Below, in pieces: positions 1 through 64,000 of a DNA stretch of 64,000 nt. Under the pieces are notes generated by a model. It was not told where the DNA came from. It ran no database searches and saw only the letters and a list, made by a program, of their open reading frames with translations. This DNA is from Burkholderiales bacterium (GTDB lineage: Bacteria; Pseudomonadota; Gammaproteobacteria; Burkholderiales; Casimicrobiaceae): assembly GCA_025354165.1 (NCBI GenBank), contig JANXNI010000016.1, positions 62,001-126,000 on the forward strand. The letters run 5' to 3'. Positions within the stretch are counted from its first letter, which is position 1. Each line of letters opens with the position of its first letter. Both the position numbers and the translations under genes were made by a program.

Positions 1-1213
1 ATCTGCCGTCTTGTGGACAGCGGCGATGCGACCACGGTTTCATCGCCATCGTCCAGGTTTCGTTCGGCCAATAGAACCGCCACGGCTCGCTCAGGTTGCT
101 ATCGGCACCATCAAAATGCCAACCCGTAAACGCCTTGGCAAAACCCTGCACCACTTCCTCGGTGTAAGCGGGGATGAGATTGCCAGCACCGTCGCTCTTG
201 GGCGTTCCATCGTCATTGAGCATCACAGTGCCCACCGAGAAAAGCTGCAACAACTCGCGCGCATAGTTTTCGTTCGGCGCGTCCAGCGTGCTGCCGAGCA
301 TGTCGAGGTACACACCCATTGCCGGATGCAATGTGACGTCGCGGAGCAGCGTGCGGAAATTGCCGAACGCATGCACGCCCAGCATGTCCATGTAATTTGG
401 CACACCGGTGCCCGCATCGAGCAAGCGATTGTTGCCGATGGACACGACGAGAATCTGCATCAGCGCGTTCACCATACGCTGGCGCAGTTGATCGTTACCT
501 TCGAAGGCCTGTTTGTAAAACGCGGGGACGTTCACCGCCCACGGACAACCGTTGCTATCAGTGCAGCCGTTGGCACCACCTTTGTTGGCTGCGATTAGCC
601 CCGCAGCGTAGTTTGTGTACGAGGTTGCGGGCGCGTTGAATTGCTCATCGAGCCACGCGTTGGTACCAATGCCCTGCACGCGGTTGATCTCGTTGAGCGT
701 TGCGCCCCAGGTGCCTTGTTGCAACAGGCGCGCCGAGTCTTTGGCAGAGAAGCTCCCGAGCGCCGGTGCCGGGCAGCCCGAGTTCATGAACGTCTCAATC
801 GTCGCCGCTGTTTTGCGTTGCGCGTTCGGCGCAAACACAATGCCGTTCAGCCACGCGCCCGAAGTGAACCCCGACATGTAACGCGCGATGATCAACGCGT
901 CGGTCGCATTGAACGCACCATCGCCATCCACGTCGAGCCGCGACAGATTGGAGCTGATCACGGCTTCAATACCGGAAAGATTTGACGCAGACGCCACTTT
1001 GTTGATCAGGGGCGCGCCGCGCAATCCGACTGCGTAACGCAGAAGCAGCATGCCGTCGACGGAGAATTTTGGAGCGCCGGAAGCGCCAGTCACGTTGAAC
1101 GGACAATTGGCGATCTGCGCTTTGGAAACGCCCGGCAGCGCGAGAACACCCGAGCAAACCAACCCGAACATCCACGCTCGCCAACGCATCGACTGCATCA
1201 CCAAATTCTTCAT
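1..1213 (-). CDS. DUF1800 family protein with N-terminal dockerin-like module (partial, runs off left edge)
   Basis: This is an open frame from ATG at 1213 to the window edge, about 404 codons with no stop. It begins with a signal-like segment (residues 12-32, ending near SKAQ). Next come two EF-hand/dockerin-like repeats: residues 48-64 lack most calcium ligands, while residues 94-113 carry the canonical DVDGDGAFNATDALIIARYM. The rest has the look of the DUF1800 family, including LLQQGTWGAT, NEINRVQGIGTNAWLDEQ, RQRMVNALMQILVVS and ENYARELLQLFSVG. Members are secreted or periplasmic proteins of unknown activity, often encoded beside a DUF1501 gene, which would lie outside the window. The plus-strand frames over this region are antisense shadows. 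The family call is fairly firm; the role is unknown. Confidence 0.8.
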   Translation of the reverse strand, partial: MKNLVMQSMRWRAWMFGLVCSGVLALPGVSKAQIANCPFNVTGASGAPKFSVDGMLLLRYAVGLRGAPLINKVASASNLSGIEAVISSNLSRLDVDGDGAFNATDALIIARYMSGFTSGAWLNGIVFAPNAQRKTAATIETFMNSGCPAPALGSFSAKDSARLLQQGTWGATLNEINRVQGIGTNAWLDEQFNAPATSYTNYAAGLIAANKGGANGCTDSNGCPWAVNVPAFYKQAFEGNDQLRQRMVNALMQILVVSIGNNRLLDAGTGVPNYMDMLGVHAFGNFRTLLRDVTLHPAMGVYLDMLGSTLDAPNENYARELLQLFSVGTVMLNDDGTPKSDGAGNLIPAYTEEVVQGFAKAFTGWHFDGADSNLSEPWRFYWPNETWTMAMKPWSHRRCPQDGR

Positions 1214-1431
1214 GTAACCCTCAATCGCCCGACGCTCAGCGCCAAGGTTTGCATCCCCCAACCGAAGGATAACGTATGTAATGACGTTGGCATAGTGGCC
1301 GCGATCATTGGTCGATCGCGCGTTGCGCATACGCTCTACCCAAATCGTGAAATGTCGTAGGGTGAGTTTTCAACCCACCACAAATCGATACCAGCCAAGG
1401 TCGCATGGTGCGGCGAACCGCCCTATAAACT

Positions 1432-1704
<273 letters not shown>

Positions 1705-1755
1705 TCAAGGCGGATTGGATGCGACCGGAACACATCTAAATTGCAATTAGAAGGC

Positions 1756-2379
1756 TCACAAATTTGCAATCTCGTAAAACTTGTCCGCTCGATCTTTCGA
1801 TTCGGGATCGACGAGTTTGTACTTAGCACTGTCACGTAAAACTCCAATGAATTCTTCGATACTCGCGCGGGTCCGATTCTCAAGAATACGAAACGTATCG
1901 GGCGGATTTGAGAGTTCAAGCGATAACAGCAAATCGTGTTGCTTGCGAATGCACGCAAATAGGAGCTCGATATCCTCGACTCTAAGTTGGAATTTTGCGA
2001 GCCATCCTGAAAGATTTTCTTGAGCGTTCCAATGCGCAATAGCGTTGTGACGAATGCAGCGAACTCGAGCAATTACCGCTGCATACTCTGGTTCAACTAC
2101 CGGGAACGAGCTGTCGCGAGCACGGTACGCGCCGAAGCTAACCTGATCCAGATCTTTGTCGTCAAACAGGACAACTAGCCGGAGCAACACGTCTTCAAAA
2201 AGGTGCCCCTCAAAAGGTAAGAACTGCCATTTGGTCGAGTAAAACAGCGACGCAATCTCGGAGCTTTCACGACTTCTGCTGAGATGATCCCAAGCTACAA
2301 AACTGCACCAACATCCACGCGCGTTAGCCAGAACCTTTAACCGCAAGTCAGTAAGGTCAAGCGCGCTAAGTTTTTTCAT
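1756..2379 (-). CDS. HEPN/AbiU2-like helical protein
   Basis: This is a 207-residue, mostly helical protein starting 17 bp after the alaS stop on the same strand. The most telling piece is RCIRHNAIAH at residues 107-116, where R110 and H116 fit the Rx4-6H catalytic motif of HEPN RNases and AbiU2-like abortive-infection proteins. It is preceded by helices with an aromatic and acidic pattern (FEDVLLRLVVLFDD), as in those families. The DNA is visibly richer in A+T than alaS beside it, which suggests acquisition. No strong ribosome-binding site precedes the ATG, so translation may be coupled to alaS or begin elsewhere. Family assignment is by motif and helix pattern only. Confidence 0.55.
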   Translation of the reverse strand: MKKLSALDLTDLRLKVLANARGCWCSFVAWDHLSRSRESSEIASLFYSTKWQFLPFEGHLFEDVLLRLVVLFDDKDLDQVSFGAYRARDSSFPVVEPEYAAVIARVRCIRHNAIAHWNAQENLSGWLAKFQLRVEDIELLFACIRKQHDLLLSLELSNPPDTFRILENRTRASIEEFIGVLRDSAKYKLVDPESKDRADKFYEIANL

Positions 2380-2396
2380 TTGAGAAACACGATGCG

Positions 2397-5000
2397 TCAG
2401 CTAAGCGATGCCAGTGCCTCACCCAACTTCGAACCGTCCGTCCCACCGGCCATAGCCATATCAGGTCGTCCGCCACCCTTCCCGCCTACTACGGCAGCAG
2501 CTTTGCCAACGATGTCGCCGGCCTTGAACTTGCCAACCAAATCAGCGGTAACACCAGCGCACAGAGCAACTTTGCCATCCGCAGATTTACTGCCGAGCAA
2601 CACAACGCCAGAACCCAGTTTATTCTTAAGCTGATCAACCATTTCGCGCAGCGCTTTCGCATCCGCGCCTTCGATTTCTGCGCTCAGGAATTTCACGCCA
2701 TCTTTCTCGACGACTTTGTTCAAGAGATCGCCACCGGCTGCTGCAGCTAGTTTGCTCTTGAGCGCGTTGAGCTCTTTCTCCAGCGCTTTGACGTGGTCCT
2801 GAATTTGCGCGATCTTTGTCGTGACTTCAGCCTGCGGAATTTTGAGTGCGCCGGCAACGTCTGCCATGCGCGCATCAAGCGCCTGCACGAAGGCCATAGC
2901 GTTCAAGCCGGTGACTGCTTCTACGCGGCGCACGCCTGCTGCAACGCCGCCCTCAGAGATGATTTTGAAGAAGCCAATATCGCCGGTGCGCTTCACGTGG
3001 GTGCCACCGCAGAACTCTTTGCTGCTGCCGATTTCTAGCACGCGGACTTCGTCGCCGTACTTCTCACCGAACAGCATCGTTGCGCCGCTGGTCTTGGCTT
3101 TTTCGATGCCCATGACTTCCGCGTGCGTCGCGGTGTTAGCGACGATTTCGGCGTTGACCTTGGCCTCGACTTCGCGGATTTGTGCGTCGGTCATCGGCGC
3201 GTTGTGCGCGAAGTCGAAACGCGTTTTGTCCGCGTCAACCAGCGAGCCTTTTTGCGCGACGTGTGTGCCGAGCACTTCACGAAGCGCCTTGTGCATGATG
3301 TGCGTGACCGAGTGATTGCGTACGGTGCGAGCGCGCGCGTCGAAGTCCACCTGCGCAGCGACCGTGTCGCCCACGCGCAGCTCGCCGTTTTGCATGACGC
3401 CGTGATGGCCGAACACATCGGGCTGGACTTTCAGTGTGTCTTCCACGGTGAACAGCGTGAGGCAAACGCCGGATTTGCTGAGTTCGCCCGTGTCGCCCAC
3501 TTGACCGCCCGACTCCGCGTAGAACGGTGTGCGGTCGAGCACGACGATGCCCTGATCACCTGTAACGAGCGAATCCACCGCAGTGCCGTCTTTGTAAAGC
3601 GCAACGACGCGGCCCTCTTCCGATAGCGATTCGTAGCCACGGAAATTTGTTTTCGGGCCGTTGTAGGCGAGCACCGCGTCGGCCTTGAATTTGCCAGCGG
3701 CGCGCGCAGTAGTGCGCTGCTTTTCCATCGCGGTTTCAAAGCCCGCTTCGTCCACGGTCACGCCGCGTTCGCGACAGACGTCCGCCGTCAAGTCGAGTGG
3801 GAAACCAAAGGTGTCGTAGAGCTGGAAGGCGATTGCGCCGTCGAGCGTGTTCGATCCATCGGCAAGCGCTTTTTCGAGAATCGCCATGCCGTGCACCAGC
3901 GTTTCACCAAAACGGATTTCTTCGCTATGAAGCGTTTCGGCTACACGATCTTTCGCGGCGCGCAGCTCGGGATATGCCTCGCCCATTTGCGCATCGAGAT
4001 CCGCCACCATCTTGTAGAAAAATGGTTTGGTCTGGCCGAGTTTGTAGCCGTGACGCAGCGCGCGGCGAATGATCCGGCGCAGCACGTAGCCGCGGCCTTC
4101 GTTGCTCGGAATAACGCCGTCGGTGATGAGGAACGAGCAGGCGCGAATGTGATCGGCGATCACGCGCAGGCTTGGGTTTGCGAGGTCGGCGCAACCTGTT
4201 TCTCGTGAAGCCGCGTTGATCAGCGCGACAAATAAATCAATCTCGTAATTCGAGTGCACATGTTGCAGGATCGCAGCGAGGCGCTCGATGCCCATGCCGG
4301 TGTCGATGGAGGGCTTCGGCAGCGGCAACATCGGGCCGTCTTTGACCTCGCGGTTGAATTGCATGAACACGAGGTTCCAGATTTCGATGAAGCGATCACC
4401 GTCTTCACCGGGCGAGCCGGGCGGGCCGCCGGGGATGTGCGCGCCGTGGTCGTAGAAAATTTCCGAGCATGGGCCGCAGGGGCCAATGTCGCCCATCATC
4501 CAGAAATTGTCGGACGCGTAGCGCGCGCCTTTGTTGTCGCCGATGCGCACGATGCGATCCTCGGGGACGCCGATTTCATCGCGCCAGATTCCGAACGCTT
4601 CGTCGTCATCAGCGTAGACGGTGACGAGCAGTTTTTCTTTCGGCAGCGCGTAGACGACGGTCAGCAATTCCCAAGCGTATTTGATGGCGTCGCGCTTGAA
4701 ATAGTCGCCGAACGAGAAGTTGCCGAGCATCTCGAAAAACGTGTGATGGCGCGCGGTGTAGCCGACGTTTTCCAGATCGTTGTGCTTGCCGCCCGCGCGC
4801 ACGCTGCGCTGCGAGCTGGTGGCGCGTTGGTAGGCGCGTTTTTCCACCCCGGTGAACACGTCCTTAAACTGCACCATGCCGGAGTTCACAAACATGAGCG
4901 TCGGATCGGCCGCGATAAAGAGCGGCGACGATGCAACGCGCGTGTGGCCTTTGGATTCAAAGAAGCTTAAGAACTTTTCCCGGATATCAGCAAGTTTCAT
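2397..5000 (-). CDS. alaS: Alanine--tRNA ligase
   Basis: AlaRS charges tRNA-Ala with alanine in the cytosol and clears mischarged Ser and Gly. The start was set at the ATG at 5000 ([19 protein letters not shown]), the conserved family N-terminus. The longer frame to 5159 adds 53 residues that do not look conserved. This gives 867 residues, normal for bacteria. Visible landmarks are the class II motif region ([18 protein letters not shown]), [17 protein letters not shown], the editing-domain zinc ligands in NHSVTHIMH and EFCGGTHV, and the C-terminal glycine-rich [12 protein letters not shown]. It is followed by the HEPN-like gene and separated from a divergent MFS gene by one 116-bp element. 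Confidence 0.97.
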
Positions 5001-5185
5001 GTGTGTTTTTGGCAGTGAATGGAATCGGTTGCGGTGGGATGCTTGATGATCCCTTAGGCTCGGCTCTGCGTCAGTCGAGTCGGGCGAAGCCGTTGATTTT
5101 ACGGGGCGAAGTGTGAGCGCGCACCGACGAAGAAATTGTGAATCAGGCCGAATCGGCATAGCTGCGCCGGATGCGACAGAGAATA

Positions 5186-5301
5186 CAGCTTTTCGCTGAA
5201 ACGCCTATTTTACTTGGGCTAAAGTGAATATACGCACCTTATCGACTTTATATATTATCGAGCCTTAGCCCATGTTCAGTAGTCGTTTCACGCGAAAGCT
5301 G
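5186..5301. repeat. 116-bp palindromic intergenic element, copy 1
   Basis: The left end CAGCTTTTCGCTGAAACG pairs with the right end CGTTTCACGCGAAAGCTG, an 18-bp terminal inverted repeat with two differences. An inner inverted repeat, GGGCTAA at 5216-5222 and TTAGCCC at 5265-5271, encloses an AT-rich centre with TCGACTTTATA. The element sits between the divergent starts of alaS and the MFS gene, so it fills most of this 364-bp intergenic region. It is one of seven related copies in the window. Confidence 0.85.
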
Positions 5302-5364
5302 ATCGGCTCACACAACTGAGACAACTGCGCCAAAAGCTCGAACCAACGCGAGATAATCGAGCAC

Positions 5365-6612
5365 TTGAAACGTTTGCCCCCCGCTCAGCTCGTCACCGAC
5401 GAGCAATCTGTACCGTCAGACCCGCAAGACCTGCCGCAGCTTCAGCCGGCCGCCCCAGCGTCGGCGCGCTTGCCGCGCGAGCTCTATGTGCTCGTGCTGC
5501 TCTTGATCCTTGCGCACACTGCCTTCAACGGTATCCGCATCACCACGTCGCTGGCAGCCATTAAGGCGGGCGGCGGCGCGTTGTGGGTGGGTTTGCTCAC
5601 GGCCATGTTCAACATCGTTCCGGCATTTGTCGCGATCCGTGTTGGCCGCATGATCGACCGTGTTCCGCTGCGGCGTCCGCTCGTGCTCGGCTGCGTGATC
5701 GTGGCCATTGGCGGCACCGTGGCTGCGATTGAGCCGATGCTGGGCATCCTCGCGCTGTGCGCCAGCGCGATTGGCCTTGGCTGGATGGCCATTGCCGCGT
5801 CGTCGCAATACGCGGTCGGCTTATACGGCGGTGGCGTCAATCGCGTCCGTGCATTCAGCGTGATGTCGATGGGTTTCTCGATTTCAAGTTTTCTGGGGCC
5901 GCTAATTGCGGGCCTGATGATTGATCATGTGAGCTACCAGGCCGCGTTTGGCGTGTTGGCGGTGCTGCCGGTGATTTCTGCGATCGCGCTGTCCACCCGC
6001 TTACTAAAGCTACCGACCGCGCCGCCGCGCTCCAACACCGAGAATGGCGGCGCGCGTGAACTGTTCGCGATGCCTACGTTGCGAAACACGCTGATCACCG
6101 CAGCGTTCATCACCGTGGGCTGGGACTTGTACGCCTTTATGGTGCCAGTGCTTGGCAGTCACCTCGGGCTTTCGGCAACGCAGATTGGCTCGGTGCTCTC
6201 GCTCTTTGCCATTGCGGTGTTCGTCGTTCGCTTTTTCATGACGACGTTGACCCGGCGACTCGGCGAAACCGGCGTGATGATCGCCGCCATGACACTCGCG
6301 GGTTTCACGTTTCTCGCGTTCTCTTTTGCCAACAGTTATTCGCTGATGCTGACGCTCTCGTTTGTCATCGGCTTGGGCCTCGGCGCGAGCCAGCCGATCA
6401 TCCTGTCGCTCTTGCACGATGCCTCGCCGCCCGGGCGCATCGGCGAAGTCAACGGCATGCGCATGACGCTGATTTCAACCAGCCAATGGACGATGCCGCT
6501 GGTGTTCGGAATGCTCTCGGCGAGCACCGGCATGCTGCCGCTGTTTTTGATCGTCGGCGGCGGAATTTTGTCAGGCAGCGTTTTCGCGCGGCGAAAGTTG
6601 CCACGCGGCTAA
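5365..6612 (+). CDS. Major facilitator superfamily transporter
   Basis: This 415-residue inner-membrane protein has about 12 hydrophobic helices beginning near residue 40, after a hydrophilic proline-rich leader. The MFS signature between helices 2 and 3 reads as RVGRMIDRVPLRRPL, and the second half begins after LLKLPTAPPRSNTENGG. The substrate cannot be read from sequence; the general shape is that of a drug/metabolite exporter. The start used is a TTG at 5365; a later internal start is possible because the leader is not conserved-looking. The gene is divergent from alaS across a 116-bp element. Confidence 0.85.
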   Translation: MKRLPPAQLVTDEQSVPSDPQDLPQLQPAAPASARLPRELYVLVLLLILAHTAFNGIRITTSLAAIKAGGGALWVGLLTAMFNIVPAFVAIRVGRMIDRVPLRRPLVLGCVIVAIGGTVAAIEPMLGILALCASAIGLGWMAIAASSQYAVGLYGGGVNRVRAFSVMSMGFSISSFLGPLIAGLMIDHVSYQAAFGVLAVLPVISAIALSTRLLKLPTAPPRSNTENGGARELFAMPTLRNTLITAAFITVGWDLYAFMVPVLGSHLGLSATQIGSVLSLFAIAVFVVRFFMTTLTRRLGETGVMIAAMTLAGFTFLAFSFANSYSLMLTLSFVIGLGLGASQPIILSLLHDASPPGRIGEVNGMRMTLISTSQWTMPLVFGMLSASTGMLPLFLIVGGGILSGSVFARRKLPRG

Positions 6613-6662
6613 CGACGAAGGATACTTGCCGCCTTCCACGACTTCGATGATCGAAGGGGCGC

Positions 6663-7451
6663 ATGGGCGAGCCAACAGGTGCCAGAGTTTCGAAAGCTGA
6701 AAAAGCGACGAAAAAACTAGCCGGACAGGCAGCCGTGCAGGCGACTCAACGCAGCGCCTTCCTCTGGCGTGATCGCCCGCCGCTTCCGGTGGCGTCGCTG
6801 GCGCTGACGACGCCGCAGCGGTTGTCGCGTCTGATGGATTCATTGTTCCGGAACAGCGTGCCGATCTATGGTTTGCTGTTTTTGCATTACGATGCGCAGC
6901 GCATGATGTTGCTGTATTTTGTCGACACCTGGATCAGCTTGATCATGGTCGCTGCGCTCGATGCCAGGCTCACGCAGCGCAGCGCCAACGCCGGGGCGGG
7001 CAATGGCCGCAGCCTGATCGCGAATTACGTGGATGCGGTCGTCTCCGCTATTTTGGTGATCTCGGTGCTGATGATTCCAGTGGCGGCTCCAGCGCTGTTC
7101 ATGTCGTTCTCGGAAGGCAAATCCCTGCTCGCGACAGACAGCACGCTATGGCCGCTGGTCGGGGCAAACGCGGCGGCGGCAGCCATCAGCTTTCTGCTGC
7201 AATCATTCACCATGCCCAACAATTCGGCCACGGAGGCGCAGTTCAAACATCGCTTTCAACTGACTTTTTTTCGCTGGCTCGCAGTCGTCGTGATGTTCTA
7301 TGTTTTGTTGCAATTTATTGGTTTCAGCACGATTTCGATTTATTTGATGGTGATCGTTTACAGCGGATTCTCGGTATTTGGTGATTGTTTTCCGGAGCAG
7401 ATTGAAAGGATCCCCGAATTCCTGAAGAACATGAATAAGCGGCCTCCGTAG
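6663..7451 (+). CDS. Uncharacterised multipass membrane protein
   Basis: The product has 262 residues. A basic, soluble N-terminus (to about residue 58) is followed by RLMDSLFRNSVPIYGLLFLHYD and then some five or six hydrophobic segments near residues 62-72, 78-96, 122-148, 158-175, 200-218 and 222-240. No signal peptide, catalytic motif or named domain was recognised. It lies 50 bp downstream of the MFS gene on the same strand and may be co-transcribed, but nothing links the two functionally. Confidence 0.7.
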   Translation: MGEPTGARVSKAEKATKKLAGQAAVQATQRSAFLWRDRPPLPVASLALTTPQRLSRLMDSLFRNSVPIYGLLFLHYDAQRMMLLYFVDTWISLIMVAALDARLTQRSANAGAGNGRSLIANYVDAVVSAILVISVLMIPVAAPALFMSFSEGKSLLATDSTLWPLVGANAAAAAISFLLQSFTMPNNSATEAQFKHRFQLTFFRWLAVVVMFYVLLQFIGFSTISIYLMVIVYSGFSVFGDCFPEQIERIPEFLKNMNKRPP

Positions 7452-7535
7452 CGTAGCGCGTGCTTTCGCTGCCGCAGATTGACAACTGTATTTGCATACA
7501 CTATTCTGTCATCACAATAAAAAACGAGGCTGTCA

Positions 7536-7973
7536 ATGAAAATCCCACGAATGAGCATGATCACGCTAGGCGTGGCGGATCTGGATAAAGCGACCGATTT
7601 TTACGAACGGGTGCTCGCTACGCCGCCGAATAAAACGCACGACGGTGTGCGCTTTATTGAGCTGCCGGGCGTGTGGCTTGGGCTTTATCCACTGGCTGAT
7701 CTGGCGAAAGATGTTGCGCCTGACGTGCCCGCGATGCGCAGCGGATTTCCCGGCTTCTCACTGGCGCACAACGCACGCAGCGATAGCGAAGTCAGCGCCA
7801 TTTGCGAGCGCGCGCGTGCTGCAGGTGCAACGATCGTGAAGGAACCGCAGGCTACATTCTGGGGCGGTTTTCACTGCTATTTCACCGACCCCGACGGCTA
7901 CTACTGGGAGGTCGCCTACGGCGACATGTTCGCGTTTGACGCGCACGGTGACATGCACTGGAAGGTTGCGTGA
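7536..7973 (+). CDS. VOC (glyoxalase/bleomycin-resistance fold) protein
   Basis: This 145-residue protein has paired beta-alpha-beta-beta-beta modules typical of vicinal oxygen chelate proteins: MSMITLGVADLDKATDFYE at the N-terminus and FHCYFTDPDGYYWEVAYG near the C-terminus. The Asp-Pro-Asp-Gly turn followed by the glutamate metal ligand is clear. The substrate is unknown; relatives range from lyases to resistance proteins. A GAGG ribosome-binding site lies six bases before the ATG. Its TGA overlaps the ATG of the following tag gene, so the two are probably translated together. Confidence 0.85.
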   Translation: MKIPRMSMITLGVADLDKATDFYERVLATPPNKTHDGVRFIELPGVWLGLYPLADLAKDVAPDVPAMRSGFPGFSLAHNARSDSEVSAICERARAAGATIVKEPQATFWGGFHCYFTDPDGYYWEVAYGDMFAFDAHGDMHWKVA

Positions 7974-8656
7974 TGGCTGAGAAAAAGGCAGAGAAAACGC
8001 CGAAAAAAGAGGTCGCGAAAAAAGTTGCGCTACCTGCTCCGCCCAAAGTGACATCGGACGGTCGACCGCGCTGTTCATGGGCCACGGGCATCCCGTATTT
8101 CTACGAAAAGTATCACGACGAAGAATGGGGCGTGCCCTGTTTCGACGAACACAAGATGTTTGAGATGATGATTCTTGAGGGCGCGCAGGCCGGGTTGTCG
8201 TGGCAGACTGTGCTGGCCAAACGCGAAAACTACCGCAAGGCGTTCGATGATTTCAATGTCGAAAAGATCGCGCGATATCAGGAGCCAAAGATTCAGAAGC
8301 TTCTGCTTGATGCTGGCATTATTCGCAATCAGTTAAAGATTCGCGCAGCGGTGACCAACGCGCTGGCTCTGCTCACGTTGCGCGAAACCGCGGCTCGCCC
8401 CGACTTTGCGCTGACCGACTTTTTCTGGCAATTCGTCGATGGCAAACCGAAGCAGAACGCGCTGAAGCGACGTGAAGACATCAAGGCAACGACACCCGAA
8501 TCCGACGCGCTATCGAAGGCATTGCTCAAAGCCGGATTCAAGTTTGTTGGCTCCACCATCGTCTACGCGCACATGCAGGCCTGCGGCATGGTGAACGACC
8601 ACTTGACGACGTGCTTTCGCTATGAGGCGGTGCGGGAGATGGGACGAAAACTGTAG
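7973..8656 (+). CDS. tag: DNA-3-methyladenine glycosylase I
   Basis: Tag excises 3-methyladenine from alkylated DNA (base-excision repair, cytosol). Family landmarks are RCSWATG, YHDEEWGVP, MFEMMILEGAQAGLSWQTVL, KFVGSTIVYAHMQACGMVNDH and a final TTCF, which supply the Cys/His zinc ligands and the aromatic base pocket. The N-terminal 28 or so residues form a lysine-rich extension (EKKAEKTPKKEVAKK) not needed for the fold. The ATG at 7973 overlaps the VOC stop in a TGATG; a GTG one codon earlier is the alternative start. Confidence 0.93.
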   Translation: MAEKKAEKTPKKEVAKKVALPAPPKVTSDGRPRCSWATGIPYFYEKYHDEEWGVPCFDEHKMFEMMILEGAQAGLSWQTVLAKRENYRKAFDDFNVEKIARYQEPKIQKLLLDAGIIRNQLKIRAAVTNALALLTLRETAARPDFALTDFFWQFVDGKPKQNALKRREDIKATTPESDALSKALLKAGFKFVGSTIVYAHMQACGMVNDHLTTCFRYEAVREMGRKL

Positions 8657-8841
8657 GTCGAAACACAGCGCGGTTCTGAAATTTTCTGGAGCATTGGATG
8701 TAGCGTGCGCACCTGACTGGGTACCACTGTTTCGTAACAACAGCGATGAAAATTAATTGGCGCAGTGACGGCGTGCCTTCCGCTGCACACCTGCTCGACT
8801 ACTTCCTCTCACGTTGCGGAGATGTAGACGAGGATTTAGGG

Positions 8842-10089
8842 TCAATCAAACAACGATCCAAGCAAACTTCCAAGCCCGTCTGTCACCAGATCAACAAGCC
8901 CTTCACCGGCAGATGAGGCGACGTCGCCCGCGACGTCGAACGCACCGCTGCCAACGCTCTCTAGCGCGCTTCCGCCAAGATCGGAGACAACGCCGCTAGC
9001 GGCGTCAGCGACGCTGGATGAGGAACTACTGGAGAAGAGATTTCCAAGTTCGCTCATAAAGCCACCGCCAGAGTCGCCAATCGCGCTTGTCGCGCTGGAC
9101 GCGCCTCCGAAAAGAGCGTCGGTTGCGCTCGGCAGCGCAGAGCCGAGACCCGAGGCCGCATCCGTGGCGAAGCCTGAACTCAGGCTGCCGCCCAGACCCG
9201 AGCCGAACAAGGCATCGGTCGCGCTCGGCAGTCCGTCCGCAGCGCCGCTGTGAATCGAATCGAGCAAACCGCCGGTAACGGTCGAACCAGTATCGGCAAG
9301 GGCGCTGCCTGCGCCCGCTCCCACCGCAGCGGGAACGACCCGCGAAGCGCCGCTGCCAAGGCCACGCACGGCGACCCGCCCGAGCGCGAACAGAATGTCG
9401 GTCGCAAGATCAGACGAGTTGTAGCCGAAGCCGCCTGACCCGGAACCGCTGTATCCGTAGTTTGGCGACGCGCCGGGAGCCTGCTTTGGCATTTGCTGCT
9501 GCCGCTCCTGCAAATAGTGATCAATCGCTGTTTTTGCCGCGTCACGGTCGAACACCGAGACGGGAGCGCGACAATATTCACAGGCGTCGGTTTTGCCGAT
9601 ATTGACCGATGCGCCGCAGCCAGAGCATTTGATTTGCTGCACAGTGGCGGCGAGCTTCGAGCGCTCAAGTTGCGTCAGTTCGCGGACAAATTGCTTCTCG
9701 GCGAGGAAGTTGTAGAAGGTGGTGAGGCGTCCATGTCCTTTTGGGCAGGACTGGTAGGCGAAACGCGTGTTCTTGACGCGATCATTGACCAGACTCATGC
9801 CGGTGCCACAGGTCACGCAGCGCAGACCCTCGCCGAATTTGCTCGCCGCCGTGCTGGACGTGCCGCCGCGCTCGTTGATTAGCTGAAATAGCGCGACCGT
9901 GCCATCCGGGGAGAGTTGTGTGCTTTCCCACTGGTCAAACCAGATCGCGTTGCAGTCGTGGCAAACGTCAATTTCAATATTCTGGTTGTAGTGGCCGGGC
10001 AGCGAGTAGAGCGACATGAGCGTGCTGCAATTGGTGCAGTGCCGAGTCGAGGGTGCGCTCGTGAGAGGGGGAAATTGGGAGGCAGACAT
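8842..10089 (-). CDS. Multi-zinc-ribbon protein with Gly/Ser/Ala-rich C-terminus
   Basis: The start was set at 10089 (MSASQFPPL); the frame extends 27 codons further without support. Within the first about 190 residues there are at least five CxxC knuckles (HCTNCSTLM, VCHDCNAIWFD, RCVTCGTGM, KCSGCGASV, ACEYCRAP), of TFIIB-like zinc-ribbon type. The remaining half is low-complexity Gly/Ser/Ala with repeated SATDALFG blocks and no predicted catalytic site. The role is unknown; the layout suggests a metal- or protein-binding scaffold. It converges on the tag gene. Confidence 0.7.
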   Translation of the reverse strand: MSASQFPPLTSAPSTRHCTNCSTLMSLYSLPGHYNQNIEIDVCHDCNAIWFDQWESTQLSPDGTVALFQLINERGGTSSTAASKFGEGLRCVTCGTGMSLVNDRVKNTRFAYQSCPKGHGRLTTFYNFLAEKQFVRELTQLERSKLAATVQQIKCSGCGASVNIGKTDACEYCRAPVSVFDRDAAKTAIDHYLQERQQQMPKQAPGASPNYGYSGSGSGGFGYNSSDLATDILFALGRVAVRGLGSGASRVVPAAVGAGAGSALADTGSTVTGGLLDSIHSGAADGLPSATDALFGSGLGGSLSSGFATDAASGLGSALPSATDALFGGASSATSAIGDSGGGFMSELGNLFSSSSSSSVADAASGVVSDLGGSALESVGSGAFDVAGDVASSAGEGLVDLVTDGLGSLLGSLFD

Positions 10090-10450
10090 GGTGGCTTCTC
10101 TTGCGGCTAACGGGCCCAGGCATTGCGAACAACGTAAATGAGGATGCGAACGCAGCAAGCTTAGCGACAAATGCGCCGGTTTGCGCGCAAGCGGCGTGGC
10201 AAGCGACGGCGCGCGGCGTCAAGGGACAAGGCAACGAGATGTGCGACGAGCCGGCAATCCACACTACTTGCCTCTGCACCAGAAAGCGCCGAGAAGCTGA
10301 CGTAACCCTGTAGGAGCTACCGGGCTACACGACGCTATTGGTTTTACCTTCGCCCTTGAAGGAGCGGCTTGCCGCGACCACGGTGGCAACCTTAGCACAG
10401 GGTCGCGGCAAGCCGCTCCTGCACGGGCAACGGCGGACGGATTTTTTTCA
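10090..10450. other. Intergenic region with a REP-like hairpin
   Basis: This stretch lies between the zinc-ribbon gene and recX. Apart from the hairpin at 10361-10419, no gene or RNA was recognised. A small plus-strand frame at 10101-10313 has no supporting features. Confidence 0.5.
10361..10419. repeat. REP-like perfect hairpin, GGAGCGGCTTGCCGCGACC family
   Basis: The left arm GGAGCGGCTTGCCGCGACC (10361-10379) and the right arm GGTCGCGGCAAGCCGCTCC (10401-10419) are perfect reverse complements of 19 bp around a 21-bp loop. The same sequence recurs at 43199-43257. It lies downstream of recX and close to its stop, where it could stabilise or end the transcript. Confidence 0.85.
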
Positions 10451-11281
10451 TCAGTCCGGCGTGCGCCGGAATATCTTGCTGCTCGTACTGGTGCTGCTTT
10501 CTTTGCTTTTCTTGCCGCCCCTGCTGAACGTTGAGCCGGTTCCGCTTTTGTTGCCGCTCTTGCTCCCCCACGCACTGCGCTGCATGCCTGTGCGCGGCGT
10601 TCGCTGGGAGTCTTGCACCGTGGGCTCTGTGAGCTTTCCATCAGCACTGACTACCTCGGCAGGTGGTGCCGGGAATGGAATGCGTGGGACGATTTTGAAC
10701 GCGTCGCCCAAGTGAAATCCCCGGCTGAGCAAAAAACGTATCTGCTTTTGTCGCTCCTTGTCGTCCGACGGAACGTTTCCATAGCGGCGTTCCCACAGCG
10801 CTTTTGCGACTTCATTTTCGTCCTGCTCCAGTACTTCGAGCGCGAGCTGTGCGACGTCCTTCTTGATGCCGGTTTGCGCGAGCTTGTCTTCGATGAAACG
10901 GCGGCTGGCCTGGCCGGTGAGGCGACGGACGATGGCTTCGGCGTAGCGGTCATCGGACTGCCAGCCCTGAGCAACGAGATCATCGATCAAACGTGAGATG
11001 TCGTCCTTTGCGGGCGGCGGAGCCTTGGCTTCATTTCGGGCGCGGCGCGCTTTGGCTTGCGAGAGTTTGCGCATTAGCTCTTCGCGCGAATGCTCACGCG
11101 TAGTCAACAGACGCAGGGCTTTGTTGCGGAGCTTACCCGCAGCTTCAGCCTCAGCCGCAGTCTTTGCGGGGTTCAGCTTTTCGTCGTTTGACATTCGCAG
11201 ATTATCGAACGCTTTGCAGGGCCCGGGTGGCACCATCGAAAGTTTTGCGGGTGGCCCCGGAAAGCTGAATGCGAGTTGCAT
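10451..11281 (-). CDS. recX: Regulatory protein RecX
   Basis: RecX binds RecA filaments and limits recombinase activity. The core (residues 50-185) shows the three-helix RecX repeats: NKALRLLTTREHSREELMRKL, IDDLVAQGWQSDDRYAEAIVR and KERQKQIRFLLSRGFHLGDAF. The start at 11281 is chosen because AAGGAGA lies seven bases before it; the internal ATG at 11194 has no such site. The protein is long for the family (276 residues), owing to a basic Ser/Gly/Lys-rich C-terminal tail of about 70 residues and a 29-residue leader. It lies two genes downstream of recA, separated by a glutathione S-transferase gene. Confidence 0.9.
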   Translation of the reverse strand: MQLAFSFPGPPAKLSMVPPGPCKAFDNLRMSNDEKLNPAKTAAEAEAAGKLRNKALRLLTTREHSREELMRKLSQAKARRARNEAKAPPPAKDDISRLIDDLVAQGWQSDDRYAEAIVRRLTGQASRRFIEDKLAQTGIKKDVAQLALEVLEQDENEVAKALWERRYGNVPSDDKERQKQIRFLLSRGFHLGDAFKIVPRIPFPAPPAEVVSADGKLTEPTVQDSQRTPRTGMQRSAWGSKSGNKSGTGSTFSRGGKKSKESSTSTSSKIFRRTPD

Positions 11282-11341
11282 ATCGTCTCCTTTGCAGCGG
11301 TGTGATTGTGCTCACGACATTTGCTTTGACTTTGACGGGGC

Positions 11342-11971
11342 TTAAGCGTTCCAGTGGCCCGCGAAGATGGGCGCTACGTCTGGATGCGCTTCTATGCGAT
11401 GCAGCGTTTCCAAAAATTGTGGGCGATTAGCCTTCAAGTGCGCACGCGTTCCTGACCATTTCGATACGACTGCGGCGAGGAAGTCGAGCGCGCCGGGCAC
11501 TTCGCGTTCGAGGTAGGGCGACGCGTCAAACAGGTCGGCGAAGATTTCCCAATGCCGGTGTAATTGCGCTCGTGCGGCTTTGCGCACTCGCTCGTTGCTG
11601 GCGTCGTCGGGTTCAGCGCACCAGCGCTCGGGGAAGTCGGACACGCTGACGGCGGAATAGCAGTTGGCCGCGATGAAGACGAGACCACGTAGCGAGCGCG
11701 CGCTCCGCGACGCGTCATTCGGAAACAGTCCAGCATTCGGAAAAACCAGCCCCAAGTGGATGAGGATGGCTACGCTCTCTGACATGACCGTTCCATCAGG
11801 CAATACGAGCGTCGGAATCTGCTTGAGCGGGTTGATGCGCTCTAGTTCGGCTACCGCAGAGTCGGGTTCCCATGTGGACGCACGGATGATTTTGAAAGGT
11901 GTTTTACAGCGTTCTAGCGCTACTTCGATAGCGGCTGAGCCGGAGCCTTTGCTTCCATACAAGGTGTACAT
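11342..11971 (-). CDS. Glutathione S-transferase family protein
   Basis: This 209-residue cytosolic protein has an N-terminal thioredoxin-like domain (MYTLYGSKGSGS, INPLKQIPTLVLPDGTVMSESVAILIHL, with the conserved cis-Pro before TLV and the SES glutathione-binding turn) and an alpha-helical C-terminal domain. The start is set at 11971 by an AGGAG seven bases upstream; the frame opens earlier at 12004. The substrate is unknown. It sits between recA and recX on the same strand, an unusual guest in a normally tight pair. Confidence 0.88.
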   Translation of the reverse strand: MYTLYGSKGSGSAAIEVALERCKTPFKIIRASTWEPDSAVAELERINPLKQIPTLVLPDGTVMSESVAILIHLGLVFPNAGLFPNDASRSARSLRGLVFIAANCYSAVSVSDFPERWCAEPDDASNERVRKAARAQLHRHWEIFADLFDASPYLEREVPGALDFLAAVVSKWSGTRAHLKANRPQFLETLHRIEAHPDVAPIFAGHWNA

Positions 11972-12011
11972 CAATGAACTCCTATCGAACGAGTTGATGA
12001 CCATTCCACCA

Positions 12012-12053
12012 GCCCCCTCACCCTAACCCTCTCCCGCGAGGGGCGAGGGGACT
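12012..12053. repeat. REP-like element, CTCTCCC/GGGAGAG family
   Basis: The sequence runs CCCCCTCACCC, then CTCTCCCGCGAGGGGCGAGGGG, a GC-rich hairpin. It is followed on the opposite strand by GGTGGAATG, as in the copy at 29727. It lies in the 192-bp gap between recA and the GST gene. Confidence 0.75.
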
Positions 12054-12163
12054 AGACACAGAGGCCGCCACCTCTGGTTTGTACGGTCACAGAGAGAGCG
12101 GCGCGAAAAGCGCAAGGTCTATGCGGATTGAGCCAACGACGAAATTACGTTTTGTAGCCCGCT

Positions 12164-13213
12164 TTATTCGTCGGGCGAGCCTTCATCCTTCGAAACCGCG
12201 CCGCCAATGGTGATGCCAACCTTTGCGCGAATCTTGTCTTCGATTTCTTTCGAAAGCGCGGGATTTTCGCGGAGGTATTCGCGTGAGTTGTCCCGGCCTT
12301 GACCGATGCGATTGCCGTTGCAGCTGTACCAGGCGCCGGATTTTTCGATGAAACCGTGCTCCACGCCCATATCGATGATTTCGCCGTGGCGGGAGATGCC
12401 CTGACCGTACATGATGTCGAACAAGGCTTCCTTGAATGGCGGTGCGACTTTGTTCTTTACGACTTTGACGCGGGTTTCATTGCCGACGATTTCGTCGCCC
12501 TTTTTGATCGCTCCGATGCGGCGAATGTCCAGACGCACCGAGGCGTAGAACTTGAGCGCATTGCCGCCGGTGGTCGTCTCGGGGCTGCCGAACATGACGC
12601 CGATCTTCATGCGAATCTGGTTGATGAAGATGACGAGCGTATTCGTGCGTTTGATATTACCGGTGAGTTTGCGCAGCGCCTGACTCATGAGGCGAGCTTG
12701 CAGGCCCGGGAGCTGATCGCCCATTTCGCCTTCGATCTCGGCTTTTGGGACGAGCGCGGCGACGGAGTCGATGACGACGATATCCACGCCGCCAGAACGA
12801 ACCAGCATGTCGGCGATTTCAAGACCCTGCTCGCCGGTATCCGGCTGACTGATGAGCATGTCGGGTACGTTGACGCCGAGCTTTGCTGCGTAGATAGGGT
12901 CGAGCGCGTTTTCCGCGTCGATGTAGGCGGCGACGCCGCCCAGTTTTTGAATCTCGGCGACTACGCTCAGGCAGAGTGTGGTTTTTCCTGACGATTCCGG
13001 GCCGTAGATTTCGACGACACGACCGCGTGGCAGACCGCCGATTCCGAGCGCTATATCTAGCCCCAGCGAGCCCGAGGAAACTGGAATGATGTCGAGTTCG
13101 AGGTTGCCCTCGCCCATCTTCATGATGGAGCCTTTGCCGAACTGTTTCTCGATTTGTGAGAGCGCGGCAGCTAGCGCTTTTTTGCGGTCATCCATGGGGA
13201 GTTCTTTGCTCAT
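12164..13213 (-). CDS. recA: Recombinase RecA
   Basis: RecA is the ATP-dependent strand-exchange protein and the coprotease for LexA. It has 349 residues, the usual length. The Walker A motif GPESSGKT is at residues 71-78, followed by [57 protein letters not shown] (L2 DNA-binding loop) and an acidic C-terminal tail. It is divergent from lexA, with 286 bp between the two starts and a clear SOS box nearer lexA. Downstream on the same strand are GST and recX. Confidence 0.98.
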
Positions 13214-13441
13214 TTTGAAAGTCCTTTAATTGTAGGTTTCACAACCTGCGGTTGCGGATTGGGGGTTTGGCCACCTGCGCATTCCTAAATAGAGCGACCA
13301 GCTTTAGGAAAGGTGCCTCGCAGGCGACCGAAATGTGTTCGGCAAAACGAATCTGTTCACTTGAACTCCGTCCCTTGCATCCACAAACAACTACTTGCGT
13401 TTATGAACAGCACTGGATAGAATTCACTGTATGGATGCGCA

Positions 13442-13457
13442 CTGTATAAGAAAACAG
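13442..13457. promoter_or_regulatory. SOS box (LexA operator)
   Basis: CTGTATAAGAAAACAG is an exact CTGT-N8-ACAG palindrome, 42 bp before the lexA start in the recA-lexA divergent region. It is expected to give lexA autoregulation. A second box of equal quality close to recA was not found, so control of recA may rest on this site or on a degenerate one. Confidence 0.85.
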
Positions 13458-13499
13458 TTTTCGAGTCAAGCGCATCGTTAAAAATCTCTGGAGACTTCA

Positions 13500-14108
13500 A
13501 TGCGCCCACTCACCGCCCGCCAGGCCGAAATCCTTGCCCTGATTCAGGACTTTATGGAGCGTTGCGGCTTTCCGCCGACGCGTGCCGAGATTGCCGAGAA
13601 GCTGGGCTTCAAGTCCGCCAACGCCGCTGAAGAGCACCTCCGCGCGCTCGAGCGCAAAGGCATTCTGGACATCCTGCCCGGCGCGTCGCGCGGCATTCAG
13701 CTGAAGCAGGCGGGCTTGCCCGGTTTGCCGCTGATCGGGCGCGTGGCGGCAGGTTCGCCGATTTTGGCTGAGGAAAATATCAAGTCGCGGCACAAGGTTG
13801 ATCCGGCTCTTTTTTCACCGAAAGCGGACTACCTGCTCAAGGTAAAAGGCGATTCAATGATCAACATCGGCATCATGGACGGCGACCTGTTGGCGGTCCA
13901 TAAAACGACTGAGGCGAGATCGGGCCAAGTGGTCGTCGCCCGCATCGATAATGAGGTGACGGTCAAACGGCTGAAGCGCAAAGGCAATGCAATTGAACTG
14001 CTGCCCGAAAACGACGCGTTAAGCCCGATCATCGTCGATCCACAGGTGAATGATTTTGCGATTGAAGGGTTGGCCGTGGGCGTGATTCGTTCGGGTGGGA
14101 TTCACTGA
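13500..14108 (+). CDS. lexA: LexA repressor
   Basis: LexA is the SOS repressor, cleaved when RecA filaments form. The 202-residue protein starts [20 protein letters not shown] with the winged-helix DNA-binding domain ([27 protein letters not shown], residues 24-50). The Ala84-Gly85 self-cleavage site is in VAAGSP. The catalytic serine is S119 (KGDSMIN) and the lysine K156 (VTVKRLKR). GGAGA lies six bases before the ATG. The SOS box 42 bp upstream supports autoregulation. The gene ends close to a 116-bp element shared with the convergent HAD gene. Confidence 0.98.
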
Positions 14109-14118
14109 TTGCGAGATA

Positions 14119-14233
14119 CAGCTTTTCTCTGCAATCACCTTTTATCAAGGGATAAACGCTGATTAGTGTAATACTCGACTTATAGTTATTTACGGCGCTA
14201 CCCCATAAGCAGCGGTCATTTCAGCGCAAAGCC
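14119..14233. repeat. 116-bp palindromic intergenic element, copy 2
   Basis: It starts CAGCTTTTCTCTGCAATCACC and ends near GGTCATTTCAGCGCAAAGCC. The inner parts are AAGGGATAA and GCTACCCC, with CTCGACTTATAG at the centre. The right end is degraded (AAAGCC instead of AAAGCTG). It lies between the convergent ends of lexA and the HAD gene. Confidence 0.7.
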
Positions 14234-14284
14234 ATTAACGTTCGTTTATACGTTCAGCCCTGCACTCCATATAGTTGGCACGCG

Positions 14285-14911
14285 TCAGCGCGTCACGCCA
14301 TGCTTCGCCAAGGCGTCGCGGGCGCTTTGCGGACCGGTGATAATTTCCGCCGCCCAGCCTCTCGCCCGCGCCGCTTCGACATTTCGCGGCGAGTCGTCGA
14401 GAAACAAAGTTTCAGCCGCAATCAAATTCAACACCCGCTCGGCAAGCGCGTAGATCGCTGCATCCGGCTTCGCAAGGTTCACCCGCCCAGAAAAGATTCC
14501 GCCCTCAAATCGCGCAATCCACGGGCACCGCGCCTCCAGCACAGGTGCATACGACGCAGGCATATTCGACAGATACACCAGACGGTGCGCGCCGTTATCA
14601 GCCGCTTCATCAGCCAGTTGATTGAACAGCGCGATAGTCGGATCAATCGTCGGCAACACATGTGGAATGCGCTCAACAAATGTGTGCAAGTGGGCGCGAT
14701 CCAGCGAGAGCCGCGCTGCACTGCGCCCGGCGACGGTAGCCGCGTCTACGAGACCCAGATCAAAGTCCAGCCAATCCTGATGATTGACGAGTGTGTCCGC
14801 CAGGGCCGCCGAGGTCGTTGGCGACGCTGACGTTGGTGCGAAGTGCTCATCGATCAGTCGCACCGGATTCCATTCGAACAGCACGTTACCAAAGTCAAAA
14901 ACGATATTCAT
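14285..14911 (-). CDS. HAD-family hydrolase (YihX-like)
   Basis: This 208-residue phosphatase-type protein starts at 14911 with MNIVFDFGNVLFEW. The nucleophile aspartate lies in the DFGNV form of HAD motif I, as in YihX-type sugar phosphatases. Motif II is LVYLSNMP, the lysine motif is in NLAKPDAAIY, and motif IV is LFLDDSPRNVEAARARGW. The longer frame to 14977 adds residues without family character. The substrate is unknown. No operon partner is evident. Confidence 0.88.
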   Translation of the reverse strand: MNIVFDFGNVLFEWNPVRLIDEHFAPTSASPTTSAALADTLVNHQDWLDFDLGLVDAATVAGRSAARLSLDRAHLHTFVERIPHVLPTIDPTIALFNQLADEAADNGAHRLVYLSNMPASYAPVLEARCPWIARFEGGIFSGRVNLAKPDAAIYALAERVLNLIAAETLFLDDSPRNVEAARARGWAAEIITGPQSARDALAKHGVTR

Positions 14912-14990
14912 GGCACGATCATAGGCGATACGCGTAGACGCACTCCGTGATGAAATACGGCATTCCCAATACGCCAACGTTCACGTCGAT

Positions 14991-15281
14991 ATGACCACTG
15001 CTCTTACCGCTGATCTCTTCGAGTCCCTTCTCGGCAAACTCATTTCCGTCAACACCGCCGCAGGCATCGAAATGTGGCGGATTGACAGCGTCAAACGTCG
15101 CGAGCAGCACGGGCTGCGCGCGGACCCTCCATTCAACGTTTATCTTGCCGCGCCATCTGGCAACGACCGCAAGCAGGGCTTACGCACCGCCGCGCTGCCC
15201 GACGGGGTTACAGCCGATTTTTTTGCGGTACCGATCGCTGTCAGCAAGGATCAAGTGACTTACGAGGTGGTGTTTAACTGA
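14991..15281 (+). CDS. DUF6916-like small protein
   Basis: The product has 96 residues. Its pattern of an N-terminal LTADLFESLLGKLISVNT, a central DPPFNVYLAAPSG, and a closing FFAVPIAVSKDQVTYEVVFN matches the DUF6916 shape (beta-rich, ending YEAVFN). Such proteins are often encoded near Mdp-like tail-collar genes, and three of those lie 1.5 kb away on the other strand. The function is unknown. It is divergent from the HAD gene. Confidence 0.65.
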   Translation: MTTALTADLFESLLGKLISVNTAAGIEMWRIDSVKRREQHGLRADPPFNVYLAAPSGNDRKQGLRTAALPDGVTADFFAVPIAVSKDQVTYEVVFN

Positions 15282-15450
15282 AGTATATGAATCGCGAGCA
15301 TCACTCAGGAATCATGAGAGTGCCTTGTTCCCGGGGTTAGTCAGGCATAGCAAAAAATTCCACAAGCGATGCACTCCCCGCTCCCGGAACACGCGGTAGC
15401 GCCGTGCGAGCGATCTCGGTTCGCGCGATACCGTTACGCCAATAACGTGG

Positions 15451-15969
15451 TCACGCGGTCGGCGGCTCAGCAGTCATATAAAGATACAGACCCCGCGTTT
15501 CTACTTCACGAAAGCCCTGCCGCTCGTAGAGTCGGCGTGCCGGGTTGAACGGTTCGACGTGAAGTCCCATCGGGATTCCGGCATCGTGCGCATGCCGCAA
15601 CAAGGCGTGACTGATCGCGCCGCCGACACCGCGATTTCGCGCCGAGCTCACCAGCGTGATTTCCATTAACCGTAGTTCTTTGCCAGTTTGCTCGAAGTAC
15701 AGCCGTCCCGCTCGTAAGCCGTCGACTTCAATCAACAGAAATTGCGCGTTTGGATAATGTTGCCGATAATGCGCGTGTTGCGCATCAAACTGCTGGCGGC
15801 AGAACCTTTGCTTGTCAGCGTCCGGCCAATCGACAGCAGCCAACTCGGCTTCGCGCGTGAGCGCGTAAAGCGTGGCGGAAAAATCCCGATCAAGCGCTGT
15901 TTCGGCCTGCACGACCACCTGTATAGCAGGATGCAGTGCGGCCAGGGTCGCGTTTAATGCGGCAATCAC
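15451..15969 (-). CDS. GNAT-family N-acetyltransferase
   Basis: This 172-residue protein has a GNAT core: FLLIEVDGLRAGRLYF, then LRLMEITLVSSARNRGVGGAISHALLRHA with the acetyl-CoA pyrophosphate loop RNRGVGG, and HVEPFNPARRLYERQGF. The acceptor substrate cannot be told. It sits 22 bp after the end of the Tat-type secreted protein gene on the same strand and could be the last gene of that set. Confidence 0.88.
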   Translation of the reverse strand: MIAALNATLAALHPAIQVVVQAETALDRDFSATLYALTREAELAAVDWPDADKQRFCRQQFDAQHAHYRQHYPNAQFLLIEVDGLRAGRLYFEQTGKELRLMEITLVSSARNRGVGGAISHALLRHAHDAGIPMGLHVEPFNPARRLYERQGFREVETRGLYLYMTAEPPTA

Positions 15970-15991
15970 CCGCGCGAATCAAGCGTGTCGG

Positions 15992-16708
15992 TCAAACCCA
16001 TTCGCCATGAACGGCAAAGCTCAAGTAAGGGAAGTCAAGCCCAAGCAGCGTCGAAGCGCGTACCGGTGCACGGGTATCACCACTATAGGCGTATCGCCCC
16101 AATTCGGGCGCAACTCCGGTAGCAGCCCGCGGCCCGGCGAGCACGTAAACACCCGGCTTGAGCTGCGGGCCCGACCCACTCGCCATGAAATTGAAAAATG
16201 CGGAGCTGCGCTTGCCCGAGGAAGCAATGTGCGTCACCTCAAACCCGGAAAAGGCGTCGTCATGCGCAGTGAACAGCACCGACGGACTGGTGCCGCCGAG
16301 GCGTTTCGGCCGGTGCGACCACAAGCCATGCCGCATCACGACCCCGTCAATCGCAATGTGAACCGCAGTGACCTGCAGCTGGTCTTCTGACAGCGCGCCC
16401 GGCCCACCCGCGAAACCATGAAACGACACATCGCGCAGCGGGGACAAAATCTTTACGCCGCTATTTGCATCGGCAGCTAATCCAGCGATGGATTGAGCAT
16501 CTTCAGCAAATCGGGCCAATGCAAACGGCAGCGAGCCGCCCAAATCCTTCGCGCCGACCGACTCGGCGACCAACCTGCGCCCACCGCCTTTTTGTCCGTC
16601 GAACGCCGCGACCGCGCCGGGCGATCCGAGCCACACAGAGCCTGCGCTCGCGACAGCTACGCCTGCGGTGGTGGCCGCAGACACCGACATAAAACCTCGT
16701 CTGTCCAT
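15992..16708 (-). CDS. Secreted protein with twin-arginine-type signal
   Basis: The 238-residue product begins MDRRGFMSVSAATTAGVAVASAG, a twin-arginine signal followed by a hydrophobic stretch and a likely cleavage near AVA at residues 32-34. The mature part is beta-rich (VSFHGFAGGPGAL, FNFMASGSGPQLKPGVYVLAG) and has no named domain I recognise. It lies 34 bp downstream of the third tail-collar gene on the same strand, so it is probably part of the same transcript as the collar genes and possibly the giant surface protein. Confidence 0.7.
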   Translation of the reverse strand: MDRRGFMSVSAATTAGVAVASAGSVWLGSPGAVAAFDGQKGGGRRLVAESVGAKDLGGSLPFALARFAEDAQSIAGLAADANSGVKILSPLRDVSFHGFAGGPGALSEDQLQVTAVHIAIDGVVMRHGLWSHRPKRLGGTSPSVLFTAHDDAFSGFEVTHIASSGKRSSAFFNFMASGSGPQLKPGVYVLAGPRAATGVAPELGRYAYSGDTRAPVRASTLLGLDFPYLSFAVHGEWV

Positions 16709-16742
16709 TATTTTTCCTCGTTACGTTCAGGCACTGCGTGCG

Positions 16743-17261
16743 TTAGGTCCGCGGCGGGTATACGCCCTGCAAGGCAATACAAAAGTTCAGTGTCAGGTAC
16801 GGCTGCATATTGTTGTGGGGCTGATCGCCACCTATTGCAGCGACGGCGTTGGGCGACATTTGCACCAGGCCTGTGTTACTCGCCTGATAAAGGTTTGCTC
16901 CGACCGAGCGAGCCAATGACTCAGCAACTGCCTGAGGATCTTCCCCTGGCTGGTTCGAAGCCATCATGGTGTGCGAGTGCAAAGGTATTTCAGATTCCAG
17001 CAGCGTCACCGTTTCACTCCCGCCCGCCTCACCCAAATCATGAAGCGAAAGGCCGGGCCCCTGACCTGGGTGCATTGGTGCGTTGCCCTGCATGTCGGGG
17101 AGTGCGAAATTCGACTTGCCGTCGCCCCCGTAAGTCGTACCCAACAGGGAAAAGAGCGCAGTGTTCTGGGAAAGCGGGAGAATCTGCCCATTGCAGAAAG
17201 CCCAGCCTTTGGGGGCAAAATTAAAGGGGAAGATGCGAATCTCGGCAACAAACGGGTCCAT
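16743..17261 (-). CDS. Tail-collar (Mdp-like) domain protein, paralogue 3
   Basis: This 172-residue protein has the phage tail collar domain at its N-terminus: VAEIRIFPFNFAPKGWAFCNGQ, LFSLLGTTYGGDGKSNFALPDMQG. The C-terminus has the shared QPHNNMQPYLTLNFCIALQGVYPP ending. The same family includes the microcystin-dependent proteins of cyanobacteria; function outside phage is not established. There is no signal peptide. It is the last of three tandem paralogues with 9-bp gaps, so co-translation is likely. No phage structural genes are near. Confidence 0.88.
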   Translation of the reverse strand: MDPFVAEIRIFPFNFAPKGWAFCNGQILPLSQNTALFSLLGTTYGGDGKSNFALPDMQGNAPMHPGQGPGLSLHDLGEAGGSETVTLLESEIPLHSHTMMASNQPGEDPQAVAESLARSVGANLYQASNTGLVQMSPNAVAAIGGDQPHNNMQPYLTLNFCIALQGVYPPRT

Positions 17262-17270
17262 TGTGTGCTC

Positions 17271-17774
17271 CTATGTCTGAGACGGGAATATCCCGAAAAG
17301 CGAAATGATGAAATCGACACAGAGATAAGGCTGCAAATTGTTATGAGGCTGACTGCCGCCCGTAGCACTCACCGCCTGAGCATTCATTGCCGAATTCGCG
17401 TTTGCGGCGATAAAGGGGGTGTAAGCAGGCGTGGTCGCCAGAACATTGTTGGCTGCATTGGCTGTCGTAGCGTCGTCATTGCTCGCCAACATTGGATGCG
17501 TATGTGAGGGAATTTGCGCTGTTGTCAAAGTAATCTGCTCAGCGCCGCCCCGTTCCGCTAGGGTAAAACCGCCCCCGAAGTGCAGCGGAAGGCGTCCACT
17601 CACGTCGGGCAGTGCAAATGTCGACTGTCCGTCACCCCCGTAAGTGGTGCCGATCAAATTGAACAGGGTTTCGTACTCCGATATAGGGAGTAGCTGCCCA
17701 TCGCAAAACATCCAGCCTGCAGGGGCAAAATTGCCCGCGAACATCCGGATTTCACCCACATAAGGTTGTGCCAT
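17271..17774 (-). CDS. Tail-collar (Mdp-like) domain protein, paralogue 2
   Basis: This 167-residue middle paralogue reads VGEIRMFAGNFAPAGWMFCDGQLLPISEYETLFNLIGTTYGGDG, then STFALPDVSGRLPLHFG and a C-terminal GSQPHNNLQPYLCVDFIISLFGIFPSQT. It is more diverged in the middle (TANAANNVLATTPAYTPFIAANANS) than its neighbours, which hints at different trimer tips or ligands. Gaps of nine bases on either side mark it as part of one translation unit. Confidence 0.88.
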   Translation of the reverse strand: MAQPYVGEIRMFAGNFAPAGWMFCDGQLLPISEYETLFNLIGTTYGGDGQSTFALPDVSGRLPLHFGGGFTLAERGGAEQITLTTAQIPSHTHPMLASNDDATTANAANNVLATTPAYTPFIAANANSAMNAQAVSATGGSQPHNNLQPYLCVDFIISLFGIFPSQT

Positions 17775-17783
17775 TTTTTGCCC

Positions 17784-18290
17784 CTAGGTCTGTGACGGGA
17801 AGATGCCCTGTAGGGCAATGCTGAAGTTCAAGACCAGATATGGCTGCATATTCAGGTGCGCCTGACTGCCTCCAGCATTGGCCAGCGTTGTCGGATGCAT
17901 GGCACCAAGATTCGCAGGCGGCGAGTAGCTCTGCGATAACGGGCTGGCCAGAAAATTACCGGTCGGTATCGCGACATTCGTGTTGTCCCTCTTCGGCGAA
18001 GCGGCGGCAGTGTGGATATGCGTCGGGATTTCGCTAATCGACAACGTATGACTCTTCTCGCCGCCGCGCTCCCCTAGCGTATGAGAAGCCCCCATGTGTA
18101 TGGGGGTTCGCCCCTGCAGATTCGGAAGGGCGAAGTTAACGCGACCGTCTCCTCCGTACGTTGTTCCCAGCAACGAAAAAAGCGCTTGATTCTGATTGAT
18201 AGGCAGCAACTGACCGTCACAGGTCGCCCATCCCTTCGGCGGAAACCCGAAACTCATGATTCTTATCTCGGACAAAAACGGTTCAGCCAC
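17784..18290 (-). CDS. Tail-collar (Mdp-like) domain protein, paralogue 1
   Basis: This 168-residue first paralogue has LSEIRIMSFGFPPKGWATCDGQLLPINQNQALFSLLGTTYGGDG, NFALPNLQGRTPIHMG, ISEIPTHIHTA and a C-terminal GSQAHLNMQPYLVLNFSIALQGIFPSQT. The three copies share both ends and differ most in the centre. It starts 99 bp after the stop of the giant surface protein gene on the same strand; joint expression is inferred from order and spacing. Confidence 0.88.
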   Translation of the reverse strand: MAEPFLSEIRIMSFGFPPKGWATCDGQLLPINQNQALFSLLGTTYGGDGRVNFALPNLQGRTPIHMGASHTLGERGGEKSHTLSISEIPTHIHTAAASPKRDNTNVAIPTGNFLASPLSQSYSPPANLGAMHPTTLANAGGSQAHLNMQPYLVLNFSIALQGIFPSQT

Positions 18291-18389
18291 TTAACTCTCC
18301 TCATCAAGAAAGTGCACATTGCACTCACAGATCGATATCGATCACTGCGACACGACTAACTAACAAAACCTAGAGTGCACAACTCACAC

Positions 18390-21300
18390 TCACGGGGTAA
18401 TTCCGCAGGACCCCGCGCCGACTCCAGTGACGGAAGCCTGACCGACGGCCGCCAGGGGTCCTGATCCGCCGGACACGGAAGGGTTCTGCCCGTTGACGAA
18501 TGCCTGCACGGTCGGATCCGACTGCACACCCGCTGTCAAGCCTTCAAGGTTGAACGCCGACGTCGGATTGGCTCGGCGCAGTTGCAGTCCAAAGAAACCA
18601 GGGCCGCCACCCGAGCTGACATTGCCACTGACTTTCGCGCAAACGGTGCTGTTGTTACGCGCCTGAACCCGTATCGCGTCCAGCGCCGTGCCGCCAGATA
18701 CCACGTTCGCCGTGTTGCCCGTCACCGCAATCTTAAGTTGACCGCCCGCGCCGGTTGAGCCCGACGACTCTCCGAGAATCGGGTAGGCATTGTCGATGGC
18801 GCTGATCGTGTTGTTCGCGACGTTAACGTTCATGGTGCCAAACCCGACCACTGACGACCCGGAGTTGAAGGCGCGAATACCGAACTGATTGCCACCGACT
18901 CCCGTCCCCGTAATAACGTTGTTCTTCACTGCGCCCGTTGCAGTTCCGGGCCCACTGCCGCTGAACACATTAATAAGTGTGCTGATCATGCCGCTAACGG
19001 TATTCGAGTCAACATTGAAAGTCAGCGTCGAAGTCACTGCGCGGGAAACCTGAATTCCCTGATTGCCCTGATTAGGGGCGCCAGCGGTAACGGTGTTCCC
19101 CTTGAATGTCGCGTTTAGCGTTGAGCTATCACCTGAGTCAGCGCTCAGAGCGACCGCAGCGTTTCCCGTCAACGTCGAATTTTGGACGGTGCCTGTCAGA
19201 TTGCCACTCAAGCTCGACTGGAAGAATATTCCGTTGTTTCCAGAAGCCGAGCTGTTGTCTTTGATCGTCGCAGCGTCGAACACAATCGTGCCGGTGGTGG
19301 CGCTATTGTGAATGCGGACATTGTCTTCGGTTGATCCACTGACCTCAATGCGGGTCGCGGTTGCAGCCGAATCTGCGAGGTCATTGATCAATATCCCTGC
19401 CTGCTCACCCGTGTTGTTAGTGTTGTTCTGAATCAACAGGTCCGCCATCGCAAGCCGATTGACAGTTGTACCTTTGATGCCGCTGTTGGCGTTATTCTTG
19501 ATCCACATCAGCTTGAGATCAGCCCTCGCATTGGTCAGTGCGATGCCATCGGCCGTTGCTTTCTGAATCGTTCCGCCGCTACAGGTAGTCGTGCCGGTCT
19601 TGCACGTGTTTGTCGTACCGTCGCCGGAAATGGAAAGCGTTCCGCCACCCGTGTTGGTGAGCACGATTCCGTTCGCTGGTCCGGAGCCAGCGGTGCCCGC
19701 CGAGATGCTCTGGTAGTTCAGACCGGACGCGCCAATGGTCGTACCGGAAACGGTGAGTGCCGTTCCAGTAGTTGTAGCAATCGTGTTGCCAGCACCCTGC
19801 ACGGTCACCGTGCCGCCGCCACTGGCCTTGAATCCCAGACCACTCGTGGTCGCGATGGTAAGGCCGCCACCGATGAAGTCAGCGCTGGCGTTGATGAAGT
19901 TCACCGCGTCCGAAGCTCCGGTTGACATACTGATGCCGGTTACCGTGATGCCCGTTGCGGCGCTAACGGCCGAGAGCGTACCCGCGAGCGTGGGGCGGTT
20001 CGCGAGGCTGCCCGGCATGGAAAGCGCGCCTACCGTGAGGGTCGATGCAGCGCCGGTCAGCGTCTGTCCGCCTTTGAACGTGTAGGCACCGATGGTACTG
20101 GCCGTCCCCTTGTAAACGTAGATGTTTGCGTTGGCAGCGGGTCCCGCGCCAGAAAGCGCAGTGCCAAGTCCGTTTGCGCCCGCCCCCATATTCAGGAACG
20201 GAGTGTTCGAGCGGCCATCATGCGTTGTGGCTGCTGAGGCGTTATCCACGTACCAGACGATGTTCGGGATGTTGAACGTGATCGTCGCCGTACGAGAGAC
20301 GCCGTTTGACGTGCCGGTGTAGACATAGGTATCTGTGCCGGACGACTGTCCTGCTGGTGGCGTGTAGGTAAACGCACCCGCGCTGTCGATGGTGATCAAT
20401 CCGCCGCCAGTAGTTGCAACGCCGCTTACCGTGGTCAAAGTGATAGCCACATTCGAGGTGTCATTGCTGAGGATGGTGGTCGCATTGGCGGTGAACGGTG
20501 TCACCGGTGCCGAATGACCGGCAACTACGAACTGCGTGTTGCCAACAACGTTGTAGCTGTCGTTCTGGAGGTTCGGCCCCACCGTGAAAGTCTGTTGAAC
20601 CTGCAGCGCCGGATACCAGGTGGCATCACCCGCCTGATTTGCATCAATCACGCAGGTCCCTGTCCCGATAAACGAAACTAAAGCCCCGGCAATCGAGCAC
20701 ACGCCCGTGGCAGATGCGTCAACCGTTAACGACACCACTAAACCCGACGAAGCAGTTGCCGTCACGGTGTAGGAGCCGTTGTATACGGCCACCGTCGGCG
20801 CAATTGAGGTAAAGACGACGGTCTGGGTTTTGCGTACAGCGAACGACTGCTGTACCTGCGGCGCTGCGAAGTAGCTGGCATTGCCCGCCTGATTTGCGTT
20901 GATCACGCAGGTGCCTGCGTTGGGACCAAATGAAACCGTTGAGCCGACGATAGAGCACACCGACGACGCCGATGGATCGATGGTAAAGCTGACCGCCAAC
21001 CCTGAACTTGCAGTTGCAGTTACAGTGTAAGCCGCCCCGCCGACCGCCGCCGTAGTCGGCGCGCTTGACGTAAAGCTGATCGTCTGGTTGCTCTTTACCG
21101 CGAACGACTGCTGGACCTGCGGAGCCGCGTTGTAGTTGGCATCGCCCGCCTGGTTGGCGTTGATTGTGCAAGTACCGGCACTGATATACGTAACGGTTGT
21201 GCCAGATACCGAGCAAACCGCCGGACTACCGCTCGTGAACGCCACGACAAGCGCTGAAGTCGCCGTTGCAGACACCGTGTAGTCCGGCCCGCCGACCGTC

Positions 21301-24300
21301 GCCGTAGTTGGCGCCGTCGAGGTAAAGCTAATGGTCTGACTACCTTTGGAGACGGCGAGCGACAGTATCTGCTGAGGGGCCGCGTTGTAGTTGGCATTGC
21401 CTGCCTGGTTGGCAAAGATGACGCAGGTGCCAACGCCGATAAACGACACTGTCGTGCCTGAGATCGAGCAAACCGACGCTGCCGGGGGGGCGATTGTGAA
21501 GCTCACCGCCAACCCTGAACTTGCGGTCGCAGCTACCGTGTAGGTAGCGCCACCAACGGTGCCGACGCTGTTCGTTGAAGTGAAGGTGATGGTCTGATCA
21601 CCTTTAGCGACCGCAAAGGACTGCTGCGCCTGCGGAGCGGCGTTGAATGAAGCGTTGCCCGCCTGGTTGGCATTGATCACGCAGGTTCCAGCGCCAATAA
21701 ATGACACTGTGGCGCCAGCGATTGAACAGACCGACGTTGCCGTTGCGTCAATGGCGAAGCTGACCGCCAGACCCGACGACGCTATCGCGGTGACCGTATA
21801 AGTTGCACCGTTAAAGCTGGCCGTGGTTGGCGCTGGCGAAGTGAAGTTGATCGTCTGGCCACCCTTGTTCACGGCGAACGATTGCTGCGCTTGTGTGGCG
21901 GCGTTGTAATTGGCATTACCCGCCTGGTTGGCGTTGATCACGCAGGTGCCGTTACCGATGAAGGACACCGCTGCGCCGGAGATCGAACAGACTGCCGCAG
22001 CCGATGCGTCGATCGTGAAGGTCACCGCCAATGCGGATGATGCCGTGGCCGTTACTGTGTAAGTCGCTCCGCCAACTGTGGCTGTAGCCGGCACAGTAGA
22101 CGTGAAACTGATTGTTTGGCTACCTTTGCCTACTGCGAACGACTGCTGCGCCTGGGGGGCCGCGTTGTAATTCGCATTGCCCGCCTGATTGGCGTTGATC
22201 ACGCAGGTGCCAGCGCTGGTAAACGACACTGTCGAACCAGAAATCGAGCATACCGCCGTCGCTGAGGCGTCGATCGTGAAAGTAGGCGTCAGACCGGACG
22301 TTGCGGTCGCGGTCACCGAGTAGGTCGCACCGCCAACGGCCGCCGGCGCGGGGGCCGCCGAAGTGAAGCTGACGGTCTGGCTGCCTTTGGCTACGGCAAA
22401 TGTTTGCTGTACCTGGGGCGCTGCGTTGTAGTTGGCATTACCCGCCTGGTTCGCATTAATTACGCAGGTGCCAACCGAGAGAAACGACACTGTTGCCCCC
22501 GATATTGAGCAGACCGCAGTAGCGGACGGGTCGATAGAGAACGTCGGCGCAAGACCTGACGTCACGCTCGCCGTCACTGTGTAGGCAGGACCACCGACAG
22601 CGGCTGTCGTGGGTGCGCTTGACGTAAAGCCAGTCGTCTGATCACCTTTGGCGACCGCGAACAACTGCTGCACTTGCGTTGCCGCGCTGTAGGTTGCATT
22701 GCCCGCCTGGTTGGCGTCGATCACGCAGGTGCCAGCGCCAATAAATGTCACTGTCGCGCCGGAGATCGAGCACACCGCACTCGCCGTCGCGTCAATGGTG
22801 AACCCAACGGCAAGTCCCGAGGTTGCAGTCGCCGTCACCGTGTACGTCGCACCGGCTACTTTGGCGGCCGCTGGCGCGGTCGACGTGAACGCAATCGTTT
22901 GATCGCCCTTGGCGACGGCAAACGATTGCTGCACTTGTGGCGCAGCGTTGTAATTCACATTGCCCGCCTGGTTGGCGTTAATTACGCAGGTGCCGACCGT
23001 GGTGAACGACACCGTCGAACCAGAGATTGAGCACACGGCCGTCGCAGTAGCATCAATCGTGAATGCAGGTGCCAGACCCGATGTTGCCGTCGCGGTCACC
23101 GTGTAAGTTGCGCCAGCTACCTTGGCCGCAGTCGGCGCGGTCGAAGTGAAATTGATGGTCTGATCACCCTTGGCCACTACAAACGATTGCTGAACCTGAG
23201 GCGCGGCGTTGTAATTGACGCCACCCGCCTGATTGGCGTTGACTACGCAAGTTCCAGCGGTCAGGAACGATACCGTCACACCCGAGATTGAACACACTGC
23301 GGCGGCAGAAACATCAATGGTGAATGTCACTGGCAAAGCCGATGGCGAAGCTGTCGCCGCGACCGTGTACGTTGGGCCTCCTACCTTGGCCGTGGCGGGT
23401 GCGGTTGAGGTAAACACGATTGTCTGATCACCTTTAGCTACTGCAAACGATTGCTGCAGCTGGGGAGCCGCGTTGTAGTTGGTGTTACCAGCCTGATTTG
23501 CGTTGATCACACAGGTGCCAACCGTCAGTAACGACACCGTTGCGCCAGAAATCGAACAGACCGCAGAGGCAGATGCATCAACGGTGAAAGCCGGTGTCAG
23601 GCCAGACGTGGCGGTCGCGGTCACGGTATAGGTTGGCCCCGCTACCTTGGCAGTGGCAGGCACCGTTGAGGTGAAATTGATTGTCTGATTGCCTTTGACT
23701 ACGGCAAACGATTGCTGAACCTGCGGCGCGGCGTTGTAGTCCGCATTACCTGCCTGGTTGGCGTTGATCACGCAAGTGCCAACCCCGATGAACGATACCG
23801 TCGCACCGCTAATCGAGCAGACGGTAGCGGCCGAGGCGTCAATACTGAAAGCGGGCGCAAGTGTCGACGTTGCCGTAGCGGCCACCGCATAGGTTGCGCC
23901 ACCCACAGACGCTCCCGCTGGGGCAGCCGACGAGTAGCTGATCGTCTGGCTGGCTTTCGATATCGTCAGCGTAAACGGCTGTGCCGCCGGTGCTCCGACG
24001 CCATTGCCCGGCGTGAAAGTCAATGCGTAGGGGTTAACCGTGCCGAGTGCAGGCGTGCCTGACAGCGTGCCGGTTCCATTGCCGTTATCAACATAGGTCA
24101 TACCCGTCGGCAACGCGACACCACCACGCGCAATGGCAGGCACCGGGAAACCGCTCGCCGTAACCGTGAAGCTGCACGCTGCGCCCACGACGCAGGTTGT
24201 GCTGTTGGCGCTGGTGATCGCAGGTGTTTGATTAACTGTGAGCGTAAAGTTCTGAACGGTATTGGGCGGAATACCATTGGCAGCCGTTAGTGTGATCGGA

Positions 24301-25958
24301 TAAACGCCGCCGGTGCCCGCCGCTGGCGTGCCGGCAAACGTTCCGTTCAGCGGTGTGCCGGGCCCGTTGTAGGTAAACGTCACGCCAGTCGGAAGCGTCC
24401 CGGTCTGCGTAATTCCGGTCGTCGCTGGCGTCGCGGTGGTTGTGACCGTGAAACTGCCCGCCGTGCCAGCAATAAACGTTGTCGCGTTAGCGCTCGTAAA
24501 CGTAGGCGGCAAGCCAAGGTTCAATGTGAAAGCCTGTGTGGCGTTACTGCCGAAGCCATTGCTTGCGGTCAGAGTACAGCTATATGTACCGCCCTGCGCG
24601 ACGGTCGGGTTGCCTGCAAGCGTGGCAGTGTTGTTACCGTTGTTGGTTACGGCAACAGACGGCGGCAACGCAACGTTACACGCACTGAGGGCAAACGTTG
24701 CGCTCGGAACACCGGTTGCAGTGAAATTGAAACTATTGGCTTGTCCGGGAATGAACGTGGCGTTATTGACGCTGGTGATGGTTGGCGGCAGCTTCACATC
24801 AATGGTCACCGTTGCATCGGCCGAATTGAGTACGCCGTCGTTAGTACGGAACGTGAAGCTGTCTGGCCCGCCGTAGGTGCTGTTGGCCGTGTAGGTGAGG
24901 TTAGGTGCCGTTCCCGTCAACGCGCCGTGCGCAGGCGGCGCGACGACAGTAAATGTTAGCGGCGAGGCCTCATAGTCAGAGCCGGTGAGCGTGATCGGCA
25001 GCGCCACATTGGCGACTGCGACGACACTCTGCGCATTTGCAACCGGCGGCGCATTGAGCACCATGTCAATGCGGAAATAGACGTTGTCCCGGTCAACTGT
25101 GCTGAAAAGAGTCGTGATGTCGGTGCCCGCTGGCGCGTCGCCCGTCGGATCGGTTGCGACGGGCGCGATGCCAGTCCAGTCACCGACAAAGCCGTCGCGC
25201 ACGATAGCGGCGATCAATTGCCCCGACATCGAAATCGCGAAGGCGGCGACGATGACAAGCTGCATGCCATGCCAGCCGCGGCGGCGCGCAAACCAGACCG
25301 ACAACGCCAACAATAGCGCGGTCAGCGCGAGTGACAGTTTGGCCAGCGTGGGAACCACCATCAAGGGCGGGCCGTCGACGAGGATCGGCCCCGCACCGCT
25401 GAGCGTTAAGGCGTCAGCACCCGTCAAGCCGTCGGAGCCTAGCGTGGTGATACCGATCCGCATTTTTTGGCCATTGGCGGGCAAAAATGCGTTTGGCAGA
25501 TAAGTTTCAACCGCTGTCGTACCGCTGCTGCCATTGCCTCGCGCCAGAGGTGTCGACGAAGCATCGACGAGCGTGGCGGGGCCGAGCGTTCCGCCCGAAC
25601 ATGCTTGCTGCGTAATGGACGAAATACGATAGCCAGTGGCGTCGGCCACGACAATGGTGTTGAGAACCTTGTCCACACCCGCAAATGCGCCGTTGGCTGT
25701 GCTGATTGAGCACCCGGAAGCAGCGTTGTTGTCGGCATCGATTAGCGTACTGACGGTGGTGGTCGCAGCGAACGTGACCGAGGCAGCTAAGGCGGCGATT
25801 GAGACTGAAGCGGCCCGCAACAGAGAACACCAGCGCGGAGCAAGTGGTTGACGGATTCGGCTCACAGTAGCCAACTCACTTTGCGCACCGCGCGCCTTTT
25901 GAATGGCTCCGCTGACGCCGCCAATTCCGCTGAATTCCATGCAATCCCCCGTTTTCAT
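18390..25958 (-). CDS. Giant repeat-rich surface protein with Ig-like repeats and beta-helix
   Basis: The product has 2,522 residues. Residues 45-65 form a signal-like segment after a long leader; the ATG at residue 7, with GGGGGA before it, may be the true start. Residues 201-227 resemble an IPTL-CTERM sorting tail (VPTL, hydrophobic helix, RRR), but lie internally and are followed by a second hydrophobic stretch (233-251). Then come a cadherin-like Big_9-type domain (about 310-390), putative Ig domains (390-665), thirteen repeats of about 86 residues (668-1793), a further Ig-like domain, and a right-handed beta-helix-like region rich in NNT and GN turns to the end. It is probably exported and cell-surface bound; an adhesin role is inference. 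Confidence 0.8.
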   Translation of the reverse strand: MKTGDCMEFSGIGGVSGAIQKARGAQSELATVSRIRQPLAPRWCSLLRAASVSIAALAASVTFAATTTVSTLIDADNNAASGCSISTANGAFAGVDKVLNTIVVADATGYRISSITQQACSGGTLGPATLVDASSTPLARGNGSSGTTAVETYLPNAFLPANGQKMRIGITTLGSDGLTGADALTLSGAGPILVDGPPLMVVPTLAKLSLALTALLLALSVWFARRRGWHGMQLVIVAAFAISMSGQLIAAIVRDGFVGDWTGIAPVATDPTGDAPAGTDITTLFSTVDRDNVYFRIDMVLNAPPVANAQSVVAVANVALPITLTGSDYEASPLTFTVVAPPAHGALTGTAPNLTYTANSTYGGPDSFTFRTNDGVLNSADATVTIDVKLPPTITSVNNATFIPGQANSFNFTATGVPSATFALSACNVALPPSVAVTNNGNNTATLAGNPTVAQGGTYSCTLTASNGFGSNATQAFTLNLGLPPTFTSANATTFIAGTAGSFTVTTTATPATTGITQTGTLPTGVTFTYNGPGTPLNGTFAGTPAAGTGGVYPITLTAANGIPPNTVQNFTLTVNQTPAITSANSTTCVVGAACSFTVTASGFPVPAIARGGVALPTGMTYVDNGNGTGTLSGTPALGTVNPYALTFTPGNGVGAPAAQPFTLTISKASQTISYSSAAPAGASVGGATYAVAATATSTLAPAFSIDASAATVCSISGATVSFIGVGTCVINANQAGNADYNAAPQVQQSFAVVKGNQTINFTSTVPATAKVAGPTYTVTATATSGLTPAFTVDASASAVCSISGATVSLLTVGTCVINANQAGNTNYNAAPQLQQSFAVAKGDQTIVFTSTAPATAKVGGPTYTVAATASPSALPVTFTIDVSAAAVCSISGVTVSFLTAGTCVVNANQAGGVNYNAAPQVQQSFVVAKGDQTINFTSTAPTAAKVAGATYTVTATATSGLAPAFTIDATATAVCSISGSTVSFTTVGTCVINANQAGNVNYNAAPQVQQSFAVAKGDQTIAFTSTAPAAAKVAGATYTVTATATSGLAVGFTIDATASAVCSISGATVTFIGAGTCVIDANQAGNATYSAATQVQQLFAVAKGDQTTGFTSSAPTTAAVGGPAYTVTASVTSGLAPTFSIDPSATAVCSISGATVSFLSVGTCVINANQAGNANYNAAPQVQQTFAVAKGSQTVSFTSAAPAPAAVGGATYSVTATATSGLTPTFTIDASATAVCSISGSTVSFTSAGTCVINANQAGNANYNAAPQAQQSFAVGKGSQTISFTSTVPATATVGGATYTVTATASSALAVTFTIDASAAAVCSISGAAVSFIGNGTCVINANQAGNANYNAATQAQQSFAVNKGGQTINFTSPAPTTASFNGATYTVTAIASSGLAVSFAIDATATSVCSIAGATVSFIGAGTCVINANQAGNASFNAAPQAQQSFAVAKGDQTITFTSTNSVGTVGGATYTVAATASSGLAVSFTIAPPAASVCSISGTTVSFIGVGTCVIFANQAGNANYNAAPQQILSLAVSKGSQTISFTSTAPTTATVGGPDYTVSATATSALVVAFTSGSPAVCSVSGTTVTYISAGTCTINANQAGDANYNAAPQVQQSFAVKSNQTISFTSSAPTTAAVGGAAYTVTATASSGLAVSFTIDPSASSVCSIVGSTVSFGPNAGTCVINANQAGNASYFAAPQVQQSFAVRKTQTVVFTSIAPTVAVYNGSYTVTATASSGLVVSLTVDASATGVCSIAGALVSFIGTGTCVIDANQAGDATWYPALQVQQTFTVGPNLQNDSYNVVGNTQFVVAGHSAPVTPFTANATTILSNDTSNVAITLTTVSGVATTGGGLITIDSAGAFTYTPPAGQSSGTDTYVYTGTSNGVSRTATITFNIPNIVWYVDNASAATTHDGRSNTPFLNMGAGANGLGTALSGAGPAANANIYVYKGTASTIGAYTFKGGQTLTGAASTLTVGALSMPGSLANRPTLAGTLSAVSAATGITVTGISMSTGASDAVNFINASADFIGGGLTIATTSGLGFKASGGGTVTVQGAGNTIATTTGTALTVSGTTIGASGLNYQSISAGTAGSGPANGIVLTNTGGGTLSISGDGTTNTCKTGTTTCSGGTIQKATADGIALTNARADLKLMWIKNNANSGIKGTTVNRLAMADLLIQNNTNNTGEQAGILINDLADSAATATRIEVSGSTEDNVRIHNSATTGTIVFDAATIKDNSSASGNNGIFFQSSLSGNLTGTVQNSTLTGNAAVALSADSGDSSTLNATFKGNTVTAGAPNQGNQGIQVSRAVTSTLTFNVDSNTVSGMISTLINVFSGSGPGTATGAVKNNVITGTGVGGNQFGIRAFNSGSSVVGFGTMNVNVANNTISAIDNAYPILGESSGSTGAGGQLKIAVTGNTANVVSGGTALDAIRVQARNNSTVCAKVSGNVSSGGGPGFFGLQLRRANPTSAFNLEGLTAGVQSDPTVQAFVNGQNPSVSGGSGPLAAVGQASVTGVGAGSCGITP
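20580..23957 (-). repeat. Thirteen tandem in-frame repeats of about 258 bp
   Basis: Each unit begins KGDQTI-FTS and contains VCSISG-TVSF, a GTCVINANQAGN segment and a closing YNAAPQVQQSFAV. Every unit has two conserved cysteines, in CSI and GTC, probably forming a disulfide. Units are similar but not identical. Unit lengths of about 85-88 codons stay in frame, and the two outermost at the C-terminal side are the most diverged. The array is coding and not a CRISPR. Confidence 0.9.
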
Positions 25959-26323
25959 TTCTCGACGACGAATTTGGCGGACACATCAGCCAAGCAACCA
26001 TCGCGTTGTCATAAATTTTGCGCTTGCAGGCAAAATTCCGAGACTAATCTTATGCTTACTCGTTCCAGATCGCAAGCAAATTAGTGATTCGCTACGATCA
26101 AGATCGACTATTTAATTTCCTCTGTAACTTTTGGCTTCTCGCAAATTTTTTCGACCCAAAATCCAGAGTAAGAAATTTAATTCAACAACGCATCGCATCA
26201 CTACGGGAACCCGGTTAGAGAATTCCAGCGCCGCAGATGATCGTCTTTTTGGGTGCGCACGTGCCCACAAGTGGTGAAGTGGTTCGAGACACCCGCTTTT
26301 CACGCGGCCACTGATTGCAAAGG
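25959..26323. other. Intergenic region upstream of the giant surface protein
   Basis: These 365 bases are richer in A+T than their surroundings. They hold the presumed promoter of the giant surface-protein gene and the end of livF. No gene, RNA or repeat was recognised. Confidence 0.5.
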
Positions 26324-27031
26324 TTAGACATTCAACGAAACGTTGACAGGATCGGTGGCCTCAAGCTCAGCAAAACTGCCACTGAATTTCACACTTCCGC
26401 GATCAATCACCACGGCGCGATCAGCCACGGCACGAGCGAAGTTAAGGTTCTGTTCGGACAGGATGACGCAGAGCCCGTCCCGCTTAAGCGCTTGCACCGT
26501 TCTGGCGATGTGCTCGACCACAACCGGTGCCAGCCCTTCCGACGGCTCATCGAGCAAAATCGCTTTCGGATTGCCCATCAGCGTGCGCGCAATGGTCAAC
26601 ATTTGTTGTTCGCCCCCAGACATCTGGCCACCGGAGCGATGCAGCATTTCGTTGAGTTTCGGGAATAGTTCGCAGACGCGATCGACGCTCCAGCGCGGCG
26701 CGTCCAAGACGTTTTGACGCGATGGAAGACGGCCGACTTCAAGGTTTTCGGCGACGGTCAAATCAGTAAATATTCGGCGATCTTCAGGTACATAGCCGAG
26801 ACCGCGTCGGGCAATCTCGTGTGGCGTCAATCCGGCAATCGAATCGCCATCAAACCGGATATCGCCAGACACATCTGGCAACAGTCCCATGACGGCTTTC
26901 ATCGTGGTCGATTTACCTGCACCATTGCGACCGACGAGCACCAGCACTTCGCCCGCGTTCGCGGTGAACGTCACATCGAACAGGAGCTGCGCGCGACCAT
27001 GATGGGCGTTGAGGTTGCGGACTTCAAGCAT
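26324..27031 (-). CDS. livF: Branched-chain amino-acid ABC transporter ATPase LivF
   Basis: One of two ATPases powering branched-chain amino-acid uptake. The start at 27031 (MLEVRNLNAHHG) was chosen because the frame before it is a basic, unconserved stretch; this overlaps the livG stop by eight bases. It contains Walker A GRNGAGKST, signature MSGGEQQML, Walker B AILLDEPSEGLAP and the LivF-type EDRRIFTDLTVAENL. The product has 235 residues. It is the last gene of the minus-strand operon livHM-livG-livF. Confidence 0.95.
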   Translation of the reverse strand: MLEVRNLNAHHGRAQLLFDVTFTANAGEVLVLVGRNGAGKSTTMKAVMGLLPDVSGDIRFDGDSIAGLTPHEIARRGLGYVPEDRRIFTDLTVAENLEVGRLPSRQNVLDAPRWSVDRVCELFPKLNEMLHRSGGQMSGGEQQMLTIARTLMGNPKAILLDEPSEGLAPVVVEHIARTVQALKRDGLCVILSEQNLNFARAVADRAVVIDRGSVKFSGSFAELEATDPVNVSLNV

Positions 27032-27794
27032 TCGCCGCCTCTTTTTCCGTCGCCACACCGCCGAGATACACCGAGCGCACTTCGTCGTTCATACGCACCT
27101 CATCCGGCGTGCCTTGCGCGATGATGCGCCCGCGATTCATCACGATCACGCGGTCAGCGAAGTTGAAAACAACGTCCATGTCGTGCTCCGTAAACAAGAG
27201 CGCGACGCTCCTCTCGCGACACGCGGCAATCGCGAGTCGCATCAACGCCTCACGCTCAGCCGGTGCCATGCCGGCAGTCGGCTCATCCATCAGCAAAAGG
27301 CGCGGCTCATTGGCGAACGCCATAGCGAGTTCGAGACGCTTCAAATCTCCGTACGCAAGTTCGGAAGCCGCACGACGTGCCTGTTCTGCAAGACCGACGC
27401 TGGTTAGCAACGCATACGCGTGCGGCTGATAGGCGCAATGCGCCCTTGTGTAAATTGAGAGCGCAGATCGATGCTGACTCATCAACGCCATCTGCACGTT
27501 CTCGCGAACCGACATCGAACCGAACGTCGCGGTGATTTGAAACGTACGCGCAACGCCCATCCGAAACAACGCTTCTGGCGACTTTCCGGTGATGTCCGCA
27601 CCATTCAAACTTACACGCCCCGCGTCGGGTTTAAGCTGCCCGTTGATCAGATTGAAGCTGGTCGTTTTCCCCGCGCCATTCGGCCCGATTAGCGCGACCG
27701 CTTCGCCCGTATTGACGGAAAAATCGATGCCTCTGACTGCGGAAACGCCATCAAAGGATTTCTTGAGGCCACTAACTTCGAGCGCCAGGGTCAT
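27024..27794 (-). CDS. livG: Branched-chain amino-acid ABC transporter ATPase LivG
   Basis: This 256-residue ATPase has Walker A GPNGAGKTT, the LivG-type GVARTFQ, an LAYGDLKRLELAMAF signature region, Walker B LLLMDEPTAGMAPAE and the switch histidine in LLFTEHDMDVVFN. The start ATG overlaps the end of the fused permease gene by four bases and the stop overlaps livF, so the three are tightly coupled. The substrate is presumed branched-chain or a related amino acid. Confidence 0.95.
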   Translation of the reverse strand: MTLALEVSGLKKSFDGVSAVRGIDFSVNTGEAVALIGPNGAGKTTSFNLINGQLKPDAGRVSLNGADITGKSPEALFRMGVARTFQITATFGSMSVRENVQMALMSQHRSALSIYTRAHCAYQPHAYALLTSVGLAEQARRAASELAYGDLKRLELAMAFANEPRLLLMDEPTAGMAPAEREALMRLAIAACRERSVALLFTEHDMDVVFNFADRVIVMNRGRIIAQGTPDEVRMNDEVRSVYLGGVATEKEAANA

Positions 27795-29674
27795 CGCTCT
27801 CTCCTATACGTGATCAGGGCCTCAATACGCGGCCCAATCGTCCCGACAATCCCCTTCGGAAACAAAAGCACCAATCCCAAAATCGTGAGTCCCAACGCAG
27901 CTCGCCAATACTCGGTGTTGCGCGCCAACGTATCCTGCAACCACGTAAACGCCGCCGCACCAACGATAGGCCCAACGAGCGTATTGATCCCGCCCAGGAG
28001 CACCATTACTAGTGCATCCACCGAGCGTGGAATCGCGAGCACTTCCGGCGAAACACTGCCTTTCGAAAACACGTACAACGCACCGGCAAAACCCGCCAAT
28101 GCGCCCGCAATCGTGAACACCGCCCACTGAAGTCGCACAGGCGACAGCCCAATCGCGCGCGCCTTCACCGGTGCGTCGCGCGCGGCACGCACGCTGTACC
28201 CGAGCGGCGTGTACACGAGCCAACTGCAAAACGCGAGGCCCACACCGCACACGGCAAACACCATCCAGTAAAAATTGTTGCGGTCGGTAAGCCACTCAGG
28301 TGGCCAGATTCCGACCAACCCATTGCTGCCGCCCGTCACCGCGTCCCACTGAAATACTACCGACCACGTTATCTGCGCAAACGCCAGCGTCAACATTGCC
28401 ATGTAGGTGCCCGACAAGCGCACGCTGAACCAGCCAAATAACAACGCCGCCCCACCCGCGAGCACGACCCCGCAGCCCATCGCCGTAACCAAACCCAGGC
28501 CCAACTTCACCGCTAGCGCCGCGCCATACGCGCCCAATCCGAAGTACGCCGCATGCCCGAACGAGCCCATGCCGCCCGGACCGATGATGAGGCCGAGGCT
28601 TGCCGCGAAGAGCGCGAACACCATCATGTCAATCGCCAGCACCAGCGCGTAGTCGCCAACGAACATTGGCAGCAGCGCCAGTGCTACGGCAAATGCGACG
28701 GTCAAAAGCAAGGCAATCCGCCCAGGTGCACGTACGATTGGACCGACCATCGCAGCGGATCGCGCGTGCGTCAAAGGCCTGCCAAACAAGCCATTCGGCT
28801 TAAACACCAACACCACCGCCATCACAATAAATTCTGCGACCAGCGTCAGTTTGCTGAATGCAAACTCGATGCCAAATAACGTCACCTCGCCAAGGCCAAT
28901 GCAGTAAGCCTTCACCAGCGAAATAATGATCGCCGCCACAAACGCGCCCGGCAAACTGCCTAGCCCGCCGACAACAACCACCACAAATACATCGGCGATG
29001 ATCGACAAATCCATCGCCAGATTCGCAGGCTCACGCGGCAACTGCAAAGCCCCACCAATACCCGCAAGAAAACTGCCGAGCGCGAACACGGCAGTGAATA
29101 AAAGTTTCTGATTCACGCCAAGCGCGTCGGTCATCTCACGATCCTGTGTGGCGGCGCGCAGTAGTAATCCGAATCGCGTTTTCTTGAGCAAAGCCGTGAG
29201 CGCAAACAGCATCACAACGCCAAGCACGATCAACAACAAATCGTAAGTAGGGAACGCCTTGCCAAAAATATCAAGCGCGCCCGTGAACCCCGGCGCACGT
29301 GGCCCAAGCAAATCCTCCGGCCCCCAGATGGCGAGCGCCGCATCCTTGATGATGAGCACTAGCGCGAACGTAGCGATGAGTTGCAGCAGTTCAGGTGCGT
29401 CGTAGATGCGGCGAAGAATCAAAAACTCGGCGAGCAACCCAACCACGGCAACGGCGAGTCCCGCCACCAGCACACCGCCCCAGAATCCCAACGCACCGCC
29501 CAGCGTTGTCGCCACCGTGTAAGCCACATAAACGCCCAGCATGTAGAGCGAGCCATGCGCAAAGTTCACGATGCGCGTCACGCCGAAAATCAGCGAGAGG
29601 CCAACGGCAACGAGGAAGAGTGAAGACGCGGACGCCAAACCGTTAAGGGTCTGGACAAGGAAAGAAGACAACAT
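27791..29674 (-). CDS. livHM: Fused LivH-LivM permease
   Basis: This 627-residue inner-membrane protein is a fusion of both permeases. The LivH half (residues 1 to about 290) opens LNGLASASSLFLVAVGLSLIFGVTRIVNFAHG and ends near GLFGRPL. The LivM half (about 310-627) has LGLIIGPGGMGSFGHAAYFGLGAYGAALA and GLSPVRLQWAVFTIAGALAGFAGAL. Such fusions are known in Burkholderiales. The gene sits directly after a 1.5-kb inserted unit that separates it from the substrate-binding protein gene. Confidence 0.95.
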   Translation of the reverse strand: MLSSFLVQTLNGLASASSLFLVAVGLSLIFGVTRIVNFAHGSLYMLGVYVAYTVATTLGGALGFWGGVLVAGLAVAVVGLLAEFLILRRIYDAPELLQLIATFALVLIIKDAALAIWGPEDLLGPRAPGFTGALDIFGKAFPTYDLLLIVLGVVMLFALTALLKKTRFGLLLRAATQDREMTDALGVNQKLLFTAVFALGSFLAGIGGALQLPREPANLAMDLSIIADVFVVVVVGGLGSLPGAFVAAIIISLVKAYCIGLGEVTLFGIEFAFSKLTLVAEFIVMAVVLVFKPNGLFGRPLTHARSAAMVGPIVRAPGRIALLLTVAFAVALALLPMFVGDYALVLAIDMMVFALFAASLGLIIGPGGMGSFGHAAYFGLGAYGAALAVKLGLGLVTAMGCGVVLAGGAALLFGWFSVRLSGTYMAMLTLAFAQITWSVVFQWDAVTGGSNGLVGIWPPEWLTDRNNFYWMVFAVCGVGLAFCSWLVYTPLGYSVRAARDAPVKARAIGLSPVRLQWAVFTIAGALAGFAGALYVFSKGSVSPEVLAIPRSVDALVMVLLGGINTLVGPIVGAAAFTWLQDTLARNTEYWRAALGLTILGLVLLFPKGIVGTIGPRIEALITYRRER

Positions 29675-29726
29675 CGCTTAACAATAGCCCAATGAGCAGT
29701 TTGTGGTTCACGCGAAGCACGAGTAG

Positions 29727-29765
29727 TCCCCTCTCCCCTTGCGGGAGAGGGGTAGGGTGAGGGGT
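29727..29765. repeat. REP-like element, CTCTCCC/GGGAGAG family (left end of unit)
   Basis: CCCTCTCCCCTTGCGGGAGAGGGG is followed by TAGGGTGAGGGG. It is oriented opposite to the copy at 31216-31250 and together with it bounds the DUF4145 unit. Confidence 0.8.
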
Positions 29766-29790
29766 TTGGTGGAATGAGCGGATTCGTCAA

Positions 29791-29993
29791 CCACCAGCGC
29801 GCTCATGCCGCGCGGGGCAGTAACTTTCTTTTGCGTCGCCAAAAGAAAGTCACCAAAGAAAAGGCGACCCCGACATTCGCCCTGATCCGAGATTTGAAAC
29901 GAAAACGTCGCGCGGTCCGAAACTCGCTACGCTCAAACAACGGACCGCTTCATCGACGTTTTCACTCCAAATCTCGGGGGCGAATGAACGGGG
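29791..29993. repeat. Left 203-bp inverted-repeat arm
   Basis: It starts CCACCAGCGCGCTCATGCCG and ends CGAATGAACGGGG. Inside are a hairpin ACTTTCTTTTG/CAAAAGAAAGT with a six-base loop, and a long palindrome from CATTCGCC to GGCGAATG enclosing GCGGTCCG/CGGACCGC. The arm can be translated as a short Arg-rich frame in many copies, but that frame looks incidental. Confidence 0.88.
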
Positions 29994-30066
29994 GCCCGGC
30001 GACCCAATTTGCCATCGCGAAACCCGGTTGTGAGGCACGCGGAATCACAAGGCAGGCGCAAAGACG

Positions 30067-30792
30067 CTACTTTCGCACCGGACCCTTTGCCGCAATGATC
30101 TCTGCCGTCTTAACCCGAAGTGCTTTGCGGTATCCAACAAAAAAATCGTCCAACACTTCCTCAAGGATATCGAGCGCGTCGAATACGTCGGCTTGACTAA
30201 TTCCGGACGTATGACTTCCTGCGTTACCGAGGCACTTCACCGCCAGCATTGACTCGCGAGAAGCCGCGTGCTCACCAGTTAGCAGATTGATTCGCGCCTC
30301 CAAAGTCAAAAAGCCTCCGGACGGTGTGTGTTTCTGCACGCTCAAAGCATCCAGCATGAATTCGGCGGCGATCCGTATGTGCTGTCCTGCGGCGCCTGGG
30401 TCGCCCCAAGCGCTCGTAAAGGCCCGCTCCAGCTCAGCGCGCGCATTCCCCGGACACTCCTTAGGAATCGATATAAGAGCGGGGGAGGGTTTGACGTGCT
30501 TTGGCTGAAACAAGGTCTCAATTCTGTGGCCCGAACTTTCATCCGGTACGACGTCACTGAAACCGGTTCCTGAGACGCAGGTCGCGAGTCGACACTCATC
30601 GTTGCTACAGCGCATCATCGCAGTGAAATAAAGTGCTGGAATTTCGATTTCACGAACAGGCACTCCGTCATCTGCGGACTGAAATTTGCCCTTGATGTGA
30701 TTCAGTTGGCCAGCTGAACACTTTGGGCAAAGCCAACCCGTCTCGCGGCCCGGTGAAATCCAAGCGGTGATCAACGTGCGATTCACAGGCAT
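30067..30792 (-). CDS. DUF4145 domain protein with N-terminal zinc-binding cysteines
   Basis: The start was set at 30792 (MPVNRTLITAWIS), giving 241 residues; the longer frame from 30846 is also open. The N-terminal part has a CxxC pair (WLCPKCSAG) and a second pair (RCSNDECR), likely a zinc site. The C-terminal part has the DUF4145 pattern: RIAAEFMLDALSV, LEARINLL, MLAVKCLGNAGSHTS and DALDILEEVLDDFFVGY. The domain is also found attached to restriction-type proteins, but its activity is not established. It is the sole gene inside the inverted-repeat unit and is on the same strand as the liv genes. Confidence 0.75.
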   Translation of the reverse strand: MPVNRTLITAWISPGRETGWLCPKCSAGQLNHIKGKFQSADDGVPVREIEIPALYFTAMMRCSNDECRLATCVSGTGFSDVVPDESSGHRIETLFQPKHVKPSPALISIPKECPGNARAELERAFTSAWGDPGAAGQHIRIAAEFMLDALSVQKHTPSGGFLTLEARINLLTGEHAASRESMLAVKCLGNAGSHTSGISQADVFDALDILEEVLDDFFVGYRKALRVKTAEIIAAKGPVRK

Positions 30793-30988
30793 AACGTATC
30801 TAGAGATTGCGGCGTGGGCGAAATATAGACGGTAACACGGCCACAACCTTAAGCAGAGGTGAGTCTCGTCAAAGAACTAATCGCGCACATGACGAAAATC
30901 GTTGTCGATGTAGCAGGCGTAGCCCGGATGCTTGCATCCGGGTTCCCGTCACCCGATCGCGTAGCGTCAAGTATTCGTTCGACGGGGT

Positions 30989-31191
30989 CCCCGTTCATTC
31001 GCCCCCGAGATTTGGAGTGAAAACGTCGATGAAGCGGTCCGTTGTTTGAGCGCAGCGAGTTTCGGACCGCGCGACGTTTTCGCTTCAAATCTCGGATTAG
31101 GGCGAATGTCGGGGTCGCCTCTTCTTTGGTGACTTTCTTCTGGCGACGCAGAAGAAAGTTACTGCCCCGCGCGGCATGAGCGCGCTGGTGG
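30989..31191. repeat. Right 203-bp inverted-repeat arm
   Basis: This is the reverse complement of 29791-29993 with six differences. Two of these are a matched T/A to C/G change in the same hairpin stem (ACTTTCTTCTG/CAGAAGAAAGT), so the stem is kept. The frame at 30849-31208 lies over this arm and is not considered a gene. Confidence 0.88.
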
Positions 31192-31215
31192 CATACGCAC
31201 CATCTCATTCCACGA

Positions 31216-31250
31216 GCCCCCTCACCCTCTCCCGCAAGGGGCGAGGGGAC
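31216..31250. repeat. REP-like element, CTCTCCC/GGGAGAG family (right end of unit)
   Basis: The sequence is CCCCCTCACC followed by CTCTCCCGCAAGGGGCGAGGGG, the reverse orientation of the copy at 29727. It lies 27 bp from the stop of the substrate-binding protein gene. Confidence 0.8.
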
Positions 31251-31277
31251 AAGCCTCAGCGGCGACTGCGCGAGAGC

Positions 31278-32468
31278 TTACTGTGGTCGCAACCGCTTGA
31301 TTTCCTCATCCGTCGGCTGTACGTCGTTCCCATCCACATAACGCCAAGCCGTCATCACGCCCTTGCCATCCTTCTGAGCCAGACGACCGACATAAGCCCC
31401 CATCGTCGACTGATTGTCCTGAGCCCGCCACGTGATCTTGCCGAACGGCGAATCGACGACCAGACCCTTCATCGCCTCCTGCATCTTGGCCACATCCGTC
31501 GAACCTGATTTCTTAAGCATTGCAGCAATAGATTTCATCGTGGAATAACCCACTACCGACCCCAAACGCGGATGATCGTTGTACTTCGCGAGATAGGCTT
31601 CACGGAACGCTTTGTGTTCCGGCGTGTTGATTTGCTCCCACGGATAGCCAGTCACCAGCCAGCCAGCGGGCGTTTCGTCTTTCAGGGTATCGAGGTATTC
31701 CGGCTCACCAGAGAGCAAACTCACCACCGGGCGATCTTTGAACAGGCCGCGCGTATTGCCTTCGCGCACAAATTTTTGTAGATCAGCGCCGAAGGTCACG
31801 TTAAAAATGGCGTCGACTTTGGCGTCAATCAGCGCCTGCGCCACCGCACCCGCGTCGATCTTGCCCAGCGGAGCGGCTTGCTCCACGAACTCAACGCCGC
31901 CAGACGGCTGCGCCGAGATCAAAAGCTTTTTGAACGACGCGGCAGCGGACTGGCCGTATTCGTAGTTCGGGTACACGATGCCCCAGCGCTTTTTGTTGAG
32001 CTTTGCGGCTTCGGGCACGAGCATGGTGGTCTGCATGTACGTCGACGCGCGCAGGCGGTAGGTGTACGCGTTACCGTTGCCCCAGGTCACTTTATCGGAC
32101 AGCGGTTCGCTGGCGATGAACAGCACTTTGCGCTGCTTGGCAAAATCGCCAACTGCGAGGCCAATGTTCGAAAGGAACGTTCCGGAAATCAGCGCGACTT
32201 TTTCACGCGACACGAGCTCTTCAGCCACGCGTACGGCGTCACCCGCATTCGCGTTGTCGTCGCGAAAAACCGTTTCCAGCTTCTTACCGCCGATGCCGCC
32301 CGCTTTGTTAATTTCGTCCTGAGCAAGCTCCCACCCCTTTTTATAGGGCTCCAGGAAAGCCGTTTGGGCCTTATAGCTATTGATTTCGCCAATTTTGATG
32401 GTCGCTTGCGCGAAACTCGCGCTGACGGCGAGGGCGGAAATTGATGCGGCAAGGAGGGAGCGGTTCAT
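31278..32468 (-). CDS. livJ: Branched-chain amino-acid ABC transporter substrate-binding protein
   Basis: This 396-residue periplasmic protein has a signal peptide (MNRSLLAASISALAVSASFAQA) and starts at 32468, where AGGAAC precedes the ATG by six bases. The longer frame begins in non-coding sequence. The mature part is a LivJ-type type I binding fold: IKIGEINSYKAQTAFLEPYKKGWELAQDEIN, GGIGGKKLETVFRDDNANAGDAVRVAEELV, YPNYEYGQSAAASFK. It is co-oriented with livHM-livG-livF, but the 1.5-kb unit lies between. The fold is sure; the exact ligand is not. Confidence 0.92.
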   Translation of the reverse strand: MNRSLLAASISALAVSASFAQATIKIGEINSYKAQTAFLEPYKKGWELAQDEINKAGGIGGKKLETVFRDDNANAGDAVRVAEELVSREKVALISGTFLSNIGLAVGDFAKQRKVLFIASEPLSDKVTWGNGNAYTYRLRASTYMQTTMLVPEAAKLNKKRWGIVYPNYEYGQSAAASFKKLLISAQPSGGVEFVEQAAPLGKIDAGAVAQALIDAKVDAIFNVTFGADLQKFVREGNTRGLFKDRPVVSLLSGEPEYLDTLKDETPAGWLVTGYPWEQINTPEHKAFREAYLAKYNDHPRLGSVVGYSTMKSIAAMLKKSGSTDVAKMQEAMKGLVVDSPFGKITWRAQDNQSTMGAYVGRLAQKDGKGVMTAWRYVDGNDVQPTDEEIKRLRPQ

Positions 32469-32620
32469 TGATGTTCCTGTAGGCTGGATGGCCCAGAAGG
32501 TGGGCGCGTCGATAACGCTGCATCTACCATTACGTTTACACGCAATTGGTGCAGCGCGGCAATGTACCGCATTCGCCAAAAGTGCGAGAAAATACGAAAC
32601 TAATTCATATAGGGGTTCCG

Positions 32621-33148
32621 ATGAAGTTGGCACTCAAAATTCTCAAATATCTGGTGGGACTCGTCGTGTTGCTACTTGCAATCGGTTTTCTGCTGCCCAG
32701 CACTTATTCGGCGCAACGCAGCGTGACAATGAACGCACCAGCCGAGAAGGTATTTCCGCTGATCGCCAACCAGAAGGAATGGAAGCGCTGGAGCGTGTGG
32801 AATCAGCGTGATCCGAACATGGAGCTGAGCTACTCGGGGCCAGAGGCTGCGGCAGGCGCAAAATGGGTATGGAAGAGCAAATCAGAAGGCAATGGCGGTA
32901 TGGAATGGTCTGCAGTTGAGCAGAACAAACGCGTTGGCTACATCCTGACGATGGAAGGAATGAAACCGGCGACGGGGGATCTCTTGATCGTGCCGGAAGG
33001 TACGGGCAGCAAAGTCACCTGGACCATCAACGGCGACGGCGGCATGAACCCGATGTTCCGCTGGTTCGGCCTGTTTATGGACAAAATGATTGGCCCGGAT
33101 TTTGAATCTGGGCTGAAGAACCTTAAGAAATTGGCGGAGGCCGCATGA
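32621..33148 (+). CDS. SRPBCC (START-like) protein with N-terminal membrane helix
   Basis: The start at 32621 follows AGGGG by five bases. The 175-residue protein begins with a single membrane helix (residues 4-22, LALKILKYLVGLVVLLLAIGF), then a polyketide-cyclase/SRPBCC fold: RSVTMNAPAEKVFPLIANQKEWKRWSVWNQRDPNM, ending GPDFESGLKNLKKLAEAA. Its last codons overlap the start of the myo-inositol oxygenase gene in an ATGA, so translation is coupled. The bound ligand is unknown. A hydrophobic-ligand or lipid carrier is the usual role of the fold. Confidence 0.85.
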   Translation: MKLALKILKYLVGLVVLLLAIGFLLPSTYSAQRSVTMNAPAEKVFPLIANQKEWKRWSVWNQRDPNMELSYSGPEAAAGAKWVWKSKSEGNGGMEWSAVEQNKRVGYILTMEGMKPATGDLLIVPEGTGSKVTWTINGDGGMNPMFRWFGLFMDKMIGPDFESGLKNLKKLAEAA

Positions 33149-33948
33149 TGATCGTTGCTGAAGAAAAGAAAACTGCGTATCGCGATTACGCTGCGCCGCA
33201 ACGCACCGATGCGGTGGACACCGTGCGCGAGTTTTATCGTCTGAATCATCAAAATCAGACCCATGATTTCGTACTCAAGAAAAAGGCCGAGTACCTCGGC
33301 TTCAATCGCACCACGATGACGCCGTGGGCTGCGCTTGATTTTCTGAACTCGCTGGTCGACGACAGTGACCCAGATATCGCGCTGCCGCAGATCGATCACC
33401 TGATTCAAACGGCTGAGGCGATGCGCGCCAACAACGAGCCCGAGTGGATGGTGCTCACGGGATTCATCCACGATCTCGGCAAAGTGCTTTGTCTCTTCGG
33501 CGAGCCGCAATGGGCGGTCGTCGGCGACACCTTCGTCACCGGCTGCGCTTATTCTCCGAAGAACGTGTATTCCGAGTTTTTCGCTTTGAACCCGGATTCG
33601 CAGCGCCCTGAATTGCAAACCAAACTCGGCGTCTACAGCGAAAAGTGCGGACTCGAAAAAGTCCACATGAGCTGGGGCCACGACGAGTATCTGTATCACA
33701 TGATGCAGCCGTATCTGCCGCTGCCCGCGCTGTACATGATTCGCTTCCACAGCTTTTATGCGTGGCATCGCGAGAACGAGTATCAACACCTGTGCAACGC
33801 GCAGGACGACGAGATGAAGTCGTGGGTGCAGCGCTTTAATCCGTATGATTTGTATTCCAAGAATCCGAATCGACCGAAGCTCGCCGATGTAAAGCCTTTT
33901 TACGAGGATTTGCTGGCGAAATACTTGCCCGCGACATTGGCGTTTTAA
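33145..33948 (+). CDS. MIOX: Myo-inositol oxygenase
   Basis: MIOX cleaves myo-inositol with O2 to D-glucuronate using a di-iron site, in the cytosol. This 267-residue protein resembles the animal and plant enzyme along its length. All six expected iron ligands can be placed: H85 (LPQIDHLIQTAE), H109 and D110 (FIHDLGK), H179 (SWGHDEYLY), H202 (MIRFHSFYAWH) and D235 (FNPYDLYSK). GEPQWAVVGDTF is also kept. Bacterial members are uncommon. It is coupled to the SRPBCC gene; no iol or uronate genes are in view, so the fate of glucuronate is not shown. The long minus-strand frame over it is antisense. Confidence 0.93.
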   Translation: MMIVAEEKKTAYRDYAAPQRTDAVDTVREFYRLNHQNQTHDFVLKKKAEYLGFNRTTMTPWAALDFLNSLVDDSDPDIALPQIDHLIQTAEAMRANNEPEWMVLTGFIHDLGKVLCLFGEPQWAVVGDTFVTGCAYSPKNVYSEFFALNPDSQRPELQTKLGVYSEKCGLEKVHMSWGHDEYLYHMMQPYLPLPALYMIRFHSFYAWHRENEYQHLCNAQDDEMKSWVQRFNPYDLYSKNPNRPKLADVKPFYEDLLAKYLPATLAF

Positions 33949-34321
33949 CCCTACAGCTTTTTTGTTTAACCTTTTCTGCATGCGGTCTGGCCGGGCATTT
34001 TGGCCTTAGTTGATATCTTTATTAATATCAATCTAGCCCCAATGCAAGCTTGGTTTCATGAGAAAGCTGATTGGTGTTTCTCCCGTCTGCGCCGGCGGAA
34101 TCGCCTGTAGCAAAAAGACACATGCGAACTCCCCGCGCAGCGCCGGGTTCGAGAATTGCATCAACGCGCAGCCATGTGAACATCCGGATGACTTAGACTG
34201 CATCCACGACTGCATCTGCGTACGTTTGTAGATGCAGCCGACGGAGACCCTGCACGCATCCAGCGACGTAGTTAGTTTTTCAGTCGGATGTCTGTAGCGG
34301 CCTCTACTAAAAGGAGGCAAC
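33949..34321. other. Intergenic region with a 116-bp element
   Basis: It contains copy 3 of the 116-bp element, then about 250 bp with no recognised gene. A 95-codon minus-strand frame at 34033-34320 has no supporting features. AAGGAGG just before 34322 is the ribosome-binding site of the next gene. Confidence 0.5.
33954..34069. repeat. 116-bp palindromic intergenic element, copy 3
   Basis: It starts CAGCTTTTTTGTTTAACC and ends GGTTTCATGAGAAAGCTG. The centre has TTGATATC-TTTATTAA-GATATCAA-like symmetry, and CTAGCCCC forms the right inner arm. The left inner arm is altered. It lies five bases after the MIOX stop codon. Confidence 0.82.
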
Positions 34322-36163
34322 TTGCAGCGTACGGATATTTCAAATCCGACCTATTTCCACAAGGTCGTAGATTGTCAATGGGCCTGTCCGGCTCACACCC
34401 CCGTCCCCGAATACATTCGCCTGATCGCGCAGGGTCGCTACAGCGACGCCTACATGATCAACTGGACGTCGAATGTGTTCCCCGGAATTCTTGGCCGAAC
34501 CTGTGATCGCCCGTGCGAACCGGCCTGCCGGCGGGGCCGCGTGGAAGAGAACAACGGAGCCGATCCCGAACCGGTCGCGATTTGTCGTCTGAAGCGCGTC
34601 GCGGCGGACATGAAAGACGACGTCAAAAATCGAATGCCGTCGCTGTCGCCGAAGAATGGTAAGCGCGTCGCCTGTATCGGCGCTGGGCCAGCGTCGTTGA
34701 CCGTTGCGCGCGACCTCGCGCCGCTTGGCTACGACGTGACCGTGTTCGATGGCGAAGCCAAAGCGGGTGGCTTCATCCGGACGCAGATTCCGCGTTTTCG
34801 TTTGCCGGAATCGGTGATCGACGAAGAGACGGGTTACATCCTCGATCTCGGCGTGACGTTCAAAAGTGGGCAACGCATTGATTCGATGAATGGCCTGCTG
34901 GCCGAAAACTACGACGCCGTGTTCGTCGGTTGCGGTGCGCCGCGTGGACGCGATCTGGTGCTTCCAGGTCGTAAAGAAGCCGCAGCAAATATTCACATCG
35001 GCATCGACTGGTTAGCTTCCGTTTCCTTCGGTCACATCACCAAAATCGGCAGTCGCGTGATCGTGCTCGGCGGAGGCAACACGGCGATGGATTGTTGCCG
35101 CTCGTCTCGCCGTCTCGGTGGCGATGAAGTGAAAGTGATCGTGCGCAGCGGCTTCGAGGAAATGAAGGCCTCGCCGTGGGAAAAAGAAGACGCGATGCAC
35201 GAAGGCATCCCGATCATGAATTTTCATGTTCCTAAAGCTTTCATTCACGAGAACGGCAAGCTCACTGGCATGACCTTCGAGATCGTGAAGGCGATTTACG
35301 ATGACAAGGGCCATCGTTCGCTGGTTCCGACCGGTGAGCCGGATGCGTTGATTGAATGTGATGACGTGCTCGTCGCCGTAGGCCAGGAAAACGCATTCCC
35401 GTGGATCGAAGCCGATTGCGGCATCGAGTTCGACAAGTGGGGCTTGCCAACGCTTGGCAAGGAAACTCATCAGTCCACCGTGCCCAACGTCTTCTTCGGC
35501 GGCGACGCCGCGTTCGGCCCGAAAAACATCATCACCGCCGTCGCGCACGGGCACGAAGCCGCCGTGTCGATTGACCGATTTCTGAACGGCGAGGATATTC
35601 ATCAGCGCCCCGATCCACTGACCAATCTGATGTCGCAGAAGATGGGCATTCACGAATGGAGCTACGACAACGATACGTCGAACGATTTACGCTTCAAGGT
35701 GCCGTGGGCCAAGGCCGAGATTGCGCTGGCCAGCATCAAGGTTGAGGTGGAACTCGGCTTTGATGTCGCGACCGCGTTCAAGGAGGCCCATCGGTGTCTG
35801 AACTGCGACGTGCAGACGGTGTTCACCGAGTCCGCCTGCATCGAATGCGACGCCTGTGTTGACATTTGTCCGATGGACTGCATCACCTTCACCGTGAATG
35901 GTGAAGAAAGCGATTTGCGCGAACGGCTGCAAGCGCCGGCGCACAATAAGGATCAGGCGCTCTATGTGTCGGCCGAGTTAAAAACCGGGCACATCATGGC
36001 AAAGGATGAAGACGTGTGTCTGCATTGCGGACTCTGCGCCGAACGCTGCCCGACAGGCGCATGGGACATGCAGAAGTTCCTGCTGAACACGACCAAAGCG
36101 GGATCATCGTGCCGTGACGGCGCACAGGTGAAAATCAAAGTGGCTGACGAGGTAGTCGCATGA
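34322..36163 (+). CDS. GltD-like FAD oxidoreductase fused to a 2x[4Fe-4S] ferredoxin domain
   Basis: This 613-residue protein starts with TTG at 34322, preceded by AAGGAGG. The N-terminus is the GltD-type Fe-S region (DCQWACPAHTPVPEY, RTCDRPCEPACRRGRVEE). Next come FAD- and NAD(P)-binding Rossmann domains (CIGAGPASLTVARDLAPLGYDV at about 120, VIVLGGGNTAMDCCRSSRR at about 245). The C-terminus carries two ferredoxin clusters (CIECDACVDICPMDC near 506 and CLHCGLCAERCPTGA near 566). It is the first gene of a three-gene operon with 2-oxoacid:acceptor oxidoreductase subunits (ATGA overlaps). It probably links that enzyme's electrons to NAD(P). Confidence 0.9.
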   Translation: MQRTDISNPTYFHKVVDCQWACPAHTPVPEYIRLIAQGRYSDAYMINWTSNVFPGILGRTCDRPCEPACRRGRVEENNGADPEPVAICRLKRVAADMKDDVKNRMPSLSPKNGKRVACIGAGPASLTVARDLAPLGYDVTVFDGEAKAGGFIRTQIPRFRLPESVIDEETGYILDLGVTFKSGQRIDSMNGLLAENYDAVFVGCGAPRGRDLVLPGRKEAAANIHIGIDWLASVSFGHITKIGSRVIVLGGGNTAMDCCRSSRRLGGDEVKVIVRSGFEEMKASPWEKEDAMHEGIPIMNFHVPKAFIHENGKLTGMTFEIVKAIYDDKGHRSLVPTGEPDALIECDDVLVAVGQENAFPWIEADCGIEFDKWGLPTLGKETHQSTVPNVFFGGDAAFGPKNIITAVAHGHEAAVSIDRFLNGEDIHQRPDPLTNLMSQKMGIHEWSYDNDTSNDLRFKVPWAKAEIALASIKVEVELGFDVATAFKEAHRCLNCDVQTVFTESACIECDACVDICPMDCITFTVNGEESDLRERLQAPAHNKDQALYVSAELKTGHIMAKDEDVCLHCGLCAERCPTGAWDMQKFLLNTTKAGSSCRDGAQVKIKVADEVVA

Positions 36164-38010
36164 AAACTACCAAGGCCGTGGAAGGTATCAACGATTTCGT
36201 AATCAAGTTCGCGAACGTAAACGGTTCCGGTTCCGCGTCGGCGAACGAGCTGTTCGCGAAGGCTATTTTGCGCATGGGCGTGCCGGTCAGCCCGCGCAAT
36301 ATTTTCCCAAGCAATATTCAGGGCCTGCCGACCTGGTACGAAGCACGCGTTTGCGAAAAAGGCTACGAAGGCCGTCGCGGCGGCGTCGACATGATGGTCG
36401 CGATGAACCCGCAAACATGGGATGCTGATCTCGCCGAAATCGAAGCGGGCGGCTATCTTTTCTACGACAGCACGCGCCCAATGCCACCGTCGAAATTTCG
36501 CACCGACATCAACGTAATCGGCGTGCCGCTCACCGAGATTACCAACGCGGCGTACACCGATCCGCGTCAGCGCCAGTTGTTCAAGAACATCATCTACGTT
36601 GGCGCGCTTTCGGTGCTGCTCGACGTTGATGCCGATGTGTTTGAGAAGCTCTTCGCCGAAACGTACAAAGGCAAGGAACGCCTGCTCGAATCCAATGTGA
36701 GAGCGCTACATCTTGGTCGCGATTATGTAAAGACGAATCTCGCCGCTCCGCTCGGCATTCGCGTGCGTCGCAGCGATCAGGTCGGCGACAAAATATTCGT
36801 TGATGGCAATAGCTCGATTGGTCTGGGGCTGGTTTACGGCGGCGCAACCGTGGCCGCGTGGTATCCGATCACGCCTTCCACTTCGGTGCCCGAAGCATTC
36901 GAAAAGTATTGCCATAAGTTTCGCGTTGATCCCGTTACAGGGCAACACAAATTCGCCATCGTGCAAGCTGAAGACGAGCTGGCTTCGATTGGCGTAGTGG
37001 TCGGCGCCGGATGGAACGGTGCGCGCGCTTTCACTGCCACGTCAGGCCCCGGTATTTCTCTGATGACGGAGTTCATCGGGCTCGCGTACTTCGCCGAAAT
37101 TCCGGTCACCATCGTCAACGTCCAACGCGGTGGCCCGTCCACGGGCATGCCAACGCGCACGCAGCAATCGGACTTGTTGTCCTGCGCCTATGCCTCGCAT
37201 GGCGACACCAAGCATGTGCTGCTGTTCCCCGAAGATCCGCACGAGTGTTTCGAGCATTCGGCAACTGCGCTTGATTTGGCAGAACGACTGCAAGCGCCAA
37301 TTTTCGTGATGACAGACCTGGACATTGGCATGAATCAACGCCTGTGCAAGCCATTCGTATGGGACGATGCGCGTGCCTATGACCGCGGCAAAGTGATGAC
37401 CGCCGAAGAGCTTGAAGCGGGCAAAGACTTTGGCCGCTACAAGGACGTCGACGGCGACGGCATCCCGTGGCGCACGCTGCCGGGAACGCACGAGACCAAG
37501 GGCGCGTACTTCACCCGCGGCACCACGCGCGACCCTTACGCTCGCTACTCCGAACGCGGGCCGGACTACATCTACAACATGGAACGATTGCTCCGTAAGT
37601 TCAAGACTGCGGCCGATTTGGTGCCACAACCGGTGTTGCGCAATGCGGCAAAAAAAACGTCTATCGGTGTGATCTATTTCGGCTCGACTTCACCGGCGAT
37701 GCGCGAGGCGTTGGACGTTTTGGAGGAACAGGACATTCATCTGAATGCGCTGCGACTCTGCGCTTTCCCATTCCCGCAATCGGTTGATGACTTCATCGCG
37801 CGACACGACAAGGTGTTCGTTGTGGAGCAAAACCGTGACGCGCAAATGCGTTCGATGCTCGTCAACGAACTCGATGTGAGTCCGAAGCAACTTGTTAAGG
37901 TGCTGCACTACGACGGCACGCCGATCACCGCGCGCTTTATCGCACGCGCCATTCGCGAAAATCTGCAACCGGCAGTTACTGCGGCTCCGATGCACAGGGA
38001 GGCCGCATGA
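36160..38010 (+). CDS. korA: 2-oxoacid:acceptor oxidoreductase, fused gamma/alpha subunit
   Basis: The subunit has 616 residues. The N-terminal 200 residues form the gamma-type domain (FVIKFANVNGSGSASANELFAKAILRMG). From about 215 comes the alpha-type pyrimidine-binding part (GNSSIGLGLVYGGATVAAWYPITPSTSVPE, QAEDELASIGVVVGAGWNGARAFTATSGPG, NVQRGGPSTGMPTRTQQSDL). This is the layout of KorA-type enzymes that decarboxylate 2-oxoacids such as 2-oxoglutarate to the acyl-CoA while reducing ferredoxin. The substrate is not provable from sequence. It overlaps both neighbours by four bases. Confidence 0.92.
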   Translation: MKTTKAVEGINDFVIKFANVNGSGSASANELFAKAILRMGVPVSPRNIFPSNIQGLPTWYEARVCEKGYEGRRGGVDMMVAMNPQTWDADLAEIEAGGYLFYDSTRPMPPSKFRTDINVIGVPLTEITNAAYTDPRQRQLFKNIIYVGALSVLLDVDADVFEKLFAETYKGKERLLESNVRALHLGRDYVKTNLAAPLGIRVRRSDQVGDKIFVDGNSSIGLGLVYGGATVAAWYPITPSTSVPEAFEKYCHKFRVDPVTGQHKFAIVQAEDELASIGVVVGAGWNGARAFTATSGPGISLMTEFIGLAYFAEIPVTIVNVQRGGPSTGMPTRTQQSDLLSCAYASHGDTKHVLLFPEDPHECFEHSATALDLAERLQAPIFVMTDLDIGMNQRLCKPFVWDDARAYDRGKVMTAEELEAGKDFGRYKDVDGDGIPWRTLPGTHETKGAYFTRGTTRDPYARYSERGPDYIYNMERLLRKFKTAADLVPQPVLRNAAKKTSIGVIYFGSTSPAMREALDVLEEQDIHLNALRLCAFPFPQSVDDFIARHDKVFVVEQNRDAQMRSMLVNELDVSPKQLVKVLHYDGTPITARFIARAIRENLQPAVTAAPMHREAA

Positions 38011-39062
38011 CCTACATCGCCAAACCGCGATTACATCATCCAACGCTGACGCTCAACAACGTTGGCTACACACGGCGCGACTATGAAGGGCGCGTCTCCA
38101 CGCTCTGCGCCGGTTGTGGGCATGATTCAATTTCTGCCGCGGTCATTCAGGCCTGCTGGGAACTGGACATTGAGCCGCACCGCGTCGCCAAATTGTCGGG
38201 CATTGGTTGCAGTTCGAAAACTCCGGATTATTTTCTCGGTGCGTCGCACGGTTTCAACACGGTTCACGGTCGCATGCCATCGGCCTTGACCGGAGCCAAT
38301 CTCGCCAATCGTGACCTGCTGTATCTCGGTGTATCGGGCGATGGCGACTCGGCCTCCATCGGTCTCGGTCAGTTCGCGCACGCGATGCGTCGCGGCGTAC
38401 GCATGGCCTACATCGTTGAGAACAACGGCGTGTATGGCCTCACCAAGGGGCAGTTCTCGGCCACAGCAGATCGTGGATCAAAAAGCAAAAAGGGCGTGAT
38501 CAACAGCGACAGCCCGGTCGATCTGGTCGGGCTCGCGTTGCAACTGGGTGCCACCTACGTCGCACGCAGTTTCTCGGGCGACAAGGCGCAATTGGTGCCG
38601 CTGATCAAAGGCGCGATGGCGCATGGCGGTGCCGCATTCATCGATGTGATCAGCCCTTGTGTGACATTCAACAATCACGGCGGAAGCACGAAAAGCTACG
38701 ACTATGTACGCGAGCACAACGAAGCCGTGAGCCGCATTGATTTCATCAGCGACCGCAACGAAATCACGGCCATGTACGAGCCCGGCGAAGTGATTGAAGT
38801 TCAGCAGCACGACGGCTCAATGCTACGGCTGAGGAAGCTCCTGTCTGACTACGACCCCACGGATCGCAACCGCGCAATGAACTACATGCAGACGCACCAC
38901 TCACGCGGCGAAATCGTCACCGGCCTGCTCTACGTCGATCCGATGGCAACCGATTTGCACACGTCGCTCAACACAAGCGAGCTGCCGCTTAACGCAATGA
39001 GTGCGGCGCAACTGTGCCCAGGCTCCGGTGCGCTAGCAAAGCTGAACGCAAGCATGCGTTAG
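38007..39062 (+). CDS. korB: 2-oxoacid:acceptor oxidoreductase, beta subunit
   Basis: This 351-residue thiamine-diphosphate subunit has STLCAGCGHDSI at the N-terminus, SGIGCSSKTPDYF, the Mg/ThDP motif GVSGDGDSASIGLGQFAHAMRRG and NNGVYGLTKGQFSAT. It has no fused ferredoxin clusters; these are supplied by the first gene of the operon. Direct four-base overlap with the alpha subunit gene indicates equimolar synthesis. The KorB label follows the LTKGQ motif and length. Confidence 0.92.
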   Translation: MTYIAKPRLHHPTLTLNNVGYTRRDYEGRVSTLCAGCGHDSISAAVIQACWELDIEPHRVAKLSGIGCSSKTPDYFLGASHGFNTVHGRMPSALTGANLANRDLLYLGVSGDGDSASIGLGQFAHAMRRGVRMAYIVENNGVYGLTKGQFSATADRGSKSKKGVINSDSPVDLVGLALQLGATYVARSFSGDKAQLVPLIKGAMAHGGAAFIDVISPCVTFNNHGGSTKSYDYVREHNEAVSRIDFISDRNEITAMYEPGEVIEVQQHDGSMLRLRKLLSDYDPTDRNRAMNYMQTHHSRGEIVTGLLYVDPMATDLHTSLNTSELPLNAMSAAQLCPGSGALAKLNASMR

Positions 39063-39125
39063 CTCAACGCATCGATACGCGAGTCAACCAACAGGTAGTG
39101 CTCATCATCATTTGAAAGGCCCATC

Positions 39126-39566
39126 ATGTCAGAACGTACCGTGTTTCAGTCCATGTCACAAAAGCACGTCGTCAGCCTCGGGCCGCAGGCGACCGTGTGG
39201 GAGGCCGCGTGCATGATGACCGGTGCCAATTGCGGTAGCGTGCTGATCGTCGACACGCCGGGCAAGCTGCTCGGCATCGTGACCGAGCGCGACCTCATGA
39301 CGCGCGTGCTGGCGAAGGCGCTGAGCCCCGACAAAACGCTCGTGTCGGACGTCATGACAAAGAACCCGCATTGCGTAACCCCAGAAACTCCGGTGTCGGA
39401 TGCGGTACTCATCATGATCGAGCGCGGTTTTCGCCATCTGCCGATCATGGGGCCACACGGCAAGCTGCTCGGCGTGTTTTCGGTGCGCGACGCCTTGCCG
39501 CGCGAGGTCGGCGCGGCGGTCAGCATGGCCGAATTCAACGAGCAGGTGAATGATGCTCGTGGGTAA
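39126..39566 (+). CDS. CBS-domain pair protein
   Basis: This 146-residue protein is made almost only of two CBS domains: VWEAACMMTGANCGSVLIVDTPGKLLGIVTERDLMTRVLAK and PVSDAVLIMIERGFRHLPIMGPHGKLLGVFSVRDALPREV. Such pairs bind adenosyl ligands and act as energy sensors. It begins 63 bp after korB on the same strand, so it may belong to that operon and tune its output, which is inference. No second effector domain is present. Confidence 0.9.
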   Translation: MSERTVFQSMSQKHVVSLGPQATVWEAACMMTGANCGSVLIVDTPGKLLGIVTERDLMTRVLAKALSPDKTLVSDVMTKNPHCVTPETPVSDAVLIMIERGFRHLPIMGPHGKLLGVFSVRDALPREVGAAVSMAEFNEQVNDARG

Positions 39567-39601
39567 GTTTTGCACGTTTGCCAGACGGGAAGTTACAGCA
39601 T

Positions 39602-39717
39602 CAGCTTTTCGTTGAATTTGCCATTCTATTGGGGCTAGCAGTGATTTATTCGTTAAGTCGACTTACCAGCTTTTTTGCTTCTAGCCCTCGTGCAGCGGTG
39701 CTTTTGTTAAAAAGTCA
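39602..39717. repeat. 116-bp palindromic intergenic element, copy 4
   Basis: It starts CAGCTTTTCGTTGAATTTGCC. The inner arms GGGGCTAG (39631-39638) and CTAGCCC (39681-39687) match. At the centre is the perfect palindrome TAAGTCGACTTA (39654-39665). The right end, near TTTTGTTAAAAAGTC, is degraded. It lies between the convergent ends of the CBS gene and mtfA, reaching almost to the mtfA stop. Confidence 0.78.
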
Positions 39718-39723
39718 TATCCG

Positions 39724-40530
39724 CTATTGAGGCACTAAATGGCCGGCAATAGGATCCACCCGAAAGTACGACTGCAACTGCGCGAAGTACGCCGGATATT
39801 CAAGTAGCAACAATTCCGGTTCAGCGAAAAACACCTCGCAGGTGACCGCGAAAAACTCGTCGATTGACTCTGCGGCGTATGGGTCAATTGCCGTGTCGAG
39901 ATTGCGATCTACGCATCCGCAAAAATGCGCGTAGGCTACGTCAATCGCGTCACGAAATGCGGCGCGTTCGCTGGCAAGCAGCGGCGGCAGACCATTCACT
40001 GCACCATCAAGCATGTCGATCTTGTGCGCGAACTCATGAATCACCAGCGCCATGCCCGTCTCATCGTAACCCGCCTCCACCGCGGGCCATGACAGCAGCA
40101 CCGGGCCGCCCTCCCAACTTTCACCTGCAATCGGTTCAGCCGAACGATGTACCACGCCCGCTTCGTCCTCGAAATCGTGCGTGCGCGGAAAGTCACCCGG
40201 ATAAACCACCACATTTTCCCAGCCGTCGTAGTCGCGCATCGCCTCGGCAACCGTCGCACCACGACCGAGGATCAAGAGGCTTGCCTGCACGCCGATCAAG
40301 ATGCGCACGTGTGGCGTGACTTCAAACGCGTGCTCGCCTGATGTTGCTCCACTGACGATGCTTTTTTCGACGAGAAAGAGCGTGGTCAGATCGCGCAGAC
40401 GGGCGAGGACTTCTGGCGTGTAATGATCGAGAAACGGCAGTTCGTTGAGCGCTGCATTCCACTCGTCATCAGGCAGCGCATACGTCGTCAACGCGCGTTC
40501 GCGACGTTTGGTTTTTAGCCAGTTGAACAT
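39724..40530 (-). CDS. mtfA: M90-family zinc peptidase MtfA
   Basis: MtfA is a cytosolic metallopeptidase that in E. coli binds the glucose-system repressor Mlc. This 268-residue protein has the zinc motif HEFAH (VIHEFAHKIDMLDG) and the downstream glutamate region ESIDEFFAVTCEVFF, with the family's TSGEHAFEVTPHVRILIGVQASLL earlier. Length and motif order are normal. The gene has no clear operon partner; rmuC lies upstream beyond a pair of REP-like hairpins. Confidence 0.92.
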   Translation of the reverse strand: MFNWLKTKRRERALTTYALPDDEWNAALNELPFLDHYTPEVLARLRDLTTLFLVEKSIVSGATSGEHAFEVTPHVRILIGVQASLLILGRGATVAEAMRDYDGWENVVVYPGDFPRTHDFEDEAGVVHRSAEPIAGESWEGGPVLLSWPAVEAGYDETGMALVIHEFAHKIDMLDGAVNGLPPLLASERAAFRDAIDVAYAHFCGCVDRNLDTAIDPYAAESIDEFFAVTCEVFFAEPELLLLEYPAYFAQLQSYFRVDPIAGHLVPQ

Positions 40531-40554
40531 CAGTTAGCTGGGCGCTGGGTCTTA

Positions 40555-40592
40555 CCCCCTCTCCCCTTGCGGGAGAGGGTTGGGGTGAGGGG
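40555..40592. repeat. REP-like element, CTCTCCC/GGGAGAG family, first of a pair
   Basis: CCCCCTCTCCCCTTGCGGGAGAGGG is followed by TTGGGGTGAGGGG. With the inverted copy at 40634-40674 it forms a two-element array in the rmuC-mtfA gap. Confidence 0.8.
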
Positions 40593-40633
40593 TAGCGTGG
40601 ATCGGACAACCACCGTTGCCGCGAGAGCAACCG

Positions 40634-40674
40634 TCCCCCTCACCCTAGCCCTCTCCCGCCGGGGGAGAGGGGAC
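40634..40674. repeat. REP-like element, CTCTCCC/GGGAGAG family, second of a pair
   Basis: CCCCCTCACCC, then CTAGCCCTCTCCCGCCGGGGGAGAGGGG. It is inverted relative to the first copy and overlaps the 3' end of rmuC, supplying its last codons and stop. Confidence 0.8.
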
Positions 40675-42033
40675 AAGAACGGCCTGCGGCAAAGTTGGTG
40701 CCGCATCAATCTCCACCGACTTGATCCGCTCAAAATGCCCACTGATTTTGCGGCTCGAAATCTGCACCTGCTCCGCGTCATCATGCGCCTGCTTGATGTG
40801 TGTGGCGAGTTTGTCCATGCGCTCTTGAAAGCGCCCAAAATCACCGCCGAGTTTGCCCAGTTCGTTCTTGATCACCGCTGCCTGCTTGCGCATCTCGGCA
40901 TCGCGAATCACGGCGCGCACGGTATGCAACACAGCCATCAAATTAGTTGGGGACGTGAGCCAAACGCGCTGCGCCTGCGCCTGCGCGACGATGTCGGCGT
41001 GGTTACCCACGATCTCGGCAAACACCGCCTCTGACGGAATGAACATCACCGCCGAGTCAGCGCCCGCGCCGGGCTGAATGTACTTGCTCGCGATGTCGTT
41101 GACGTGCTTTTTCACGTCAGTCGCGAACTGCTTTCGCGCCACTGCGCGCGCCGCATCCGGCTGGGTTGCATCAATTGACGCCCGGTAATTGGAAAGCGGA
41201 AACTTCGAATCAATTGCCATCTTCGACGCACCATCCGGCATCGTCAAAACGCAGTCTGCCTTTTCACGCCCACTACCCACGGCCGCCTGAAATTCATACA
41301 CATCTGGCGGCAAAGTATCCCGCACCAGCGCCTCCAGCTGCACCTCACCAAACGCGCCGCGCGCAGACTTGTCAGAGAGCACCTGCTGCAAGCTCACCAC
41401 GTTCGTCGTCAGGCTGTCGATCTTTTTCTGCGCCTCGTCGATCACGGCAAGGCGCGCCATCACATTGGCAAAAGTCTCGTTCGTTTTCTTGAAACCTTCG
41501 TCGAGCCGCTCGTTGACTTTGCCGCTGATCTGCTCCAGTCGCCCGTCGACGGTTTTGGTCATCGTCTCGGCCTGTTGCGTGATTTGCGCGCCCATCGAGC
41601 GCAAGGTGTTTTGCAGCAACTCCTGATTGGCACGCGTCTGCTCAGCCATTTTCCCGAGCATGCCTTCGAGCACTTCGCGCTTCAGCGAATCCTGTTGCGT
41701 CGACAGCGTTTGTTGCAACAGCGCCAGTTGCTTCAGCGATGCTTCGGTTTGCTGCGACAGCGAATGCACGACTTGCACTTGCAACGTCCCGATCACTTCG
41801 CGCGTGCCGCTGTTCGCTAGTGTCAAATCGCGTCCCACGCGTTCGCTGACCTGATTGAACATGCCGCCGACATCGCCGATCATGGCGCGGTGCTTCTGCT
41901 CTAGCTGACCACCCAGTTCGCCGCTCATGCGCCGAACGAGCGCCCCCTTTTGCGTGACGATCAACACGAGAATAATCACCAGAAGCACGATCATCAGCGC
42001 CATCAACGAGAGCGCAATGTCTCCAGCGTTCAA
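40645..42033 (-). CDS. rmuC: DNA recombination protein RmuC
   Basis: RmuC is a membrane-anchored coiled-coil protein with a nuclease-like domain that limits inversions at repeats. A TTG at 42033 is used as start, with GGAG eight bases upstream and a TTGA overlap with the DUF2891 stop; an ATG at 42003 is the alternative. A membrane helix (LMALMIVLLVIILVLIV) is followed by coiled coil to about residue 220. The core has RGAFGEVQLEALVRDTLPPDVYEFQAAVGSGREKADCVL and DSKFPLSNY. The last eight residues (PSPPAGEG) are encoded inside a REP-like hairpin. Confidence 0.9.
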   Translation of the reverse strand: MNAGDIALSLMALMIVLLVIILVLIVTQKGALVRRMSGELGGQLEQKHRAMIGDVGGMFNQVSERVGRDLTLANSGTREVIGTLQVQVVHSLSQQTEASLKQLALLQQTLSTQQDSLKREVLEGMLGKMAEQTRANQELLQNTLRSMGAQITQQAETMTKTVDGRLEQISGKVNERLDEGFKKTNETFANVMARLAVIDEAQKKIDSLTTNVVSLQQVLSDKSARGAFGEVQLEALVRDTLPPDVYEFQAAVGSGREKADCVLTMPDGASKMAIDSKFPLSNYRASIDATQPDAARAVARKQFATDVKKHVNDIASKYIQPGAGADSAVMFIPSEAVFAEIVGNHADIVAQAQAQRVWLTSPTNLMAVLHTVRAVIRDAEMRKQAAVIKNELGKLGGDFGRFQERMDKLATHIKQAHDDAEQVQISSRKISGHFERIKSVEIDAAPTLPQAVLVPSPPAGEG

Positions 42034-43067
42034 GCGACCCACTCCGTATCGGCCAACAGCGCGAACGAAATCAACCAATGCGTGCTGACGTATTCGCCGC
42101 CGGTAATCGCCGCCTCTGCCGCAATCACATGATCGCGCGAGAGCGTGCCAAAGCGCTGCCAGCGCGGATCGTCGCCAGGCACAAGCATTTGCATGATCCC
42201 GCGCATGCACCACGCGCGCGATAAATTCAAGCCGTGGTTATGCACTTGTTTAGCGTCGTGTTCGTTCGTCACCAAAGCCGGTTCGAAGAGGCGCCAATCG
42301 CCCGCCGTAAGCCCTGATTTTAGCTCCGGCAAGAACGCATCGAACCACGCGATGAATTCAACGATCGGCAACACCAGCGCCATCAACAGCGCCTCAGTCA
42401 GTGCAGGCGACAAAAAGTCCTCACCCGAAAAATCGTATGCCAGCCGATAGTCGCGATCCGCGCCGAACCATTGGCGCGCTTTGGCCTTAATGACACCCAT
42501 GAACTCGATGTCACCCACGGTCGTCGCGTAACGCAGCGCATGAATCATCGCGAACGACGTGTTCGAATGCACACCGTGACGCACCGGCGCGTTGGCCGTT
42601 TGCAAATGATGCAGTATCGCGTCAGCCAGATAGTCCGCGAGCGGACGCAACCCAGCGCGCCATTTTTCGGCATGTGGATGGACGCAAACCGCAAGCTCAG
42701 AGTAGAGCTTCAGCAACCAGCCCCAACCGTAGGGACGCTGCCAATGCGCCGCACCGTCACGCGAAAAATACGCAACTTCAAGCTCGGCCTTTGCCGCATC
42801 AAACTGCCGGTCAAACCATGAAGCGATCGCTTTCGAGTGCGTTTCGTCGGGGCCCAGATTCAGCAACCGCGCCATTGACCAGTGCATGTGAACGCACGAG
42901 TGCCAGTCGTAACTGCCGAAAAATATGGGATGCAAAGACGACGGCTCGCATGCCTGCGCCTCCGCTGCGCTATGCACAAAATGCATCGTGAAATTGGGAT
43001 ATTCGCGACGTGCGTTTTCGAGCGCGGTGCGGGCGTAGCTGGCGTGGAGTGTGTTTATCTCGGACAT
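42030..43067 (-). CDS. DUF2891 family protein
   Basis: The product has 345 residues. Family marks are HPIFFGSYDWHSCVHMHWSMARLL near the N-terminus, RPYGWGWLLKLYSEL, NTSFAMIHALRYA, and DFSGEDFLSPALTEALLMA. It looks like an all-helical toroid of the glycosidase or epimerase kind, with conserved His and Trp residues, but no activity is established. It has no signal peptide. Its stop overlaps the TTG proposed for rmuC, which suggests a two-gene transcript. Confidence 0.85.
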   Translation of the reverse strand: MSEINTLHASYARTALENARREYPNFTMHFVHSAAEAQACEPSSLHPIFFGSYDWHSCVHMHWSMARLLNLGPDETHSKAIASWFDRQFDAAKAELEVAYFSRDGAAHWQRPYGWGWLLKLYSELAVCVHPHAEKWRAGLRPLADYLADAILHHLQTANAPVRHGVHSNTSFAMIHALRYATTVGDIEFMGVIKAKARQWFGADRDYRLAYDFSGEDFLSPALTEALLMALVLPIVEFIAWFDAFLPELKSGLTAGDWRLFEPALVTNEHDAKQVHNHGLNLSRAWCMRGIMQMLVPGDDPRWQRFGTLSRDHVIAAEAAITGGEYVSTHWLISFALLADTEWVA

Positions 43068-43198
43068 AAAGCGTAGTCTAGCGAGTCGAACCTATAATTC
43101 ATCGCAATCGGCTTTCACACAAAAGCGGGGTTGTCATCGAACTTAAGCGTTTGCCGACACTCCGTTTTTTTACGTCTGCGATTTGGTGATATTTGCTC

Positions 43199-43257
43199 TT
43201 GTAGGAGCGGCTTGCCGCGACCGCTGGACTTGAGGTCGCGGCGAGCCGCTCCTACAA
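43199..43257. repeat. REP-like hairpin, GGAGCGGCTTGCCGCGACC family, second copy
   Basis: The left arm TTGTAGGAGCGGCTTGCCGC continues into GACC (to 43222); the right arm is 43234-43257. The 24-bp arms have one mismatch. It lies in the gap between DUF2891 and guaC, 36 bp before the guaC start. Confidence 0.85.
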
Positions 43258-43293
43258 GGCCAACGCAGAACACGACAGACTGAGGTATTAATC

Positions 43294-44343
43294 ATGCGTA
43301 TCGAAGAAGAACTAAAACTAGATTTCAAAGACGTCCTGTTCCGCCCCAAGCGCTCCACGCTAGGCTCGCGCGCCAAGGTCGAACTGAAGCGCGACTACAC
43401 CTATCGCCACTCCGGCCGCCATAGCGAAACTGTGCCGATCATCGCGGCAAATATGGACACCGTCGGCACCTTCGAAATGGCGGCCGCGCTCGCCAAGCAT
43501 CACATGCACGTCGCGCTGCACAAACATTATCTGGTCGAGGACTACGTCACCTTCTTCAACGACAACAACCATCCGGTGCATCAGTATGCGTTCTACTCGC
43601 TCGGCATCACTGACTCCGATCTCGACAAATTCAAGGCGGTCAAAAAAGCCACCGGTGATGCGATTGAATTCGTCTGCATTGACGTGGCGAACGGCTACAC
43701 CGAAACCTTCATCGATTTCGTAAAACGCTTCCGCGAGGCTTACCCCAAAACCACGATCATGGCGGGCAACGTAGTCACCGCCGACATCACCGAAGCGCTG
43801 ATCCTCGCGGGCGCAGACATCGTCAAAGTCGGCATCGGCCCCGGCAGCGTCTGCACCACTAGAAAGATGACCGGCGTAGGCTACCCGCAGCTCTCCGCCA
43901 TCATCGAATGCGCCGACGCCGCGCACGGCCTCGGCGGCCACATCTGCGGCGACGGTGGCTGCACCGTGCCCGGCGACGTCGCCAAAGCCTTCGGCGGCGG
44001 TGCCGATTTCGTCATGCTGGGCGGTATGCTTGCTGCCCACGACGAATCCGGCGGCGAAATCGTTCATCAGCACGGCAAGACGTATCGCAAGTTCTACGGG
44101 ATGAGCAGCGAAGTCGCGATGGAAAAGTATTCAGGCGGTGTCGCGAAATACCGCGCCAGCGAAGGGAAAGCCGTCACGTTAGAGGCGCGCGGGCCGGTCG
44201 ATCACACGGTGCAGGAGGTTCTGGGTGGTTTGCGCTCGACTTGTACTTATGTGGGTGCGCGGACGCTTAAGGCGTTGTCGAAATGCACTACGTTTGTACG
44301 AGTTACTCAGCAGATTAATGAGGTTTATGGGAAGGCGGAGTAA
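43294..44343 (+). CDS. guaC: GMP reductase
   Basis: GMP reductase converts GMP to IMP with NADPH in purine salvage. The 349-residue barrel has [39 protein letters not shown], the catalytic cysteine C187 in [21 protein letters not shown], and the [17 protein letters not shown] phosphate loop. No CBS domains are present, which separates it from IMP dehydrogenase. Upstream is a REP-like hairpin; transcription appears to be independent. Confidence 0.96.
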
Positions 44344-44348
44344 GAGGG

Positions 44349-44684
44349 TTACACACTGCTTGGGAAAAGTTTGGCGGCAAGGCCAGTCAACGCAGCGCCA
44401 AGCAAAGTCGCCGCAGCGCTCCACGCCATGCCTTGAAGGCTGGTCAGAAAATAGACTCGGAGAAGTAACGCGAGCCCAATGAGAAACATTGGCACACCAA
44501 TGCCAACAAGGGCGTATACCGCGATTCGCCTCCACGTTGGAAGTCCGACCTGCCGCATGTCGTCCCATGGCGTCGGCGCGCGATAGGTGACATCGTGCTT
44601 GCAGGCCACGCAAACACTCGCACCCGCCGTGTTAATGGACTCACATCTGGGACAACGCCAGTCGTAGGTGGGCGGCTTAGTCAT
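44349..44684 (-). CDS. Small zinc-ribbon membrane protein
   Basis: This 111-residue protein has an N-terminal zinc ribbon (WRCPRCESINTAGASVCVACK, two CxxC pairs) followed by two membrane helices at about 54-74 and 82-102. No catalytic motif is seen. It is convergent with guaC, five bases from its stop. A membrane-quality or assembly role is only a guess from the architecture. Confidence 0.7.
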   Translation of the reverse strand: MTKPPTYDWRCPRCESINTAGASVCVACKHDVTYRAPTPWDDMRQVGLPTWRRIAVYALVGIGVPMFLIGLALLLRVYFLTSLQGMAWSAAATLLGAALTGLAAKLFPSSV

Positions 44685-44898
44685 GGAAGAACATTAGCGT
44701 GGATTTTGCGCCTTGATGCGCTTGTGCGACGAAATCGCGTCATCGTAGTGTCAGAAGGTGGTGACGACAAAACTCGGACGCTCGCGCCCGGATTTCCGTG
44801 CATTTCATCGCAATGTCACCACTGCTTTGCTTGCGATAAATTGGCGTCTCGCGGATCTACTGGTGATTCGCCAAAGTCAACAAATGACCTACGCCACG

Positions 44899-44933
44899 TT
44901 TCTGGATCCCCAGCCTTCAGCCGAGGATGACGG
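44899..44933. repeat. TCTGGATCC-type hairpin repeat, copy 1
   Basis: It reads TTCTGGATCCCCAGCC, then TTCAGCCGAGGATGACGG, an imperfect hairpin. The orientation is the same as copy 3. Confidence 0.75.
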
Positions 44934-44968
44934 CGGCGAAAAACGGAAAGTATTTGCTAACCACCACG

Positions 44969-45007
44969 CCGTCATTCTCGCGCCAACGAGCGCGGGAATC
45001 CATCCAG
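44969..45007. repeat. TCTGGATCC-type hairpin repeat, copy 2 (inverted)
   Basis: CCGTCATTCTCGCGCC is followed by AACGAGCGCGGGAATCCATCCAG, the inverse orientation of copy 1. It ends 12 bp before the GIY-YIG ATG. Confidence 0.75.
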
Positions 45008-45019
45008 TAAGCTGACTTA

Positions 45020-45310
45020 ATGTCCATTCAACCTGCGGTTTACATCATGGCGTCGCAACCCAATGGCACGCTCTACATTGGCGTGACGGGTGCTTTACGT
45101 GAACGTGTCTATCAGCATCGTGAAGCTTTGATCGCTGGGTTCACGGCGCAATATGGCGTCAAGACGCTGGTTCACTTTGAGTTTTTCGCTTCGATGCCTG
45201 AGGCGATTGCTCGTGAGAAGCAGTTGAAGAAGATGTTGCGTAAGGCGAAGCTTGCGTTGATTGAGCGCGACAATCCGAACTGGCGTGATCTTTGGTTGGA
45301 GATTCAGTAG
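45020..45310 (+). CDS. Small GIY-YIG endonuclease-domain protein
   Basis: This 96-residue protein is a stand-alone GIY-YIG domain of the COG2827 kind: VYIMASQPNGTLYIGVTGALRERVYQHREA, with Y and G of the two motifs, the arginine in RERV, and the metal-binding glutamate in AIAREKQLKKM. The final NPNWRDLW is typical. Its activity in the cell is not established. It is framed by five copies of one hairpin family, two upstream and three downstream. Confidence 0.9.
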   Translation: MSIQPAVYIMASQPNGTLYIGVTGALRERVYQHREALIAGFTAQYGVKTLVHFEFFASMPEAIAREKQLKKMLRKAKLALIERDNPNWRDLWLEIQ

Positions 45311-45340
45311 CTAAATCAACGGTCGCTGCGACAGCGACGT

Positions 45341-45376
45341 TTCTGGATCCCCGCGCTTGTAGCGCGAGGATGACGG
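45341..45376. repeat. TCTGGATCC-type hairpin repeat, copy 3
   Basis: TTCTGGATCCCCGCGCTTG plus TAGCGCGAGGATGACGGG, close to a perfect hairpin. It starts 31 bp after the GIY-YIG stop. Confidence 0.78.
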
Positions 45377-45425
45377 GAAAATTTAGAGCGTGCGCCGCTC
45401 TCCTCTGCCATCATCATCCACGATT

Positions 45426-45463
45426 GCCGTCATCCTGGTGCCACAGCACGGGGATCCAGAACG
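45426..45463. repeat. TCTGGATCC-type hairpin repeat, copy 4 (inverted)
   Basis: GCCGTCATCCTGGTGCC is followed by ACAGCACGGGGATCCAGAAC, inverted relative to copy 3. Confidence 0.72.
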
Positions 45464-45497
45464 TTCGGAATAGCCACGTTATTTTGGAGCGCAACCG

Positions 45498-45532
45498 TTC
45501 TGGATTCCCGCTTGTGGCGAGAATAACGACGG
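45498..45532. repeat. TCTGGATCC-type hairpin repeat, copy 5
   Basis: GTTCTGGATTCCCGCTTG plus TGGCGAGAATAACGACGG; orientation as copy 3. It lies downstream of the MscS gene end and may act in its 3' untranslated region. Confidence 0.72.
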
Positions 45533-45586
45533 AAGTGCAGCTGACGTCACTCGTAGCGCAGCGGCGCTGTGTGCGCGAAAATTGGC

Positions 45587-46405
45587 CTACAACTGCCTCT
45601 GCACCTGCGGCGTCTCCGGCACCGGATACCCGGCTTTGCCAAACTCGTGCGCGATCATTTTGTTGATGTCGAAATAGACTTGCCAGTAGTTGTCCGTATG
45701 GCAGTAGCCGCGCACGGTGAGTAGCGGGCCTTCGGCGGTGAATTTGCTGATTTCTACTTCCGGGGCTGGATCGGTGAGCACATTTTTGACCGCTGGCAAT
45801 GCACTTTTCAGGCGTTGAGCAGCCTCTGTAACGTCGACGCCGTTGGCAACCTTTGCTTCGCAGTCGACGCGGCGCTGCGGCAAGGCAGAGAAGTTTTTGA
45901 TGGTGTCGCTGAAGATTTTGTTGTTGCCTACGATGTGGGTGACGCTGTCGCCGGAGACAATGGTGGTGCCGAACAGGCCGAGCTCTTTCACCGTGCCTTC
46001 GACGCCGCCTGCGCTGACGTAATCACCGACCTTGTACGGGCGCAATACCTGCAAAAAAGCGCCCGCTGCGAAGTGCGACAGCAGTCCGCCCCACGCCGTG
46101 CCGATAGCGAGGCCCGCGCCCGCCAAGAGCGCGGCGAAGCTGGTGGTCTGCACGCCAAAGATATCGAGGATCGCTAGGATCAGCACGATGTTGAGCAGCA
46201 CACCGATGATCGACACCAAGTAGCGCGCCAGCGTGGGCTCGATCTTGCCGCTTCTGGCCAGCGCCTTCTCGACCATGCGCAGCACGAATCCGATGATCCA
46301 GCGGCCGATGATCCAGGCGGCGATGGCCGCGACGACTTTGAGACCAAAGTCCGCGCCTTTGGTCGCGAGCCAGGTCATGATTTCTTCGGTGTTTAGTTTG
46401 CCCAT
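45587..46405 (-). CDS. MscS-family mechanosensitive channel
   Basis: The start is at 46405, with GGAG close upstream; the frame beyond it is unconserved. The 272-residue protein has three membrane helices in the first 110 residues (LKVVAAIAAWIIGRWIIGFVLRM, ARYLVSIIGVLLNIVLILAIL) with the pore helix rich in Gly and Ala (AALLAGAGLAIGTAWGGLLSHFAAGAFL). The beta domain follows (RPYKVGDYVSAGGVEGTVKELGLFGTTIVSGD) and then the C-terminal cage. It should release solutes under osmotic downshock. It is divergent from the binding-protein gene. Confidence 0.95.
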   Translation of the reverse strand: MGKLNTEEIMTWLATKGADFGLKVVAAIAAWIIGRWIIGFVLRMVEKALARSGKIEPTLARYLVSIIGVLLNIVLILAILDIFGVQTTSFAALLAGAGLAIGTAWGGLLSHFAAGAFLQVLRPYKVGDYVSAGGVEGTVKELGLFGTTIVSGDSVTHIVGNNKIFSDTIKNFSALPQRRVDCEAKVANGVDVTEAAQRLKSALPAVKNVLTDPAPEVEISKFTAEGPLLTVRGYCHTDNYWQVYFDINKMIAHEFGKAGYPVPETPQVQRQL

Positions 46406-46656
46406 GAGTTCTCCAGCGAAATTTACAATTTGTAGCGCGTATTCGTAGCATCGCTTGGCGGCGAAATCCAGCGCGATATCGTCGCAAAAGTGGCGATTCA
46501 GACGATTGAAGCGGGAAAACCCCAAATGCGGCGACAGACTACCGCGCGTTACGACTTCTATACTGGCAGACTGAGCTGAACACAAGGCGGCGCGTGGGCA
46601 CAAGGTGCTTACTCCGCATCGTTCGGCGTGCAACACACAACAAGGAGGATTCATTC

Positions 46657-47691
46657 ATGCGTCGTATTCACGCTTTCACCATCGTCGCTGCTGCGCTCAC
46701 GGCGTCTGCAGCGCCGTCAGCATTTGCGCAGGACAAAGGCAATCTGAACATTTACTGCTCGATGCAAATCGAGTGGTGCACGCTCGCCGCGAACGAGTTT
46801 TCGAAGCAAACAGGCGTCAAGGTCAACACGTCGTTCAAAGGCTCTGGCGAGACATTCGCGCAGATCAAAGCCGAGAGCGCGAACCCGAAAGGTGACGTGT
46901 GGTTTGGCGGCACGGGTGATCCGCATTTGCAGGCTGCCGAAGAAGGATTGTCGGAGGTTTATCAATCACCGATGATGAAAGACTTGCATCCGTGGGCGCA
47001 GTATCAAGCGCAAATTTCTGGCTACAAAACGGTGGGGATTTATGCTGGAGCGCTGGGCTTTAGCTACAACACTGAAGTCCTCGCCAAAAAGAAAATCGCG
47101 CCGCCCGCCTGCTGGGCTGATTTGATCAAGCCGGAATTGAAGGGCGACGTGCAGATGGCGAACCCCGCCGCATCTGGCACCGCTTACACCGCGCTCGCCA
47201 CGCTGGTGCAGGTGATGGGTGAAGACAAAGCCTACGACTACCTGAAGGCGTTGCACAAGAACATTTCCAACTATCCGAAATCAGGCACGGGACCGGTCAA
47301 AGCCGTCGCCCGCGGTGAAGCTGCAGTCGGCGTGAGCTTTATGCACGACGTCCCCGGCGAGAGGAAGAACGGCTTCCCGATTGAGATGGTCGCACCTTGC
47401 GAAGGCACCGGCTACGAGGTGGGTTCGATGAGCATCCTCAAAGGTGCGCGCAACATGGAGAACGCGAAGAAGTTCTACGACTGGGCGCTGACACCTGACG
47501 CGCAAAAGCTCGCCGCACAAGCCAAGCAGTATCAACTGCCGTCCAACAAAAATGCGCCGCAACCGCCTGAAGCGCCGCGCTTTTCGAGCATCAAGCTGAT
47601 TCAGTATGACTTCAAAAAATATGGTTCATCGGCGGAGCGAAAACGCCTGCTGGAGAAGTGGGAAAAGGATGTGAATTCGATTCCGCGATAG
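46657..47691 (+). CDS. ABC-type substrate-binding protein (AfuA/FbpA-like), solitary
   Basis: The start at 46657 is fixed by AAGGAGG. The 344-residue periplasmic protein has a signal peptide (MRRIHAFTIVAAALTASAAPSAFAQD) and a type II binding fold: LNIYCSMQIEWCTLAANEFSKQTGVKVNTSFKGSGETFAQI, NPKGDVWFGGTGDPH, YPKSGTGPVKAVARGEAAVGVSF. The family includes ferric-iron, 2-aminoethylphosphonate and polyamine binding proteins; the ligand is not clear, and the usual iron-binding tyrosine pair is not evident. No permease or ATPase genes flank it, so it must use a transporter encoded elsewhere. Confidence 0.88.
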   Translation: MRRIHAFTIVAAALTASAAPSAFAQDKGNLNIYCSMQIEWCTLAANEFSKQTGVKVNTSFKGSGETFAQIKAESANPKGDVWFGGTGDPHLQAAEEGLSEVYQSPMMKDLHPWAQYQAQISGYKTVGIYAGALGFSYNTEVLAKKKIAPPACWADLIKPELKGDVQMANPAASGTAYTALATLVQVMGEDKAYDYLKALHKNISNYPKSGTGPVKAVARGEAAVGVSFMHDVPGERKNGFPIEMVAPCEGTGYEVGSMSILKGARNMENAKKFYDWALTPDAQKLAAQAKQYQLPSNKNAPQPPEAPRFSSIKLIQYDFKKYGSSAERKRLLEKWEKDVNSIPR

Positions 47692-47704
47692 ATTTTTTAG
47701 CGAT

Positions 47705-47820
47705 CAGCTTTTCGCTGTAATCGCCTCTGCATTGGGGGTATAACCCGTATTTATCAGAAGTCGATTTCTGAATAAATGCGCTTCTAGCGCTTGTAAAAAC
47801 GTCATTTCGGCGTAAAGCCG
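47705..47820. repeat. 116-bp palindromic intergenic element, copy 5
   Basis: It starts CAGCTTTTCGCTGTAATCGCC and ends CGTCATTTCGGCGTAAAGCCG. The inner stem ATTTATCAGAA-GTCGA-TTTCTGAATAAAT is very strong, and GGGGGTATA stands at the usual left inner position. It lies between the binding protein and the downstream serine hydrolase, tandem orientation. Confidence 0.78.
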
Positions 47821-47887
47821 TTAACTTTTTTCACGCGAGATTGGTACGTTCATGCTGTCGTGAACTCCGTGTGCAGCACAATGAGGC

Positions 47888-49132
47888 ATGAGCATCCCCG
47901 TCTTCCCTTCGCACGCCGACACCGATCCACGCATCCTTGGCTGGATGCAGGGTTTTCCGCCTCCCGCCGAGCGCACGCTGCGCTTCGCCGATGGTTCGTA
48001 TTACGAATTTCCGCAGCGGCGCTGGTCGTTCAGTCACATGCGAGAGCTGCTGTCAACGGCGCGGGTGTCGCGCGGCAACGGCCCGGTGTGCGCGCTGCCA
48101 CGCGCGGATCGTGACGACCTGAATGCGGTGCCGTTCACGACGCTGGACGGTCATGCTTCAACCTGGGGCGAAGCCTTCGCAGCGAACTACAGCGACGGCG
48201 TAGTCGTGCTGCATCGCGGTCATATCATTTACGAAAAATACTTCGGCGCGTTGGAAGCCGACACCGTACACAGCGCCTTCTCCGTCACCAAATCGTTCGT
48301 CGGCACGCACGCGGCGATGCAGGTGCACGCGGGTGCGCTTGATGACTCGGCGCTGGTGACGCATTACGTCCCCGAATTAAGGCTCACTGCTTATGCCAAT
48401 GCCACCGTGCGTCAGGTGATGGACATGCTCATCGGAGTGCGCTATTCCGAGGCTTACGCCGATCCGGCCGCAGATATCTGGAACTACGCCCACGCTGGCG
48501 GTATGCGCGCGCGGCCTCCAGACTACGCAGGCCCGACGTCGTTTTACGAGTACCTGGTGACACTAAAAAAAGAAGGCGAACACGGCGTCGGTTTCACCTA
48601 CAAAACCGTGAACACCGAGGTGCTCGCGTGGATCGTCAAACGCGTTTCGGGTACGCGCCTCGCTGATCTCACGTCGACGCAAATCTGGTCAAAGCTGGGC
48701 TGCGAATACGACGCGCTGTATCAGGTGGATAGCGTGGGCACGGAGTCCGGTGGTGGTGGACTGAACACAACGCTGCGCGACCTCGCGCGGTTCGGCGAAG
48801 CGATGCGCTGCGACGGCAGCTTTAACGGTCAGCAGATCGTGCCCGCAGCGGTCGTAGCGGACATTCGCAACGGCGCCAATCGCGATCATTTCGCGACGGC
48901 AGGCTATGCCACACTACCCGGCTGGTCGTACCGAAATATGTGGTGGGTGTCGCATGACAATCACCAGTGCTTCACGGCGCGCGGCATTCACGGACAGGCG
49001 ATCTGGGTTGATCCGACGGCAGAGATGGTGATCGCGCGTTACGCCTCGCATCCGCTGGCGGCGAACGTGTTTATGGACCCGACGTCACTGCCTGTTTATC
49101 GGGCACTGGGCGAGCATTTGATGCGTGGCTAG
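47888..49132 (+). CDS. Serine hydrolase, beta-lactamase fold (NylB-like)
   Basis: This 414-residue protein lacks a signal peptide. The catalytic serine-lysine motif is SVTK in AFSVTKSFVGTHAAM, and the tyrosine-type second motif region lies near GVRYSEAYADPAADIWNYA, as in 6-aminohexanoate-dimer hydrolases. WSYRNMWWV and FTARGIHGQAIWVDP close the active site. Acting on an ester or amide small molecule is likely; resistance to beta-lactams is not implied. It stands alone. Confidence 0.88.
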   Translation: MSIPVFPSHADTDPRILGWMQGFPPPAERTLRFADGSYYEFPQRRWSFSHMRELLSTARVSRGNGPVCALPRADRDDLNAVPFTTLDGHASTWGEAFAANYSDGVVVLHRGHIIYEKYFGALEADTVHSAFSVTKSFVGTHAAMQVHAGALDDSALVTHYVPELRLTAYANATVRQVMDMLIGVRYSEAYADPAADIWNYAHAGGMRARPPDYAGPTSFYEYLVTLKKEGEHGVGFTYKTVNTEVLAWIVKRVSGTRLADLTSTQIWSKLGCEYDALYQVDSVGTESGGGGLNTTLRDLARFGEAMRCDGSFNGQQIVPAAVVADIRNGANRDHFATAGYATLPGWSYRNMWWVSHDNHQCFTARGIHGQAIWVDPTAEMVIARYASHPLAANVFMDPTSLPVYRALGEHLMRG

Positions 49133-49222
49133 TCAGCGTAAGATGGGCAGCCGCTGCCCACAAACCGGTGACGTAACGCAGCGCGTGGGCACGGGGTGCC
49201 CACCCTACCTACTACCTACGTT

Positions 49223-49879
49223 TTACTTCCCCGCTTTGTCGCCCCAAAGCTCTTTCAACCGGGCATCGCGACCGCAACCGCCGCGATAGTATTTGTAGCG
49301 AACGGGATTCTTCAGGTAATAGTCCTGATGGTAGTCCTCGGCTGGGTAGAACTTGGTGGCAAGCACGATTTCGGTGACCACGGGCTCCTTGAACGGCTTC
49401 GTTTTTTCGAGCGCAGCTTTTGACGCTTGCGCGATCTTCAATTGCTCGGCATCCTGCGCAAAGATGGCGGTGCGATATGGGGTTCCGCTATCGCAAAACT
49501 GGCGGTCTTTTGTCGTAGGATCAATGGTGTGCCAGAAATATTCGACCAGTCGCTCGTAGGTCACTTTTTGTGGGTCGTAGACGATTTCTACGGCTTCGGC
49601 ATGGCCGCTACCTTTTGCGGATACCTGTTCGTACGTCGGGTTAGCGACCGTGCCGCCGGTGTAACCTGAGGTCGTAGAAATCACGCCGGGCACCTTGTCA
49701 AAATCGGATTCGACGCACCAGAAGCAGCCGCCCGCGAAGATCGCTTTGGCGGCGTTGGCGGGCGGCGCAGAATTTGTAGCGGGCGTTTGCGCGGTGGTAC
49801 CAAACGCGACAAGCGCGCTGATCGCTAGGGCGGATGCGGCGGCAACGGTTGCGATACGCAAAGAAAAATACTGTTTCAT
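49223..49879 (-). CDS. msrA: Peptide methionine sulfoxide reductase MsrA, exported
   Basis: MsrA reduces S-methionine sulfoxide in proteins. The start at 49879 (MKQYFSLRIATVAAASALAISALVAFGTTAQ) gives a signal peptide, so this copy is periplasmic or membrane-tethered. The catalytic GGCFWCVE follows at about residue 51, then GYTGGTVANPTYEQVSAKGSGHAEAVEIVYDP and FYPAEDYHQDYY. A second cysteine sits in GGCGRD near the C-terminus, as in recycling enzymes. The frame before 49879 is unsupported. There is no MsrB nearby. Confidence 0.95.
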   Translation of the reverse strand: MKQYFSLRIATVAAASALAISALVAFGTTAQTPATNSAPPANAAKAIFAGGCFWCVESDFDKVPGVISTTSGYTGGTVANPTYEQVSAKGSGHAEAVEIVYDPQKVTYERLVEYFWHTIDPTTKDRQFCDSGTPYRTAIFAQDAEQLKIAQASKAALEKTKPFKEPVVTEIVLATKFYPAEDYHQDYYLKNPVRYKYYRGGCGRDARLKELWGDKAGK

Positions 49880-49967
49880 GAGTAGAAAAACCTGGAAAAC
49901 ATTTGAAACGATAAGCCTTTGTCGGAGTTCTGGTGAATTCCTTGCAATTTCACTCGCAGGTGCGACG

Positions 49968-50891
49968 TCACGCCAACAGATGCGCCTCAACCCGCGCCGC
50001 CACAATCTCCGGTACGTCGTGATGCAACATGTGGCCCGCGCCCTGAATCACTTCGAACTGAATGTTGCTAAACGCGGCCAGGCGCGAATCGAAACTGCCG
50101 CGCGCGTGCCCCTCTTTGGTGGTCGGTACTTTGCTGTCGTCGGTGTAGCCGTTCCACACTTTAGCCGCAGATTCGCTCGCTCCGAGCCACAACGTTGGCG
50201 CCGTGACATGCGACCAGATGGCGATGGCTTCATCGAGGCGATATACGGTCGGGAACGGCATTTTGTGTGCCGGATCGGCGCGCAAATGCCAGCGGCCGTC
50301 GGCCTTCTGTTCGGACCAGTGCTGAGCAAGCCATTCGGCGCGTTCGCGGGTCAATCGCACATTATTTTTCTGCAATCGATCCGCGACTTTGGCGGCCGAT
50401 TCGTACGATGCGAGTGTTTCGCCCGCCTTGATCGAATCGAGCCACTTTGCGTAACGTTCGGCAGCCTTGTTGGGGCTCGCGGCGGGCACGCCAAACCCAT
50501 CCAGCGACACCAGTTTTTTCACGCGATGCGGACGCACGCCCGCGTACGTGCAGGTGACATTACCACCGAGGCTGTGGCCCACCAGATTGATCGGTGCATC
50601 AGGAGAAAAATGATCGATCACGGCTTCAAGATCAGCGACGTAATCGGCGAACCAGTAACCACTGCCGCCCTCTTTCGTCCAATCGGTGCCGCCGTAGCCG
50701 CGCTGATCGGGCGCGATGACATGCCAGTCGCGCTTCAGCGCGTCGACGAGAAATTGAAATGACGACGCAACATCCATCCACCCATGCAGCATCAGCAGCG
50801 GCGGAGAGGCAGGATCGCCCCAGCTGAGCACTTGAGCACTGTGGTTGCGGATAGAAAGTTTGTGGCGGGTGAAAGGCTTGATGGCAGGCAT
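49968..50891 (-). CDS. Alpha/beta hydrolase
   Basis: The 307-residue protein starts at 50891 (MPAIKPFTRHKLSIRNHS). It has the HGW oxyanion region (LLMLHGWMDVASSFQ), PDQRGYGGTDW, the nucleophile elbow GHSLGG and the C-terminal catalytic histidine in GAGHMLHHD. The substrate is unknown; epoxide hydrolase, esterase or haloalkane-type folds are all possible. It is divergent from the GntR gene across a 116-bp element. Confidence 0.9.
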   Translation of the reverse strand: MPAIKPFTRHKLSIRNHSAQVLSWGDPASPPLLMLHGWMDVASSFQFLVDALKRDWHVIAPDQRGYGGTDWTKEGGSGYWFADYVADLEAVIDHFSPDAPINLVGHSLGGNVTCTYAGVRPHRVKKLVSLDGFGVPAASPNKAAERYAKWLDSIKAGETLASYESAAKVADRLQKNNVRLTRERAEWLAQHWSEQKADGRWHLRADPAHKMPFPTVYRLDEAIAIWSHVTAPTLWLGASESAAKVWNGYTDDSKVPTTKEGHARGSFDSRLAAFSNIQFEVIQGAGHMLHHDVPEIVAARVEAHLLA

Positions 50892-50983
50892 GTTGCAAGC
50901 GTAGCAGCGCAAACGAATTGCGCTCGACGGGCGAGGACCTGGGATGCTCAATGCGCAGCGCCCACCGCTATTCTGGGTTTATT

Positions 50984-51099
50984 CAGCTTTTGTGTGAAAC
51001 AGCCATTAGATATGGGATTGAAGCTCATTATTGAGATTATCGGTTTATGAACTTTTATCGATGTAGCCCCTACGCAATGGTGTTTTCACGAAAAAGCTG
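50984..51099. repeat. 116-bp palindromic intergenic element, copy 6
   Basis: It starts CAGCTTTTGTGTGAAACA and ends TGTTTTCACGAAAAAGCTG. The terminal repeat is nearly perfect; GTAGCCCC is the right inner arm and ATGGGATTG the left counterpart. It lies between the divergent hydrolase and gntR starts. Confidence 0.85.
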
Positions 51100-51170
51100 T
51101 ATATCTAAGGGGTGGCTGTGGGGTCGATTTGTGCGAAGGCTTGACGACGACTTCAATCTCCCGTAATCTT

Positions 51171-51186
51171 ATAATTACAGAATTAT
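51171..51186. promoter_or_regulatory. Candidate GntR operator
   Basis: ATAATT-ACAG-AATTAT is a perfect 6-bp inverted repeat with a 4-bp spacer, 17 bp before the gntR ATG and likely overlapping its promoter. Palindromic AT-rich sites of this kind suit FCD-type GntR repressors; binding by this protein is inferred. Confidence 0.5.
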
Positions 51187-51203
51187 TGTACTTAAGCGCT
51201 TTT

Positions 51204-51890
51204 ATGAGCGAAGTCATCCCTTTTCGTGGCTTTTCGCTGCACGACCAAGTGGCGGAGCGAGTTCGTGCACTGATTTTTGATCGGAAAATCGCGCCGGGTG
51301 CCTTCATTGACGAGAATCTGCTAGCCGAACAGTGGCACATCAGCCGCACACCGCTTCGTGAGGCACTCAAGGTGTTGGCGGCGGAGGGGCTGGTTGAGCT
51401 GGTGCCGCGTCGCGGTTGTCGCGTGATCGAGATCACCGAGACCGATGCCGATGAGCTGTTCCCGATCATGGCGCTGCTGGAGGGGCGCTGCGCGCTGGAG
51501 GCGACGCAACATATGTCCGACGCTAACCTGCGCGAGCTGCAGCACCTGCACGATGAGCTGGAGCGCACGGCAGCCGTGCATGATGTCGACGGCTATTACA
51601 AAGCGAATCACGTCTTTCACAGCTTTGTGCAGCGCGTGGCGAACAACCGCTGGCTGGATCGCGTGACGGCGGACTTGCGCAAATTCGTGCGCATGTTGCG
51701 CGGGCGACAGCTGGTATTTCCGGGACGCATTGACGCGTCGATCAACGAACACCGCGTGCTGATCGCGGCGATGCTCGCCCGCGATGGCGCGCGCGCCGAG
51801 CGGGCAATGCATGACCACCTGCTGGCACAACTCGCAGCGCTCAAAGCGCTACGCACACTGGAAAGCGAGGCACTAAAAAATGCTGGCTGA
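51204..51890 (+). CDS. GntR-family (FCD type) regulator of malonate genes
   Basis: The 228-residue protein starts at 51204 (MSEVIPFRGFSLHDQ). The winged helix is FSLHDQVAERVRALIFDRKIAPGAFIDENLLAEQWHISRTPLREALKVLAAEGLVELVPRRG, and the FCD ligand domain follows with the metal-binding histidines in HDELERTAAVHDVDGYYKANHVFHSFV and NEHRVLIAAM. Its 3' end overlaps the start of matA by 11 bases, so it is almost certainly the MatR-like regulator of the malonate genes. Malonate or malonyl-CoA as effector is inferred. Confidence 0.92.
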   Translation: MSEVIPFRGFSLHDQVAERVRALIFDRKIAPGAFIDENLLAEQWHISRTPLREALKVLAAEGLVELVPRRGCRVIEITETDADELFPIMALLEGRCALEATQHMSDANLRELQHLHDELERTAAVHDVDGYYKANHVFHSFVQRVANNRWLDRVTADLRKFVRMLRGRQLVFPGRIDASINEHRVLIAAMLARDGARAERAMHDHLLAQLAALKALRTLESEALKNAG

Positions 51891-53214
51891 TCTCTCCCCC
51901 GTTCCCGCCATTCGCAAGGCGGCGCTGCGTATCAATCAGATGACCAGCGAGCGACGCACTTTGAGGCTCGTCAAGGAATGCCATCGCCTGCTCTCGGTGC
52001 GCGCCGAGGCCAACAGCCCGGCGATTGCGCAGAACATCATCGCTGAACTCGACGCGCTAACCGAGTCGGAACAGGACGCGCTGTTTTACGCGTTGGCGCA
52101 TGAATTTTCGCCCGATCCACAGGTTGTTTTGTCTGCTGCGCAAACGTATGCGGCCACGCCCACAGCGAACGCGTTGGCAGCGCTAACGCAGGTCGCAGAG
52201 CCCGCGCGTCAGGAATTATTTCGTCGCCTCAACCGCGCGCCGGGTGGCACGGCGGCGCTGGTGCGTTTGCGTCGTCAATTACTGCGTCGTCTCAACAAAA
52301 ATAGCGAGTGGCAATCGGTCGAGGCCGACCTGTTGCACCTGCTCTCGTCGTGGTTCAATCCCGGCTTTCTGGAGATGCGCCGCGTTGACTGGAATTCGCC
52401 CGCGCATCTGCTCGAACAAATCATTCAGCACGAAGCGGTGCACGCGATTGACGGCTGGGACGACCTGCGCCGTCGTCTGCAGCCGGACCGTCGCTGCTTC
52501 GCTTTTTTTCATGCGCAGTTGGCCAATGTACCGCTGATTTTTGTTGAGGTTGCGCTAGTGCCGACGATGCCGGATGCGATTGCACCGCTAATCGACAAAA
52601 ACTCGGAAATCACGGCGGCGAAACAGTTTCGCGTCGCTGCGTTTTATTCCATCAGCAACTGCGAGCCGGGGCTGCGTGGCGTGTCACTCGGAAATTTTCT
52701 GATCAAGCGCGTCGCTGAAGAACTGAAGCGCGAGCTGCCGCAGCTAAAGACGTTTTGCACGTTGTCTCCTGTTCCAGGGTTTATGTATTGGTTAACGCAC
52801 GTTGACGCAGCGCTTGCCTACGAGGGCTTGAAACCTGCAACCAGAAAGCGTTTGGTTGAGGCACTCGCGGATTTGCGTAAAGCGACCGACGGCGAGCTAT
52901 CTACTTTGTCGCGCGATGCGACGCTGAAGTCGCTCGACAAGGACGCTAAAGAGGCGCTGCTCGCACTCGCTAGCGCGTATCTCATTCACGAATCTCCGCG
53001 CGCCGGTGGCGATCCGGTGGCGCGCTTTCATCTGGATAACGGTGCCAAGCTGGAGCGCATTAACGCGCTGGCCAATCTGTCATCACAGGGGCTCAAGCAG
53101 TCTGCAGGATTGATGGTGAACTATCTCTACGATCTGGACCGCGTGGAGCAGGCGCATGAGGATTTTGTGAAGGGGACGGTCACGCATGCGAGAGGCGTGG
53201 GGTCGTTGATGTAA
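51880..53214 (+). CDS. matA: Malonyl-CoA decarboxylase
   Basis: The 444-residue enzyme converts malonyl-CoA to acetyl-CoA and CO2. The family is seen from LLHLLSSWFNPGFLEMRRVDWNSPAHLLEQIIQHEAVHAI, HAQLANVPLIFVEVAL, YSISNCEPGLRGVSLGNFLIKRV, the catalytic-type serine S295 in TFCTLSPVPGF, and the histidine H370 in YLIHESPRAGGDPVARFHLDNGA. The length fits the bacterial enzyme. It starts inside the end of gntR and is followed 163 bp later by matB. Confidence 0.95.
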   Translation: MLADLSPVPAIRKAALRINQMTSERRTLRLVKECHRLLSVRAEANSPAIAQNIIAELDALTESEQDALFYALAHEFSPDPQVVLSAAQTYAATPTANALAALTQVAEPARQELFRRLNRAPGGTAALVRLRRQLLRRLNKNSEWQSVEADLLHLLSSWFNPGFLEMRRVDWNSPAHLLEQIIQHEAVHAIDGWDDLRRRLQPDRRCFAFFHAQLANVPLIFVEVALVPTMPDAIAPLIDKNSEITAAKQFRVAAFYSISNCEPGLRGVSLGNFLIKRVAEELKRELPQLKTFCTLSPVPGFMYWLTHVDAALAYEGLKPATRKRLVEALADLRKATDGELSTLSRDATLKSLDKDAKEALLALASAYLIHESPRAGGDPVARFHLDNGAKLERINALANLSSQGLKQSAGLMVNYLYDLDRVEQAHEDFVKGTVTHARGVGSLM

Positions 53215-53377
53215 ATTCCCGGTTCCAGCAAGGACGACGCGGTCGATAGGCGTCAGCTGGTTGTGAAGTTCCACCGCAGGCGATCAAGCGCGAAAGCGAG
53301 ATGGCAAAATCGTCGGACGCTAAACCCAGTTAGGCTCGAAAGAGCGTTGCGTAGGGTGCACGCCCTACGGGAAAAAG
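53215..53377. other. matA-matB gap with small hairpin
   Basis: The gap contains GTAGGGTGCACGCCCTAC, a 16-18 bp palindrome, at about 53352-53369, just before the matB start. No gene was recognised. The hairpin is close enough to the matB ATG at 53378 that it could affect ribosome access. Confidence 0.5.
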
Positions 53378-54922
53378 ATGAACAACAACAATTTATTTGC
53401 AGCCATTCGAGCGGCGTTTCCAGCCGAACTGAGCGCGGTGGCCATCGAGTCGGCAGACAGCACGACCGGCAGGACGACGAAACGCTACACGTGGCAAGAC
53501 ATTGACGAGCACACCGCGCGGATCGCCAACTTGCTCACGTCGATGGCATTGCCAGAGGGCAGCCGTGTCGCCGTGCAAACCGAGAAGAGCGTTGAAGCGC
53601 TGATGCTCTACCTTGGCGTGTTGCGTGCGGGCTACGTTTACCTACCGCTCAACACGGCCTACCAGGCGGGTGAAATTGAATATTTCATCGGCAATGCGGA
53701 ACCGGCCGTGGTGGTGTGTTCGCCGAAGTCACTGGCGTGGGTTCAGCCCATTGCCGATGCGGCAAAAGTTACACGCGTGTTTACGCTTGATGAGTCAGGC
53801 GGCGGCACGTTGATTGACGAAGCGACGAAACAATCTGCGACGCAAACCATAGCCGTCACAGGCGCTGACGATCTCGCAGCGATCCTCTACACAAGCGGCA
53901 CGACCGGACGCAGCAAGGGGGCGATGCTCACGCACAATAACCTGCTGTCCAATGCGTTGACGCTGAAAGACTATTGGGGCTGGTCAAGCAATGATGTGCT
54001 GATTCACGCGCTACCTATTTTTCACGTGCATGGCCTGTTCGTCGCATCACACTGCGCGCTGCTATCGGGCGCGCGGATGATTTGGTTTTCGAAGTTCGAT
54101 CCAAATTCGGTGTTGGCGCGCCTGCCTGAAGCCACCGTGTTCATGGGCGTTCCGACGCTCTATGTTCGCCTGTTAGCCGACGCTCGTTTGAGTAAAGAAT
54201 CCTGCAAAAACGTACGGCTTTTCGTCGCCGGTTCAGCGCCCCTGCTCATCGAAACATTCAATGAATGGCAAGAGCGAACCGGGCATACCATTCTCGAGCG
54301 CTACGGCATGAGCGAGACCGCGATGCTGACCTCGAATCCGTACGCGCCCGATCAAGGCGAGCGTCGTGGTGGCACCGTAGGATTTCCGCTGCCGGGCGTC
54401 AATGTTCGTGTTGCGGACGAAAAAGGCGGAATCTGCCCTGTCAATGAAATCGGTGGCATCGAAGTCAAAGGACCCAATGTGTTCGCGGGGTATTGGCGCA
54501 TGCCGGAAAAAAACAAGGAAGAATTTACCGTCGACGGCTGGTTCAAAACAGGCGATGTCGGCAAGATTGATGAGCACGGATACGTGGTGATTGTTGGCCG
54601 CAGCAAGGACCTGATCATCAGCGGTGGCTACAACGTTTATCCCGCTGAGATTGAGGGTTACATCAACGACATGCCGGGTGTTGCAGAGTCGGCCGTGATC
54701 GGTGTGCCGCATCCGGATTTTGGCGAAGCGGGTGTCGCCGTGGTCGTAGCGAAAGCCGGTGTCTCGCTTGACGCAAACCTGATTCTCTCGACGCTCAAAA
54801 ACAGCATCGCAAACTTCAAAGTGCCGAAACGCGTGTTCGTCGTCGCAGGTCTCCCGCGCAATGCAATGGGTAAAGTGCAGAAGAATTTGTTGCGTCAGGA
54901 GCACGCTGCATTGTTTTCCTGA
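53378..54922 (+). CDS. matB: Malonyl-CoA synthetase
   Basis: This 514-residue acyl-adenylate-forming enzyme makes malonyl-CoA from malonate, ATP and CoA. It contains the P-loop AILYTSGTTGRSKGAMLTHNNL, HALPIFHVHGLFV, FMGVPTLYVRLL, the A5 ERYGMSETAML, GWFKTGDVGKIDEHGYVVIVGRSKDLIISGGYNVYPAEIE and the catalytic lysine near AMGKVQKNLLR. With matA it would turn malonate into acetyl-CoA. A TRAP transporter gene set faces it downstream. Confidence 0.94.
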   Translation: MNNNNLFAAIRAAFPAELSAVAIESADSTTGRTTKRYTWQDIDEHTARIANLLTSMALPEGSRVAVQTEKSVEALMLYLGVLRAGYVYLPLNTAYQAGEIEYFIGNAEPAVVVCSPKSLAWVQPIADAAKVTRVFTLDESGGGTLIDEATKQSATQTIAVTGADDLAAILYTSGTTGRSKGAMLTHNNLLSNALTLKDYWGWSSNDVLIHALPIFHVHGLFVASHCALLSGARMIWFSKFDPNSVLARLPEATVFMGVPTLYVRLLADARLSKESCKNVRLFVAGSAPLLIETFNEWQERTGHTILERYGMSETAMLTSNPYAPDQGERRGGTVGFPLPGVNVRVADEKGGICPVNEIGGIEVKGPNVFAGYWRMPEKNKEEFTVDGWFKTGDVGKIDEHGYVVIVGRSKDLIISGGYNVYPAEIEGYINDMPGVAESAVIGVPHPDFGEAGVAVVVAKAGVSLDANLILSTLKNSIANFKVPKRVFVVAGLPRNAMGKVQKNLLRQEHAALFS

Positions 54923-55043
54923 GAACAACTCGCTGTAACAACCCTGGCAACGCCGACATCCCGCAACCAACGGGTCGAATTTAGTCCGAGGACTCGATCA
55001 CAGATTTGAGCGGCTCAACAACCTGACGGCTTGCCAGGCGGGT

Positions 55044-56405
55044 TCAAGTTTTTGTAGTCACTGCGCCCATGACAGCATCCGGCAAAGCCGTGGCAATGCC
55101 GGGAAACAGGCAGATCAGGAGCACCGCCAAAATCATCAGCGCTACGAAAGGCAATACGCCCCAGATGATGTCGTTGAGTGCAATATCGGGCGCGATGTTT
55201 TTGATCACAAAGATGTTCAAACCCACCGGCGGGTGAATCAATCCGGTTTCCATCACGATGGTCATCAAAATGCCAAACCAGATCAAATCAAAGCCCGCCG
55301 CTTTGAGAGGCGGCAAAATTATCGGTGCCGTCATCAAAATGATGCTGACCGGCGGCAAGAAGAAGCCCAGCACAATCACCATGATGAGCACGGTGGCCAA
55401 CAGTACCCAACGTGACAGGTGCATGCCCACGATCCATTCGGCGGTGGACTGGCTGATGTGCAGGTAGCTCATCACATAGGAAAACAACAACGACATGCCG
55501 ATGATGAGCATCAGCATGGTGGACTCTTTCAAAGTCGAGGTGAGGATGGGCGCAAGATCTCTTGGCCGCCACACCCCGTAGATCACCGCGATCAAGCCAA
55601 GGGCCAGCAACGCGCCCAGCCCGGCGGTCTCTGACGGCGTTGCAAAACCGCCATACAGGGCGACCATCACGCCAATCAATAGCAGCACAAACGGCACCAC
55701 GCGCGGCAGCATTTCAAACTTTTCGCGGGTCGTAAATGTCTCCTCGGACAGCAGGGCCGAGGCTGTGCCAGTGCGCTTGAAGTCGGCTTCGGCGATTCGA
55801 TACTCTTTGCGGTACCTGAACGCGGCGTAGACCGCAAACAGGGCCACCAGCAAAACGCCCGGAAAGATGCCGGCCAGAAACAGCCGTCCAAGCGACTGCT
55901 CGGCAGCCACTGCATACAGGATCATCGTGATCGAAGGTGGCAGCAAGATGCCCAGCGTGCCGCCTGCGGCAATGATCCCGGCAGCGAAGCCTGGCGAGTA
56001 GCCGCGCTTGCGCATCTCGGGAATGCCTGCGCTGCCAATGGCTGAACAGGTCGCCGGGCTGGAACCAGCCATCGCGGCAAACAGGGCGCAGGCAAACACA
56101 TTGGCAATGCCAAGGCCGCCCGGAATACGACCCATCCAGACATGCATGGCGGCGTAGAGGTCTTGCCCGGCTCGCGACTTTCCAATCGCCGCACCTTTCA
56201 AAATGAACAGGGGAATCGACAGCAGCGTGATGCTCGCCATTTCTTCATAGACGTTTTGCGTAATGGTGTCGAGTGCTGACGCCGGCATGAACAGGTACAT
56301 GAAGAGCACCGCTACGCTTCCCAGCGCATAAGAAATCGGCGCGCCAGAAAACATGAACAGCAGCGTAACAACGCCAAACAGCGAGCCGATTGCGAGCAGG
56401 CTCAT
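55044..56405 (-). CDS. TRAP transporter large permease (DctM)
   Basis: This 453-residue membrane protein, with about 11-13 helices, has the TRAP large-subunit pattern: GAPISYALGSVAVLFMYLF, LLSIPLFILKGAAIGKSRAG, GSSPATCSAIGSAGIPEMRKRGYSPGFAAGIIAAGGTLGILLPPSI, GLIHPPVGLNIFVIKN. It overlaps dctQ by four bases and is convergent with matB, 121 bp from its stop. The position next to matA-matB suggests malonate or a related dicarboxylate as substrate, by analogy with MatPQM systems. Confidence 0.93.
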   Translation of the reverse strand: MSLLAIGSLFGVVTLLFMFSGAPISYALGSVAVLFMYLFMPASALDTITQNVYEEMASITLLSIPLFILKGAAIGKSRAGQDLYAAMHVWMGRIPGGLGIANVFACALFAAMAGSSPATCSAIGSAGIPEMRKRGYSPGFAAGIIAAGGTLGILLPPSITMILYAVAAEQSLGRLFLAGIFPGVLLVALFAVYAAFRYRKEYRIAEADFKRTGTASALLSEETFTTREKFEMLPRVVPFVLLLIGVMVALYGGFATPSETAGLGALLALGLIAVIYGVWRPRDLAPILTSTLKESTMLMLIIGMSLLFSYVMSYLHISQSTAEWIVGMHLSRWVLLATVLIMVIVLGFFLPPVSIILMTAPIILPPLKAAGFDLIWFGILMTIVMETGLIHPPVGLNIFVIKNIAPDIALNDIIWGVLPFVALMILAVLLICLFPGIATALPDAVMGAVTTKT

Positions 56406-56974
56406 AAGGAAACTTTTTTGTTGAATTGGATCAGTGCGTTAATGCGCGCGCTGAGTTGAACCAGTATCTGCAGGGCGAGGAGCGTCATCCCTGCCGCCAT
56501 CAAACCATACGGAATACTCAACGGTGGCGCCCACGACGATGAGGTCGTCTGGTGATCTACCCACGCCTCGTGAAATAGCGTCCACGACTTCCAGGAAAAA
56601 AAGCTGCAAAACAAAAATCCAAGCAGATCGACGAGCATTACACGTATCCGCTCCATCACCGCTGGCATGAGTCCGGCGACCGCTTCAATGCCCACATGGC
56701 CGCGCAGCGACTGCACAAAAGCGCCGCTCAAAAACGTGGCACCCACCAGGCAGAAGACGGCCGCCTCGTCTTGCCAGTCGGTCGACGCCTTCAGGAAATA
56801 GCGCGAGACTACGCTTGAGGTCAGGACGAGCGAGGCAACCAGCAAGGCAAGCATGCCAAGTACCACCATCGCCCGATTGATCCACTGCAGGGCGCGGGCT
56901 AGCGGCATGAGTAGGGCAGGGGTCTCGGGGTCAATGACCAACCCCGATGGGGCATTCTCGGGGGCGTGGCTCAC
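56402..56974 (-). CDS. TRAP transporter small permease (DctQ)
   Basis: This is a small membrane subunit of about 190 residues with four helices (ALQWINRAMVVLGMLALLVASLVLTSSVVSRYFL, DWQDEAAVFCLVGATFLSGAFVQSLRGHVGIE). A GTG start at 56974 overlaps the dctP stop in GTGA. A GTG at 57010 in the same frame is the alternative and would overlap dctP by 40 bases. It is coupled to dctM through a four-base overlap. Confidence 0.88.
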   Translation of the reverse strand: MSHAPENAPSGLVIDPETPALLMPLARALQWINRAMVVLGMLALLVASLVLTSSVVSRYFLKASTDWQDEAAVFCLVGATFLSGAFVQSLRGHVGIEAVAGLMPAVMERIRVMLVDLLGFLFCSFFSWKSWTLFHEAWVDHQTTSSSWAPPLSIPYGLMAAGMTLLALQILVQLSARINALIQFNKKVSL

Positions 56975-57999
56975 AGTAGCTTTTGAGCGGCCTTGAGGAG
57001 CGTCGCGCACGACTCGCTCTTGTCGGCAAAATCCTTCCAGGCCGTTTCACGTGCAATGACTTGCCACTTTTGCAACACAGCCTGGTCCATATCGTAGATT
57101 TTGGCGCCTGCTTTGGCATAAATATCGGCAACCGCCTTGTCGTCTGCTCGGGCCGAGTCGCGGGCAAAAATTTCCAGTTCGGCACCCACCGCCATAACAA
57201 CGTCCTGCTGCGCTTTGGGCAATTTTTGAAAAACCTCTTTCGAAATCATCAAGGGCTCCAACATAAACCAGAAGGTCTTGTTACGTCCGGTGGTCAGGTG
57301 CTTGGCGACTTCTTCGAGCTTAAAGGAAATAAAGCTGGTGCTCGACGTCATGGCGGCATCCATCGCACCGGTTTGCATGGCCGCGTAAATTTCGTTGGAC
57401 GGCAGCGTGATAACCGAGGCCCCCGCCTGCTTGAGCATCATGTCCATCTCGCGGCTTCCGCCCCGCACCTTCATGCCCTTGGCATCGTCGGGCACCACCA
57501 GTGCCTTGGTGCGGCTCGCGGTTCCTCCAGCCTGCCAGACCCAACTGACCACCATCACACCCTTGTCGTCAAGCAGCTTGGACAGGAGCTTGCCAACCTC
57601 GGCATTTTTCCAGGCCGCCCCCTGCTCGTAGCTGGGCACCAACGCGGGCATCAAGCCGATATTGGTTTCAGCCACTTCACCGCCAGCATAGGACAAGGGA
57701 AACAGCGTCATGTCGAGCGCGCCTTTGCGCAGGGCTGAAAACTGGGCATTAGTCTTCATCAGCGATGAGCCGGGATAGACGGAGGACTTCAGCGCGCCAC
57801 CGGTACGCTTTTCAACCTCGACAGCGAACTTGCGGCACAGGCGATCACGAAAGTCGCCCTCGGTCAGTGTACCGCCCGGAAATTGGTGGGAGATCTTCAT
57901 GCCGCCCGCCGCTTGCGCGTACGTGGGCCGGAGCAACGCCGTCAAGGCGCTGGCCGCGCCAGCTTGTATGAGGGTGCGTCGGGTCAGGGTCAGGGTCAT
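56971..57999 (-). CDS. TRAP transporter substrate-binding protein (DctP)
   Basis: This 342-residue periplasmic protein has a twin-arginine-like leader (MTLTLTRRTLIQAGAASALTALLRPTYAQA) and good AAAGGAGATAACC upstream. The fold is DctP: FPGGTLTEGDFRDRLCRKFAVEVEKRTGGALKSSVYPGSSL, KGALDMTLFPLSY, AKGMKVRGGSREMDMMLKQAGASVITLPSNEIYAAMQTGAMDAAMTS, with the conserved ligand arginine in KVRGG. It is divergent from the second GntR gene. A malonate ligand is inferred from context. Confidence 0.93.
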   Translation of the reverse strand: MTLTLTRRTLIQAGAASALTALLRPTYAQAAGGMKISHQFPGGTLTEGDFRDRLCRKFAVEVEKRTGGALKSSVYPGSSLMKTNAQFSALRKGALDMTLFPLSYAGGEVAETNIGLMPALVPSYEQGAAWKNAEVGKLLSKLLDDKGVMVVSWVWQAGGTASRTKALVVPDDAKGMKVRGGSREMDMMLKQAGASVITLPSNEIYAAMQTGAMDAAMTSSTSFISFKLEEVAKHLTTGRNKTFWFMLEPLMISKEVFQKLPKAQQDVVMAVGAELEIFARDSARADDKAVADIYAKAGAKIYDMDQAVLQKWQVIARETAWKDFADKSESCATLLKAAQKLL

Positions 58000-58157
58000 G
58001 GTTATCTCCTTTGGGTGGGCGTTCGGGCTAAACAGGCATAGCTCGTCTAATTTATAGTGTCAAATCGTATATTTCATAAGCAAAATTGCATTAAGGATTA
58101 CCCTTTACCTATGTTTTGACTGTGCTTTCGCAGTGATTTCGACCTAAACTGGTACGC

Positions 58158-58859
58158 ATGAATCTTTTATCCGAAACTCTGCGCGAGGCTATTGAAGAGG
58201 AAGTGACCACCGGCAAACTCTCGCCCGGCACCCATCTGGACGAAATTGAGTTGGCCAAACGCTTTGGCGTGTCGCGAACCCCCATTCGCGAAGCCTTGAG
58301 CCTGCTGGCGGGCGAAGGACTCGTAGAAATGCGACCTCGCCGTGGCGCTGTGGTCGCGCAAATCACCCCCGGGCGGCTCATCGAAATGTTTGAAGTGATG
58401 GCTGAATTGGAGGCCATGTGTGTGCGGCTTGCGGCACGACGCATCTCGCAGACCGAGCTCCAGGCGCTGGAAAGCGCCCATGACAGCTGCCGTGCAGCCG
58501 CAGCCGGTCGTGACCCTAACGCCTATTTCTATGCTAACGAGCACTTTCACCAGGCCATCTATGCGGCAGGCCACAACAGCTATCTGAGCGACCAGGCGCA
58601 CGCGCTACAGCGCAGACTGCGGCCTTATCGCCGCCTGCAACTACGGGTGCGCAACCGCATGCAGCACTCGCTTGACGAACATCAAGTCATTTTCGAAGCG
58701 CTGCGCGACGGCGACGCTGAGCTGGCGGTACGCGCCATTCGGGCCCATGTAGTAGTGCAAGGCGAGCGCTTTGCCGATTTGCTCGCCGGGCTGGCGGATC
58801 TGGACGCCAAAACAGCGGCAGCCGACGCGCGCACGTCACGCAATCTGGTCGCGGTGTGA
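58158..58859 (+). CDS. GntR-family (FCD type) regulator, TRAP-linked
   Basis: The 233-residue protein has the winged helix LSETLREAIEEEVTTGKLSPGTHLDEIELAKRFGVSRTPIREALSLLAGEGLVEMRPRRGA and an FCD domain (NAYFYANEHFHQAIYAAGHNSYL, DEHQVIFEALRDGDAELAVRAIRAHV). It is divergent from dctP with 158 bp between starts, so it most likely controls the TRAP genes, apart from the MatR-like regulator of matA-matB. The effector is unknown. Confidence 0.92.
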   Translation: MNLLSETLREAIEEEVTTGKLSPGTHLDEIELAKRFGVSRTPIREALSLLAGEGLVEMRPRRGAVVAQITPGRLIEMFEVMAELEAMCVRLAARRISQTELQALESAHDSCRAAAAGRDPNAYFYANEHFHQAIYAAGHNSYLSDQAHALQRRLRPYRRLQLRVRNRMQHSLDEHQVIFEALRDGDAELAVRAIRAHVVVQGERFADLLAGLADLDAKTAAADARTSRNLVAV

Positions 58860-59076
58860 GCCGAGGCGGACAACGCACGGCCCTGGCCGTTGCTTTAAAG
58901 AACCTGCGCCCCGATAAATTCATGGGCCGGCGCGATTGTTCTTTAGAGTTTTGTAGATGCGACCAATGAGTTCATAGCGCGCGGGTCAATGGCCCCCCGC
59001 TGTTTTCGGTACGGGCCATCTGGGCACGACGTTGTGACGTTTGAAGCTGTCTCCCTCGTGCGGCGCGATCAGTACG

Positions 59077-59349
59077 TTAGGCGCTCTGCGGCACCATGGC
59101 AAACATGCGCCGCATCATCGCCTCCAGCGCCAGTCGCCGTTTCAGTGGACTTTCGTATTCCCACCAATAGGGCACCAGGATCGCCCCAGCGCCGCCCAGG
59201 CGGCGGCGCAGCTCGATGCCGCTGCGCCGGGTGCGCGTTTGCGTGCGCGCGTACCACGCCGACAGCAGGCGCTCGCGTGCTTTGAGCCATTGCTGGGTAC
59301 GGCGCAGTAACGAGACTGAACCAGTGGAAAGGCGATCACGCCGCCGCAT
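59077..59349 (-). CDS. Small Arg-rich hypothetical protein overlapping the bactofilin end
   Basis: A 90-residue frame starts at an ATG inside the last codons of the bactofilin gene (overlap 14 bases), typical of coupled translation. The sequence is basic (RRTQQWLKARERLL, YARTQTRTRRSGIELRRRLGG) with a hydrophobic patch LVPYWWEYESP and ends LEAMMRRMFAMVPQSA. No family recognised. It could be a chance frame; the overlap and same-strand position favour a real gene. A longer version to 59547 would run through the bactofilin. Confidence 0.4.
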   Translation of the reverse strand: MRRRDRLSTGSVSLLRRTQQWLKARERLLSAWYARTQTRTRRSGIELRRRLGGAGAILVPYWWEYESPLKRRLALEAMMRRMFAMVPQSA

Positions 59350-60004
59350 GATGATCGATGCCGTTCGGCACAGGTTTGCCCAGCACGGCTGCTGAACCCG
59401 CAATCCGCGCAGACGGGTAACCGGCAAACAGCGCGCTCTGTGCCTCGCCTTTACCGTCGATAGAGGCGATGTCGCCACTGACAACCCCGCCTTCAGACAC
59501 CAGCAACGAGCCATAGCGAACGACGCCGGACACCCATCCCGACGCATGCACGATGAGTTTTTTTCGGGCGGTCAGATTGCCGGAAAACTTGCCGTGAATC
59601 TCGGCGACATCGATGGTCACAGTGCCTTCGTACGAACCCGTCTTGAGAATTTCCAGCGTCTTGCTGTCCATAGATGCCTCAACATGGCCCTCGACCACCA
59701 GAGTGTCGCAATCATTGATTTCTGCTCCTTTGAGTTTGATGTTAGGGCCGACGGTGAGTCGGGGCGCACCGGCGACGTGTGGCTCGGTCGATTCAACGTG
59801 TTGACCGCCGGCAGCGGGGGCTTTTGTTTCGCCGACGGCAGGCGTGCGCGTCGCCGTACTCAGCGGCGGCGTTACCGCGACCGCAGATAGCGGCGCGGCG
59901 TCCGCTTGCGGCGCATAGCGCGGGGTGTCAGGCGTCGCGCGACTGTTGATGACGGGGGCAGTAACGGGTTCGTCACGGCGACCTAGAAATGAATTTTTTA
60001 ACAT
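59336..60004 (-). CDS. Bactofilin
   Basis: This 222-residue protein starts at 60004, where GGGAGATATCG precedes the ATG. The first about 90 residues are a flexible Pro/Ala-rich leader; the core (about 90-190) is the bactofilin beta-helix: LTVGPNIKLKGAEINDCDTLVVEGHVEASMDSKTLEILKTGSYEGTVTIDVAEIHGKFSGNLTARKKLIVHASGWVSG. Bactofilins polymerise into cytoskeletal filaments tied to cell shape and wall synthesis. No peptidase partner is next to it. Confidence 0.93.
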   Translation of the reverse strand: MLKNSFLGRRDEPVTAPVINSRATPDTPRYAPQADAAPLSAVAVTPPLSTATRTPAVGETKAPAAGGQHVESTEPHVAGAPRLTVGPNIKLKGAEINDCDTLVVEGHVEASMDSKTLEILKTGSYEGTVTIDVAEIHGKFSGNLTARKKLIVHASGWVSGVVRYGSLLVSEGGVVSGDIASIDGKGEAQSALFAGYPSARIAGSAAVLGKPVPNGIDHHAAA

Positions 60005-60532
60005 CGATATCTCCCTAAAGCGATGAGTGTCAGCACGGCGGATGCCCTGCTGAAATAAATGCACCAAACCTCGCTCCCCCGAGTGGCCGACTTTGCAACT
60101 ACCCTTGCAAACGTCCGAGCCCAGCACATTGAGCAAGTATGACGTCAGCATGGGTCGTGAGTTCTACTTTGCCATGACATTTCTTTCGTCCGCTGTCTCC
60201 ACAGAACGACCAGATTACGCTCTGAATTGTCAAACCATTGATTTGTTTGGATTTTTGTTGTCGCGAGAGGCAGACAGAAACGGATAATTTTTTCATCAGC
60301 TTTTTTATGCAATGACGTTTTTACGGGGGATTATTCGCATTTTCATAGAAAGTCGACTAATACTCATATTTCGATGTAGCCCAATATCACACGTCATTTC
60401 AACAAAAAGCTGAACCCTCAGCCGTGGCTCGTGCGATTCGTCGCGCCTGAACGCGTATCGTCGCCCGCCGCTCAACAATCAGGCGGAACCGCCGTAGCAT
60501 CAAGCGTCATTGCAATCGATATCTGGCACGCT
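60005..60532. other. Intergenic region with a 116-bp element
   Basis: Between the divergent bactofilin and serine-hydrolase genes there are 528 bp. They hold copy 7 of the 116-bp element; the rest shows no recognised gene. The plus-strand frame opening at 60431 is the unsupported upstream extension of the hydrolase, and small frames near 60100-60290 lack coding character. Confidence 0.5.
60297..60412. repeat. 116-bp palindromic intergenic element, copy 7
   Basis: It starts CAGCTTTTTTATGCAATGACG and ends CGTCATTTCAACAAAAAGCTG, a 21-bp terminal repeat. The inner parts are GGGGGATTA and GTAGCCC, with AAAGTCGACTAATA at the centre. It lies between the divergent bactofilin and serine-hydrolase starts. 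Confidence 0.83.
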
Positions 60533-61978
60533 ATGAATCACCCCGCCCTCTTCCGTAGCTGCGCCGCAGTGTTGCTGTGCGCCCTCGCAAGCGCCGTCGC
60601 GCAGGCGCAACCCAGCGACGCCCAGATCAAGGAAATCCTGACGCAGCGCATTGACGTCGACAAGCAGGCGGTCGGCCTTGCCGCTGTCATCGTCAACGGC
60701 GAACAGGTGCGCATCGTGACGCACGGTTTTCAGGGTCTGGACAAGGCAGCTCCGATCACAGCGGACACATTGTTCGAAGTGGGTTCCATCACCAAAACCT
60801 TCACCGCGCTGCTGCTCGCCGACATGGTGGTCAATGGCGAACTGAAGCTCGACGATCCCGTGGAAAAATGGTTACCGCAAGGGCTGAGCGTGGGCGTGAA
60901 TGGGTTGAAATTACGCGACTACACGGGCGCTCCGATTCGCCTGGTTGATCTCGCCACCCATCGCTCCGGCTTGCCGCGGTTACCGGACAACATGCCGAAC
61001 GGCACGCGCGCCGATCCCTATGTTGATTACCGCGAGCAGCAACTGCTGGTTTATCTCAAATCACGCGAAACCCTCGTCGAAACCGACGCCGGCAAAACAA
61101 CAAAAAAACGCGACGAGGCCTACGCGTATTCGAATCTTGGCTTCGGCCTGCTCGGCTACGTGTTAGCCCGCGCCGCAAACATGCCTTACGACGAATTGCT
61201 GCAAAAGCGCGTGCTCACGCCACTCGGTTTGACCTCAACCTACCTTGACACGCCGCGCAGTGAACTCGCTCGGTTCAGCGACGGGCACTACCTTGAAAAA
61301 GGCACCACGCTCAAGCAGGCAAAGCACTGGCGCTTCGACGTCATCGCGCCTGCCGGTGCACTGCGGATGAGCGCGAAAGACATGGGCCGCTATGCCCAAG
61401 CCGCGAGCGGTGCAATTGACACGCCACTGAAAGCCGCGTTCACGCTGGCACAAAAGCGCTACCGCGAAGGCATGGGGCCGATCAATCCGCAGGGCCTCGC
61501 ATGGATTCTGGCAACGATCAATGACCGCGCAATCGTCACTCACGACGGCGCAACAGGTGGCTTCTCATCGACGCTGTGGGTCGAACCGGAGCGCAAGTCC
61601 GCTGTTGCTGTGCTGTCGAATACCGCGAGCCGCATCACTGACGTGGGCCTGCATTTGATGGAGCCGTCCATCCCGCTCGCGAACCTTGCGTCGATGCGGG
61701 CAGAAGCCGTTGCTGTCGACGCCAAATCGCTGGAACAGTTTGTCGGCACGTACGCGCTCAACCCGAATTTCAGCGTGACAGTACGCACCCGCGACGGCAA
61801 GCTATTTGCACAGGCAACTGGGCAAGGCGAGTTCGAATTGTTCGCGAAATCAGTCTCTGTTTTCTTCGCACGCGTCACACCGCTGGAGATCGCGTTTGAA
61901 GAGATCAAGGACGGCAAGGCGGGGCGGTTTCTGATTACGCAGGCAGGTCGCACACGACCGGCGCAGCGGGTGGAATAA
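60533..61978 (+). CDS. Secreted serine hydrolase, class C beta-lactamase fold
   Basis: The start was set at 60533 (MNHPALFRSCAAVLLCALASAVAQAQ), a clear signal peptide, giving 481 residues. The catalytic Ser-Lys is in EVGSITKTFTALLLADM; the Tyr-Ser-Asn motif is AYSNLGFGLLGYVLARAANMPYDELLQKRVLTPLGLTST; the third motif reads HDGATGG rather than KTG. A C-terminal domain of about 90 residues (LEQFVGTYALNPNFSVTVRTRDGKLFAQATGQGEF) looks like DUF3471. It is probably a periplasmic esterase or peptidase; beta-lactamase activity is not implied. Confidence 0.9.
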   Translation: MNHPALFRSCAAVLLCALASAVAQAQPSDAQIKEILTQRIDVDKQAVGLAAVIVNGEQVRIVTHGFQGLDKAAPITADTLFEVGSITKTFTALLLADMVVNGELKLDDPVEKWLPQGLSVGVNGLKLRDYTGAPIRLVDLATHRSGLPRLPDNMPNGTRADPYVDYREQQLLVYLKSRETLVETDAGKTTKKRDEAYAYSNLGFGLLGYVLARAANMPYDELLQKRVLTPLGLTSTYLDTPRSELARFSDGHYLEKGTTLKQAKHWRFDVIAPAGALRMSAKDMGRYAQAASGAIDTPLKAAFTLAQKRYREGMGPINPQGLAWILATINDRAIVTHDGATGGFSSTLWVEPERKSAVAVLSNTASRITDVGLHLMEPSIPLANLASMRAEAVAVDAKSLEQFVGTYALNPNFSVTVRTRDGKLFAQATGQGEFELFAKSVSVFFARVTPLEIAFEEIKDGKAGRFLITQAGRTRPAQRVE

Positions 61979-62012
61979 CGCTTCCAGTTTGGAATGCCGA
62001 ATTGACCGCACC

Positions 62013-62050
62013 CTTCGCAGCGCAGTCATTCTCGCGAAAGCGGGAACGAC
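62013..62050. repeat. TCTGGATCC-type hairpin repeat, degenerate copy
   Basis: GCAGTCATTCTCGCGAAAGCGGGAACGAC resembles the inverted hairpin copies around the GIY-YIG gene at 45 kb, without the flanking CCAG. It lies between the serine hydrolase and the ParA gene, which converge. Confidence 0.5.
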
Positions 62051-62067
62051 ACACTTTGCACCAACGC

Positions 62068-62922
62068 CTAGCGCGCAGCCCCGCTTTTGGGTCGTAAGAA
62101 GCGCGGTACAAATCGCGCAAATCCGGTGCTCGCGACGGGCACTTCGTGATTCATCATTTCCGGCTCAGCCACCGCGTGAAAGTCGCTTTTTACGGTAACT
62201 CGCGGCAACACCCGAAGCACCGCCGGTGATTGCGGCAATCGTGACGGAACGTCCTGTGCATAGGACGACACGATGCCCGGTTCGGTTTGCGCAAATCCAT
62301 GCGCAAACAGCCATGCCAGCAAAGGCTCCCACTGCTCGCGATCAATCTCTGTCACGCTGGCGGGCATATCGAAAATACTGAGACCATTCTCAACGGCGCG
62401 CACATAAATCTGCGAACTGCGCAAGCTGCACAGCCAGTTAAGTCCCACCGAAGCGGCCCAGTCGCTGGCGATTTCTTCGGCCTGCGTGCGCCGATCCAGC
62501 CGCATACCCACAGCTGCGACCTGACAGCGACCGCTCACCACGCGCGGATGAACGCGCAGCTCAGCCCAGCAGTCGGACGCAGCTTCACGGTCAAACACCG
62601 AGCCTGAAACCGGGATCAAAATCGCATCCGCGACCATCGCGACTTTGGCCAGCGCGAGTCCGTGCAAACCACCCGGTGTATCAAGCACCAGATGCGTCGT
62701 ACCGAGTGGAGGCCGAACGCTGCCGTTGGTTTCGCCGACCCATCCGGTGATCGCCGGAGCCGCACTGGGGCGTCGTTTCAGCCACACCCGCATCGACTGC
62801 TGGTGATCCAGATCGCCTAACGTGACCGTCGCGCCCACGCGTGCGAAATACGACGCAATGTGGGTCGCGAGCGTGCTTTTGCCGCATCCCCCTTTTCGAC
62901 TTACGAGCGCTACTGTAGGCAT
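62068..62922 (-). CDS. Orphan ParA-family ATPase
   Basis: The start at 62922 (MPTVALVSRKGGCGKST) gives 284 residues. The deviant Walker A KGGCGKST is at residues 10-17, with the signature lysine present; then LGDLDHQQSMRVWLKRRP, HLVLDTPGGLHG (Walker B and A') and DREAASDCWAEL. The C-terminal 60 residues have no ParA counterpart and end in a basic tail. No ParB, parS-like repeat or plasmid gene is nearby, so a positioning role for some other cargo is more likely than partition. Confidence 0.85.
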   Translation of the reverse strand: MPTVALVSRKGGCGKSTLATHIASYFARVGATVTLGDLDHQQSMRVWLKRRPSAAPAITGWVGETNGSVRPPLGTTHLVLDTPGGLHGLALAKVAMVADAILIPVSGSVFDREAASDCWAELRVHPRVVSGRCQVAAVGMRLDRRTQAEEIASDWAASVGLNWLCSLRSSQIYVRAVENGLSIFDMPASVTEIDREQWEPLLAWLFAHGFAQTEPGIVSSYAQDVPSRLPQSPAVLRVLPRVTVKSDFHAVAEPEMMNHEVPVASTGFARFVPRFLRPKSGAAR

Positions 62923-62986
62923 AGTCTGAAGATTATTCTTCAAACTACTGATTTGCAAGCGATTTATCTGAAAATCGCTTAAAGAT

Positions 62987-64000
62987 TTAGCAGCCCGCTG
63001 CGAGCCCTGCCCTGAACCGCTGAATGCCATCGTCAAGGCGTGGCAACTCACTCGCAAAGCACCAGCGCAGATAGCCTTCGCCTTCATCGCCGAAACCTGC
63101 GCCGGGCGCGATGCCGAGCCCGTAGTCCGTGACCAGTCGTTTGCAGAAGGCGAGCGAATCCCTCATGCCATCGACTTTGAAGAACGCATACATGGCCGCA
63201 GGCGGCGGTGGCGCATGCACGCCAGGCAGCGCGTTGAGCGCGGCGCACAGGTGATCTCGTGCGGCGAGGAAGCGCGTTTGCGTACGAGCAATCACGGCGT
63301 CGCCGCCGCGAATCGCAGCGTCACCCGCACGCTGGATAAACACGGGCGAGCAAGAGGTGTTGTACTCAATGACTTTGCCCAACTGCTCGATGAACGGGGC
63401 TGGCGCGACCAGCCAGCCCAATCGCCAACCCGTCATCAGCCACGATTTTGAAAAAGTGTTCGCGCTGACCAGCCGATCATTGGCGTCACTGATGTCAAAG
63501 AACGACGGCGCACAGCCGGAACCGTCAAACACGAGCCGTTCATAGGCATCGTCAGCCAGAATCCAGATGCCATGCTGGCGACAGCGCGCCAGGATCGCTT
63601 GCTGCTCGTCACGCGTGAGCGTCCACCCGGTCGGATTATTCGGCGAATTAACCATCAGCATTTTGGTGTTCGGCGTCAACGCAGAGAGCAATTTTTCGAG
63701 ATCAAGCTGCCAGCCCCGCTCTCCGAATTCGAGCGATACGCACTGCACGTTGGCCGAAAGAATTTTCGGAATCTCAACGAGATTTGGCCACAGCGGCGTG
63801 ACGCATACCACGTGATCGCCGGGGCTCACAATGCATTGCGCCGCGAGCGAGAGGGCGTTCACGCCGGCGCTGGTGATAGCGATATTGTCAGCGATGATCG
63901 GCGCGGCTGGGTTGGGATGCAGGCGCGCAAGATAATTCGCCACTGTTTCACGCAATTCGGGCAGGCCGAGATTGTGCGAGTAAAAAGTTTCGCCACGCGC
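62987..64000 (-). CDS. PLP-dependent aminotransferase, class I/II (partial, runs off right edge)
   Basis: The frame is open through 64000 and reads ETFYSHNLGLPELRETVANYLARLH at the edge, so the real start lies beyond the window; the TTG at 63955 is internal. Key parts are SAGVNALSLAAQCIVSPGDHVVCVTPLWPN, VNSPNNPTGWTLTRDEQ, LADDAYERLVF, the PLP-lysine in NTFSKSWLMTGWRLGWLVAP, and the C-terminal arginine region YLRWCFASELPRLDDGIQRF. It is a fold-type I aminotransferase; the amino-acid specificity is not readable. Confidence 0.92.
   Translation of the reverse strand, partial: ARGETFYSHNLGLPELRETVANYLARLHPNPAAPIIADNIAITSAGVNALSLAAQCIVSPGDHVVCVTPLWPNLVEIPKILSANVQCVSLEFGERGWQLDLEKLLSALTPNTKMLMVNSPNNPTGWTLTRDEQQAILARCRQHGIWILADDAYERLVFDGSGCAPSFFDISDANDRLVSANTFSKSWLMTGWRLGWLVAPAPFIEQLGKVIEYNTSCSPVFIQRAGDAAIRGGDAVIARTQTRFLAARDHLCAALNALPGVHAPPPPAAMYAFFKVDGMRDSLAFCKRLVTDYGLGIAPGAGFGDEGEGYLRWCFASELPRLDDGIQRFRAGLAAGC

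What the first reader, a model, noticed from the sequence alone, without database searches (positions are those of the whole stretch)
5186..60412. Seven copies of a ~116-bp palindromic intergenic element of unrecognised family
Copies at 5186, 14119, 33954, 39602, 47705, 50984 and 60297 all start CAGCTTTT and end near TTTCA...AAAGCTG, with nearly constant length (about 114-116 bp). They share an inner GGGGCTA/TAGCCCC inverted repeat and an AGTCGACTTA-like centre. Primary sequence between these parts is diverged, but spacing and symmetry are kept, which suggests selection for structure or recent spread of a non-autonomous element. All lie between genes, in divergent (3), convergent (2) and tandem (2) settings, so a pure terminator role does not fit. 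Density is about one per 9 kb.
Basis: seen in the sequence. Interest (0 to 1): 0.78.

Follow-up and report, generated by a model that had tools for sequence, protein, structure and literature searches.

The report
Evenly spaced paired DNA sites genome-wide
One genus of Burkholderiales bacteria carries up to several hundred copies per genome of a 116-118 base-pair mirror-image DNA site that sit between genes, keep their distance from one another and differ together from species to species, as if a still unknown protein held the chromosome at regular points.

Summary
The seven copies are real. A model trained on 29 copies from elsewhere in the genome ranks exactly these seven first in the window (73.6-100.3; next -42.2). 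The genome has 319 pattern matches (reversed control 0). Of 16 other genomes of the same Burkholderiales genus, 11 have 10 or more matches; outside the genus only single, chance-level matches were seen.

No sign of a folded structure: arms covary neither with each other nor inside, apart from marginal signals in G011 and G013 and a probable register shift in G014. No sign of recent spread: no near-identical copies, no target duplication. Boxes are conserved while spacers are nearly saturated. Many sites are shared between species, yet 20 of 21 shared copies fit their own species' consensus better. Copies repel each other: 9 of 143 neighbour distances are under 3 kb, about 31-34 expected.

Best reading: a two-armed double-stranded protein site with a dedicated, co-evolving binder and a spaced, architectural or insulating role. 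Binder and function are inferred. Main rival: an old transposon-derived repeat with target immunity.

The parts
5186..5301. copy 1, 116 bp, divergent gap between alaS (-) and an MFS gene (+); an element also lies upstream of alaS in G001, G005, G008, G012, G013, G014 (6 of 15 other genus genomes read by eye)
14119..14234 (.). copy 2, 116 bp, convergent gap behind a lexA-type gene; no element in the corresponding gaps of G013 and G014
33954..34069 (.). copy 3, 116 bp, lowest-scoring of the seven, tandem gap behind a MIOX gene; none seen in the corresponding gap of G001 (139 bp against 291)
39602..39717 (.). copy 4, 116 bp, convergent gap (35 and 6 bp to the two stop codons); an element also follows the CBS-domain gene in G001, G005, G006, G012, G013, G014 (next gene 1.1-3.1 kb further on in G013 and G005)
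47705..47820 (.). copy 5, 116 bp, tandem gap; also in G005 and G006; not seen in G001, G004, G012, G013
50984..51099 (.). copy 6, 116 bp, divergent gap before a GntR-type gene; also in G001, G005, G006, G012, G013
60297..60412 (.). copy 7, 116 bp, divergent gap; matches all 20 pattern positions; also in G005

Best explanation
Each copy is a double-stranded DNA site of two inverted arms of 58 or 59 bp that meet at a TCGA-type centre. Each arm has an outer box (CARCTTTT), an AA box, inner boxes that form a local palindrome in several species (for example GCC..GGC) and an A/T box nearer the centre. A sequence-specific protein or complex, probably oligomeric, binds both arms at once, because strong solitary arms are rare. 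The binder has changed specificity as species split, and the sites have followed. Copies are kept about 10-13 kb apart between genes, preferably behind stop codons and between convergent genes, so the likely role is chromosome architecture or insulation, such as a barrier between supercoil or transcription domains. Shown: anatomy, lack of a folding signal, box constraint, sharing of sites between species, species-wide co-change, spacing. Inferred: the binder, its oligomeric state and the function.
For: Dyad symmetry only at consensus level: arm-arm pairing 30.9 observed against 32.1 expected in 36 copies of G000 and 30.6 against 31.5 in 38 of JANXUB. Largest column-pair z in 69 copies of G000 is 2.4; in arms and centres of G000, G005, G011, G013 no pair exceeds the largest of 20 column shuffles. 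Within-copy arm identity is not above between-copy identity in four of five species.

Constraint: at three gaps occupied in both G000 and G001, box columns agree 47, 38 and 41 of 54, spacers 11, 16 and 7 of 34; unrelated copies of G000 agree 0.73 and 0.30 with slightly different column sets.

Sharing of sites: in conserved gene pairs, both/first only/second only/neither = 7/0/0/40 divergent, 3/5/3/350 tandem, 5/4/2/15 convergent.

Co-change: 20 of 21 distinct copies in the 15 doubly occupied conserved gaps fit their own species' leave-one-out model better than the partner species' model; 27 of 28 with looser pairing by flanking DNA; 162 of 167 copies in all fit their own species best among five. 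Length differs by species too: 116 bp in 36 of 39 of G000, 118 in 42 of 44 of G011 and 22 of 28 of G013, mixed in G005 and G014.

Spacing: 9 of 143 neighbour distances under 3 kb against 30.9-34.5 expected, CV 0.70 against 0.97-0.99; none of 2000 and none of 3x1000 simulations as extreme.

Paired arms: 255 strong arm hits inside elements, 8 outside, 0 in reversed sequence.

Context: 44 of 107 convergent gaps of at least 112 bp are occupied against 100 of 535 others. Flanking genes of the window copies have unrelated functions.
Against: No binder was found and nothing was measured in cells. The A/T pattern gives no clean helical period inside an arm: best periods 7.35-9.55 bp in five species, so wrapping of the DNA is not supported. 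Preference for gene ends and convergent gaps is also what mere tolerance of insertion would give. Distances rest on my element calls and a home-made gene caller. A 116-bp site is unlikely to arise by point mutation, so some copying process must have acted. Occupancy differs between species in 14 of 29 conserved gaps with at least one copy. Weak signals for pairing: G011 within-copy arm identity 0.538 against 0.522, P 0.046; in G013 two nested pairs of the local palindrome, 19-33 and 20-32, pair at 0.75 and 0.62 against 0.57 and 0.49 expected. One of three G000-G001 pairs has spacer agreement above the baseline (16 of 34).
Confidence: 0.5

Rival explanations
1. Transposon-derived repeat: two back-to-back transposon ends, spread long ago by a transposase with multi-box ends; target immunity of the Mu/Tn7/Tn3 sort (recalled) keeps copies apart; the parent is lost.
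For: Hundreds of dispersed intergenic copies; inverted arms; copies repel each other; in 6 of 14 one-sided conserved gaps the empty gap is 11-50 bp where the occupied one is 176-210 bp.
Against: No target duplication of 3-6 bp above chance; no close copies; boxes conserved while spacers are nearly saturated, so decay is not neutral; shared copies match the species consensus; no pair of solitary arms around a gene was seen in 2.05 Mb from five genomes; no exact match in viral contigs, no blastn match of one copy in plasmids or phages.
Confidence: 0.25
2. Strong DNA gyrase sites spread over the chromosome: symmetric about a 4-bp centre, 120 bp wide, near gene ends where positive supercoils gather.
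For: Width and symmetry resemble the 130-bp E. coli gyrase motif, which is symmetric about the cleavage site (PMC6379681, passages); spacing about 12 kb; convergent and 3' preference.
Against: The E. coli motif is degenerate with GC content periodic at 10.75 bp in its flanks; here sequence boxes carry the signal and the best arm periods are 7.35-9.55 bp. Species-wide change of inner boxes is not expected from a conserved enzyme alone (inference).
Confidence: 0.1
3. REPIN-like population driven by a REP-associated tyrosine transposase (RAYT).
For: Symmetric, about 70-110 bp, extragenic, hundreds of copies (PMC3116915 passages); persistence for millions of years (PMC8049555 abstract).
Against: REPINs show common compensatory changes and near-random placement; here neither. 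G000 has one PF01797 match, with a stop inside, and no CAGCTTTT..AAAAGCTG pair in its 3.2-kb locus.
Confidence: 0.04
4. Structured non-coding RNA or bidirectional terminator hairpin.
For: Local palindromes in each arm in several species; proximity to stop codons; marginal pairing signals in G013 and G011.
Against: No pair beyond shuffles in G000, G005, G011, G013; no Rfam match at gathering scores; 31 of 156 placed copies in divergent gaps.
Confidence: 0.04

Closest known systems
REPIN (REP doublets, Pseudomonas and other bacteria)
   Same: symmetric pair of inverted arms, 71 or 110 bp between REPs in P. fluorescens SBW25, extragenic, hundreds of copies
   Different: REPINs have common compensatory changes and near-random placement in extragenic space; here no clear covariation, strong mutual exclusion, different end boxes, and no pair of these ends beside the one RAYT-family match of G000
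ERIC / IRU (RU-1, 127 bp, Enterobacteria)
   Same: similar length, dispersed between genes (abstract); palindromic (recalled)
   Different: described as small mobile, MITE-like sequences (abstract) with similar copies (recalled); here spacers are random and boxes species-specific
E. coli gyrase motif and BIME-2
   Same: about 120-130 bp, symmetric about 4 bp; BIME-2 intergenic and proposed to help organise the genome
   Different: gyrase motif is phased GC content without fixed boxes; here fixed boxes and no clean 10.75-bp phase
matS/MatP, parS/ParB, SlmA and Noc sites (recalled)
   Same: dispersed dyad sites for an architectural protein
   Different: those are short sites confined to parts of the chromosome (recalled); here 116-118 bp, with 7 or more copies on each of the 11 sampled contig stretches

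Membership tests
REPIN | compensatory changes in a hairpin formed by the two arms | tested here: not met
   marginal excess in G011 only
REPIN | near-random distribution of doublets in extragenic space | tested here: not met
   9 of 143 distances under 3 kb against about 31-34 expected
REPIN | RAYT gene flanked by the repeat | tested here: not met
   one PF01797 match in G000 with an internal stop; no CAGCTTTT..AAAAGCTG pair in its 3.2-kb locus; other genomes not tested
MITE | terminal inverted repeats | tested here: met
   CARCTTTT..AAAAGYTG ends
MITE | target site duplication | tested here: not met
   no excess at 3-6 bp in five species; at 2 bp 15 against 12.5, 8 against 5.3, 1 against 2.1, 8 against 5.1 and 3 against 2.7, so a 2-bp duplication is not excluded
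MITE | homogeneous recent copies | tested here: not met
   best pair 81 of 116 among 36 copies of G000 and 78 of 116 among 38 of JANXUB; not all copies of the genomes were compared
MITE | parent transposon with the same ends | tested here: inconclusive
structured RNA | covarying base pairs | tested here: not met
   G014 exceeds its shuffles, which I read as an arm-register shift without a separate test; G013 has a mild excess at 19-33 and 20-32
strong gyrase site | 10.75-bp phased GC content in both flanks | tested here: not met
   best arm periods 7.35-9.55 bp; the published matrix itself was not available
strong gyrase site | cleavage by gyrase at the centre | not testable with these tools
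   needs Topo-Seq
architectural protein site | bound by a dedicated protein in cells | not testable with these tools
   needs pull-down or ChIP
architectural protein site | conserved dyad boxes at shared, non-randomly spaced positions | tested here: met

The most novel reading that the evidence does not exclude
A previously undescribed chromosome-organising system: roughly 400 regularly spaced, two-armed 116-118 bp sites per genome (extrapolated for G000 from 39 in 464 kb), held by a dedicated DNA-binding complex whose specificity drifts between species while all sites follow, one arm at a time.
Probability: 0.35. Interest if true: 0.9.

Novelty: new variant of a known kind. Interest (0 to 1): 0.72.

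Why it matters
Dispersed palindromic repeats are usually read as mobile or neutral. Here several signals point to use by the cell: box constraint with nearly saturated spacers, sharing of sites between species, species-wide co-change at shared sites and a minimum distance between copies. If true, it gives sequence-defined candidates for spaced chromosome domains in bacteria, and a natural experiment on how a binder and hundreds of sites co-evolve: G005 and G014 carry long and short arms in proportions close to independent combination (116/117/118 bp: 2/16/12 observed against 3.3/13.3/13.3 expected; 5/12/8 against 4.8/12.3/7.8).

Tried and rejected
Hairpin or RNA: not supported by the covariation tests. 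The high scores of G014 (z up to 6.4, shuffles at most 2.7) involve mutually incompatible pairs and go with its two arm types of 58 and 59 bp, so I read them as a register shift; this was not tested separately. Single copies with near-perfect arms exist (L159:1329 in G008, perfect 22-bp ends).

Helical wrapping: I first saw A/T peaks about 10 bp apart, but the fit per arm does not support one period near 10.5. Dropped as evidence.

Regulon operator: flanking genes of the seven copies are unrelated.

Loose regular expressions matched everywhere (455 hits in reversed sequence) and were discarded; the tighter set still had 15 hits in reversed sequence, so from it only hits lying in a corresponding gap were used. 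Iterating a model in G002 diverged after the first round (round 0, 38 real against 5 reversed; round 5, 413 against 225); round 0 was seeded from hits in the same stretches, so it is weak evidence. One search printed '22 of 44' through a counting slip with truth values; one search repeats the count (43 of 44 comparisons, 27 of 28 copies). Its pairs come from flanking DNA with gaps up to 3 kb; one, before alaS in G011, lies nearly 3 kb from the gene and is not the same gap. One search repeats the test on the 15 strict pairs (29 of 30 comparisons, 20 of 21 copies). One search stopped with an error after three of eight printouts. One called copy of G005 (130 bp) and three of G013 (112, 128, 128 bp) have unusual lengths and were kept; 2 of the 167 copies fall in called genes and 9 lie at stretch edges. 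The spacing test uses the 154 copies on 11 contiguous stretches; 13 on isolated stretches were left out.
Full report
What was checked. A symmetric model trained on 29 copies from other contigs of the same genome ranks exactly these seven first in the window, 73.6-100.3 against -42.2 for the next position; the best score in 20 simulated windows is -31.1. The window lies in a 4.72-Mb genome in 97 contigs. A 20-base pattern (ends, TCGA centre, fixed spacing) finds 319 places with at most 3 mismatches and none when read backwards. In 464 kb searched with an arm model (the window plus 400 kb of two other contigs) there are 39 copies, 0 in reversed sequence, 36 of them 116 bp long. In the other four species the reversed control gave 1, 2, 0 and 0 hits against 31, 28, 25 and 44 copies.

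Who has it. With the 116-bp and the 118-bp pattern (each at most 2 mismatches), 14 of 16 other genomes of the genus have at least one hit and 11 have 10 or more in one of the two searches. G002 has none by pattern; models of other species suggest a divergent form there (6, 9, 3, 0 and 7 hits with five models against 0, 1, 12, 0 and 0 reversed; round 0: 38 against 5 in 200 kb, self-seeded). G009 has 5 by pattern and one clear copy in about 191 kb sampled. G016 has none by pattern. In 47 genomes of other genera of the family an ends-only 118-bp pattern gives one single hit, in a genome that also has a control hit. Among 24 genomes of other families of the order, single hits occur in G050 and G056, near the chance level. 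A form too divergent for these patterns outside the genus is not excluded. A scan of the named species genomes with the exact pattern returned 43 stretches, 35 from one record set (JANXUB) and 8 from five others, titled Burkholderiales, Betaproteobacteria or Proteobacteria MAGs; records near the window's own genome may be left out there. The genus name was not determined.

Anatomy. Half consensus by species: G000 CAGCTTTt...TgAAA.c.c..cTg.at.gGGGCTa; G005 CAgCTTTt.....aAA.ccccatt..at..GGGCt; G014 CAaCTTTT...tgAAA.gcgcaTCca.aacGGgcTtg; G013 CAGCTTTTt.g....A.CGAC.g.c...cGgtc.tT; G011 cAgCttTtt...t.aA.GCCatatgAAATAaGGc.T. The centre is TCGA in G000 and G013 and TTTCGAAA-like in G011. Outside the ends, an A/T and then often a T follow in four of five species. 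Arms are 58 or 59 bp. G005 and G014 mix both, with total lengths 116/117/118 of 2/16/12 and 5/12/8, close to free combination. Left and right arm scores correlate at -0.01 to 0.14 in four species and 0.37 in G011. Strong arms rarely occur alone: 8 outside elements against 255 inside at the 25th percentile of arm scores.

Not a fold, as far as tested. If the symmetry served a hairpin, changes in one arm would be matched in the other. Arm pairing is slightly below expectation in G000 and JANXUB. The largest z of any column pair in 69 copies of G000 is 2.4, and in arms and centres of G000, G005, G011 and G013 no pair exceeds the largest of 20 column shuffles. G014 exceeds them, probably because its two arm types are out of register. 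Within-copy arm identity is not above between-copy identity in four species and marginally higher in G011; G013 shows a mild excess at two nested pairs. The symmetry therefore belongs mainly to the consensus, as for a protein that reads double-stranded DNA.

Under constraint and shared. At three gaps occupied in both G000 and G001, spacer columns agree 11, 16 and 7 of 34, mostly at the level of unrelated copies, while box columns agree 47, 38 and 41 of 54. An element follows the CBS-domain gene (39602) in six other species and lies before alaS in six others; nine of 15 others show none before alaS. In conserved gene pairs among five species, occupancy is shared more than by chance (Fisher P 0.028, 1.4e-4 and 1.6e-8 for convergent, tandem and divergent; sites recur in several species pairs, so these are not independent). 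In 14 one-sided gaps, the empty gap is 11-50 bp in six and 167-450 bp in eight.

Changed together. In the 15 doubly occupied conserved gaps, 20 of 21 distinct copies fit their own species' leave-one-out model better than the partner species' model; with looser pairing 27 of 28, and 162 of 167 copies fit their own species best among five. Spacers are not shared between paralogues among the 36 and 38 copies compared, so copying between sites does not explain it. A change of the binder's specificity, followed by the sites, would.

Kept apart. Over 11 stretches in five species, 9 of 143 neighbour distances are under 3 kb and 4 under 2 kb, against about 31-34 and 20-24 under four null models, with CV 0.70 against 0.97-0.99; no simulation was as extreme. 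Copies sit close behind stop codons and further from starts. They occupy 44 of 107 convergent gaps of at least 112 bp against 100 of 535 others.

Meaning. Constraint, sharing of sites, co-change and exclusion point to sites used by the cell, with a dedicated binder. The genes next to the window copies (alaS, lexA type, MIOX, transporter, hydrolase and beta-lactamase-fold genes) share no function, which argues for a structural rather than a regulatory role. A transposon-derived origin is likely in some form, since a 116-bp motif is unlikely to arise by point mutation, and target immunity could also keep copies apart. It does not by itself explain box constraint or change in place.

Literature. 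Seven searches of the library listed no paper whose title or abstract start describes this element; one search returned no paper. This covers only the open-licence library. I saw passages of PMC6379681, PMC12393610 and PMC3116915, and the outlines with abstracts of PMC8049555 and PMC2759123. matS, parS, SlmA and Noc sites and target immunity of Mu, Tn7 and Tn3 are recalled.

Noticed in passing
window 10349-10433 and 43192-43263: Inverted pairs of a GGAGCGGCTTGCCGCGACC repeat, REP-like, separate from this family.
   Followed up: no
window 12008, 29728, 31206, 40556, 40630: A second dispersed repeat (CCCCTCACCCTAACCCTCTCCCGC type); its copy near 40556 also matches many places in relatives.
   Followed up: no
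window 29749-29997 and 30985-31233: A 249-nt inverted repeat, 92% complementary, with 987 nt between the arms.
   Followed up: no
window 18390-25958 (-): A 2522-aa ORF with at least 13 tandem repeats of about 261 nt (87 aa), perhaps a surface adhesin (function inferred).
   Followed up: no
window 16743-17261 (-): ORF with a phage tail collar domain next to similar-sized ORFs.
   Followed up: no
L208:6342 and L210:17697 (G014): Two similar longer repeats that hold one strong arm while no second arm is recognised.
   Followed up: partly
L159:1329 (G008): A copy with perfect 22-bp inverted ends, unlike the rest.
   Followed up: no
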